DNA of 37,400 nt from Burkholderiales bacterium. GTDB taxonomy: Bacteria > Pseudomonadota > Gammaproteobacteria > Burkholderiales > Usitatibacteraceae. This document shows, one piece after another, positions 1 through 37,400 of the stretch. Below the pieces are notes generated by a model. That model made no database searches, was not told where the DNA came from, and saw only the letters and a list, made by a program, of their open reading frames with translations. Location of the stretch: contig JAFMJY010000011.1 of assembly GCA_017853245.1 (NCBI GenBank), positions 1 through 37,400 on the forward strand. The letters run 5' to 3'. How positions within the stretch are numbered: the stretch's first letter is position 1; every line of letters starts with the position of its first letter. The position numbers were made by a program, and so were the translations under genes.

Positions 1-63
1 AGGCCTCAACGGTAGACTCGAGCGACGCGATTGCGACCGGCTGGCGAGGATAACTGAATCCCC

Positions 64-816
64 ATGCGCCTCCTTCTCACCTTTGGATTGACGCTTCTGC
101 TGGCCGGCTGCGCCAGTGCGCCGCCGGCGCCAGTAGCCATGCCCGGCCGGGACCCCAACCCCACGCCGTTTTCGGCCGCCACCTCGCTCGAGGCGCTCCC
201 GCAGGGTTGGCAGCCCTATCGGCTCGCGCGCTTCAAGAAGGACACGCGCTACCAGCTGGTTCCCTACGGCGGCACGGTGGCCATGCGAGCGACCGCGGAG
301 GCATCGGCCTCGGGCTTGCGATTCGACACCTCCGTGGACCTGCAGGAATTCCCCCTCCTCACGTGGCGCTGGAAAGTGACGGCGCTGATCGACGGGGCGG
401 ACAACACCCTGGCGCACGTCGAGGATTCGCCGGCTCGCGTGGTCGTGATGTTCGAGGGAGGGCGGGACCAGTTGCCCGCTGCGGAGCAGATCAACTACGA
501 CCTGGCGCTGGCCATCGGCGGCAACCGGCTCCCCTACGCAACGCTCATGTACATCTGGGAGAACCAGTTGCCGGTGGGCTCGGTCATCCCGCACCACTTG
601 ACTGGGCGCATCAAGATGATTGTCGCTGGCACGGGTACCGACGGGGTTGGCGCCTGGCGCGAAGAGCGCGTGAACCTGCTGCAGGATTACCGCCGTGCGT
701 TCGGGGAGGATCCCCCGCGCGTGAAGGCGGTGGGCATCATGAGCGACTCCGACAACACGGGGGGCGTCGCCGTCGCCTACTTCGGCGACATCCGCTTCGA
801 GCGCGCCCGGCCGTAG
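64..816 (+). CDS. DUF3047 family lipoprotein
   Basis: A 250-residue protein that I place in the DUF3047 family from its overall pattern (a W-R-W-K-V strand followed by a conserved D-D-x-x-A-R-V-V-V segment and a Y-x-W-E-N strand). The biochemical function of the family is not known. The N terminus is a lipoprotein signal: a short hydrophobic stretch ends in LLAGC, with Cys16 as the expected lipidation site, so the protein is probably anchored in the outer or inner membrane on the periplasmic side. The ATG start is chosen because it gives an intact signal peptide; a purine-rich GAGGA lies about 13 bases upstream, a poor spacing. The gene stops 7 bases from the convergent coaX stop. It may belong to an operon that starts before the window. 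Confidence 0.85.
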   Translation: MRLLLTFGLTLLLAGCASAPPAPVAMPGRDPNPTPFSAATSLEALPQGWQPYRLARFKKDTRYQLVPYGGTVAMRATAEASASGLRFDTSVDLQEFPLLTWRWKVTALIDGADNTLAHVEDSPARVVVMFEGGRDQLPAAEQINYDLALAIGGNRLPYATLMYIWENQLPVGSVIPHHLTGRIKMIVAGTGTDGVGAWREERVNLLQDYRRAFGEDPPRVKAVGIMSDSDNTGGVAVAYFGDIRFERARP

Positions 817-823
817 GGGCAGG

Positions 824-1579
824 TCAGGCGGGCCACGGCAGGCTCTCGCCAATGAGGCCGAGCCCGTCCAGAACCAGATGCGGCCGGCGAGCGAGCGGGT
901 GTGCAATGTGCTCCGCGAGCGCATCCGCCCCGCCACCGCTCAGCACAACGCGAGAGATGGCGAGCCCTTGTTCAGCCAGGTTGCGTGCCATGCGATCGAT
1001 GGCACCGGCCGCCGCCAGGGATGTGCCCGTGGCGATGGCGTCATCGGTGCAAAGGGGAAGGGGCGTCACCTTACCCCCCGCAGGCCGCAGCTTCGCCGTG
1101 CCACCGACCAGCGCCTCTCGCATCAACTGCACTCCGGGTGCGATGACGCCGCCGAGGAAGCGGCCGTCGGCAGCCAGGGCGTCCACCGTGAGCGCGGTGC
1201 CGGCATTGACGACCAATTGGTGAGAGGGCTGCTCTCGGTGGGCGGCCACCAGCGCCACCCAGCGGTCGGCCCCCAGTTGTGACGGGTCCCGGTAGCCGTT
1301 CGTCACGCCCAGTTGTGTTCCGGTGGCGCGAACGCGCTGCAGTGGAATGCCGAGGCGGGCACACGCCTGCATGATGGCGCGCTCGGTCGCCTCCCCGGCG
1401 ACGCAGCAGAACACGGCGCGGGTGCCGGCCGGCATGGCCGGCAGCGCCTCGGCCAGCGACTCAGCCGCACCGGTTTCGGCCGCTCCAGTGGCCTGCCAGT
1501 GCCCCGGGCGCCCGACCGCCCACTTGAGGCGGGTATTGCCAGCGTCGATGGCGAGCCAGGATGGGTGGCTGGCGCTCAT
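824..1579 (-). CDS. coaX: Type III pantothenate kinase CoaX
   Basis: Catalyses ATP-dependent phosphorylation of pantothenate, the first step of coenzyme A synthesis, in the cytoplasm. The 251-residue product has the ASKHA-fold signatures of type III kinases: phosphate loop DAGNT at 12-16, GADRW at 103-107, NAGTALTVD at 125-133 and GGVIAPG at 143-149. The length is normal for the family. The reading frame stays open upstream, but the start at 1579 is supported by homology (the protein begins just before the DAGNT loop) and by a 4-base ATGA overlap with the birA stop, which implies translational coupling. birA-coaX adjacency is common in betaproteobacteria. Type III enzymes are typically not feedback-inhibited by CoA (family knowledge, not visible here). 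Confidence 0.95.
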   Translation of the reverse strand: MSASHPSWLAIDAGNTRLKWAVGRPGHWQATGAAETGAAESLAEALPAMPAGTRAVFCCVAGEATERAIMQACARLGIPLQRVRATGTQLGVTNGYRDPSQLGADRWVALVAAHREQPSHQLVVNAGTALTVDALAADGRFLGGVIAPGVQLMREALVGGTAKLRPAGGKVTPLPLCTDDAIATGTSLAAAGAIDRMARNLAEQGLAISRVVLSGGGADALAEHIAHPLARRPHLVLDGLGLIGESLPWPA

Positions 1580-2565
1580 GCCGTTCGGGCCCTTGCCGGG
1601 CGAAGGGAAACCTCGGCCGACGTGATCCGCCGCGCAGCGCCCCCAAAGCTCACGAGCAACGCGCCGTCCTCGGCGACATCGACCACCGTGGCGATGCGCG
1701 GCGCCTGTTCCCCCTCCTGGATGCTGACGCGCTCGCCCGCGTAGGCATGCCGCGCCCGCCATGCGTCCCGGAAGCCCGCAAAGCCCGCCCGTTCGAAGCG
1801 GCTGCAGGTGTCCTCTACGCTCGCGATCAGGGCCGCGAGCAGCTCGTTGCGTGGCGCAAGCGGGCTCGAGCATTCCGCCAGGTCGATCACCGGCTGGTCA
1901 ATGTGGCGCGTGAGGGATTCCGAGAGGCGGTAGTTGAGGCCGATGCCCACCACGGCCGCCGTGGGGCCCTGCATCTCGCCCGTGGTTTCCACGAGGATGC
2001 CGCCCAGCTTGCGCCAGTGGGCCACGAGGTCGTTGGGCCACTTGAGGCCGACCCCGGCGCAGCCCGCTGCCTCGAGGGCCTGCGCCACGCTCGCGGCGAG
2101 CGCAAGCGGCAGGCCGGCGAGGTGCCCAGGCCCGCGATCGAACCGCCACAGCACGGAAAAGGTCAGGCTGCCACCGATGGACGAGCGCCATGCCCGCCCG
2201 CGCCGACCCCGGCCGGCGCTCTGCCACTCGGCGGCGATCGCTGTTCCGCTTGCGGCACCCGTTGCGGCAAGCGCCGCCAGCTGGGTGCTGGTCGAGTCGG
2301 TCTCCTCGAGCACGGCCACGCGTGATCGGCAGCCGGTGGCTGCGAGCCGGGCGTTGACGCGACGCGCGTCGAGAAAGTCGACGGGGTGCGGCAGGCGGTA
2401 GCCCCGGCCCGGGACGCTGTGGATCTCGATGCCGGACTGGCGCGCGCCCTGCAGCGCGTCGCACACGGCGGCGCGAGAGCGGCCGAGCTCTCGGGCGATG
2501 GCGGTTCCCGAGTGGAAGCGGCCGTCGGCAAGGAGGCGCAGGGCGCGCAGCGCCGTGGGCCCCAC
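1576..2565 (-). CDS. birA: Bifunctional biotin--protein ligase / biotin operon repressor
   Basis: Activates biotin to biotinyl-AMP and attaches it to the biotin carboxyl carrier protein of acetyl-CoA carboxylase. At 329 residues it carries both the N-terminal winged helix-turn-helix (about 1-60, with the GRSRAAV recognition segment) and the ligase domain, so it can also act as a biotin-responsive repressor. Ligase signatures are the biotinyl-AMP loop around QSAGRGRRGR (115-124), KWPNDL (175-180), KLGGILVET (186-194) and GIGLN (207-211). The start is GTG at 2565, placed directly after the stop of the upstream HAD gene with no spacer. It overlaps coaX by 4 bases. Confidence 0.95.
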   Translation of the reverse strand: MGPTALRALRLLADGRFHSGTAIARELGRSRAAVCDALQGARQSGIEIHSVPGRGYRLPHPVDFLDARRVNARLAATGCRSRVAVLEETDSTSTQLAALAATGAASGTAIAAEWQSAGRGRRGRAWRSSIGGSLTFSVLWRFDRGPGHLAGLPLALAASVAQALEAAGCAGVGLKWPNDLVAHWRKLGGILVETTGEMQGPTAAVVGIGLNYRLSESLTRHIDQPVIDLAECSSPLAPRNELLAALIASVEDTCSRFERAGFAGFRDAWRARHAYAGERVSIQEGEQAPRIATVVDVAEDGALLVSFGGAARRITSAEVSLRPARARTA

Positions 2566-3438
2566 CTAGCCGCCCCGGTGTTCGGCGCGGCAGGCGTGCG
2601 CCTCGCGCCGATAGGCGATGTCGGCGATGATCGCGTCGAGCAGCAGCTCGACCCGCCTCGAGAGGCGGCTGCCGCGCCGATAGTCGGCCGGCGCGATGAA
2701 GTCGACGCGCCCCGCCTCGAGCAGCTTGATGCAGGTGGACTTGTCGCGGTCCTCGCCGTCGGGGTAGACGGCCACCGTGTGGCCGCCGTTCTTCTTGGTG
2801 AGCGCCATGGAGGGCACGTCCGTCATCCCGTCGCCCACGTAGATCATGTTCGAGAAGGGAATCGGCCGCTCGCCCTCGGGCATGTGCTCGTTGATCGACT
2901 CGGTGACCGACTCCTTGCCCTTGTTGATGCGAAACAGGAACTGAGTCTTGAGCGTGTCCGTCACCAGCAGCTTGGGAAAGGTCGCGACCCCATGGTGGTT
3001 GAAGTGGTACTCGGAGGCGTAGATGCGGCGAAACCAGCGACGGATCGCGGCGCCCTCGAGGATCTCGCGCTGGCCGGCGGAAATGACGTAGTGCGCGAGC
3101 TTCACCTTGCCGGCGCTGCGCTTGCGCGCGTAGCCATTCAGACGCGGAAACCATGTCGACACGCCGGGAAAGTATTCGATCGCGCGGGCCATGCGGGCGA
3201 AATCCTCCCGCTTCACGGCAATGCGCTGGCGCTCGAGCGACTCGAGGATGTGGCGCATGTAGACGAGCATCGGGTCCGATTGCGTTGCCTGGGCCTCGTC
3301 GTTCACGCGCTTCCAGAACTCGCGCGGCGGCACGCCCAGTCGGGGCAGCACCGTGTACTCCTGCATCGGCTGCGGAGAGAGCGTGCCGTCGAAGTCGTAG
3401 ACGATCGCGATCGTGTTCTGGAAAAAGGCGCCGCTCAC
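2566..3438 (-). CDS. HAD-superfamily phosphatase
   Basis: A 290-residue haloacid-dehalogenase-fold hydrolase. Motif I DFDGTL (15-20) supplies the nucleophilic Asp15 and acid/base Asp17; motif II is VISAG (118-122); motif III is probably the Lys in the INKGKES segment near 173; motif IV is GDGMTDVPS (202-210). A roughly 90-residue insertion between motifs I and II suggests a C1-type helical cap. The substrate cannot be read from the sequence; phosphoserine-phosphatase-like and other small-molecule phosphatases share this layout. The GTG start overlaps the stop of the FAD-dependent dehydrogenase by 4 bases (GTGA), and its stop abuts the birA start, so it is co-translated with both neighbours. 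Confidence 0.85.
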   Translation of the reverse strand: MSGAFFQNTIAIVYDFDGTLSPQPMQEYTVLPRLGVPPREFWKRVNDEAQATQSDPMLVYMRHILESLERQRIAVKREDFARMARAIEYFPGVSTWFPRLNGYARKRSAGKVKLAHYVISAGQREILEGAAIRRWFRRIYASEYHFNHHGVATFPKLLVTDTLKTQFLFRINKGKESVTESINEHMPEGERPIPFSNMIYVGDGMTDVPSMALTKKNGGHTVAVYPDGEDRDKSTCIKLLEAGRVDFIAPADYRRGSRLSRRVELLLDAIIADIAYRREAHACRAEHRGG

Positions 3439-4862
3439 GGCTGCAGCACCTTCCCGGGATTCATGACGCCCTGCGGGTCGAGCGCCCGCTTGACCGCCTT
3501 CATGAGCTCGAGCTCGAGCGCACCCTTGTGGCGCACGAGGGTGTCCCGCTTGAGCACGCCGATGCCATGCTCGGCGCTGATGGAGCCCCCCAGCCGGCTC
3601 ACTTGCTCGTAGGCCACGCGGTTGACTTCAGTCGACCACGCCTTCACGTCGGCGATGCCCGCCGGCGGAAAGGCGTTCCAATGGATGTTGCCGTCGCCCA
3701 GGTGGCCGAAGGCGACGATGCGGATGCCGGGGAACGCTGCCTCGAGGGCACGGCCGCCTTCCTCGATCAGTTGCGCCGTCCGGCTCACGGGCACGGAGAC
3801 ATCGTGCTTCACCGAATAGCCCTCGACGCGCTGCGCCTCGGGGGTGTTCTCGCGCAGGCCCCAGAGCGCCTCTCGCTGCGCTTCGCTTGCGGCCACCGCC
3901 GCGTCCGCCACGAGGCCTTGCTCGGCGGCCTCGCCGAGCGCCTCCGTCAGCCTGTCGCGCAGGGGCTCTTCCGCGCCGCTGTCGAAGAGCTCTACCAGGG
4001 CGTACCACCGGTGGGGCTCGGCGAAAGGGTCCGTCGAGCCCGGGATGTGCCGCACCACCAGGTCGATGCAGGCGCGGCCGATGATCTCGAATCCCGTCAG
4101 GCGTTCGCCGCAGGTGGCCCGCAGGTGCCCCAGCAGCTTCACCGCTTGGGTGGGCGAGGCAATGGCGGCGAGCGCGGTGCACACGGCCGCGGGCCTGGGA
4201 TGGAGCTTTAGCACCGCGGCAGTGACGATCCCAAGGGTACCCTCGGCCCCGATGAAGAGCTGCTTCAGGTCGTAGCCGGTGTTGTCCTTGCGAAGGCCCC
4301 GCAACCCGTCCCAGACGCGCCCGTCGGGCAGGACGACCTCCAGGCCCAGCACCTGCTCGCGCGTGTTGCCGTAGCGCAGCACCTGGGTGCCGCCGGCATT
4401 CGTGGAAATGTTGCCGCCGATTTCGCAACTGCCCTCGGCGGCCAGGGACAGGGGGAAGAATTTCCCGTGCTCGAGGGCGACGGCCTGCAGCTGCGCGAGG
4501 ATGCAGCCGGCCTCGACGGTGATGGTGTCGTTCTCGAGGTCGACCGCGCGAACTCGGCTCATGCGGGACAGGTTCACGACGACTTGCGTGCCGCTCGTGT
4601 CGGGGACGGAGGCGCCGCAAAGGCTCGTGTTGCCGCCCTGGGGAACGATGCCCACGCCCGCTTGGGCGAGCGCGGTGACGACGCGCGCGACTTCGTCAGT
4701 CGAGCCGGGCTTCACCACCGCGGCGGCCCGACCGCGGTACTGGCCCCGCCAATCGGAGACGAAGGGCTCCTGGTCGGCTTCGTCGACGATCACATGGCGC
4801 TCGCCGACAGCCGCACGAAGCGTGTCGAGCAGCCCGGCAGGAAGCAAGTCGTGCGCGCCCAC
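3435..4862 (-). CDS. FAD-linked 2-hydroxyacid dehydrogenase (GlcD/D-2-hydroxyglutarate dehydrogenase type)
   Basis: A 475-residue flavoprotein of the VAO/GlcD family, which oxidises D-2-hydroxyacids such as D-lactate, glycolate or D-2-hydroxyglutarate. The FAD-binding domain shows PQGGNTSL (74-81), GGNISTNAGG (149-158) and GAEGTLGIVT (205-214). The C-terminal substrate domain has the metal/flavin-linked HLGDGNIH near residue 390 and the EHGIG signature near 432. Length and motif order match D-2-hydroxyglutarate or D-lactate dehydrogenases; I cannot separate these two. There is no cysteine-rich Fe-S domain, so it is not the fused GlcDF type. The start is GTG at 4862, 11 bases after the rfaE2 stop. 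Confidence 0.9.
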   Translation of the reverse strand: MGAHDLLPAGLLDTLRAAVGERHVIVDEADQEPFVSDWRGQYRGRAAAVVKPGSTDEVARVVTALAQAGVGIVPQGGNTSLCGASVPDTSGTQVVVNLSRMSRVRAVDLENDTITVEAGCILAQLQAVALEHGKFFPLSLAAEGSCEIGGNISTNAGGTQVLRYGNTREQVLGLEVVLPDGRVWDGLRGLRKDNTGYDLKQLFIGAEGTLGIVTAAVLKLHPRPAAVCTALAAIASPTQAVKLLGHLRATCGERLTGFEIIGRACIDLVVRHIPGSTDPFAEPHRWYALVELFDSGAEEPLRDRLTEALGEAAEQGLVADAAVAASEAQREALWGLRENTPEAQRVEGYSVKHDVSVPVSRTAQLIEEGGRALEAAFPGIRIVAFGHLGDGNIHWNAFPPAGIADVKAWSTEVNRVAYEQVSRLGGSISAEHGIGVLKRDTLVRHKGALELELMKAVKRALDPQGVMNPGKVLQP

Positions 4863-4873
4863 GGGCAGGCCCG

Positions 4874-5362
4874 TCAGCCCCGGATGCGCGCGAGCAGCGC
4901 GGTGGTCGAGCGCTGGTGCCGGAAGGCGATGGCGTGCACCGTGCCGCCCCAGCCGCGCACGTCCTCAGCCCCGACGATGCGGTCGAGCGCCCAGTCGCCG
5001 CCCTTCACCAACCGATCGGGCCGGCATTCGCGGATGCGAGCGATGGGCGTGTCCTCGTCGAACCAGGTCACGAGGGAGACGCTTTCCAGTGCGGCGATGA
5101 CCGCCATGCGGTCGGCTAGCGCATTGACCGGGCGATCCTCGCCCTTGCCCAGGCGCCGCACGGACCCATCGGAGTTGAGCGCCACCACCAGCGAGGCGCC
5201 GAGCGCCCGCGCTTCGGCAAGGTAAGTGACATGGCCGCGATGGACGATGTCGAACACGCCGTTGGTGAACACCAGGGGGCGGGCGAGCGCCGCCGCGCGC
5301 CGCACGAACTCCTCGGGCTCGCACAGCTTGGACTCGAAGCCGACGCCGCCCCGGTCGGCCAT
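4874..5362 (-). CDS. rfaE2: D-glycero-beta-D-manno-heptose 1-phosphate adenylyltransferase
   Basis: A 162-residue nucleotidyltransferase that makes ADP-heptose for the lipopolysaccharide inner core. The cytidylyltransferase-fold signature TNGVFDIVHRGHVTYL (33-48, containing the HxGH ATP motif), the VALNSDGSVRRLGKG segment and RPDRLVKGGDW are characteristic of the C-terminal half of E. coli HldE. It is a stand-alone adenylyltransferase without the kinase half, the HldA/HldC arrangement typical of betaproteobacteria, so a separate HldA kinase should be encoded elsewhere. The ATG start is 1 base after the stop of the upstream diiron-protein gene. Confidence 0.93.
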   Translation of the reverse strand: MADRGGVGFESKLCEPEEFVRRAAALARPLVFTNGVFDIVHRGHVTYLAEARALGASLVVALNSDGSVRRLGKGEDRPVNALADRMAVIAALESVSLVTWFDEDTPIARIRECRPDRLVKGGDWALDRIVGAEDVRGWGGTVHAIAFRHQRSTTALLARIRG

Positions 5363-5363
5363 G

Positions 5364-6215
5364 TCAGGCTGCGGCGGGGTTGGGGTGCAGCGAGGCCAGG
5401 AGATCCTTGCGGTAGCGGTTCAGCGAGGCGGCGTTTTCGATGGTGCGGTCGAAGAGCGTAGAGAGCTTTGCCAGCACGGTCTGGACCACCTTTGCCTCCG
5501 CCGCCTTGTCGAAGCGGATCTGGTGGTCGAGCCAGCGCTCGAGCCACGCCGGGTCCGGCAGCTTCGACTGCACGGTGTCCAGCGGGTAGAGCGCCTTGTT
5601 CACGTGCAGGTTGGTGGGATGCAGGGGTTTGGCCGTGCGGGCCGCCGAGGCCATCAGGACGCCGATCTTGGCGAACGCGACCCTGGCTTCGTCTCCGGCC
5701 CGCGCGATGGCGCGGCGCATGTACTGGAAGTAGGCGCCGGCGTGACGGGCCTCGTCCCCGGAGAGCGTCTCGTAGATGCGCTTGATCACCGGCTCGGTGT
5801 GCCAGTCGGCGGCGCGTCGGTACCACTGGGTCAGCCGAATCTCGCCGCAGAAATGCAGCATCAGCGTCTCGAGGGCAGGTGCGGGGTCAAACGGGAAGCG
5901 CACCGCGTGGAGCTCTTCGTCCGTGGGCGCGAGATCCGGCCGGAAGCGGCGCAGGTACTCCATCAGGACCAGTGCGTGCTTCTGCTCCTCGTAGAACCAG
6001 ATGGACATGAAGGCGGAGAAGTCGCTGTCGTGCTGGTTGTCACGCAGGAACATCTCGGTGGCCGGCAGGGCCGACCACTCGGTGATGGCGTTCATCTTGA
6101 TGGTCGCGGCCTGCTCGTCGGAGAGCTTCGAGGAGTCGAAGCCGGACCATGGAATGTCTCGGGCCATGTCCCAGCGCACCTTCTCGAACGACGCGAAGAG
6201 ATCGGAATAGAGCAT
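5364..6215 (-). CDS. Ferritin-like diiron protein related to acyl-ACP desaturases
   Basis: A 283-residue, all-helical protein with two E-x-x-H type iron-binding motifs, EEQKH (76-80) and DEARH (154-158), plus candidate bridging glutamates E46 and E125. This E, ExxH, E, ExxH spacing is that of the ferritin-like/acyl-ACP-desaturase group, so a di-iron oxidase, desaturase or hydroxylase is likely. The frame is open to 6356, but I start it at the ATG at 6215: the 47 residues upstream are arginine-rich, unlike the family, and would run into the divergent gene at 6293. The gene leads a tight run into rfaE2. It faces a lipid-modifying operon, so a role on fatty acyl chains is an inference worth testing. 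Confidence 0.8.
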   Translation of the reverse strand: MLYSDLFASFEKVRWDMARDIPWSGFDSSKLSDEQAATIKMNAITEWSALPATEMFLRDNQHDSDFSAFMSIWFYEEQKHALVLMEYLRRFRPDLAPTDEELHAVRFPFDPAPALETLMLHFCGEIRLTQWYRRAADWHTEPVIKRIYETLSGDEARHAGAYFQYMRRAIARAGDEARVAFAKIGVLMASAARTAKPLHPTNLHVNKALYPLDTVQSKLPDPAWLERWLDHQIRFDKAAEAKVVQTVLAKLSTLFDRTIENAASLNRYRKDLLASLHPNPAAA

Positions 6216-6249
6216 GAATTCGGCCTCGCAGCGGGGGGCTAGAATAGCA

Positions 6250-6263
6250 AACAGCCGCCTGTT
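6250..6263. promoter_or_regulatory. 14-bp palindrome in a divergent promoter region
   Basis: The 77-base space between the divergent starts at 6215 and 6293 contains the perfect dyad AACAG-CCGC-CTGTT. A TAGAAT hexamer at 6240-6245 resembles a -10 box but has no good -35 box 16-18 bases upstream. The dyad is placed where a dimeric regulator could control the flavoprotein operon, the diiron gene, or both. No regulator is encoded nearby. The part GCCGC-CTGTT-GCGGC could also form a small hairpin in the leader RNA. Confidence 0.35.
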
Positions 6264-6292
6264 GCGGCGCACTCTTCCGAAGCCCCCGGACC

Positions 6293-7555
6293 ATGTCGAG
6301 AATCGCCGTCGTCGGAGCAGGGATTTCCGGCCTCGGGGCCGCGTGGCTGCTGGCACGGGCCCACGACGTCACGCTCTTCGAGGCCGGCACCTGGCTTGGG
6401 GGGCACGCCAACACGGTCGATGCCACCGTCGACGGCCTCACCCACCCCGTCGACACGGGCTTCCTCGTCTACAACGAGCGGACCTACCCGCACCTGATGG
6501 GCCTCTTCGCCGCGCTGGGCGTGGAAACGGCGCCGTCGGACATGTCCTTCTCGGTGCGCATCGGCGAGGGCGACCTCGAGTGGGCGGGAACCAACCTCGC
6601 CAGTGTGTTTGCCCAGCCCTCCAACCTGTTGCGGCCGCGCTTCCTGCGCATGCTGGCGGACCTGCTGCGCTTCAATCGCGAAGCCACCGCGATCGCCGAG
6701 GGTGGTGGCATGCCACCGGGCACGCTGGGCGAGTTTCTCGACGCCCGCGGGTTCGGCCCGGAGGTTCGGGAGCTCTACCTCATCCCGATGGCAGCGTGCA
6801 TCTGGTCCACGCCCGCCACCCAGATCAATCGCTTTCCGCTCGCGACGTTCCTGCGCTTCTGTGCCAACCATGGCCTGCTGGCGGTATCCAACCGCCCGCA
6901 GTGGCGAACCGTGAAAGACGGCTCGCGCGAGTACGTTCGCCGGATGCAGCCCGGGCTCGGCCGGGTGCGCCTGGCCACGCCGGTGACACGCGTGCGCCGC
7001 AGCGCCGACGCCGTGACGATCTCCACGGCGGCCGGAAACGAAACCTATGACCACGTGGTGCTGGCGACCCATGCCGACCAATCGGCCGCGCTGCTGGCCG
7101 ATGCGAGTGAGGCGGAGCGAGCAGCGCTCGCCGCCATCCCGAGCCAAGCCAACCTCGCTGTCCTGCACACCGACGAGCGCTTTCTTCCGCGGCGTCGGCG
7201 CGCCTGGGCCAGCTGGAATTTCCACGCGCCCACTTCGTCGCTTTCCGGGGCGCCGGTCTCGCTCACTTATCTCCTCAATCGGCTGCAGCCCCTGCCTTTC
7301 CGGCGCCCGGTGATGGTGACGCTAAACCCGCCGGAAGCGCCGCGCGCCGAGCGCGTGCTGGGGTCGTGGACGTACCACCACCCGGTGTTCAACGAAGCAT
7401 CGGATGCAGCCAAGTCGGCGATCGACGGGCTGCAGGGCCAGTCGCGCACCTGGTACTGCGGGGCGTGGACGCGATACGGCTTCCACGAGGACGGCCTGCT
7501 TTCGGCGGTGAATGTCGCTCGCCGGCTGGGCATGTCCCCGCCCTGGCAGGCATGA
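6293..7555 (+). CDS. FAD-dependent amine-oxidase-like oxidoreductase
   Basis: A 420-residue flavoprotein of the NAD(P)/FAD amine-oxidase superfamily. It begins at residue 4 with the dinucleotide-binding strand and GAGISGLG (8-15), followed by E-A-G-x-W-L-G-G-H (35-43), and ends with a FAD-contacting YCGAWTRYGFHEDG segment near residue 395. Homologues sit at the head of DUF1365/CFA-synthase operons across proteobacteria and are sometimes called cyclopropane-fatty-acid-associated FAD proteins; the reaction is not firmly known. This is the first gene of the eight-gene operon. Its stop overlaps the next start by 4 bases (ATGA at 7552-7555). It may desaturate or oxidise a modified acyl chain, which is inference. 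Confidence 0.88.
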   Translation: MSRIAVVGAGISGLGAAWLLARAHDVTLFEAGTWLGGHANTVDATVDGLTHPVDTGFLVYNERTYPHLMGLFAALGVETAPSDMSFSVRIGEGDLEWAGTNLASVFAQPSNLLRPRFLRMLADLLRFNREATAIAEGGGMPPGTLGEFLDARGFGPEVRELYLIPMAACIWSTPATQINRFPLATFLRFCANHGLLAVSNRPQWRTVKDGSREYVRRMQPGLGRVRLATPVTRVRRSADAVTISTAAGNETYDHVVLATHADQSAALLADASEAERAALAAIPSQANLAVLHTDERFLPRRRRAWASWNFHAPTSSLSGAPVSLTYLLNRLQPLPFRRPVMVTLNPPEAPRAERVLGSWTYHHPVFNEASDAAKSAIDGLQGQSRTWYCGAWTRYGFHEDGLLSAVNVARRLGMSPPWQA

Positions 7556-8313
7556 GCGCCGCGCAGATCCTCTTTGGCCGGGTTTTCCATTGCCGCCGCC
7601 GGCCGGTTCGGCACGCCTTCGCCTATCCCGTCTTCTTCATGCGGGTGCCGCTCTCGGCGTGGGCATCCGCCTCGCTCGGCATCTTCTCGATCGATCGCCC
7701 CAACCTGTTGTCGCTCCGGTCCCGCGACCACGGGCCCCGCGATGGCTCGCCCCTCGAGCCCTGGGTGCGACGGCATCTCGAGCGCGTGGGCATCCAGGGG
7801 GCCGATGGCGAGATCGTGCTGCAGGCCTTTCCGCGCGTGCTGGGCTACGTTTTCAACCCGATCGCCATTTTTTATTGCCACGACCGGGCCGGCCGGCTGC
7901 GCGCCGTGCTGTGCGAGGTGGCCAACACCTTTGGGGAGCGCCACAACTACGCTCTCGCCCATGCCGATGGCCGCCCGATCGGGCCGCGCGATTGGCTGCA
8001 GTCGGAGAAAGTCTTCCACGTCTCGCCGTTTTGCGAGGTTCGGGGGCATTACCGCTTCCGCTTTTCAGGCGACGGGGAGCAAGAGTTCGTCCACATCGAC
8101 TACTACGACGCCGAGGGCAAGTTGCTGGTGACGGCCATGGACGGGCGCGGCGAGCCGATCAGCCCCGGCGCCCTGTGGCGCGCGCTGCTGGCGCAGCCCT
8201 TCCTCACGCTGGGCGTGATTGTGCGCATCCACCGGCAAGCGCTCGGGCTGTGGGTCAAGCGCGTGCCGTTCTTCCGCAAGCCCGAGCCACCCGTGGCGGA
8301 GACCACACGATGA
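7552..8313 (+). CDS. DUF1365 family protein
   Basis: A 253-residue protein that matches DUF1365 from the start (F-x-C-R-R-R-P-V-x-H-x-F-x-Y-P-V-F near 9-25) through the Y-V-F-N-P-I-A-I-F-Y-C-H segment near 105 and the conserved E-V-x-N-T-F-G-E-x-H-N-Y region near 125-137. The family is of unknown biochemical function but is almost always found beside a CFA-synthase-like methyltransferase. The frame is open well upstream, into the preceding gene. I chose the ATG at 7552 because it overlaps the upstream stop (ATGA) and gives the usual family N terminus. The downstream gene also overlaps by ATGA. Confidence 0.9.
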   Translation: MSAAQILFGRVFHCRRRPVRHAFAYPVFFMRVPLSAWASASLGIFSIDRPNLLSLRSRDHGPRDGSPLEPWVRRHLERVGIQGADGEIVLQAFPRVLGYVFNPIAIFYCHDRAGRLRAVLCEVANTFGERHNYALAHADGRPIGPRDWLQSEKVFHVSPFCEVRGHYRFRFSGDGEQEFVHIDYYDAEGKLLVTAMDGRGEPISPGALWRALLAQPFLTLGVIVRIHRQALGLWVKRVPFFRKPEPPVAETTR

Positions 8314-9554
8314 GCGCCGCGGGCGCGCCGTCCTCCCTCGCCCAGCCGCGGTCCTGGTCGGGCCGCGCGTTGTTTCGGGTGCTCGAGCGCCTTGCGTATG
8401 GGCAGCTCACGCTCACGACGCCAGAAGGCGCGAGCCGCACGTTCTCGGGGGCGGCGCCGGGGCCGATGGCGGATCTCGAGATCCGGGACTGGCGCGCCGT
8501 GGGCCGCATCCTGCGCGCGGCCGAAATCGGCGTGGCCGAGTGCTGGCGAGACGGCCTCATCGCCACCCGGGACATGACCGCCTTCCTCAAGCTGTGTGTG
8601 GCGAACGAGAAGGCGCTCGAGCAGGTCTTCTATGGCAACCCGGTGGTCGCCCTGTTCTTCCGCCTCGCGCACGCCCTGCGCGACAACACGCGCGCGCGGG
8701 CGAAGAAGAATATCCATGCGCATTACGACCTCGGCAACGCGTTCTATTCGCTGTGGCTCGACCGCACGATGACGTATTCGTCGGCCGTCTTTGCCGAAGG
8801 CGTCGTGACTCGCCCGGCGGGGGGCGGCAACGACGAGGGGCTCGCGCGCGCTCAGGAGGCGAAGTACGAGCGCATCCTGCAGACGCTCTCGGTCGAGCCC
8901 GCCCACCACGTGCTGGAGATCGGCTGCGGCTGGGGAGGGTTCGCCGAATACGCCGTGCGAACGCGCGGCTGCCGGTGGACGGGCATCACCATCTCGCAGG
9001 CCCAGCTCGCTTACGCCACCGAGCGCATCGCGCGCGCCGGGTTGTCGGACCGGGCCCGGCTCGTGTTCCAGGATTATCGCGACTTGCAGGGGCAGTTCGA
9101 CCGCATCGTGTCGGTGGAGATGATCGAAGCGGTGGGTGAGCGCTGGTGGCCGTCGTACTTCGGCCAGATCCACGATCGCCTGGTACCCGGCGGCGAGGCT
9201 TGCGTGCAGGCCATCACCATCGACGAGGGCGCCTTCGAGCGCTACCGGCGCTCGAGCGACTTCATCCGCGAATACATCTTCCCGGGCGGCATGCTCGCCT
9301 CGCTCGGGCGCTTTCACGCCGAGGCGGCGGCGGCAGGCCTCGGCCACCGGGAACCTTTTCGCTTTGGCGCGCACTATGCGGAGACACTTCGCCGCTGGCG
9401 CGAGGCGATCGACGCGCAGGAACAGGCCATCCAGGCCCTGGGCTTCGACGATCGCTTCCTCGCCATCTGGCGCTTTTATCTTCACTACTGCGAGGCCGGC
9501 TTCGACACCGGCCGGACGGACGTGGCTCACCTGCACCTGACGAGGCCTGCATGA
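8310..9554 (+). CDS. Cyclopropane-fatty-acid-synthase-like SAM methyltransferase
   Basis: A 414-residue enzyme of the CFA synthase family, which transfers a methylene or methyl group from S-adenosylmethionine to the double bond of phospholipid acyl chains. Visible signatures are N-I-x-A-H-Y-D-L-G-N-x-F-Y (about 134-146), the SAM motif EIGCGWGG (203-210), and the bicarbonate-site region SVEMIEAVGERWW (268-280) with Glu270 and Glu273. In Rhodobacter an enzyme of this family (UfaM) methylates unsaturated chains en route to furan fatty acids, so the product need not be a cyclopropane. The chosen ATG overlaps the DUF1365 stop; its own stop overlaps the next start (9551-9554). Confidence 0.92.
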   Translation: MSAAGAPSSLAQPRSWSGRALFRVLERLAYGQLTLTTPEGASRTFSGAAPGPMADLEIRDWRAVGRILRAAEIGVAECWRDGLIATRDMTAFLKLCVANEKALEQVFYGNPVVALFFRLAHALRDNTRARAKKNIHAHYDLGNAFYSLWLDRTMTYSSAVFAEGVVTRPAGGGNDEGLARAQEAKYERILQTLSVEPAHHVLEIGCGWGGFAEYAVRTRGCRWTGITISQAQLAYATERIARAGLSDRARLVFQDYRDLQGQFDRIVSVEMIEAVGERWWPSYFGQIHDRLVPGGEACVQAITIDEGAFERYRRSSDFIREYIFPGGMLASLGRFHAEAAAAGLGHREPFRFGAHYAETLRRWREAIDAQEQAIQALGFDDRFLAIWRFYLHYCEAGFDTGRTDVAHLHLTRPA

Positions 9555-10090
9555 AACGACTGATGGCCATGCTGCTCCTGGCGGCAACGCTTCCCGCCGT
9601 GGCATTGCCCGCGGCCGCCACCGTGCCGCTGCCCGCGCCACTGGTGGCCGAAACCCCGACGCTCAAGCGCCTGGGCGAGGGGCGCCTGCGCTGGCTGGGC
9701 CTGCACGTCTACGACGCCGCTCTCTGGGTGCTGGGGGAGGCCTGGTCGTTCGAGCGCGCCTTCGCCCTCGACATCCGCTACGCCATGAGCCTCAAGGGTC
9801 GCGACATCGCGAGCCGCTCGATCGATGAGATGCGAAAGATCGGCATCGGCGACGACGAGAAGCTCCGTCGCTGGAGCGAGGCCATGCAGCGCGTGTTCCC
9901 CGACATCAAGGCGGGCGACCGCCTGGTGGGCCTGCACATCCCGGGCAAGGAAGCGCGCTTCTATTCGAACGACCGCCTGCTGGGCACTGTGCCCGATCCC
10001 GAATTCTCGCGGGCCTTCTTCTCGATCTGGCTCGACGAGCGCACCAGCGAGCCGAAGTTGCGCGCGCAGATGCTGCGCCTGGGCTCCTAG
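9551..10090 (+). CDS. Chalcone-isomerase-like periplasmic protein
   Basis: A 179-residue protein with a cleavable signal peptide (hydrophobic 4-20, Ala-rich cleavage region near 23). The mature part resembles the bacterial chalcone isomerase-like domain: R-W-L-G-L-H-V-Y-D-A-A-L-W (about 47-59), A-L-D-I-R-Y, and a C-terminal F-S-I-W-L-D-E-R-T. Bacterial members of this fold group are not flavonoid enzymes; eukaryotic relatives bind fatty acids. With its neighbours this suggests a lipid-binding periplasmic role, which is inference. The start overlaps the methyltransferase stop by ATGA, and the next gene starts 6 bases after its stop. Confidence 0.8.
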   Translation: MKRLMAMLLLAATLPAVALPAAATVPLPAPLVAETPTLKRLGEGRLRWLGLHVYDAALWVLGEAWSFERAFALDIRYAMSLKGRDIASRSIDEMRKIGIGDDEKLRRWSEAMQRVFPDIKAGDRLVGLHIPGKEARFYSNDRLLGTVPDPEFSRAFFSIWLDERTSEPKLRAQMLRLGS

Positions 10091-10096
10091 CCGCGC

Positions 10097-11398
10097 ATGG
10101 CGGGCCGTCTTTCGGCGTGGCGGCTCGCTGCGTATGGCGCCCTCGGGCTGCCGCTCGCTATGGCGGCGCTGCCCATCTACGTGCACGTGCCGAAGTTCTA
10201 CGCCGACACGCTCGGGCTGTCGCTCGCGGCGGTCGGCGGCGCCCTGCTGCTCGCGCGCCTATTCGACGCCGTGCAGGACCCGCTGCTCGGCTGGTGGAGC
10301 GACCGGCATCGCGCCCGCGGCGGCAGCCGCTGGGCGTTCATCGCCTGGGGCACGCCCCTGCTGGCACTCGGCATGGCCGGCCTCTTCAACCCGCCAGAAA
10401 GCGGTGCGGTGTCGCTCGCGGCGTGGCTGATCGGCAACCTGCTGATCGTCTACACCGGCTACAGCATGGTGACGGTGAGTTACTTCGCGCACGGCGCCGA
10501 GATCACGGATGACGTGGCGGAGCGCACGCGCGTCACGGCCTGGCGCGAGGGGCTCTCGCTGATCGGCGTGTTTCTCGCCTCTGCAGTGCCGGAAGTGCTC
10601 AAGCAGGCCTCCGGTGAGCGCGCCGGCTTCGCGCAGTTTTCCTGGCTGTTCGTGCCGGTGGCGCTCGTGCTCGCCTGGGTCACCATGCGCAGCTCGCCGC
10701 CGGCGCACGGGCGGCGGCCGCCCACGGGCACGGCGATCTTCGGCGCCTTCGCGCTGCCGTTTCGCAACCCGCGCTTCCGGCCGCTCATCGCCATCTTCGT
10801 GCTGAATGGCATCGCGGCCGCAATCCCGGCCACCCTGGTGCTTTTCTTCATCGAGGACGTGGTGCGCCGCCCGGACCTCACCGCGGTTTTCCTCATCGCG
10901 TATTTCGCTGCCGGTGCGGCGGGGCTGCCGCTCTGGGTGTGGCTCGCGCGTCGGATCGGCAAGGGCCGCGCGTGGCTCGTCTCGATGGGAGTGGCGATCG
11001 CCGCGTTCGTCTGGGCCTTCTTCCTGCCGCCCGGCGGGGCAGTGGCCTACGGCGTGATCTGCCTGCTGTCGGGCCTCGCGCTGGGCGCGGACCTCGCGTT
11101 GCCGCCATCAATGCTGGCGGACGTGATCGATGCCGACGAGGCGAGTGGCCGCGGGCGCAACGAGGGCGCCTACTTCGGCCTCTGGAGCCTCGCCACCAAG
11201 ATGAACCTCGCGCTCTCCGCCGGCATCGCCCTCCCGCTCCTGCAGGCTTTCGGCTACGCTCCGCGCTCCGACAACGCTGCCGAGTCGTTGCTGGTGCTGG
11301 CAGGCGTGTATGCGCTGCTGCCGTGCGCGCTGAAGGCGACGGCCGCCGTCGCGCTGTTCACCTCCCCCTTTTGCCGGGCGCCTGCCGCGCCCCACTGA
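10097..11398 (+). CDS. GPH/MelB-type major facilitator transporter
   Basis: A 433-residue membrane protein with about 12 predicted transmembrane helices and the glycoside-pentoside-hexuronide (MFS_2) pattern: R-x-F-D-A-V-Q-D-P-L-L-G-W-W-S-D-R near residue 55-71 and D-x-x-x-R-T-R-V-T-A-W-R-E near 138-150. GPH members include sugar/cation symporters and the lysolipid/fatty-acid transporter MFSD2A. The latter is a better guide here, because the gene lies inside a lipid-modification operon where GPH members recur. The substrate is unknown. It is spaced 6 bases from the chalcone-isomerase-like gene and 17 bases from the DUF3833 gene. Confidence 0.85.
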   Translation: MAGRLSAWRLAAYGALGLPLAMAALPIYVHVPKFYADTLGLSLAAVGGALLLARLFDAVQDPLLGWWSDRHRARGGSRWAFIAWGTPLLALGMAGLFNPPESGAVSLAAWLIGNLLIVYTGYSMVTVSYFAHGAEITDDVAERTRVTAWREGLSLIGVFLASAVPEVLKQASGERAGFAQFSWLFVPVALVLAWVTMRSSPPAHGRRPPTGTAIFGAFALPFRNPRFRPLIAIFVLNGIAAAIPATLVLFFIEDVVRRPDLTAVFLIAYFAAGAAGLPLWVWLARRIGKGRAWLVSMGVAIAAFVWAFFLPPGGAVAYGVICLLSGLALGADLALPPSMLADVIDADEASGRGRNEGAYFGLWSLATKMNLALSAGIALPLLQAFGYAPRSDNAAESLLVLAGVYALLPCALKATAAVALFTSPFCRAPAAPH

Positions 11399-11415
11399 CC
11401 CTCAGGAGAATTGCC

Positions 11416-11949
11416 ATGTTCCGCTGGACCCGCCTGCTGATTGCCGCCTTCGCGGCGCTGCTCCTCGCCTCGTGTGCCTCGGTGTCGGTGCAGGATTACG
11501 CCGCCGAGAAGCCGGTGCTCGACCTGAAGGAGTATTTCAACGGCAAGGTCGACGCTTGGGGGGTGATCCAGGACCGCTCCGGCAAGGTCATCAAGCGCAT
11601 GACGGTGGAGATGACCTGCACCTGGAACGGCGATGTCGGCACGCTCGACGAGCGCTTCACCTATGCGGACGGCACGAAGGAAACGCGCGTGTGGACCATC
11701 CGCAAGAACGGCACCCGTTACGTCGGCACCGCCGCGGACGTGGTGGGTGAAGCCCTGGGGGAGGCGCGTGGCAACACGTTGAACTGGCGCTATGTGCTCG
11801 ACGCCAAGCGCGAGGGCGGTGGCACCATCCACCTCGACATGGACGACTGGATGTGGCTCATCGACGAGAAGACGATGGTGAACAAGACCAGTTTCTCGAA
11901 GTTCGGCATCCGCTTCGGCGAGGTGACGATCTTCTTCCGCAAGCGCTGA
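11416..11949 (+). CDS. DUF3833 family lipoprotein
   Basis: A 177-residue DUF3833 protein. The N terminus is a lipoprotein signal peptide with lipobox LLASC and lipid-attachment Cys20. The body matches the family through Y-F-N-G-K-x-x-A-W-G-V-x-Q-D-R-x-G-K (about 38-56) and W-N-G-x-x-G-T-L-D-E-x-F near 70-82, the look of a lipocalin-like beta-barrel. Function is unknown; the gene is a constant companion of CFA-synthase/DUF1365 operons. A good ribosome site, AGGAG at 11404-11408, stands 7 bases before the ATG, unlike the coupled genes upstream, so translation restarts here. The next gene begins 13 bases downstream. Confidence 0.88.
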   Translation: MFRWTRLLIAAFAALLLASCASVSVQDYAAEKPVLDLKEYFNGKVDAWGVIQDRSGKVIKRMTVEMTCTWNGDVGTLDERFTYADGTKETRVWTIRKNGTRYVGTAADVVGEALGEARGNTLNWRYVLDAKREGGGTIHLDMDDWMWLIDEKTMVNKTSFSKFGIRFGEVTIFFRKR

Positions 11950-11962
11950 GCGGGGAGCTGCC

Positions 11963-12742
11963 GTGGCGTTGAACCCCCCCATCACGGATTGGCAAGGCAA
12001 GCGCTGCTGGGTCCTCGGCGCCTCCACCGGCATCGGCGCGGCGCTCGCGCGCACGCTGGCTGCCCGGGGCGCGCGCGTGGCGATCTCCGCGCGCCGTGCC
12101 GAAGCGCTGGAGAAGCTCGCCGCCGAGCTGCCCTCAGGGCGCGCTCTGGCGCAACCGCTGGACATCACCGATGCCGGCGCATGGGCGCCGGCCACCGAGC
12201 GCGTCGTCGCCGAGTGGGGCGGGATCGACCTGGTGGTGTTCATGGCCGGTGACTACAAGCCGATGCGGGCGTGGGACGTGGACCTTCCCGCCGCGCGCGC
12301 CATCATCGAGGTGAATCTCACTGGCATCCTCAATGGGCTGGTGTCGCTCGTGCCGCAACTGCTCAAGCAGGGCAGCGGCACGCTCGCCATCGTGAGCTCG
12401 GTCGCAGGCTACCGCGGGCTTCCCAAGGCGCTCGTCTACGGGCCCACCAAGGCGGCGGCCATCAATCTCGCCGAGACGCTCTACCTCGACCTTCAGCCCA
12501 GGGGCATCGGCGTGTGCGTGGTCAACCCGGGGTTCGTGCGCACGCCGCTCACGGCGCAGAACGACTTCGAGATGCCCTACCTGATCGAGCCCGAGCAGGC
12601 GGCCGAGGAGATCGTGCAGGGCCTCATGCGCGGCGAATTCGAGATTCACTTCCCGAAGCGGTTTTCGCGCATGCTCAAGTTCCTGCGCCTGCTGCCGTAT
12701 CGCTTCTACTTTCCGGCCATCCGCCGGTCGACCAAGCTATGA
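11963..12742 (+). CDS. Short-chain dehydrogenase/reductase
   Basis: A 259-residue classical SDR. The NAD(P)-binding GASTGIG lies at 19-25, and the N-S-Y-K tetrad is Asn118, Ser146, Tyr159 and Lys163 (in the V-Y-G-P-T-K-A-A segment). An arginine pair after the second strand (SARR, 42-45) favours NADP(H). The C-terminal segment after residue 220 is basic and hydrophobic (F-P-K-R-F-S-R-M-L-K-F-L-R-L-L-P), compatible with membrane association. It probably reduces or oxidises a lipid-derived carbonyl or alcohol in this operon; the substrate is unknown. Its stop overlaps the next start by ATGA (12739-12742). Confidence 0.9.
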   Translation: MALNPPITDWQGKRCWVLGASTGIGAALARTLAARGARVAISARRAEALEKLAAELPSGRALAQPLDITDAGAWAPATERVVAEWGGIDLVVFMAGDYKPMRAWDVDLPAARAIIEVNLTGILNGLVSLVPQLLKQGSGTLAIVSSVAGYRGLPKALVYGPTKAAAINLAETLYLDLQPRGIGVCVVNPGFVRTPLTAQNDFEMPYLIEPEQAAEEIVQGLMRGEFEIHFPKRFSRMLKFLRLLPYRFYFPAIRRSTKL

Positions 12743-13167
12743 GCCGCGAGGGGCTCGCGGGTCTCCAGGCCTATTTCGAGGCGCTCACGCCGGCGGCGCT
12801 CCGCCATCTCGACACGGTGTACACGCCCGACGCGTATTTCAAGGACCCGTTCAACGAAGTGCGCGGCATCGAGGAAATACAGCGCATCTTCGAGGGCATG
12901 TACGAGGCGATGCACGAGCCGAGGTTTCGCATCGAGGAGACCCTCCTCGAGGGCGACCGCGCCGTGCTGGTGTGGGACTTCACGTTCCGCATCAAGCGGT
13001 TCAAGCCGGACACCGAGCAGAAGATCCACGGGCTTTCGCTCGTGCGCTTCGGCCCCGACGGCCGCGTCGCCTATCACCGGGACTACTGGGATGCGGCGGG
13101 GGAGCTCTACGCCAAGCTTCCGTTGGTGGGCCCGCTCATGCGCTACCTCGCCAAGCGTATGGCCTGA
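12739..13167 (+). CDS. SnoaL/NTF2-like protein
   Basis: A 142-residue alpha+beta protein with the cone-shaped NTF2/SnoaL fold pattern: an N-terminal helix, L-x-x-V-Y-T-P-D-A-Y-F-K-D-P-F-N-E-V-R-G (about 23-42), and a sheet with V-W-D-F-T-F-R-I and Y-H-R-D-Y-W-D-A-A-G-E. Family members are small isomerases, hydrolases or binding proteins; homologues often end DUF1365/CFA operons. The frame is open upstream but the start at 12739 overlaps the SDR stop (ATGA) and gives the family length. It is the last gene of the operon; no clear T-tract terminator follows. Confidence 0.85.
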   Translation: MSREGLAGLQAYFEALTPAALRHLDTVYTPDAYFKDPFNEVRGIEEIQRIFEGMYEAMHEPRFRIEETLLEGDRAVLVWDFTFRIKRFKPDTEQKIHGLSLVRFGPDGRVAYHRDYWDAAGELYAKLPLVGPLMRYLAKRMA

Positions 13168-13283
13168 GCGGCGCCAGCGCTTCAGGGCGCCCTTGTCAGC
13201 GTGGTCTTAGGTCGGGGCGTTGAATGCAGGGCGCGGCGCCGCAGCCCCAATTCGGGCCGCAAGCTGGGGCACCCCTCTGGTAA

Positions 13284-13299
13284 GATGTACATGTACATC
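13284..13299. promoter_or_regulatory. Probable VapBC operator (perfect 16-bp palindrome)
   Basis: GATGTACATGTACATC is a perfect 16-base palindrome, ending 25 bases before the vapB start. A TAAGAT hexamer at 13281-13286 overlaps its left edge and could serve as the -10 box, so a bound VapB/VapBC complex would block the promoter. Autoregulation through a palindrome of this size is the norm for VapBC operons. The A+T content stands out in a very G+C-rich spacer. Confidence 0.7.
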
Positions 13300-13324
13300 C
13301 ACCCCCGGCATCGAGGTCAGCACC

Positions 13325-13561
13325 ATGGCCAACACCAAACTGTTCAAGAACGGCAACTCGCAAGCCGTGCGCATTCCTGCCGAACTTGCCTACAGCACGT
13401 GGGATCTGGAGCTGGTCATCGAGCGTCACGGGGACGAACTACATATCCGGCCCGCCCGGCGCAGGATGGGTGACGTGCTGGGCAAGCTCGCCCGATTCTC
13501 CCGTGGCTTCTTGCGCGGGGGCCGGGGCCGCAACGTCGAGGGCGAGCGCGACGCGCTATGA
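13325..13561 (+). CDS. vapB: VapB-type antitoxin (AbrB/SpoVT fold)
   Basis: A 78-residue antitoxin. The N-terminal half is a swapped-hairpin AbrB-type DNA-binding domain, with the usual F-x-N-G-N-S-Q-A-V-R-I-P (7-18) opening. The C-terminal tail should wrap around and neutralise VapC. Here the tail is unusually basic (R-G-F-L-R-G-G-R-G-R), where many VapB tails are more acidic. The frame is open from 13220; I chose the ATG at 13325 because it gives the standard N terminus and follows the operator palindrome. It overlaps vapC by ATGA, as in most such pairs. Confidence 0.92.
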   Translation: MANTKLFKNGNSQAVRIPAELAYSTWDLELVIERHGDELHIRPARRRMGDVLGKLARFSRGFLRGGRGRNVEGERDAL

Positions 13562-13965
13562 AGCCCCGCTACATGCTGGACACCAACATCTGCATTTACC
13601 TCATGAAGCATCAGCCCGCAGAGGTCCGGGCGCGTTTCGCCGAGTGCTATGTGGGTGACGTCGTCATTTCAGCCATCACCCTCGCGGAGCTGGAGTTTGG
13701 CGTTGCCATTTCGGGCCGGGCGCGTGCCAACAATCAGGCGGCGCTTGATAGCCTGCTCGAGGACATCCTGGTCGCGCCCTTCGAGGCGGGAGCGGCTCGC
13801 GCGTATGGCCCTTTGCGGGCGGCCAATCAGGCGCGGCGGCGGGACGCGCTAGACAAGCTGATCGCGGCGCATGCCCTGTCGCTCGGTGTCACGCTGGTGA
13901 CGAATAACGCCGGTGACTTCACGAGCTTCGCAGGGCTCAAGGTCGAGAACTGGGTGCGCCACTAG
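13558..13965 (+). CDS. vapC: VapC-type PIN-domain ribonuclease toxin
   Basis: A 135-residue PIN-domain toxin expected to cleave tRNA or rRNA with Mg2+. The acidic residues of the active site are all present: Asp8 (MLDTN), Glu44 (LAELEFG), Asp99 (ALDKLIAAHA) and Asp120 (NNAGDF). Length and motif spacing are complete, so the toxin looks functional. It starts inside the antitoxin stop (ATGA). Its TAG stop shares the tetranucleotide CTAG (13962-13965) with the TAG stop of the convergent ung gene. The cassette sits at the end of the lipid operon, a likely site of past insertion. Confidence 0.94.
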   Translation: MKPRYMLDTNICIYLMKHQPAEVRARFAECYVGDVVISAITLAELEFGVAISGRARANNQAALDSLLEDILVAPFEAGAARAYGPLRAANQARRRDALDKLIAAHALSLGVTLVTNNAGDFTSFAGLKVENWVRH

Positions 13966-14702
13966 GGGAGAGCCCATCTCACCTCGCCTCGACCATGCAT
14001 CCGCAGAAAGTGGTTCGCTTGCGAGAAGTGCCGGCAGCCGAGGAACAGGTGCCGCGAAAAGAAAGAGGGGTGCCCGGCAGTGAGGATGGCGTGTTCGTCA
14101 CCCACGATGTCCGGCCGGCGCGACTGCGCATGCGCGCCCCACAGCAGGAAGGCGATCGGGCGACCCTGGGATGACACATGGCGCAGCACCGCCGCGGTGA
14201 TTGCACGCCAGCCGTAGTCCGCGTGGGAGGCGGCCTCGCCGTGCCTCACCGAGAGAGCGGTATTGAGCAGCAGCACGCCTTCGTCGGCCCAGGCCGACAA
14301 GTCGCCATGATTCGCGGGCGCCACGCCCAGGTCAGCCTGCAGTTCCGCGTAGATGTTGCGAAGCGACGGCGGCACACGCACGCCCCGCGGCACCGAGAAC
14401 GCGAGACCGTGCGCCTGCCCCGCGCCGTGGTAGGGGTCTTGCCCCACGATCACCGCCCGCACGTTGTCAGGCGCCACGCGCTCGAGCGCGTGGTAGCGAA
14501 GCGCCGCGGGGGGATACACCGGCGCCTCGCGCGATTCCGCCCCGAGGCGTGCCTCGATCGACGCGAGTTGCGCGGCTTCTTCGGCGGTGAGCGCAGCTCG
14601 CCAGGCGGGGGGGAACAGAGGGTGCCTCCGGAGCGCTTGCCCCGCGCTCAGCGCGCGGGCAGGAGATCCGCCGAAGGGCGTGCGCGCGCCAGGTAGAACC
14701 AC
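13962..14702 (-). CDS. ung: Uracil-DNA glycosylase (family 1)
   Basis: Removes uracil from DNA at the first step of base-excision repair. The water-activating loop GQDPYHG, the following Q-A-H-G-L-A-F-S-V, the L-L-L-N-T segment, and the DNA-intercalation loop HPSFFSRH (usual form HPSPLS) identify family 1 UDG. The start is uncertain. The longest frame uses GTG at 14702 (246 residues) and overlaps the upstream gene by 55 bases without a good ribosome site. A CTG at 14618 would give 218 residues, fits the family N terminus, and has GGAGG at 14625-14629 with 6-base spacing. No ATG or TTG lies between. Confidence 0.92.
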   Translation of the reverse strand: MVLPGARTPFGGSPARALSAGQALRRHPLFPPAWRAALTAEEAAQLASIEARLGAESREAPVYPPAALRYHALERVAPDNVRAVIVGQDPYHGAGQAHGLAFSVPRGVRVPPSLRNIYAELQADLGVAPANHGDLSAWADEGVLLLNTALSVRHGEAASHADYGWRAITAAVLRHVSSQGRPIAFLLWGAHAQSRRPDIVGDEHAILTAGHPSFFSRHLFLGCRHFSQANHFLRMHGRGEVRWALP

Positions 14703-15640
14703 TCGTTGCCCGGCAGCGCCTTGTGGTCAGGAAACACAATAAGGCCGTCCTCGGGCGCCACGACGGGCGTGCCGTCGGCTCGCGTGCCGATGCGATCGCC
14801 CTTGCGGAGGCGGTCGAAGCTCGACCACTCGCGCGAGAACGCGTCGCCCGCATCCAGCCGGTCCGTGACGTCCCACAGGCTGAGGTACTCGGCGTCTTGC
14901 ACCGGCGCTGGCGCCTCGCCTTGCGCGATGCCCAGGTGGACGAGCGTGTTGACGATGGCCCGGTGCCCTACCTCGGGCGCCCGCGGGTCCTCGTGTTGCC
15001 CGCACTCGAGCGTGATCGCACAGCCGCCCACCGAGCGCATGTACTCGGTGGTGCCGACGCCGTAGCGCGGGTCCGTGTTGAGCGCCTGCGCGCGATTGCC
15101 CGCTGCGCCGATGCGTGCGACGCGCCGCGCCACCCCGGTGGCGTATGTCTCCAGCCAGCCATCGACGAACCGGTGAACGCCAAGCCGAACGGCCAGCGCC
15201 CGCTCGCGAGCCGCCAGGCGGAAGGGCTGCAGGGGGCCGGCGTTGTCGAGGGGCCCCAGCATCGCGAAAGCAGGGTTCCTGGCTCGTGTCGAATGCAAAT
15301 CCAGCAGCACGTCGTGCGCAGCAAGCAGCGGACAGAGCCAGTTGGCTACGCGGTCCTCGAAGTCTGCCGGCTGGTCGGTCGGCGAGAGGTTGCGGTTGAG
15401 GTTGCGATCGCCCGCCCGCTCGCCCTTGGCATAGGCGAGTGGGTTGGTCACGGGCACGAAGGTGACGCTGCCCGACTGGAGCACCACCTGCCCGGATTCG
15501 ATGTCGGCGATGGCGTGGCGAATCGCCTGGGTGCCGCAGGTTTCGTTGCCGTGCACGGCTCCGGTGACGATCAGGCGCGGACCCGGCGCAGGCGCAGCGA
15601 ATGCAATCGATTGAAACGGAGCGACGGTCGGTGAGGGCAT
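14648..15640 (-). CDS. Succinylglutamate desuccinylase/aspartoacylase-like zinc hydrolase
   Basis: A 330-residue metallo-hydrolase of the AstE/AspA (M14-like) family. Zinc ligands are His30 and Glu33 in GAVHGNE and His116 in LLDLHS; NLNRN (80-84) and the catalytic Glu212 in TLECGQ complete the site. Family members cleave amide bonds of N-acyl amino acids. AstE itself acts in arginine catabolism, but the wider M14 group includes murein-peptide amidases, so a role in murein peptide turnover is also possible. The frame is open far upstream; the ATG at 15640 is chosen since it overlaps the stop of the ureohydrolase by 1 base (TGATG). Confidence 0.85.
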   Translation of the reverse strand: MPSPTVAPFQSIAFAAPAPGPRLIVTGAVHGNETCGTQAIRHAIADIESGQVVLQSGSVTFVPVTNPLAYAKGERAGDRNLNRNLSPTDQPADFEDRVANWLCPLLAAHDVLLDLHSTRARNPAFAMLGPLDNAGPLQPFRLAARERALAVRLGVHRFVDGWLETYATGVARRVARIGAAGNRAQALNTDPRYGVGTTEYMRSVGGCAITLECGQHEDPRAPEVGHRAIVNTLVHLGIAQGEAPAPVQDAEYLSLWDVTDRLDAGDAFSREWSSFDRLRKGDRIGTRADGTPVVAPEDGLIVFPDHKALPGNEWFYLARARPSADLLPAR

Positions 15641-16569
15641 CAGCGGAGCCGCGCCGCGCGCGACGAGAGATAGGTCCAGGCGAACGTGGCCGCGGCGAGC
15701 GTCGTGAGCTCGGCATGGTCGTAGGCGGGCGAGACCTCGACCAGGTCCATGCCGCACCACGAAAGGTCGGCCAGTTCCTCGAGGATCGTGAGCACCTGGC
15801 TGCTCGCGAGGCCGCCCGGCTCGGGCGTGCCGGTGCCCGGCGCGAAGGCGGGGTCGAGGCAATCGATGTCGAGGGTGAGATAGACGGGCGGGTTGCCGGC
15901 GGCCGCCACGCGACGTCGAATCTCGGCGGACACGTCCGAGAGCGCGCTCACGCCATCGCGGCCTCGCAATTCCCGAGCGGTGAAGATGCGCCCGCCCTCG
16001 ATGTCGACGCGCTCCCGCGCCGAGCGTTCGCCCGACGAGCGGATGCCCAGCTGCACTGTCGCAGCGGGAACGACCAGCTTCTCCTCGAGCGCCTCGTGCA
16101 GCCACGTCCCGTGCCCCGATGGCTCGCCAAAGTGCTCCGTCCACGTGTCGCAATGCGCGTCGAAGTGCACGATGGCCAGCGGCCTTCCAAAATGCGCGCG
16201 GTAAGCACGGAGCAAGGGGAGCGTGACGGAGTGGTCGCCACCCAGCCAGCACAGGTGATGGCGGGCGATGGCCGGCGCTGCCGCGGCCTGGACCGCTGCC
16301 TGCATCGCGGCGTGCTGCGTTTGTGGCAAGTCGAGGTCGCCCAGGTCCGTGAGGCGCGCGAGCGGCGACACGTCGAAGTGCGGATGTATCCCGTCACACA
16401 GCATGTGGCTCGCGCGCCGGATGGCATCGGGCCCGAAGCGCGCGCCTGGCCGATTGGTCGTGGCGCCGTCGTACGGGATGCCCGCTACGGCGAGTGGCCG
16501 CGACGCGTCGTTCGCTGGAGCGGCGAGAAAGGTGTTGCGGGAGACGAAAGGCAAGCGGCCCGTGCCCAT
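15640..16569 (-). CDS. Agmatinase/arginase-family ureohydrolase
   Basis: A 309-residue binuclear manganese enzyme that hydrolyses a guanidino group to release urea. All metal ligands are visible: His113 (GGDHS), Asp137, His139 and Asp141 (DAHCD), Asp234 and Asp236 (DIDCLDPAFAPGTGTPEPGG, 234-253). The SGHGTW segment (151-156) is the agmatinase-type substrate loop, so agmatinase (SpeB) or a guanidino-acid hydrolase is more likely than arginase. It starts 6 bases after the MurA-type gene and overlaps the AstE-like gene by 1 base, so the three are probably one transcript. Pairing with an N-acyl-amino-acid hydrolase suggests use of arginine-derived compounds. Confidence 0.9.
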   Translation of the reverse strand: MGTGRLPFVSRNTFLAAPANDASRPLAVAGIPYDGATTNRPGARFGPDAIRRASHMLCDGIHPHFDVSPLARLTDLGDLDLPQTQHAAMQAAVQAAAAPAIARHHLCWLGGDHSVTLPLLRAYRAHFGRPLAIVHFDAHCDTWTEHFGEPSGHGTWLHEALEEKLVVPAATVQLGIRSSGERSARERVDIEGGRIFTARELRGRDGVSALSDVSAEIRRRVAAAGNPPVYLTLDIDCLDPAFAPGTGTPEPGGLASSQVLTILEELADLSWCGMDLVEVSPAYDHAELTTLAAATFAWTYLSSRAARLR

Positions 16570-16575
16570 GCGGCC

Positions 16576-17946
16576 TCAGGCGGTGGCGAGGCGCAGGGTC
16601 AGCCCCCGGGTGCGCTCGGCGAGCGCGCCATAGCCGCGCTCGACGCGCGGCACGCCGGTGATCGTGGTCTCGCCTTCGGCGAGGGCGGCGGCCATCACGT
16701 ACGCAAGGCCCGCCCGCAGGTCGGGCACCTCCAGTGAGAGGCCCTCGGAGCGCAGCTTCGTCGGCCCCTGGATGATGGCGCTGTGGGGAAAATCGCGGCC
16801 CCGGAAGCGACAGGCGACGGAGCCCAGGCAATGCGTCTCGATCTGCGTGCGAGCCCCCAGCGCAGCCAGGGCCTCGAGGTAATCGAAGCGGCGCTCGTAC
16901 ACCGTCTCGTGAATGATCGACGTCCCCGAGGCTTGCGTGAGCATCACCGCGAAGGGCTGCTGCCAATCGGTGGCGAAACCCGGGAACACATCCGTCTCCA
17001 GCACGATGCTCTTGAGCGGGCGCCGGCGGAAGAACCGGATTGAGCGCGGCCCCTCGATGGAAACACCCCCGCCGACGGCGTTGAAGGGCCCGAAAAAGTT
17101 GATGAGCGTGGCGGGGTCGATGCCGTCCACTGTGATGTCGCCATCCGTGGCTGCGGCGAGCGCGGCCCAGGAAGCGGCCTCGATGCGGTCGCCCAGCACC
17201 TCGAACGTGGTGGCGTAAAGGCGGTCGACGCCCTCGATCACGAGCTCACGGTTCGGGCGCAGCTGTATGCGCGCGCCCATGGCATTGAGGAGCGTGATGA
17301 GCGCGATGATTTCCGGCTCGGTGGCGACGTTTTCGATGATGCTGGTGCCGCGCGCGAGCACGCCCAGGAACAGGCAGCTCTCGGTGGCGCCCACGGAGGG
17401 GTAGGGCAGCCGGTAGTGGCAGGCGTTGAGCGGGCCGTGGCGCCTCGCGCGGTAGCCGTCCTTGGCAATCTCGATGTCGGCGCCGAAGAGCCGCGCCGCG
17501 TCCAGGTGGAAATCCACCGGGCGGGCGCCGATGTTGCAGCCGGAGACCACGGGCACGTGCGCGGCGCCGAGCCGGTGCAGCAGCACGCCGAGCAGCAGAA
17601 TGGGAATGCGGTTCGAGCCGCTGTCCGGCACCGGCACGTCCGCGGAGGCCAGGGCCGAGGCGTCAATCTCCAGCACGCCCTCGCTGGGCCAGGCGAGCTT
17701 CGCGCCGGCGGCCGCCAGCAGCTCGCAGGTGATGTCGACGTCACCGATGCGGGGTGCGTTGAGGAGCGTGGTTTTCCCCTCGGCGAGGAGGGCTGCCACC
17801 ATTGCCTTGGTGGCGAAGTTCTTGGCGCCGAGGCCGCGGATGCGGCCGGAGACGGGCTGGCCGCCGTCGATACGGTAACGGGATGCGGGAGTGGCGGGCA
17901 CGAGAGCTCGGCGAGGGGGGATCGGTGAGGCTGGAAACTGTACCAT
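16576..17946 (-). CDS. murA: UDP-N-acetylglucosamine 1-carboxyvinyltransferase (MurA type)
   Basis: A 456-residue enolpyruvyl transferase of the MurA/EPSP-synthase fold. It keeps Lys42-Asn43 in GAKNF, the fosfomycin-target Cys137 and Arg142 in SGCNIGARPVD (135-145), PSVGATE near 183-189, and Asp327 in FPGFATD. It should transfer enolpyruvate from PEP to UDP-GlcNAc at the first committed step of peptidoglycan synthesis. The context (not the usual his-gene neighbourhood of betaproteobacteria) suggests a second copy, which is inference. The frame is open to 18075. I use the ATG at 17946, which overlaps the divergent dipeptidase start by 22 bases; GTG at 17901 (441 residues) would avoid that and still keep the whole domain. 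Confidence 0.85.
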   Translation of the reverse strand: MVQFPASPIPPRRALVPATPASRYRIDGGQPVSGRIRGLGAKNFATKAMVAALLAEGKTTLLNAPRIGDVDITCELLAAAGAKLAWPSEGVLEIDASALASADVPVPDSGSNRIPILLLGVLLHRLGAAHVPVVSGCNIGARPVDFHLDAARLFGADIEIAKDGYRARRHGPLNACHYRLPYPSVGATESCLFLGVLARGTSIIENVATEPEIIALITLLNAMGARIQLRPNRELVIEGVDRLYATTFEVLGDRIEAASWAALAAATDGDITVDGIDPATLINFFGPFNAVGGGVSIEGPRSIRFFRRRPLKSIVLETDVFPGFATDWQQPFAVMLTQASGTSIIHETVYERRFDYLEALAALGARTQIETHCLGSVACRFRGRDFPHSAIIQGPTKLRSEGLSLEVPDLRAGLAYVMAAALAEGETTITGVPRVERGYGALAERTRGLTLRLATA

Positions 17947-18587
17947 TGCCGCGCGCTGAAACTCTGCCTTCCTCACTCGTGCACCACACCGCCTCTGCCG
18001 ATACGCTGCACGCAAACTCCGATTTTCGGTCGCTGGCATCCGTGCCGGGCGTGCAAGTGGATTTGCGCTACGCAAGCGACAACAATTTCATGGGGCGCAA
18101 CCTGTACTCGCCGCTGGACTGTGCCTTCCTGCACCGGGAGGCGGCGCAGGCGCTGTCACGGGCCGCCGCGGCGCTTGCCCAGGCGCTTCCGGGGCACGCG
18201 TTCCTGGTGCTCGACGCGGTGCGCCCGCAGCGCGTCCAGGAGGTGATGTGGGCTAGCGTTTCAGAGGCCGACCGCATTTACCTCGCTGACCCCGGGCCCG
18301 GGTCGATCCACTCCTTCGGCATGGCGGTGGACCTGACCATCGTCGATGCTTCCGGGCGGGAACTCGACATGGGCACCGGCTTCGACGAGATGGACGAGAG
18401 GAGCCACCCGGCGCTTGAGCGCCGCTTTCTCGATGCGGGCCAGTTGTCCGTCGCGCAAGTCGCGAACCGTGAGGCCTTGCGAGCCGCGATGCGCGCCGGC
18501 GGCTGGCAGAACATCCCGACCGAGTGGTGGCACTTCGACTTCGGTGACCGCAAGCGCGTACGCGCGCAGTTTGCCCGGGTGGTCTAG
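17925..18587 (+). CDS. ddpX: D-alanyl-D-alanine dipeptidase (VanX/DdpX type)
   Basis: A 220-residue zinc dipeptidase of peptidase family M15D that cleaves free D-Ala-D-Ala. The signature SIHSFGMAVD (127-136) gives His129 and Asp136; E-W-W-H (200-203) gives catalytic Glu200 and the third ligand His203; Arg100 in VRP matches the VanX arginine. No signal peptide is visible from the chosen start, so it is probably cytoplasmic like VanX. The start is GTG at 17925, with GAGGGGGG ending 4 bases before it; a second in-frame GTG is 17 codons further. No vanH/vanA/vanS genes are near, so a nutritional role with DacB and LdcA is more likely than vancomycin resistance. Confidence 0.9.
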   Translation: MRLETVPLPRAETLPSSLVHHTASADTLHANSDFRSLASVPGVQVDLRYASDNNFMGRNLYSPLDCAFLHREAAQALSRAAAALAQALPGHAFLVLDAVRPQRVQEVMWASVSEADRIYLADPGPGSIHSFGMAVDLTIVDASGRELDMGTGFDEMDERSHPALERRFLDAGQLSVAQVANREALRAAMRAGGWQNIPTEWWHFDFGDRKRVRAQFARVV

Positions 18588-20035
18588 CGCGCGGCGACGC
18601 CGGGTTTGACGGCCGTGTTGCTTCGCGCCACCCAGTCGACCAGCGCGTCCAGGGCGGCTCGTGCGTCAGCGCCCTTGGCCCCCTGGCGGTAGATCATCGC
18701 GACCACGGCGTGGGGCTGCCCTCGCGCGTCGTCGACGAAGCCGGCCACGGCCCAGACGTCCCTGAGGGAGCCGGTCTTGATGCGCGCGCGGCTGGCGGCG
18801 GGGCTGTCGGCGAGGCGCCTTCGCATGGCGCCGTCGACGGCGACGATCGGAAAGGTCGCGAGAAACTCCGGTGCCCACCGGCCAGCGCGGGCCGCGATGA
18901 GCGACTGCGCGAGGGCCTCGGCGGAAATGCGCTCGCGCCGCGAGAGGCCCGAGCCGTTGTCGAGCACCAGACTGGCGTCGTCGATCTTGCGAGCCCGCAT
19001 CCACTGGCGAACGGCGGCATCGGCCCGCTCCGCGGTGGTCGAGCCTTCGCCGCCCCGCGTGCCGAGGACGAGGTAGGCCAGTCGTGTCACCGGGTTGTCG
19101 GAGCGCTTGTTGATGTCGAAGGCGAGCTCCGAGAGCGGGCGCGAGAGATGCTCGGCCAGCACGCGCGCGCCCTCGGGCGCGCGGGCCTCCCTGGCTCGGC
19201 CGCGCCACTCGCCGCCAAGGCCGGACCAGGTTGCCCGGAACAGGCGCTCGGCGAAGCGATCCCGATCCATCAGCGACACGCGCGTGGAAATCGTGCATTC
19301 CCGGGGAACCTTGCCGATCAGGCGAACAACCACGAGGCCATCGGCCGAATCCGACGTCTCGGGCGTCCGCCAATGGTCATCCCAGCGGGCGCAATTGCCG
19401 TCCGTCAGCTCGAGCGCGGAGTCGATGCGCACGCCATCGAGCGGCGGGTGCAGGCGGGTCGCGACGCCGCCGCCGCGCGTGTCGATCTCGAGCCCGGCGA
19501 GCTGCATCGCTACCGGCAGGGCGTCGGGGATGGCGTTGTAGCGAAACTCAGGCGCTTCGTCGAACGGGGGCAGGCCGACGTCGGCGCGCGAAGGCGTGAA
19601 AAAGGTGCGGTCCAGCACCAGGTCGCCCTCGATGGCGCGCACGCCGCGGTTACGGAGCGAGGCCAGCATGCGCGCGAGCGCCGCCTCGTCGAAGTCGGGG
19701 TTCGCTTCGCCGCGCAGCACCAGGTCGCCCTTGAGGGCATCACCCTCTTGCGGGGCGTCGGATAGGAGCACCGTTCGGCCGCGCCACGCCGGCCCCAGCT
19801 CCTGAAGGGCCACCGCGAGCGTGAGGGGCTTGATCGTCGAGGCGGGGGGCATCGGCTCCCCCGCGCGGTGCGAGAGCACGCTTTTCCCGTCCCGCAGCCG
19901 GATCACGGAGACGGAAACGGCCTGAGGCGGAATGGTCGCTTCCCGCAGCCGGGTGGCCATCGGCTCGGGAAGTGGCGAGGCCTGCGTGGGCAGGGTCGCT
20001 AGCAGGAGCACGGCAAGGGCGAACAGGTATTGCAT
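18584..20035 (-). CDS. dacB: D-alanyl-D-alanine carboxypeptidase/endopeptidase (PBP4)
   Basis: A 483-residue class C penicillin-binding protein that trims D-Ala from pentapeptides and cuts D-Ala-mDAP cross-links in the periplasm. It has an N-terminal signal peptide (cleavage after about residue 19), nucleophile motif S66-x-x-K69 (STIK), S312-D-N314, and K420-T-G422. The wide gap between the first two motifs holds the extra domains typical of DacB. The NGSGLSR segment (360-366) is also family-typical. The ATG start gives an intact signal peptide. The stop shares the tetranucleotide CTAG (18584-18587) with the convergent dipeptidase stop. D-Ala-D-Ala dipeptidase and LD-carboxypeptidase genes flank the locus, all acting on murein peptides. 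Confidence 0.94.
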   Translation of the reverse strand: MQYLFALAVLLLATLPTQASPLPEPMATRLREATIPPQAVSVSVIRLRDGKSVLSHRAGEPMPPASTIKPLTLAVALQELGPAWRGRTVLLSDAPQEGDALKGDLVLRGEANPDFDEAALARMLASLRNRGVRAIEGDLVLDRTFFTPSRADVGLPPFDEAPEFRYNAIPDALPVAMQLAGLEIDTRGGGVATRLHPPLDGVRIDSALELTDGNCARWDDHWRTPETSDSADGLVVVRLIGKVPRECTISTRVSLMDRDRFAERLFRATWSGLGGEWRGRAREARAPEGARVLAEHLSRPLSELAFDINKRSDNPVTRLAYLVLGTRGGEGSTTAERADAAVRQWMRARKIDDASLVLDNGSGLSRRERISAEALAQSLIAARAGRWAPEFLATFPIVAVDGAMRRRLADSPAASRARIKTGSLRDVWAVAGFVDDARGQPHAVVAMIYRQGAKGADARAALDALVDWVARSNTAVKPGVAAR

Positions 20036-20071
20036 TTCCGGGGCGTTGGCAGCAAAGTTCCGGTCACGAAA

Positions 20072-20092
20072 GCGGGATTATCCCTGTCCCGC
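20072..20092. promoter_or_regulatory. Inverted repeat in the dacB / TonB-receptor divergent region
   Basis: The 126-base space between the dacB start and the receptor start contains GCGGGA and TCCCGC arms separated by 9 bases. The minus strand of the spacer reads GGATAATC, a good -10 box (GATAAT) for dacB about 45 bases before its ATG, although no clear -35 box is seen. The repeat would overlap that promoter and could be an operator for one or both genes. This rests on pattern alone. Confidence 0.3.
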
Positions 20093-20161
20093 GAATCCGC
20101 CGGCGGCGCGAGGCTCCGTCGCCGTGCCGCCCTCCCTGTCGAGCCCCGAGGAGACCCCTTC

Positions 20162-22930
20162 GTGACGCGTAACCTGAAGCTTGCCCATTTTGTCGCGCTC
20201 GCCCTGGCCACCGGCCCGGTGGCGGCGCAAACCCCGTCATCCACGCCGCCGCAGCCCCAGAAAGTCGAGAAGGTCCAGGTCACCGGCTCGAGCATCAAGC
20301 GGGTGGCCGATGAGGGCGCGCTGCCGCTGCAGGTCATCACTCGCGAAGAGCTCATCACCCGCGGCATCCAGAGCGCCGAGGAGCTCCTCATGCGCCTGTC
20401 GGTGAATGGCACCGGCGCAGACAACCTCTCCTCCAACGTCGGCATCCAGCTGGGCACCACGGACCGCAACAACAATGGCAACTCGAGCGCCAACCTGCGC
20501 GGCCTGGGTGCCTCCAGCACGCTGGTGCTGCTCAACGGCCGCCGTGTGTCGACTCACGGCGCCAAGGGCAACGCGGTGGACTTGAACTCCATTCCGTTCT
20601 CGGCGGTGCAGCGGGTCGAGATCCTCAAGGACGGCGCCTCCGCCATCTATGGCACGGACGCGATCGGCGGCGTCGTGAACTTCATCCTCCGGCGTGACTT
20701 CGTCGGCGCGGAAGCGTCCGGCTCGCTGGATGTCACGGAAGCCGGCGGTGGCGACATGTATCGCGGCAACCTGCTGCTCGGCTGGGGAGACCTGGCGAAG
20801 GACCGCTTCAACATCATGGTGAACGTGGCCGTGGACCGGCAGGAGATCCTGAACGGCAACGAGCGACGTTTTTCCAACGGGTTCCAGCCCGAGCGCGGCC
20901 TGTCGCCGGACACGACCGGCACGCCGTTCGCCACCCACACAGGCCTCGCCGGCACCGCCATGGGCGCGTCGTTCCGCCTGCCCGCCACGGGCACGCAGTC
21001 CTACAACCGCGCCAACCTGCTGGCCTTCACCACGGGCTGCGAAAGCTATCCCGGCATGACGCAGTACCAATGGGAACTGTGGGCCACGCCGGGCTTTCGG
21101 TACGGCTGCGCGTGGGATTACGGCGGGTCGGCGGTGCTGATCCAGCCGGTGGACCGCGTGAATGCCGTGGCGCGCGGCACCTTCAACGTGTCCAGCAACA
21201 TCACGGCGATCGCGGAGGTCGTTGCCTCGCGCGTCGAGGCCACCAAGCAGTTCGAGCCGGTGCAGATCACCACCACCGGCAGCTTCGCCGGCATGCAGTA
21301 CCCGGTGAACGGCCCGTACTACCAGGACCTCTCGGCCTATATCCCGACCTTCAACCGCAACCTCCCCATCGCCTACCGGTGGCGGTGCGTGGAGTGCGGC
21401 GGTCGCACCATCTCCACCACCACGGATGCCTACCGCGCGCTCGTGGGCCTCGAGGGCGTGCTCGACGGCAAGTACGACTGGCGCGTGGGCTTCTCCAAGG
21501 CCGGCAGCGAGGCGGAGTCGGTGCTGGGCCGCGGCTACATGCTCACCGGCCCGCTCACCACGGCGCTTGGCAGTGGCCTGGTGAACCCGTGGCTTCGGCC
21601 CGGCGAGTCGCAGACAGCGCAGGCCATGGCGCTACTCGATGCGGCGCGCGCCGATGGCACGCGCCTCTTCGGTGGCGAGTCTGGCCTCACGCAGTTCGAC
21701 GGCGCGATCTCCGGCGAACTGATGAAGCTCCCGGCGGGCTCGCTCGCCTTCGCAGCGGGGTTTGACTACCGGAAGGAGAGCTACAAGTTCTCGGATGGCT
21801 CCACCTCGGCGCAGCCCACCTACCAGGCGCCTTTCGATGCCGAGTTCCCGTTCGTCGAGCGCACCGTGAAGGCTGCGTACGGCGAGGTGATCGTGCCGAT
21901 CATCAAGAACCTGGAGGCGCAGGTGGCCGTGCGCCACGACCGCTACAGCGACTTCGGGGGCACCACGAACCCGAAGGTGGCGTTGAAGTTCAACCCGGTG
22001 CAGGAAGTGCTGTTCCGTGGCTCTTACAACACCGGCTTCCGCGCCCCGAGCTTTTTCCAGCTCTACACCGCGCAGGGGGATGCTCCGGTTCCGGGCAACA
22101 TCGCCGACCCGGTGCTCTGCCCGCAGAACCCGGGCGACTTGTCCGTGTGCGCGATTCGCCCGAATGCGCGCCAGGGCGGCAACCCGACACTCGAGCCCGA
22201 GACCTCCAAGCAGTGGACAGTGGGCTTCGTGTTCGAGCCTGCGCCCTGGGTCTCCGGCAGCGTCGATCTCTGGCAGATCCGCCGCTTCGACCGGATCTAT
22301 GAACTGACGCCCCAGCAGGTAATCGCGAACTTCACCACCTTCCCGGAGAACCTCGTGCGCGGCACCAACGGCCGCCTCGATGGCCCCGGCGGTTACATCC
22401 GCGCCGGCTTCGTGAACGCCGATGGCGATATCACGCGCGGCACCGATGTCACGCTGCGCTTCAACTGGAAGGCGTTTGGCGCCAAGTGGGCGGCAGGCCT
22501 CGATGGCACCTATATCGACAGCTTCCGCTCCCGCGTGTTCAGCAGCCAGAACTACACCGAGTTCGCCGGCCAGTGGAGCTCGCGTGACATCTACCCGCGC
22601 TGGAAGCATGCGGCCAACGTCACCTACACGCGCGGCCCGTGGTCGGGCACGCTGGTGCAGCAGTACACCACCGGCTACAAGGACCAGGTGCCGTTCGCGC
22701 CGCCGCCAGGCTTCAACCCGAACGTGAAGGAATACGTGATCTACCACGCGTCCGTCACCTACACGGGCATCAAGAACACGTCGCTCACGTTCGGCGTGAA
22801 GAACCTGTTCGACACCGACCCGCCGTTCACCGCCCACAACCTGGACTTCACACCAGGCGCAGGCTGGGACCCGCGCGTGGCAGACCCGCGTGGCCGCTCG
22901 GTCGTGGCGCGCGCGTCGTACACGTTCTGA
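20162..22930 (+). CDS. TonB-dependent outer-membrane receptor
   Basis: A 922-residue receptor. After a signal peptide (1-23) comes a plug domain starting near 37 with VTGSSIKR (40-47), then S-x-N-L-R-G-L-G-A-S-S-T-L-V-L-L-N-G-R-R, and a beta-barrel ending in the usual aromatic terminus (A-S-Y-T-F). The VTGSxIKR subgroup is common in oligosaccharide and peptide uptake in proteobacteria rather than siderophore uptake. Several extracellular-loop cysteine pairs are present. The GTG start is preferred over the longer open frame because AGGAG at 20149-20153 lies 8 bases upstream and a proper signal peptide follows. It lies between dacB and the LD-carboxypeptidase gene, which hints at murein fragments as cargo (inference). 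Confidence 0.92.
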   Translation: MTRNLKLAHFVALALATGPVAAQTPSSTPPQPQKVEKVQVTGSSIKRVADEGALPLQVITREELITRGIQSAEELLMRLSVNGTGADNLSSNVGIQLGTTDRNNNGNSSANLRGLGASSTLVLLNGRRVSTHGAKGNAVDLNSIPFSAVQRVEILKDGASAIYGTDAIGGVVNFILRRDFVGAEASGSLDVTEAGGGDMYRGNLLLGWGDLAKDRFNIMVNVAVDRQEILNGNERRFSNGFQPERGLSPDTTGTPFATHTGLAGTAMGASFRLPATGTQSYNRANLLAFTTGCESYPGMTQYQWELWATPGFRYGCAWDYGGSAVLIQPVDRVNAVARGTFNVSSNITAIAEVVASRVEATKQFEPVQITTTGSFAGMQYPVNGPYYQDLSAYIPTFNRNLPIAYRWRCVECGGRTISTTTDAYRALVGLEGVLDGKYDWRVGFSKAGSEAESVLGRGYMLTGPLTTALGSGLVNPWLRPGESQTAQAMALLDAARADGTRLFGGESGLTQFDGAISGELMKLPAGSLAFAAGFDYRKESYKFSDGSTSAQPTYQAPFDAEFPFVERTVKAAYGEVIVPIIKNLEAQVAVRHDRYSDFGGTTNPKVALKFNPVQEVLFRGSYNTGFRAPSFFQLYTAQGDAPVPGNIADPVLCPQNPGDLSVCAIRPNARQGGNPTLEPETSKQWTVGFVFEPAPWVSGSVDLWQIRRFDRIYELTPQQVIANFTTFPENLVRGTNGRLDGPGGYIRAGFVNADGDITRGTDVTLRFNWKAFGAKWAAGLDGTYIDSFRSRVFSSQNYTEFAGQWSSRDIYPRWKHAANVTYTRGPWSGTLVQQYTTGYKDQVPFAPPPGFNPNVKEYVIYHASVTYTGIKNTSLTFGVKNLFDTDPPFTAHNLDFTPGAGWDPRVADPRGRSVVARASYTF

Positions 22931-22953
22931 TCGTCACCGGCGTCCGAGCTCAG

Positions 22954-22988
22954 AAGGCGCAGGGCGAAAGCCCTGCGCCTTTTTTCTT
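22954..22988 (+). terminator. Rho-independent terminator after the TonB receptor
   Basis: Perfect 12-base stem AAGGCGCAGGGC / GCCCTGCGCCTT with a GAAA (GNRA) tetraloop, followed directly by a T-rich run (TTTTCTT). It starts 23 bases after the receptor stop and ends 11 bases before the next start codon. It should end the receptor transcript and make the LD-carboxypeptidase depend on read-through or its own promoter. Confidence 0.93.
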
Positions 22989-22999
22989 GTCGGGCGCCC

Positions 23000-24028
23000 A
23001 TGCGTAGCCGTCGCCGATTCCTGTCGACGAGCGTGGCCGGCGCTGCCGGCTTGGCGCTGCCTGCTGTGGCGAGCCCGGCGCTCATCAAGCCCCCGCGGGT
23101 TCGCGAGGGCGACCTCGTGGGCCTGCTCGCGCCCGGTGGCGCCATGGAGGACGCGCAGATCGAGCGCGCCGTTCGCAACATCGAATCCATCGGCCTCAGG
23201 GTCAAGTTGGGCGACAACGTCCGGCTTCGGCGCGGGAACTACGCGGGTACCCCCGCCCAGCAGGTGGCCGACCTGCACGCGATGTTCCTCGACCGCGAGG
23301 TACGCGCTATCTGGAGTGGCCGAGGCGGCTCGGGCGCAGCGTTGCTGCTGCCGCTCCTCGACTATGGCCTCATCCGCCGGAATGCCAAGGTGCTGGTGGG
23401 CTTTTCGGACACGACGGCGCTGCACCTTGCCCTTCAGCGGTATGCCGGTTTAGTCACATTCCACGGCCCATCAGGCATCTCGACGTTTTCCCCTTACTCC
23501 GTCGAGCAGCTGCGCCGGGCCTTGATGGACGCTTCCGCGCCGCGTGTGATCACGGGGGCGGCGGAAAACGAGGCGCTCGCTGCTACGCGCCCGCAATTCA
23601 TGCCGAAGCTCATCCGGGGCGGGATGGCGGTCGGCCCGCTCGTCGGGGGCAACCTCGCCACGCTCGTCTCCCTGGTGGGCACGCCGTATGCGGCGCGCCT
23701 GCGCGGAGCGATCGTCTTTCTCGAGGATGTCGCCGAGCCGCCTTACCGCGTGAATCGAATGCTCACGCAACTCGCCCAATCCGGCAGCCTAAACGGCGTC
23801 GCAGGCGTGATGCTGGGAGTGTTCACGCGCACGGACCTGCCTGCCGGAGAGGCAACGCTCACGCTCGAGGAGACGCTCATTGACCGGCTGGAGCCGCTGG
23901 GCGTGCCTGTGCGGTACGGGTTTTCGTTCGGGCACGTGGCGCATCACTTTACGATTCCCGTGGGCGTTCGCGCGCGAATGGATGCCGACGCGGGCACCCT
24001 CACGCTGCTCGAAGGCGGCGTCGCTTGA
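23000..24028 (+). CDS. ldcA: Tat-exported LD-carboxypeptidase (peptidase S66)
   Basis: A 342-residue S66 serine peptidase that removes the terminal D-Ala from murein tetrapeptides. Catalytic residues are Ser136 in GFSDTTAL, Glu242 in FLEDV, and His312 in GHVAHH; the GRGGSG segment (107-112) is the usual oxyanion region. The N terminus is a twin-arginine signal (SRRRFLS, then a mildly hydrophobic stretch to about 26), so this copy works in the periplasm, whereas E. coli LdcA is cytoplasmic. Microcin-C-resistance MccF is a relative, but Tat export and context favour murein work. It begins 11 bases after the terminator and stops 4 bases from the convergent methyltransferase. Confidence 0.9.
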   Translation: MRSRRRFLSTSVAGAAGLALPAVASPALIKPPRVREGDLVGLLAPGGAMEDAQIERAVRNIESIGLRVKLGDNVRLRRGNYAGTPAQQVADLHAMFLDREVRAIWSGRGGSGAALLLPLLDYGLIRRNAKVLVGFSDTTALHLALQRYAGLVTFHGPSGISTFSPYSVEQLRRALMDASAPRVITGAAENEALAATRPQFMPKLIRGGMAVGPLVGGNLATLVSLVGTPYAARLRGAIVFLEDVAEPPYRVNRMLTQLAQSGSLNGVAGVMLGVFTRTDLPAGEATLTLEETLIDRLEPLGVPVRYGFSFGHVAHHFTIPVGVRARMDADAGTLTLLEGGVA

Positions 24029-24032
24029 AGGC

Positions 24033-25049
24033 TTAGGGACGGCTCGTCGCGACGAGGGTCGCGTTCGGCGCCACGGCGGGCGGTGCCAGGCGGCCCGCCA
24101 GGGGCCGGTACAGGCGGTCGAGCAGCGCCCGGCCGGTGCCTCCGGCGCGCAAGGCCAGAGACTCGTCGACGGTGCGCGCGAGCCGCGCCGCGAGGCGTTG
24201 ATACGGATGCGCCGTGAGGTAATGACGCAGCGCCGTGTGCCGGCCCACGATCGTGCTCACCCGGTCGTGGTTGCCGGGAATGCCGGCGCAGGGCTTGGGC
24301 TCCGACAACGCAAACACGGCAGTCAGGTTGCCACCGTCGGCCGAGACCCGCAGCGACTGCAGGGCGAGCCCCGCGCGCGCGCCCATGGCTTCGAGCGTGG
24401 CGGGGTTGAAGGTGAAGAGATGCGCCTCGTGGAAGGAACTACGCGGTGACTGGCAGGTGGCCTCGAGGTTCGGCACCTCGACTACCAGCCGGCCGTCAGG
24501 CCGCAGCGCATGCCTCAGGAGCGTCAGCACGGCGTGAGGCGATTCGGTGTGCTCGAGCACGTGCCAGATGGTGATGAGGTCGAAGCTCGCCTCCGTGAGC
24601 GTGGCCTGGTCGATGAACCCCCGCTGGATGGCGAGGCCGTATTCGCGCTCCGAGTAGCCTGCGTAGCCCCGGTTGGGTTCCACGCCCGTCACGGCGTGGC
24701 CGAGCGTTTGCAGAAGATAAGCGAACTCGCCGCCGCCACTGCCTACATCGAGAATACGGAGCGGCCGATTGAGCAGCGCTGTGATCTTGCCCGCCCGATC
24801 GATCGCCACGCGCCCGGCCCGCAGCACGTGCTTGGGCTTGGGCTCCGCAGTCTGCTTGTAGGCGACGCGATATTCGTCTTCGTAGAAGGCGCGCGCATTG
24901 TGGGGGCGGGGGTCCGACCAGGCGAGGCCGCACCGCACGCAACACACGCTTCGCAGCGCGGCGCCGCTGCGGCTGCGGGTGGCGAGCACGCTGACCTCCT
25001 CATTCCCACAGAGGTTGCAGGCGTTTTGGGCGGCGACGGTGGCGGTCAT
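24033..25049 (-). CDS. Class I SAM-dependent methyltransferase with N-terminal zinc-finger-like motif
   Basis: A 338-residue methyltransferase. A zinc-ribbon-like pair C11-x-x-C14 and C37-x-x-C40 is followed by motif I DVGSGGGEF (101-109), V-T-G-V-E-P-N (motif II), and W-H-V-L-E-H near 163-168. This two-cysteine-pair N terminus plus a Methyltransf_23-like core is common in sugar C-methyltransferases and polysaccharide-locus enzymes, but no sugar-nucleotide genes are nearby and the substrate is unknown. The ATG is not preceded by a strong ribosome site. It lies 155 bases downstream of the serine hydrolase stop on the same strand. Confidence 0.85.
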   Translation of the reverse strand: MTATVAAQNACNLCGNEEVSVLATRSRSGAALRSVCCVRCGLAWSDPRPHNARAFYEDEYRVAYKQTAEPKPKHVLRAGRVAIDRAGKITALLNRPLRILDVGSGGGEFAYLLQTLGHAVTGVEPNRGYAGYSEREYGLAIQRGFIDQATLTEASFDLITIWHVLEHTESPHAVLTLLRHALRPDGRLVVEVPNLEATCQSPRSSFHEAHLFTFNPATLEAMGARAGLALQSLRVSADGGNLTAVFALSEPKPCAGIPGNHDRVSTIVGRHTALRHYLTAHPYQRLAARLARTVDESLALRAGGTGRALLDRLYRPLAGRLAPPAVAPNATLVATSRP

Positions 25050-25204
25050 GAGGACGGGCGCAGGGTCGGGCTGGAAAAAGCGGCAGAGGATAAGGCTAAC
25101 GTCGCCGAGATGATAGCCCTGCCCTTCAGATCGCGGCCCGAGTGTTCACATCGCGGGTGTTTCGGCCCTGGGCCTCGGCGAGATGGGCGCCCGCGTGGTG
25201 ACGA

Positions 25205-26584
25205 CTAGGGCGGCGAGGCCTCGCGTTTCACCGCGCGATTCCAAAGTACGCTGAGCAGCCGCTCGTCGTGCCGGTAGTGCGCCGAGTAGCGCCCGGGCTG
25301 CTTCTCCGGGTCCGCGCCGATGCCGCTCACGAGAACGATCAGCCCATCGCGCGTGGCCGGGTTGAACACGAACGTCCCCGTGAGGCCCCACGCGTCGCCG
25401 AGGTGTCCCACGCCCTTGAAGCCACCGCCTTCCACCAGGCGGTCGCCACGCTTGGGGCCGGATAAATCGAGAAAGTGCTGATTGCCGAGCCCCCACGCGT
25501 TGAAGAGCCCGGGGTGGCCCTCCTCGGAGGCCGGGTCGCCGTTGCGGCGGCCTGCGTCGTAGCGCCACTGCTCGGCGAGCATCGCGTCGACCGTGTCAGC
25601 GCGCAGGAAGCGGATGCCATCCAACTCGCCACGATTCATCAGCATTCGCATGATGCGCAGCAGCCCGCCCGCGCTGGTTCGCAGCCCCCCCTGCGGCGCG
25701 TAGAGCGTGCCATTGGTGCCGGCTACGTAATCGGGGCCGGCGCGCGGCACGGGCGCTTCGCGCGTGTAATCGTCGACTTGCGCGTACCAGGGCCCATCGA
25801 CGGCACGCCAGATTTCCCGCCCGTCCGGGAAGTTCTCGCGCTTGCGGTAGAGCGTCGCGAGGCGCTGCAAATCCTCCGCCGAGAGGTCCGCAGGGCTAAA
25901 GCCGCCGGGCACGCCAAGGGGCTCGAGCACGAGGCGCTTCATCAACCGGTCGAAGCGCTCGCCGGTCACCTTCTCCATCGCCTCGCCGATCACGCCCCAC
26001 GGCAGATTGGCGTAAGCGAAGAAGGACCCCGGCGGCGCATTCCTTGCCCACATAGCGCCAGACCCGTGATGCTTGCCGCCCGGGTGCAGCACATCGCGCA
26101 GGCGGTGCGTGTTGTTCCAGAAGTAACCGCCGTCATCCCGCAGCGACGACGTATGCGAGAGCAGCATGCGCAGGGTGACCGGCGTGTCGGGAAAGTGCGG
26201 GTTGCGAAGCGTCCAGCCCAGGTCGATCGAGATGTCGCGGTCGAGGTCGAGGCTGCCGGCCTCCACCAGGCGCAGCACGCCGAGCGTCACCACCAGCTTC
26301 GAAATCGACGCTACGCGCATCAGCGAGTCGCGCTCCAGCGGAAGGTCGTTCGCGGGCTGGGCGCCGTCGATGCGCCGTCGGCCGACGTAGCCTTCGTAAG
26401 CCACTTCGCCGCCGCGCAGGGCGATCGCTGCCACGCCCGCGAGCGGATAGGCGGGGTCGCTCACGATGGTGGCGATGTCGCGGTCCAGCGCTTCGCGCGC
26501 GGGGGCGGGCAGGGCGGTGGGGCCGGAGGCTTGCATGGCGAGGGCGAAGGAGAGCAGCGCGGCGACGAGAAAGCCAGCGAACAC
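25205..26584 (-). CDS. Beta-lactamase-family serine hydrolase
   Basis: A 459-residue protein of the class C beta-lactamase/PBP-like family (Pfam Beta-lactamase). The nucleophile motif is S93-I-S-K96 (VASISK), the second motif is Y-A-N in the A-Y-A-N-L-P-W-G segment near 196, and the third is H-L-G in VGHLGDAWG. The N terminus carries a signal peptide (hydrophobic 4-18, cleavage near 17-20), placing it in the periplasm or secreting it. Members include D-aminopeptidases, esterases and carboxypeptidases acting on D-amino-acid peptides. Here it lies 12 bases after amiD in the murein operon, so a D-amino-acid peptide substrate is a fair guess. The start is GTG at 26584 with a weak ribosome site. 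Confidence 0.88.
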   Translation of the reverse strand: MFAGFLVAALLSFALAMQASGPTALPAPAREALDRDIATIVSDPAYPLAGVAAIALRGGEVAYEGYVGRRRIDGAQPANDLPLERDSLMRVASISKLVVTLGVLRLVEAGSLDLDRDISIDLGWTLRNPHFPDTPVTLRMLLSHTSSLRDDGGYFWNNTHRLRDVLHPGGKHHGSGAMWARNAPPGSFFAYANLPWGVIGEAMEKVTGERFDRLMKRLVLEPLGVPGGFSPADLSAEDLQRLATLYRKRENFPDGREIWRAVDGPWYAQVDDYTREAPVPRAGPDYVAGTNGTLYAPQGGLRTSAGGLLRIMRMLMNRGELDGIRFLRADTVDAMLAEQWRYDAGRRNGDPASEEGHPGLFNAWGLGNQHFLDLSGPKRGDRLVEGGGFKGVGHLGDAWGLTGTFVFNPATRDGLIVLVSGIGADPEKQPGRYSAHYRHDERLLSVLWNRAVKREASPP

Positions 26585-26596
26585 GCAGCGCGGGCC

Positions 26597-27388
26597 CTAG
26601 CGACGCTCGGCCGGCTCGGTGAGGACGGCGAGGAGGGCGGCCGTCTCTGCATCCGGCTGGCCGTCGAACTTCGCGGGTCGGTACTTCATCTGGAAGGCGG
26701 CGAGGACCCTTTGCGACACCACGTCGAGCTCGCCGGTCTGCGGGATCGCGAAGCCGTGCTCGCCGAGCTTCGCCTGGAACCATGCCGTGTCGGGAAGCGA
26801 AGCTTCATAGGCGATGCGGCGCTGGGCAACCTTCGCCGCATCGGGCCAGACGATGAGCCCCTCGTCGGCGAGGCGCTTCCACGGAAACTTCGGGCCTGGG
26901 TCGACCTTGCGCAGCGGCGCGATGTCGCTATGGCCGAGAATGCGGTCAGGCTTGATCTGGTGGCGCTTGACGATGTCCTTAACCAGCGCGACGACCGCCT
27001 CGATCTGCTCGGGCGGGTAGTCCTCCCAATCGATGCCCTGCGCGGCGAGGCGATTGCCGGCATTCACGATCTCAATGCCGATCGAGCTCGCGTTGATATG
27101 GGTGTGGCCCTTCCACCAGCTGACGCCCGCATGCCACGCGCGACGGCTCTCATCCACCAGGCCGTAGATCTCGACTGGCTTGTCGCGCACCAGGTAATGG
27201 CTGCTCACGGGCCCCTCGGTGAGGACCTTGTGCGAGGACTTCCAGTCTCCCCAGGTGAAGTGCAGGATCAGGAACTGCACGCGGCTGTCCTGGCTCACCG
27301 AGCTATAGCTTCGGTCGATGGCGGGCCCGGTTGCACAACCCGCGAGCAGCAGCAACGAGACAGCGAGAAGTCGAGTGAGGGCTTTCAT
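26597..27388 (-). CDS. amiD: Lipoprotein N-acetylmuramoyl-L-alanine amidase (AmiD type)
   Basis: A 263-residue zinc amidase that splits the lactyl-amide bond between MurNAc and the stem peptide. The N terminus has lipobox LLAGC with Cys18, so it is membrane-anchored like E. coli AmiD rather than cytoplasmic like AmpD. Zinc ligands are His43 (ILHFT), His153 (GHSD) and Asp163 (VDPG), with catalytic Glu106 in IGIEIVN. A C-terminal peptidoglycan-binding domain (about 200-258) completes the AmiD layout. Its start overlaps the kinase stop by 4 bases (27385-27388). It would supply free peptides and peptide-free glycans for the neighbouring enzymes. Confidence 0.93.
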   Translation of the reverse strand: MKALTRLLAVSLLLLAGCATGPAIDRSYSSVSQDSRVQFLILHFTWGDWKSSHKVLTEGPVSSHYLVRDKPVEIYGLVDESRRAWHAGVSWWKGHTHINASSIGIEIVNAGNRLAAQGIDWEDYPPEQIEAVVALVKDIVKRHQIKPDRILGHSDIAPLRKVDPGPKFPWKRLADEGLIVWPDAAKVAQRRIAYEASLPDTAWFQAKLGEHGFAIPQTGELDVVSQRVLAAFQMKYRPAKFDGQPDAETAALLAVLTEPAERR

Positions 27389-28305
27389 TGGGTGGGGCTA
27401 TTGTCCCCGCTCGAGGCCTGCGCTGCCAAGCGTGCTGCCGCGCGGTGCGGAAACGCGTCTCGCTGCGTCATCTCGATGGTGGAGGGCAGGCGCTCGCGCA
27501 CCGATTGGGCAATGAGGGGATGCAGGCTTGAAGCGCGCCCGGTGAGCGCGACCGGCCTCGGCCCGTAGCGCGACACGAGCGCCCCGCCCAGGCGGGCGAG
27601 CTCCGCGCCCGCAGCGCGAAGGATTGCTCGGGCAGCCTCATCGGCCTGCGCCGCTTGCGCAACGGCGAGCGCGAGCTGGCCGACCTCGCCTCGCGCGGAC
27701 CCATAGAAGAAATCGCGCGATCGCGCCCAGGACGAATCACCCAGTTGCGCGAACACGGCCTGCGCGAGCGGGGAACCGGGCCAGGCGCCTGGCGCCTCGT
27801 CCTCGCGGCGCCAGATGGCGCGCAGCGCCTCGCGCGCGATCCAGTAGCCGCCGCCGCCATCGTCGAGGCCCACGCCCCGGCCACCGGCTCGATGCAGCAC
27901 CTCATGCTCGTCGAGGTAGGCCGCGATCGAGCCCGTGCCCGCATAAATCACGTAGCCTTGGCCAGGCGCGAAGAGGTCTCGGCAGACCGCTTCGATGTCG
28001 GTGCCGACCGAGACGCGAGCCTCGGGAAGCGCGAAGGCCTTGGCCACGCAGCGGCGAACAATGTCGGTATTGTCACCGAGGCCGGTCATCGCGGCGTGAG
28101 CGGCGCGGGGCGCGAATGTCATGGCTACCGTTGCCACCGCGTTCAGTGCGGCTTGCAGCGTCGACCCGCCGTCCTTCGTGGCGTCCATCGCCGTCATGCC
28201 CGGGCCCTCGCCCTCCGCCACGATGGCACCCTCGGCATCGGCCATGGCCCACCGTGTGCGAGTGCCGCCTGCGTCGAGGCCGAGCCAGGTTTCTGACTTA
28301 CCCAC
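27385..28305 (-). CDS. BadF/BadG-type N-acetylhexosamine kinase (NagK/MurK-like)
   Basis: A 306-residue ASKHA-fold kinase of the BadF/BadG/BcrA/BcrD family. ATP-binding signatures are DAGGTRTRW (11-19), GTGS (123-126) and the GGRGVGLDDGGGGYWI stretch (141-156). Family members phosphorylate GlcNAc (mammalian NAGK, Shewanella NagK) or both MurNAc and GlcNAc (Clostridium MurK). Because murQ and nagA are in the same operon, the product should be MurNAc-6-phosphate and/or GlcNAc-6-phosphate. Which sugar it prefers cannot be decided from sequence. The start overlaps the glycosidase stop by 8 bases, and the stop overlaps amiD by 4. Confidence 0.87.
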   Translation of the reverse strand: MGKSETWLGLDAGGTRTRWAMADAEGAIVAEGEGPGMTAMDATKDGGSTLQAALNAVATVAMTFAPRAAHAAMTGLGDNTDIVRRCVAKAFALPEARVSVGTDIEAVCRDLFAPGQGYVIYAGTGSIAAYLDEHEVLHRAGGRGVGLDDGGGGYWIAREALRAIWRREDEAPGAWPGSPLAQAVFAQLGDSSWARSRDFFYGSARGEVGQLALAVAQAAQADEAARAILRAAGAELARLGGALVSRYGPRPVALTGRASSLHPLIAQSVRERLPSTIEMTQRDAFPHRAAARLAAQASSGDNSPTQ

Positions 28306-29893
28306 GCGATGTTTCCAGGGGAACAGCCAGACGAACGACCGGCCCCTCGATGCCGGTGCGGCTCACGAACGAGGCCGCGAGCCCCTGCACGGCATCAGCG
28401 CCCTGGCCCGTCGCGACGATCACGCGCCCACCTTGCGCGGCATGGGTGCTGAAGTGCCAGCGCTCGCCCCGCCACGCCCAGACTGCGAGGAGCCAGGCGT
28501 CTTCGCGCGCGGGCGCATCGAAGGCGATTTCGAGGCTTCCCCGGTTGCGGGTGACGCGGGCGCGTGGCACAGGCGGCCTCGCGTCCCCGAGCCAGGGCGT
28601 CGCGGGCACGAGCGTCGCGCTGGCATAGAGGTCGCGCGCAAGGCGGTCGGCGATGCCGCGCCGGTTCTGCAGCAGCGCGATGGCGCTGAAGTGGATGTGC
28701 CCCCCGATGCCGGGCTCGACACGGGTGGCCGCGACCTTCGCGAGAATTTCCTCCGGCACCCACGACTTGGGCGTGTCGTCGATGCGGCTGGTGAAGAGGC
28801 CAGGCCACACGTGGCGACGCATCGGATTGGCCCGCGCCCAGTGGGTGAGCAGCGGCCCGAAGGCCTGGCGCAGCTGGTCGCGAGGCCAGTACAGCTGCGG
28901 GGCGAGGTAGTCGAGCCAGCCCTTCTCCACCCACAACTCGACGTCCGCGAACAGCTTGTCGTACTGGCTGAAGCCGGTGATGCCCGGCGGTCGTCGATCC
29001 GGCCGGGGCAGGCCGAAGGGGCTGATGCCGAAGCGAACGCCCGGCCGCGTTCGCGCGATGCGATCGTGCAATCGCTCGACCAGCTCGTTCACGTTTTGCC
29101 GGCGCCAGTCCGCGCGCGAGAGCTTGCCGCCACGCCGCTGGTAGCGCTGCCACGCCGGCCCGTCGGGAAACTCCACCTCGCCGCCGCCGGGCTTGGCCAC
29201 CGGGTAGGGGTAGAAGTAATCGTCCATGTGCACGCCGTCGATGTCGTAGCGGCGCACGACATCGAGGATCACGTCGAGCGTGCGGCGCGCGGCCTCGGGC
29301 TCGCCCGGGTCCATCCACACCAGGTCGCCGTAGGGCTTGGCAATGGCCGGAGACTGGCGAGAGACATGTGTCGGCGCTGCCGGCGACTTTGCCGACGAGT
29401 GGCGGGCGCGATACGGGTTGAACCAGGCATGCAGCTCGATGCCGCGAGCGTGGCAGGCGTCGATCCAGGTGCGCAGCGGGTCGTAGTAGGGCGCAGGGGC
29501 GCGCCCCTGCTCGCCAGTGAGGTACTCGGACCACGGCTCGAGGGACGACTCGTAGAGCGCATCCGCCGCGGGGCGCACCTGGAGGATCAGCGCATTGAGC
29601 TTGAGTGTCGTGGCGCGCTCGACGATGCGGCGCATTTCCTCGATCTGCTCGCCAGTGGAGAGGCCAGGCCTGCTCGGCCAGTCGATGTTCGCCACCGAAG
29701 CGACCCAGGCGGCGCGAAACTCCCGTGGCGCGAGCGGGGGATCGGGCAGGGCGCGTGGCGTCCGGTCCGGCAAGGGCGTCGGCGACGGCTTGTCCGACGG
29801 GCCTGCCTCAGGCGATGGGGCGGGCGGTTGCACGGCGCAAGCGCCTGCCAGTGCGGCAAGGGCCAGAGCCAGCTGGCGGCGGCGCGGGTTCAT
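28298..29893 (-). CDS. digH: GHL10/DUF187 glycosidase lipoprotein, DigH-like
   Basis: A 531-residue lipoprotein (lipobox A-G-A-C, Cys19; proline-rich linker about 22-55) with a GHL10/DUF187 TIM-barrel domain from about 56 to 370. Key signatures are E-F-R-A-A-W-V-A-S-V-x-N-I-D-W-P (58-73), L-N-A-L-I-L-Q-V-R-P-A-A-D (99-111), H-A-W-F-N-P-Y (155-161) and catalytic-region D-G-V-H-M-D-D-Y (219-226). E. coli DigH (YddW), of this family, digests peptide-free ('denuded') glycan strands. The frame is open into the next gene; the ATG at 29893 is chosen as it gives the lipoprotein signal and overlaps the nagX stop by ATGA. Neighbouring AmiD would create its substrate. Confidence 0.9.
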   Translation of the reverse strand: MNPRRRQLALALAALAGACAVQPPAPSPEAGPSDKPSPTPLPDRTPRALPDPPLAPREFRAAWVASVANIDWPSRPGLSTGEQIEEMRRIVERATTLKLNALILQVRPAADALYESSLEPWSEYLTGEQGRAPAPYYDPLRTWIDACHARGIELHAWFNPYRARHSSAKSPAAPTHVSRQSPAIAKPYGDLVWMDPGEPEAARRTLDVILDVVRRYDIDGVHMDDYFYPYPVAKPGGGEVEFPDGPAWQRYQRRGGKLSRADWRRQNVNELVERLHDRIARTRPGVRFGISPFGLPRPDRRPPGITGFSQYDKLFADVELWVEKGWLDYLAPQLYWPRDQLRQAFGPLLTHWARANPMRRHVWPGLFTSRIDDTPKSWVPEEILAKVAATRVEPGIGGHIHFSAIALLQNRRGIADRLARDLYASATLVPATPWLGDARPPVPRARVTRNRGSLEIAFDAPAREDAWLLAVWAWRGERWHFSTHAAQGGRVIVATGQGADAVQGLAASFVSRTGIEGPVVRLAVPLETSRG

Positions 29894-31038
29894 GCGGTGA
29901 CGAACCAGCGTCGACGCCACATCGCCCACGCGATGATGAAAAACAGCGCGATGAAGGCGAGCGCCCAAACGAGGGACGCGTCGGTGGGCGAGATCGGCAG
30001 CAACTGGATCGGTGCGTAGAGCCAGGCTTTCAGGGAGACGGCCTTGGTGTCCGTGGCGATGGTGACGTTCTGGAGGATACGGCCGAGAACGCCGGCGAGC
30101 ACGAAGAGCACCAGCGCATTGCGCCCGAACTGCGTGAGCGGCAGGCAGAGGGCCCGAGTCGCCCGCCGAGTGCCTGGCTTGCTGCCATCCAGCGCGGCAT
30201 GAAAGGCCGCGAACGCGACGAGCGACCAGCCGGCCATGAACACCGCGTAGGACGGCGTCCAGAGATTCTTGTTGATCGGCATGAGCAGCGCGTCCAGCGC
30301 GAACCCTGCGTAGAGCGCAAGGAGCCCCGCGCCGATCATCCAGGCCGTGCGCGTTCTCGAGTCTGCGTTGCGTGGCAGGCCGCGGCCGGCGATGAAGCCC
30401 GCGAGCAGGCTCGCTGCCGCGGGAAGCGTGCTCACCAGGCCTTCCGGGTCCCAGGTCTTCGACTTGGCCCACAGGTGGCCGTCGAGGAGCGCGCGGTCCA
30501 CCCAGGCGCCGAAGTCGCGACCGGGCTCGAGCGCGCCGGCGGCGAACCGGCCATCGGGCCCAGGAACGCTGACGAGAAGCATGGGGACAGTGTAGGCGAC
30601 CAGCAACGCGCCGATGGCCATCGCGGCGGCGCGCGTGCCACCGTACACCGCGATGGGCGCTGCGATCAGCAGGCACAGCGCGATCCGTTGCAGCACGCCC
30701 GGGATGCGCACCGTCGAGAAATCAAAGAAAGGAAACAGGTTCAGGAAGAGGCCGGCCGCGAACAGGATGGCAGCGCGCCGCGCGTGCCTGGCGAGCATGG
30801 TGGAGGGCGCCACCCCCATCGCGTGCTGACGCGAGGCGGCGAGCGCCATCGACACTCCGGCCACGAACAGGAAGAACGGAAAGACCATGTCGGTGAAGGT
30901 CCAGCCGTGCCAGTCCGCATGCCGCAGCGGAGCGTAGATGTGCCCCCAGTCGCCCGGGTTGTTGACCAGCACCATGCTCGCCACCGCAAAGCCGCGGAAG
31001 GCGTCGAGGCTGGCGAGGCGGTCCGCGTCTGGCGTCAC
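29890..31038 (-). CDS. nagX: Membrane acetyltransferase, NagX / heparan-glucosaminide N-acetyltransferase type
   Basis: A 382-residue polytopic membrane protein with about 10 helices. It opens with L-D-A-F-R-G-F-A-V-A-S-M-V-L-V-N-N-P-G (about 10-28) and has H-x-x-W-H-G-W-T-F-T-D-M-V-F-P-F-F, the segment holding the acetyl-accepting histidine in human HGSNAT. HGSNAT moves acetyl from cytosolic acetyl-CoA across a membrane to a terminal glucosamine; bacterial nagX recurs in GlcNAc-utilisation loci. The GTG start at 31038 is chosen because it overlaps the ampG stop (GTGA) and gives the family N terminus. The job here may be to re-acetylate glucosamine of periplasmic glycan before import (inference). 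Confidence 0.88.
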   Translation of the reverse strand: MTPDADRLASLDAFRGFAVASMVLVNNPGDWGHIYAPLRHADWHGWTFTDMVFPFFLFVAGVSMALAASRQHAMGVAPSTMLARHARRAAILFAAGLFLNLFPFFDFSTVRIPGVLQRIALCLLIAAPIAVYGGTRAAAMAIGALLVAYTVPMLLVSVPGPDGRFAAGALEPGRDFGAWVDRALLDGHLWAKSKTWDPEGLVSTLPAAASLLAGFIAGRGLPRNADSRTRTAWMIGAGLLALYAGFALDALLMPINKNLWTPSYAVFMAGWSLVAFAAFHAALDGSKPGTRRATRALCLPLTQFGRNALVLFVLAGVLGRILQNVTIATDTKAVSLKAWLYAPIQLLPISPTDASLVWALAFIALFFIIAWAMWRRRWFVTA

Positions 31039-32312
31039 GAGGCGGGCGCGGCCTTGCGACCGAAGGCCGGGTCGATGCGCAGGAACGCAGCGATGGCGAC
31101 GGAGGGCAACGTCGCCACACAGGCCCAGATGAAGAACCCGGGGTATCCCAGCTGCGACTGAATCCATCCGCTCACCATGCCGGGCAGCATCATGCCAAGC
31201 GCCATGAAGCCGGTGCAGATGGCGTAGTGCGCCGTCTTTCGCGGCCCGTCGGCCACCATGATCATGAACAGCAGGTACGCCGCGAAGCCGAAGCCGTAGC
31301 CCAGTTGCTCGAGGGCGATTGCCGCGGCGACCAGCGCCTTGGCCGAGGACGGGTCGAGGGCGATCCACACATACAGCAGATTGGGCAGGTGTACGGCGGC
31401 GATCATCGGCCAGAGCCAGCGCTTGAGCCCGTGGCGCGAGATGGCGTAGCCGCCCGCGATGCCGCCGACGGTGAGCGCCGCCACGCCGAGCGTGCCGTAG
31501 AAAAGGCCCACGTCCGCGGTCGTCATGCCGAGGCCGCCGCTCGCACGCCCATCCAGCAGGAAGGGCGCCAGCAGCTTCACGATCTGCGCCTCGCCAGCGC
31601 GAAAGAGCAGCAGGAACGCGAGCACGACGACGATGTCGCGTCGGCGAAAGAATGACGCGAAGGTCTCGACGAAAGCGGCGAAGGGGCTTGTGCCGGCGGA
31701 AGCCGGCCCGTCGGTTGGGGGGCGTGGCAACACGGTCCGGTGCCAGGCGCCCAGCAGGACGAAGAGCGAGGCGAGCACGCCGAAGACCAGGGACCAGCCG
31801 AAGGCCACGTCGCCGGTGAATTCACCCAGCGTGCCGGCCAGGTACACGAGCCCACCCTGGCCCGCGATCATCGCTGCGCGGTAGAAGGCGCTGCGCACGC
31901 CGACGAAGGCCGCCTGGTCGCCCTCGTCGAGCGCATGCAGGTAAAACCCGTCCGCAGCGATGTCGTGGGTGGCGGAGCTGAACGCCATCAGCCAGAACAG
32001 CGCGAGCGAGAGCTGGAAGAAGCGGTCCATCGGTAGCGTAAGCGCCACCAGCGCGAGCGCCGCGCCGACCGCGAATTGCAGGGCGACGATCCAGCTGCGC
32101 TTGGTGCCGAAGAGGTCGACGAGTGGTGACCACAGCGGCTTGATCACCCATGGCAGGTAGAGCCAGCTGGTGTAGAGCGCGATATCGGTGTTGGAGATGC
32201 CCAGGTTCTTGTAGAGCACCACCGAGAGCGACATCACCGCCACGTAGGGCAGGCCCTGCCCGAAGTAGAGCGTCGGGATCCACGCCCAGGGAGTGCGGCG
32301 CGTGGCGCTCAC
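31035..32312 (-). CDS. ampG: AmpG-type muropeptide permease
   Basis: A 425-residue major facilitator with about 12 helices and strong AmpG features: P-T-L-Y-F-x-Q-G-L-P-Y near residue 11-21, W-L-Y-L-P-W-V-I-K-P-L-W-S-P-L-V-D near 48-64, and S-S-A-T-H-D-I-A-A-D-G-F near 108-119. AmpG imports GlcNAc-anhydroMurNAc with or without peptides across the inner membrane. The frame is open 38 codons upstream with an arginine-rich, non-homologous lead; I chose GTG at 32312, which overlaps the murQ stop (GTGA). It links the periplasmic enzymes (AmiD, DigH, DacB, LdcA) to the cytoplasmic ones (kinase, MurQ, NagA, NagB-II). Confidence 0.92.
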   Translation of the reverse strand: MSATRRTPWAWIPTLYFGQGLPYVAVMSLSVVLYKNLGISNTDIALYTSWLYLPWVIKPLWSPLVDLFGTKRSWIVALQFAVGAALALVALTLPMDRFFQLSLALFWLMAFSSATHDIAADGFYLHALDEGDQAAFVGVRSAFYRAAMIAGQGGLVYLAGTLGEFTGDVAFGWSLVFGVLASLFVLLGAWHRTVLPRPPTDGPASAGTSPFAAFVETFASFFRRRDIVVVLAFLLLFRAGEAQIVKLLAPFLLDGRASGGLGMTTADVGLFYGTLGVAALTVGGIAGGYAISRHGLKRWLWPMIAAVHLPNLLYVWIALDPSSAKALVAAAIALEQLGYGFGFAAYLLFMIMVADGPRKTAHYAICTGFMALGMMLPGMVSGWIQSQLGYPGFFIWACVATLPSVAIAAFLRIDPAFGRKAAPAS

Positions 32313-33196
32313 TTCGCGATCGCTGCGCGCACGCTGCCGTGCACGGCGGCCAGACGCCGCCGGGCATCGTCGGCGGAGAGGCGGGCAGCCAGCATCACGA
32401 TGGCGGTCTTCACCTCGTGCTCGCACTGGGCCAGCGCCTCGTGTGCGGCCGCCTCGCTCGCGCCGGTGGCGTGCACCGTCAGGCGAAGGGCGCGCGCCAC
32501 CAGCTTGGCGTTGGTGGGCCGCACGTCGACCATGAGGTTGCCGTGGACCTTGTGCAGCCGAACCATGATTGCCGACGAGAGCGTGTTGAGCGCGATCTTC
32601 TGCGCCGTGCCCGCCTTGAGCCGCGTGCTGCCGGAGATCACCTCCGGCCCGGTGGCAAGCGTCACGCCGATTTCCGCCTGCTGCGCGAGCGGGGATCCTT
32701 GGTTGTTGGCGATGCCGATGGTGAGGGCGCCCGCGCCGCGCGCAGCGAGCAGGGCTCCCATCACGAACGGGGTGCGGCCCGACGCGGCGAGCAGGATCAC
32801 CACGTCGTTACGAGTGACGCCCGCCTCGGCGATGGCTCGCCGTCCGGCTTCGTCGTCGTCTTCCGCGCCTTCGACCGCCGTGCGCACGGCCGTGTCGCCG
32901 CCTGCGAGAATCGCCACGCTTCGGTCCGAGGGCCACGAGAAGGTGGGATGAAGCTCGACGCTGTCCAGCAACCCGAGGCGCCCTGACGTGCCAGCGCCCA
33001 CATAGACCAGCCGTCCGCCACGCTGCAGGCGAGGAACCGCGGCGTCCACCGCGCAGGCAATGGCTTCGAGTGCTGCGCGTACCGCCGAGGCCGCGTGCGC
33101 CTGGTCGCCGAGGAAGGCGTCAACCAAGTCGCGCGTGGGGTACTCGTCGAGCGTCGTGTGCGCCGGATGCGGCGATTCGGTGTCGGGAAGGCTCAT
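32309..33196 (-). CDS. murQ: N-acetylmuramic acid 6-phosphate etherase
   Basis: A 295-residue SIS-fold etherase that removes the D-lactyl ether of MurNAc-6-phosphate, giving GlcNAc-6-phosphate. Signatures are V-G-A-G-T-S-G-R-L-G-L-L-D (66-78), the catalytic glutamate in the following S-V-E-L-H-P segment (Glu81), V-E-G-A-E-D-D (108-114), and A-A-S-G-R-T-P (137-143). The frame is open upstream, but the ATG at 33196 gives the usual length and lies 4 bases after the nagB-II stop. It commits the operon to MurNAc breakdown via 6-phosphate rather than the AmgK/MurU route of pseudomonads. Confidence 0.94.
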   Translation of the reverse strand: MSLPDTESPHPAHTTLDEYPTRDLVDAFLGDQAHAASAVRAALEAIACAVDAAVPRLQRGGRLVYVGAGTSGRLGLLDSVELHPTFSWPSDRSVAILAGGDTAVRTAVEGAEDDDEAGRRAIAEAGVTRNDVVILLAASGRTPFVMGALLAARGAGALTIGIANNQGSPLAQQAEIGVTLATGPEVISGSTRLKAGTAQKIALNTLSSAIMVRLHKVHGNLMVDVRPTNAKLVARALRLTVHATGASEAAAHEALAQCEHEVKTAIVMLAARLSADDARRRLAAVHGSVRAAIAK

Positions 33197-33200
33197 GGCA

Positions 33201-34211
33201 TCAGAGGGTGAGCGTGACCTTGGCGAGGTGGCGGGGCCGATCCGGGTCGAGCCCGCGAGCGCGCGCCACGGCTTCGGCAAGCGGATAGAAAGACTGGATG
33301 GCGCAGAGCGCGTCGAGAGCGGGCTCGCGTGATGCGGCGATGGCTAGCGTCGCGCCCGGCGTGCCGGTCGGCGCCGCGAGCAGAACGCGCGCGCCGCGCT
33401 GGGCGAGCGTTTCCGCCAGTGCCGTGAGGCCTGCGTGCGCCGGGCCGCGAGGCGCAAAGACGAGCACCGGTTGCCCGTCGTGCACGAGCGCCTGGGGCCC
33501 GTGCAGGACTTCGGCACCCGAGAAGGCCTCGGCATGCAGATCCGCGACCTCCTTGAGCTTGAGTGCGGCCTCCTGTGCGATCGCAAGCCCCGTGCCGCGC
33601 CCGATCACCAGTAGCCGCTGGGCGCGGCTCAGCACGTCGACTGCGCTCGACCAGTCCGCCCGGGCCGCAGCCGCCAGCGACTCCGGCAGCGACCGAAGCG
33701 CGTCGGTGAACGCCGTATCCGCCTGCCACGCCGCCACCAACCGCGCGCCAGCGGCCAGTTGCGCGATGAAACTCTTGGTGGCCGCCACGCTGCGCTCGTC
33801 GCCCGCATGCAGGTCGACGACGGTGCCGGCGCTGGCTGCAAGTGGCGAACCGACGTCGTTCACGAAGGCGACCGTTTCCGCGCCTCCCTCCGCGAACCAA
33901 CGGGTTGCCTCGACCAGATCGGGGCTGCGCCCCGACTGCGAAAATGCGAGCACCGCGGACCCGGCGCGCGGCAGCGGCGCGTGCTCGAGGGTCACGAGCG
34001 AGGGCGGCAGCGAGGTCACCGGCTTGCCCAGCCGGCTCATCAGCAGGTAGGCGGTGAAGTGGGCGGCGTGGTCCGAGCTGCCGCGTGCCACCGTGAAGAG
34101 TCGTTGGGGCGGCGTGACGCGCCAGCGCGCTGCCAATCCCGCAACAGGGGCATCGCCCGCCGCGAGCTGCTGCGCCACGGCCTCGGGCGCCTCCAGCGCC
34201 TCTTCAAGCAT
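33201..34211 (-). CDS. nagB-II: SIS-domain glucosamine-6-phosphate deaminase (NagB-II)
   Basis: A 336-residue protein with two SIS domains, like the isomerase half of GlmS but without the glutaminase domain. First-domain motifs are RGSSDHA (43-49), SQSGRSPD (91-98) and G-D-E-R-S-V-A-A-T-K-S-F (137-148); the second has G-R-G-T-G-L-A-I-A-Q-E-A-A-L-K-L-K-E. The C terminus ends in the family tail H-L-A-K-V-T. In Shewanella and others NagB-II converts glucosamine-6-phosphate to fructose-6-phosphate and ammonia in place of NagB-I. Position between nagA and murQ supports that role. The ATG at 34211 overlaps the nagA stop by 8 bases. Confidence 0.9.
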   Translation of the reverse strand: MLEEALEAPEAVAQQLAAGDAPVAGLAARWRVTPPQRLFTVARGSSDHAAHFTAYLLMSRLGKPVTSLPPSLVTLEHAPLPRAGSAVLAFSQSGRSPDLVEATRWFAEGGAETVAFVNDVGSPLAASAGTVVDLHAGDERSVAATKSFIAQLAAGARLVAAWQADTAFTDALRSLPESLAAAARADWSSAVDVLSRAQRLLVIGRGTGLAIAQEAALKLKEVADLHAEAFSGAEVLHGPQALVHDGQPVLVFAPRGPAHAGLTALAETLAQRGARVLLAAPTGTPGATLAIAASREPALDALCAIQSFYPLAEAVARARGLDPDRPRHLAKVTLTL

Positions 34212-35331
34212 CCGCGAGGGCAATCGCCTCTCCCTCGGCGTACACGGCGGTGAGTCGCAGGTCGCGATCGAAAACGGCGAGGTCGGCCCAGGCGCCCGCC
34301 TCGATGCGGCCGCGGTCCGTGGCCCCGAGAAAGTCAGCGGCGAAGGCCGACGTACGACGCGAGGCCTCGGCGAGCGACAGCCGGAGGTGGTCGACGAGGT
34401 TGCGAAACGCCTCATCCATCGTGAGCGTCGAGCCCGCCAGCGTGCCGTCGGGGAGTCGCACGCCGCCGAGGCACTTGTGCACGGCCTGGCGCCCGAGCCG
34501 GTATTCGCCGTCGGGCATGCCGGCGGCCGCCGTTGAGTCGGTGACGCAGAAGAGCCGCGGCACGCAGCGCAGCGCGGCGCGAATGGCGCCCGGATGGACG
34601 TGCAGCAAGTCCGGGATGATCTCGGCGTAGTCCGCGTGCGCGAGCGCCGCGCCCGCCAGCCCGGGCGCGCGATGGTGCAGCCCGCTCATGGCGTTGAAGA
34701 GGTGGGTGAAGCCGCTCGCACCTTTCGCCAGTGCGTCGACTCCCGCTTCATACGACGCCTCGCTATGGCCCAGCTGCACGCGCACGCCTAGCGCACTCAG
34801 CATCGCGATGGCCTCGCGGTTGGCGTCGACCTCTGGCGCCAGCGTCACGACGCGAATGGGTGCGATGCCGTGCAGCCGGCGAAACTCGGCCTCGTTGAAA
34901 CCACGGGCGTAATCGGGCTGCGCGCCCAGCCTTTCAGCGCTGAGGTACGGCCCCTCGAGATGCACGCCGAGGATGCGCGCGCCACCTGCCGCGCGGGTGC
35001 GACAGTGTGGCGCGACGGCAGCGAAGGCGGACTCAAGGTCCGCCAGGGGCGCGGTCATCGTCGTGGCAAGCAGTGACGTCGTCCCGTGGCGGGCGTGCAC
35101 CCGCGCGATCGTGGCAGCCGCGTCGCCCCCTTCCATCAGGTCGCGGCCACCGCCGCCGTGCACGTGCGTGTCGATGAAGCCCGGAACGATGATCGTGCCA
35201 GGCGAGTCGCGCGCTGCCGACTCCGGGATCGGCTCGCCCGCGACTGTGTCGATGCGCCCGTCGGCGCGCACGGCTATCGCTCCGCGGATGAAGCCGGAAG
35301 GGGTGAGCACATGGCCGGAAACGGATCGCAC
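34204..35331 (-). CDS. nagA: N-acetylglucosamine-6-phosphate deacetylase
   Basis: A 375-residue amidohydrolase that converts GlcNAc-6-phosphate to glucosamine-6-phosphate and acetate. Metal and catalytic residues are visible: His56 and His58 (THVHGG), Glu126 (VHLEGPYL), His189 (LGHSEAS), His210 (THLFNAMSGLHHR) and Asp265 (VTDSTAAAG). The start is GTG at 35331 without a strong ribosome site. It is the first gene of the minus-strand murein operon, and overlaps nagB-II by 8 bases. No NagC, NagR or MurR regulator lies upstream; instead a divergent peptide-binding protein gene starts 90 bases away. Confidence 0.95.
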   Translation of the reverse strand: MRSVSGHVLTPSGFIRGAIAVRADGRIDTVAGEPIPESAARDSPGTIIVPGFIDTHVHGGGGRDLMEGGDAAATIARVHARHGTTSLLATTMTAPLADLESAFAAVAPHCRTRAAGGARILGVHLEGPYLSAERLGAQPDYARGFNEAEFRRLHGIAPIRVVTLAPEVDANREAIAMLSALGVRVQLGHSEASYEAGVDALAKGASGFTHLFNAMSGLHHRAPGLAGAALAHADYAEIIPDLLHVHPGAIRAALRCVPRLFCVTDSTAAAGMPDGEYRLGRQAVHKCLGGVRLPDGTLAGSTLTMDEAFRNLVDHLRLSLAEASRRTSAFAADFLGATDRGRIEAGAWADLAVFDRDLRLTAVYAEGEAIALADA

Positions 35332-35421
35332 GGTGGCATCGAGTTTACCTTCGGGCGTGGCGCGCGTCGCCGCAACTGCCTACACTCTCGGCTGCCCCAC
35401 GACTTAGAACCGGAGAGCCCC
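35332..35421. promoter_or_regulatory. Divergent promoter region of nagA operon and peptide-binding protein
   Basis: This 90-base spacer must hold the promoter of the nine-gene murein operon and that of the peptide-binding protein. On the plus strand TACACT (35381-35386) is a fair -10 box for the binding-protein gene; on the minus strand TAAACT (complement of 35342-35347) is a fair -10 box for nagA. Neither has a good -35 box, which suits activator-dependent or weak promoters. No long palindrome is visible. Confidence 0.3.
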
Positions 35422-37002
35422 ATGAACCGCGTCGCCGCCACCCTTGCCTGCCTGCTGGCCTTCGCCCTGCCGGCTTCCGCCAGCACCTTCCGCTGGGCCT
35501 CGCAGGGAGACATCGCCACCCAGGATCCGCACGCCCAGGACGAGGGCTTCACCAAGGCCAACAACGCGCTTGTCTACGAGCGCCTCGTGTCGCGCAGGAA
35601 AGACATGTCCGTGGGCCCGGGGCTTGCAACGGCGTGGAAGCGCACGGCGCCGAACCAGTGGGTGTTCACGCTCCGCAGGGGCGTGAAGTTTCACGACGGC
35701 TCGGCCTTCACGGCGGACGACGTCGTGTTCTCCTTCGAGCGGGCGGGCAAGAGCCGCCAGTTCCGCGCTTACGCCGGCCCGTCGGGCACGGTGCGCAAGG
35801 TGGATGACTTCACCGTCGAGTTCACGGCCCCGCAGCCCAATCCCCTTCAGGTGCTCTACATCGGCGAGGTGCCGATCATGAGCCGCGCGTGGAGCGAGAA
35901 GAATGGGGTGGTCGTGGCGCAGGACTTCGCGGCGAAGGAGATGACGTTCGCTTCCCGCAAGGCCATGGGCACCGGCCCGTTTCGTCTGGTCGCCTCCGAG
36001 CCCGGCGTTCGCACCATCCATGCGCGCAACCCCGACTGGTGGGGCCTCAAGGAAGGCATGATGGAAGGCAACATCGAGCGCATCGAATACCGCCCCATCG
36101 CCAACGCGGCCACGCGCATGGCAGCGCTCAAGTCGGGCGAGGTGGACTTCGTCCTCGACCCCTCGGTCCAGGACATCCCGCGCCTGCGTGACGACAAGGA
36201 GCTCAAGGTCTGGGAGGGCGACGAGACCCGCATCATCCTGTTCGCCTTCGACCAGGCGCGAGACGAGTTGCTCTTCTCCGACGTCAAGGGCAAGAACCCG
36301 TTCAAGGACCGGCGCGTGCGGCAGGCGCTTTATCAGGCGATTGACATCCAGGCGCTGCGCACGCAGGTGATGCGTGGGCTCGCCACCCCCACCGCCGTGC
36401 CGACGCCGAACCCGAGAGGCGAGGGCATTCCCGCCGAGCTCGATCAGCGCTATCCGTACGACCTGAGCGCCGCGAAGAAGCTGCTCGCCGAGGCGGGCTA
36501 TCCCAACGGCTTCGGCTTCACGCTGCACTGCCCGAACGACCGCTATGTGAACGACGAGCGGATCTGTGTCGCAGTGGGGGCCATGTGGGCGAAGGCAGGC
36601 CTGAACGTGAAGGTCGAGACGATGCCGAAAGCCCAGTATTTCCAGCGCACGCCGAAGAAGGAGTTCAGCGCCTGCATGCAGGGGTGGGGCGACAACAATC
36701 GAGACGCCATGTTCACCCTGCGCCCCCTCTACCACTCGTGGGAAAAGGAAACCGGTCGCGGTGACACCAACTACGGGAACTTCAGGAACGCGGAGCTGGA
36801 CGCGCTGATCCAGAAAGCGGAAACCGAGATGGACGCGGCAAAGCGCCAGGGCTTCATCAACGACGCCATCCGCTCCATGCACCGCGAGGTGAACGTGATC
36901 CCGCTGCACCGACAGGTGGTGCCGTGGGTGTCGCGCGCCAACGTGACGGTGACGCACCGCTCGGACAACTGGTTCTGGCCGCTGTGGGCGAGCGTGCGGT
37001 GA
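35422..37002 (+). CDS. Periplasmic oligopeptide-type solute-binding protein (SBP family 5)
   Basis: A 526-residue extracellular solute-binding protein of ABC transporter family 5 (DppA/OppA/MppA group). It has a clean signal peptide (cleavage near S-A-S-A, about 20) without a lipobox. The body shows T-F-R-W-A-S-Q-G-D-I-A-T-Q-D-P-H (22-37), W-V-F-T-L-R-R-G-V-K-F-H-D-G (about 77-90), F-T-A-D-D-V-V-F-S-F, and the middle A-A-K-K-L-L-A-E-A-G-Y-P-N-G-F. The frame is open upstream; the ATG at 35422 has CGGAGAG about 5 bases before it. No permease or ATPase genes follow, so it must dock on a permease encoded elsewhere. MppA, which binds murein tripeptide, is a useful precedent given the neighbours. 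Confidence 0.9.
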   Translation: MNRVAATLACLLAFALPASASTFRWASQGDIATQDPHAQDEGFTKANNALVYERLVSRRKDMSVGPGLATAWKRTAPNQWVFTLRRGVKFHDGSAFTADDVVFSFERAGKSRQFRAYAGPSGTVRKVDDFTVEFTAPQPNPLQVLYIGEVPIMSRAWSEKNGVVVAQDFAAKEMTFASRKAMGTGPFRLVASEPGVRTIHARNPDWWGLKEGMMEGNIERIEYRPIANAATRMAALKSGEVDFVLDPSVQDIPRLRDDKELKVWEGDETRIILFAFDQARDELLFSDVKGKNPFKDRRVRQALYQAIDIQALRTQVMRGLATPTAVPTPNPRGEGIPAELDQRYPYDLSAAKKLLAEAGYPNGFGFTLHCPNDRYVNDERICVAVGAMWAKAGLNVKVETMPKAQYFQRTPKKEFSACMQGWGDNNRDAMFTLRPLYHSWEKETGRGDTNYGNFRNAELDALIQKAETEMDAAKRQGFINDAIRSMHREVNVIPLHRQVVPWVSRANVTVTHRSDNWFWPLWASVR

Positions 37003-37040
37003 GCGCCGAGACCGGCGTGAGCTGAGGCACGCGCCGAGCC

Positions 37041-37400
37041 GTGTCCCTCAACGCCTTCTGGACTGCATTCATCCTCGTCGCCTTCGTGGCGACGACGGGC
37101 CAGCTCGTCCTCGGCGGCGATGTGGATGCGTTCAAGCGCGTGGTCGACGGGCTCTTCGACTCGGCGCGCGTGGCGGTGATGGAAATCGCGCTGCCGCTCG
37201 TGGGCGTGATGGCGTTCTGGCTTGGCATCCTCGCGGTGGCGGAGAAAGCGGGCGCGGTGGCCGCGCTCGCGCGGCTGATCCGCCCCTTCTTCGTGCGGAT
37301 CTTCCCCGGAATCCCGCGCGACCACCCCGCGAGCGGCCACATCGTCATGAACTTCTCGGCCAATTTCCTGGGCCTGGACAACGCCGCCACGCCGTTCGGC
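37041..37400 (+). CDS. SpmA/nucleoside-recognition (Gate) membrane protein, N-terminal part
   Basis: An open frame runs from GTG at 37041 to the window edge (120 codons, no stop). The translation has an N-terminal hydrophobic helix (F-W-T-A-F-I-L-V-A-F-V-A), then D-A-F-K-R-V-V-D-G-L-F-D-S-A-R-V-A-V, a second helix with L-P-L-V-G-V-M-A-F-W-L-G-I, and the signature M-N-F-S-A-N-F-L-G-L-D-N-A-A-T-P-F-G at its end. This signature marks spore-maturation-protein-A-like nucleoside-recognition proteins. Non-sporulating proteobacteria often carry a fused SpmA-SpmB of about 410 residues; the function is unknown, possibly transport. It begins 38 bases after the binding-protein stop. Confidence 0.85.
   Translation, partial: MSLNAFWTAFILVAFVATTGQLVLGGDVDAFKRVVDGLFDSARVAVMEIALPLVGVMAFWLGILAVAEKAGAVAALARLIRPFFVRIFPGIPRDHPASGHIVMNFSANFLGLDNAATPFG

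Follow-up and report, generated by a model that had tools for sequence, protein, structure and literature searches.

A murein-enzyme island with a candidate TonB-dependent receptor for cell-wall fragments in a Burkholderiales bacterium

Murein fragments measure ~0.9-2 kDa, which is above the usual limit of porins. The accessible parts of the literature that we found, including that on Tannerella, give no answer as to how such fragments pass the outer membrane of Gram-negative bacteria. In Tang et al. 2012, gene context led to the prediction of a TonB peptidoglycan transporter in Pedobacter heparinus (PMC3400609). A salvage cluster of Tannerella forsythia (Tanf_08345 to 08385) comprises AmpG, MurT, MurK and MurQ (PMC7670621, PMC5388701, PMC10465942), Caulobacter possesses a cluster with a GlcNAc TonB-dependent receptor (CCNA_00452-00458; PMC13046382), and YejBEF-YepA and OppBCDF-MppA are ABC importers of peptidoglycan fragments (PMC13209645).

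Gene content of the island

The window, i.e., the whole stretch of 37,400 nucleotides of a Burkholderiales genome that was analysed, contains all 14 genes that an earlier note had assigned to a murein-scavenging island, and coordinates and profile matches could be given to each. The receptor gene (20162-22930, + strand; chosen start GTG at 20162) encodes 922 aa with the Plug (PF07715, 69.2 bits) and barrel (PF00593, 124.1 bits) domains of a TonB-dependent receptor, both over the cut-off. A SusC/SusD pair is ruled out by the SusC score (TIGR04056, 20.5 bits versus a cut-off of 368) and by the adjacent genes, which are dacB and ldcA, not SusD. In a search of solved-structure sequences, the receptor matched mainly via its plug region, with the colicin I receptor, BtuB and ferric-enterobactin receptors as best matches; AlphaFold2 with four receptor sequences gave a pLDDT of 28.8 and a pTM of 0.25. 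Elsewhere in the genome, the plug family has eight more matches, and the nearest named relatives of the receptor are found in Rubrivivax and Ideonella.

Divergent from the receptor gene, across a gap of 126 bp, lies the gene for the D,D-carboxypeptidase/endopeptidase PBP4/DacB (18584-20035, - strand; TIGR00666 181.3 bits, cut-off 107.8). It is followed by genes for a member of the D-Ala-D-Ala dipeptidase family (M15, DdpX-like; 17925-18587, + strand; PF01427 117.4 bits), in which no signal peptide was seen by eye, for MurA (16576-17946, - strand; over its NCBIfam cut-off) and for an AstE/aspartoacylase-type amidohydrolase (about 14648-15658, start approximate, - strand; PF24827, 63.3 bits). 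Searched at E 1e-40, this genome gave no second MurA, and just one further region (L093) has the gene, which is thus probably biosynthetic and outside the core of the island. On the other side of the receptor, a terminator-like hairpin with a 14-bp stem and a T run (22952-22983, + strand) occupies the gap to the S66 LD-carboxypeptidase gene (LdcA; 23000-24028, + strand), whose product has both S66 domains (PF02016 and PF17676) over the cut-off and a twin-arginine-like start, judged by eye as were all export signals; the S66 family also includes MccF-type enzymes. The methyltransferase gene in mid-island (24033-25049) has no match in the other fetched regions compared. The scan yielded 12 terminator-like sites versus 8.3 expected and two sigma-70-like sites versus 0.9 expected; Rfam gave no match anywhere in the window.

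Nine genes on the - strand, from NagA to the AmpH-like hydrolase, form a tightly packed operon with gaps of -8 to +12 bases. Its first part encodes the GlcNAc-6-phosphate deacetylase NagA (34204-35331; TIGR00221 264.1 bits, cut-off 225.65), a NagB-II type GlcN-6-phosphate deaminase (33201-34211; NF046059 272.1 bits, cut-off 430) and the MurNAc-6-phosphate etherase MurQ (32309-33196; TIGR00274 313.3 bits, cut-off 302), separated by -8 and +4 bases; MurQ and NagA, both over their cut-offs in one operon, mark a MurQ/NagA salvage route. Then follow an AmpG-like MFS permease (31035-32312), which at 187.6 bits stays below the 350 bits of the AmpG muropeptide permease model TIGR00901, a NagX-like membrane acetyltransferase/permease (29890-31038; NF046061 149.9 bits, cut-off 480), a GHL10 (DigH-like) lipoprotein glycosidase (28298-29893; PF02638 195.9 bits; E 7.2e-70 to Cwp19, 5oq2), a BadF/NagK-type amino-sugar kinase (27385-28305; PF01869 over cut-off), an AmiD/AmpDh2-type lipoprotein amidase (26597-27388; phmmer E 4.3e-97 to AmpDh2, 4bpa) and the AmpH-like serine hydrolase (25205-26584; PF00144 over cut-off). 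Many of the names used here are predictions at the family level only, because the scores fall short of the cut-off that NCBIfam sets for the closest named model; in addition to the cases above, this concerns LdcA (167.9 versus 378 bits; NF008424, the muramoyltetrapeptide carboxypeptidase equivalog), DdpX (153.9 versus 176 bits), AmpH (52.1 versus 266 bits; NF007943), the NagK kinase (72.8 versus 370 bits; NF046058) and AmpD (92.1 versus 143 bits). MurQ, NagA, PBP4 and MurA pass theirs.

The conserved neighbourhood extends past the gene set of the earlier note: besides the AstE-like gene, it includes genes for an SBP_bac_5 periplasmic binding protein (DppA/HbpA-like in phmmer; 35422-37002, + strand; PF00496 294 bits) and a Gate-domain membrane protein (37041-37400, + strand; 66% identity to the protein of another locus, L043). 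The contig end leaves the 5' part of the Gate gene in the window, and the remainder is located on a contig (C55) with an exact 55-base overlap. The binding proteins of YejBEF-YepA and OppBCDF-MppA likewise belong to SBP_bac_5.

The receptor clade and its gene neighbours

Receptor relatives of at least 38% identity over the gene form one clade (29 tree rows, SH-aLRT 100). In the fetched regions, whose flanks are often cut by contig ends (mean total 12.6 kb for the clade, 14.0 kb for controls), a murein gene lies within 8.5 kb of 24 of 25 clade receptors and of none of 54 other TonB-receptor matches, a linkage that exceeds chance; as the loci have ancestors in common, these counts are not independent events. 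In the genomes fetched later, a murein gene was near all eight clade receptors and near none of four others; one of these controls (L157) shows a 32% match of MurA/AroA type, which the counted gene set does not include, and another (L155) has OppB/OppC-type matches. The co-occurrence of receptor orthologues with dacB, ldcA or ampG, which had been proposed as a check, is thus strongly positive. The arrangement named beforehand as speaking against the proposal was that orthologues usually lie beside genes for iron or vitamins and lack murein enzymes nearby; the loci, their neighbours being annotated in part, do not show this. Receptor matches shorter than 900 bases (e.g., L042, L128) were excluded from the linkage count, and contig-truncated clade receptors (L094-L097) are among the 25 and in no tree; six long-branch rows are excluded from a second tree. 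TonB regions of the window's own genome (L129-L133) matched no query and stand outside the 54 controls, two of which (L143, L144) hold an SBP_bac_5 gene only, which was not counted as murein.

The steady partners of the receptor are the murein-peptide enzymes (S66 LD-carboxypeptidase, PBP4, DdpX, AmiD, AmpH-like): within 8.5 kb of the 25 clade receptors, S66 genes occur 21 times, dacB 18, amiD and ddpX 14 each and AstE-like genes 12 times, and dacB is near all eight clade receptors fetched later. The sugar module is often located elsewhere or absent, with nagX, ampG, BadF and GHL10 genes near six receptors each, nagB-II near two, and murQ and nagA near one each. Gene order varies among the loci, which are therefore not one frozen block. 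Directly after the receptor, the Rubrivivax locus encodes OppB- and OppC-type permeases, two oligopeptide-type ABC ATPases, a beta-lactamase-fold protein and an LdcA-family protein. The Gate-domain protein was found in 21 of 23 receptor-bearing genomes and in none of 16 others, for which 12 receptor-negative non-congener genomes were hand-picked among those listed without a clade receptor. The single clade receptor with no murein gene in its 13.3 kb of fetched sequence (L087, genome G216) adjoins a second TonB-receptor barrel, a flavin monooxygenase-like gene and an S9-type peptidase gene. In a class-wide search (E 1e-90, at most two candidates per genome), at least two of 369 genomes matched, the window's own and G216; since receptor searches scored at most four or two candidates per genome, their tallies are minimum values. 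Next to cyanophycinase, another released-polymer peptide system, a related receptor clade is found.

A predicted route for murein fragments and its alternatives

From the gene content, the conserved and selective linkage, the accessory status of the island and the export signals seen by eye, we infer that the receptor transports muropeptides, together with its ligand, the substrates of the enzymes, the order of steps and a mainly foreign source of the murein. With a probability of roughly 0.65, the receptor is a predicted TonB-dependent outer-membrane importer of murein-derived peptides or muropeptides that supplies a dismantling line in the periplasm, which could operate in the following manner: The receptor would import pieces that exceed what ordinary porins let through. 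In the periplasm, AmiD may strip peptides off MurNAc, with PBP4 opening D,D-cross-links. Trimming of the stems would fall to the Tat-exported LdcA together with the AmpH-like hydrolase, and cleavage of bare glycan to the GHL10 enzyme. Peptides would cross the inner membrane via the SBP_bac_5 protein and a partner permease, presumably the Gate protein here and the Opp-type ABC permease in the Rubrivivax locus, and sugars would enter via NagX and the AmpG-like protein. Cytoplasmic conversion of the sugars to fructose-6-phosphate may be the work of the BadF kinase, MurQ, NagA and NagB-II, and the last steps of peptide breakdown, likewise in the cytoplasm, that of DdpX and the AstE-like enzyme. 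As a point against this scheme, the scanned ORFs contained no recognisable secreted muramidase. A more ambitious combination is tentative and rather doubtful: a complete TonB-energised system for eating the walls of other bacteria, in which a dedicated receptor family for cross-linked or monomeric muropeptides and an exported dismantling line travel with a new SBP_bac_5/Gate-domain (SpmA/SpmB-like) inner-membrane carrier, and in which kinship to receptors for cyanophycin fragments would imply one receptor lineage serving bacterial cell-bound polymers generally.

The same genes could serve recapture rather than feeding, the receptor retrieving muropeptides that the cell itself has leaked across its outer membrane and thereby extending recycling, which we consider unlikely. 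Recycling-type genes are in, or travel with, the loci (MurQ, NagA, AmpG-like, AmiD, and in genome G113 AnmK, which shares one stretch with nagA, nagB-II, murQ, ampG-like and nagX genes). Moreover, only weaker AmpG types were found in seven of the 19 genomes given in the AmpG/MurQ/NagZ/AnmK searches, all receptor-bearing (G572, G069, G189, G575, G113, G056, G068), so that the island may serve ordinary recycling there; two well-assembled genomes that bear the receptor (G152, G583) yielded no MurQ. The window's genome, however, holds elsewhere NagZ, AnmK and a stronger AmpG match, which passes the TIGR00901 cut-off (489 bits, contig C53), and the four congeners compared, of seven known, manage without the island: they possess AmpG, NagZ and AnmK but neither a full-length MurQ nor a close receptor. 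The island is hence accessory, which leans toward scavenging. Ung, used as a contamination check, was present in one of five genomes, the window's own.

It is improbable that the receptor takes other peptides or a metal complex, with the murein enzymes as co-controlled envelope remodelling. Other TonB receptors from the same query adjoin cyanophycinase or peptide ABC transporter genes (59 of 80 listed neighbour ORFs scanned), such that peptides in general may be the cargo of the wider family; enzymes of the DdpX and AmiD types are metalloenzymes, and one of the 30 neighbour ORFs scanned, in locus L147, encodes a PepSY_TM membrane protein, of a family that often accompanies iron uptake. Against this stand the specificity of the partners for murein chemistry, the amino-sugar route in several loci and the scanned ORFs of the window (14.6-37.4 kb), in which no iron or vitamin uptake genes were recognised; biotin ligase and pantothenate kinase genes are at 0.8-2.6 kb, 17 kb away. 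A receptor for GlcNAc or chito-oligosaccharides would fit the NagA, NagB-II, NagX and kinase genes of the window as well as the Caulobacter GlcNAc receptor, which sits in a nag cluster (PMC13046382), but is very unlikely considering that sugar genes are near a minority of clade receptors (each near at most six of 25) and peptide enzymes near most, and that the window's scanned ORFs include no recognisable chitinase. Equally slight is the chance that the linkage reflects inherited gene order without function: the loci are related by descent, yet the partners are kept in altered orders with receptors down to 40% identity, in four families of the taxonomic order (f1, f8, f22, f38).

Comparison with described systems

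Import of murein-derived peptides or muropeptides remains our preferred reading, and the receptor is a strong, testable candidate for the import of cell-wall fragments as food. As its clade is defined by sequence and gene neighbours and has a member in a named Ideonella strain, the question is directly testable. This strain, Ideonella sp. A 288 (L040), is a cultivable environmental relative whose receptor shows 67% identity and has AmpG-like, DdpX and S66 genes next to it. If the prediction is true, a route is named by which the murein of dead cells re-enters food webs, and muropeptides join the list of TonB cargoes. The earlier note knew of no established TonB-dependent muropeptide importer; the accessible open literature indeed offers no demonstrated example, but the prediction of Tang et al. 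2012 exists (PMC3400609). The Pedobacter heparinus protein resembles the window's receptor by description, being TonB-dependent with peptidoglycan uptake predicted by neighbouring genes; in the accessible part of that report, the prediction comes without experiment.

As far as the accessible texts go, YejBEF-YepA and OppBCDF-MppA resemble the predicted route of the window's SBP_bac_5 protein in that a binding protein serves to take up murein pieces; they are inner-membrane steps, and no TonB receptor is mentioned with them (PMC13209645). The Caulobacter cluster, like the window, combines a TonB receptor with nagA and nagB homologues; its further genes, as described in the accessible part of the source, encode a PTS permease and a beta-N-acetylhexosaminidase, whereas the window has murein-peptide enzymes instead (PMC13046382). 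The Tannerella forsythia cluster shares with the window an AmpG-type permease, an amino-sugar kinase and MurQ and uses environmental murein fragments, in a setting of MurNAc auxotrophy; the accessible parts of the salvage literature on this organism do not mention an outer-membrane receptor or TonB (PMC7670621, PMC5388701, PMC10465942). What sets the window apart from that cluster is its TonB receptor, together with an exported set of peptide-trimming enzymes.

Gene content and layout

The window constitutes an entire contig (C176, 37,400 bp) of a 2.75-Mb genome in 202 contigs. Domain scans of the window recovered every gene named in the earlier note, which had proposed a murein scavenging island built around the TonB-dependent receptor; for several of these genes the match falls short of the curated cut-off of the nearest named model, so that the name holds at the family level only. 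Nine genes form a tightly packed minus-strand operon with intergenic gaps of -8 to +12 bases, in the order nagA, nagB-II, murQ, ampG-like, nagX, GHL10, BadF kinase, amiD and AmpH-like. The PBP4 gene is divergent to the receptor gene (20162-22930, + strand), and the S66 LD-carboxypeptidase gene, ldcA, starts 69 bases after the latter; a terminator-like hairpin between the two (22952-22983; 14-bp stem, T run) suggests that the pair may be subject to attenuation. The conserved set extends past the limits originally assigned to the island: on the left side of the window it includes an AstE-like enzyme, and to the right an SBP_bac_5 protein followed by the 5' part of a gene for a Gate-domain membrane protein (37041-37400); the rest of this gene is on contig C55, and an identical 55-base overlap joins that contig to the window end.

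A divergent MurA (16576-17946, 398 bits) is the sole one found in the window's genome, as is likewise the MurA of genome G572 (412 bits); five other genomes searched contain a MurA of 577-585 bits. Replacement of this essential enzyme in the two genomes is possible. A separate plus-strand run at 7512-13167 comprises cyclopropane-fatty-acid synthase, MFS_2 transporter, DUF3833, short-chain dehydrogenase and SnoaL-like genes.

Linkage of the receptor clade to murein genes

The receptor was used as query against 200 genomes of the order, 28 of the family, 369 of the class and one public contig collection, and the fetched receptor neighbourhoods were scanned with the window's proteins. The clade is patchy: the receptor occurs at ≥40% identity in at least 10 of the 200 sampled genomes of the order. 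One or more murein genes lie within 8.5 kb of 24 of 25 receptors of ≥38% identity; for 54 other TonB-receptor matches that the fetched neighbourhoods contained, the count is zero (Fisher p 2e-19, shared ancestry uncorrected), two of these matches having a binding-protein gene only. The sole exception (L087:1-13300, genome G216) has possibly lost or changed its cargo; its neighbours include a second TonB-receptor barrel and a peptidase of the S9 type. A later search covered 399 genomes from the order, some of them already examined, and yielded at least eight new orthologues (47-49%) and at least four new paralogues (35-37%): dacB plus at least one further murein gene is found near all eight of the former, and a murein gene near none of the four latter. 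The co-occurrence of receptor orthologues with murein enzymes, proposed as a check in the earlier note, thus held in both searches. The 29 orthologues included in a tree of 82 receptors fall into a single clade (support 100), as did the 21 in an earlier tree of 76 (support 97).

Partner enzymes, candidate carriers and alternative cargoes

Within 8.5 kb of the 25 clade receptors, where flanks are often shortened by contig ends, the peptide-side partners are S66 (21), PBP4 (18), DdpX (14), AmiD (14), AmpH-like (12) and AstE-like (12) proteins. BadF, GHL10, NagX and AmpG-like proteins accompany six receptors each, and SBP_bac_5 of the window type (3), NagB-II (2), MurQ (1) and NagA (1) are rarer. 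The core thus lies in the processing of murein peptides, and the amino-sugar operon behaves as a module. It adjoins the receptor wholly or partly in the window's genome and in G069, G189, G038 and G572, and is placed apart in others, for example in G113, where a non-receptor contig carries SBP_bac_5, Gate, AnmK, nagA, nagB-II, murQ, ampG-like, nagX and GHL10 together. Both the peptide-processing core and this variable placement argue against a receptor for chitin sugars. The PepSY_TM family often accompanies iron uptake, and a single locus (L147:788-1942, genome G596) has a gene for a membrane protein of this family, some 6.5 kb away from its clade receptor; this would fit an iron receptor and counts mildly against the murein reading.

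Island loci vary further. In the G069 island, murQ and nagB-II are separated by the gene for a second GHL10 glycosidase, which runs in the opposite direction (L060:11713-13254); another variant (L041:14177-20450) contains a second S66 enzyme, a phosphodiester-glycosidase (NAGPA) protein and a sodium symporter, with a GntR-UTRA regulator adjoining nagA. The regulators recognised at island loci are GntR-UTRA (L041, L161) or LysR proteins (G056, L147).

As judged by eye, a twin-arginine stretch is present in 17 of 22 S66 rows (the other five include three distant copies) and would place tetrapeptide trimming in the periplasm, unlike the cytoplasmic LdcA of E. coli. A lipobox-like stretch was seen by eye in 14/14 AmiD and 7/8 GHL10 rows, and neither stretch was visible in DdpX and AstE-like rows.

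As for the inner membrane, the genes downstream of the Rubrivivax receptor encode OppB- and OppC-type permeases, two oligopeptide-type ATPases, a beta-lactamase-fold protein and an LdcA-family protein. Other loci repeatedly encode an SBP_bac_5 protein and a Gate-domain (PF07670) protein of 412 residues (the latter also at L158:4525-5451), their genes often adjoining, and no Opp-type permease match was found in the regions of these pairs. The Gate protein occurs in 21 of 23 receptor-bearing genomes (G068 and G216 lack it) and in none of 16 that have no clade receptor (Fisher p 4e-9, relatedness uncorrected). At L146, L148, L150 and L151, 27-35 bases separate its match from the dacB match, both being on one strand. 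In Bacillus, dacB, spmA and spmB share one operon, and the Gate protein presumably resembles SpmA/SpmB. Possibly, it represents a new type of carrier.

Probable accessory role and relation to known systems

The window's genome has a second AmpG above the curated cut-off (C53, 489 bits), NagZ (C141) and AnmK (C60). Four congeners searched all possess curated-type AmpG, NagZ and AnmK, and lack full-length MurQ, the weaker AmpG type and a close receptor orthologue. Of 19 genomes searched, 15 carry the receptor and four do not; full-length MurQ was found in 12 of the former and in none of the latter. This distribution, together with the separate AmpG, NagZ and AnmK, favours the island being an additional catabolic system. 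A point against this is that only weaker AmpG types were found in seven of the receptor-bearing genomes (G069, G189, G575, G113, G572, G056, G068); the island's carrier may therefore also recycle there. Among the stretches of its genome whose G+C content was measured (64.9-69.1%), the window contig has the highest value (69.1%, common to C55), which, with the absence of the receptor from congeners and a listed contamination of 2.48%, calls for caution in regarding the island as native.

A second receptor clade (14 rows, support 100 in the 82-receptor tree) belongs to a group of 48 (support 89) that also comprises the murein clade and five more rows. A cyanophycinase adjoins 13 of its 14 members (L098, L099, L100, L102, L103, L106, L108, L111, L114, L119, L135, L136, L157); all five of the cyanophycinase-like proteins tested exceed the TIGR02069 cut-off, and three of the loci encode Lys/Arg/Orn- or His-type ABC proteins. 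Judged by these neighbours, the clade likely takes up cyanophycin fragments. Tang et al. 2012 (PMC3400609) described two cases from gene context, one TonB-cyanophycinase pair and one peptidoglycan transporter in Pedobacter. The receptor family therefore seems designed for peptides derived from bacterial polymers.

A demonstrated TonB-dependent muropeptide importer was not found in the open literature, mostly without subscription papers, as represented by the available parts of PMC13046382, PMC13209645, PMC3551730, PMC11169705, PMC10465942, PMC5388701, PMC7670621, PMC3400609 and PMC2536512; in those of three Tannerella papers on MurNAc/muropeptide use (PMC10465942, PMC5388701, PMC7670621), the term TonB has no hits. 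The link between receptor and murein, a guess from one locus in the earlier note, now stands as a clade-wide, prediction-tested association; that the receptor would bind and transport murein peptides, and those of foreign source, we still infer. Pairing a TonB receptor with cognate hydrolases is an already known design; murein peptides as the candidate cargo, with such a gene set and phylogenetic consistency, were not encountered in the literature searched.
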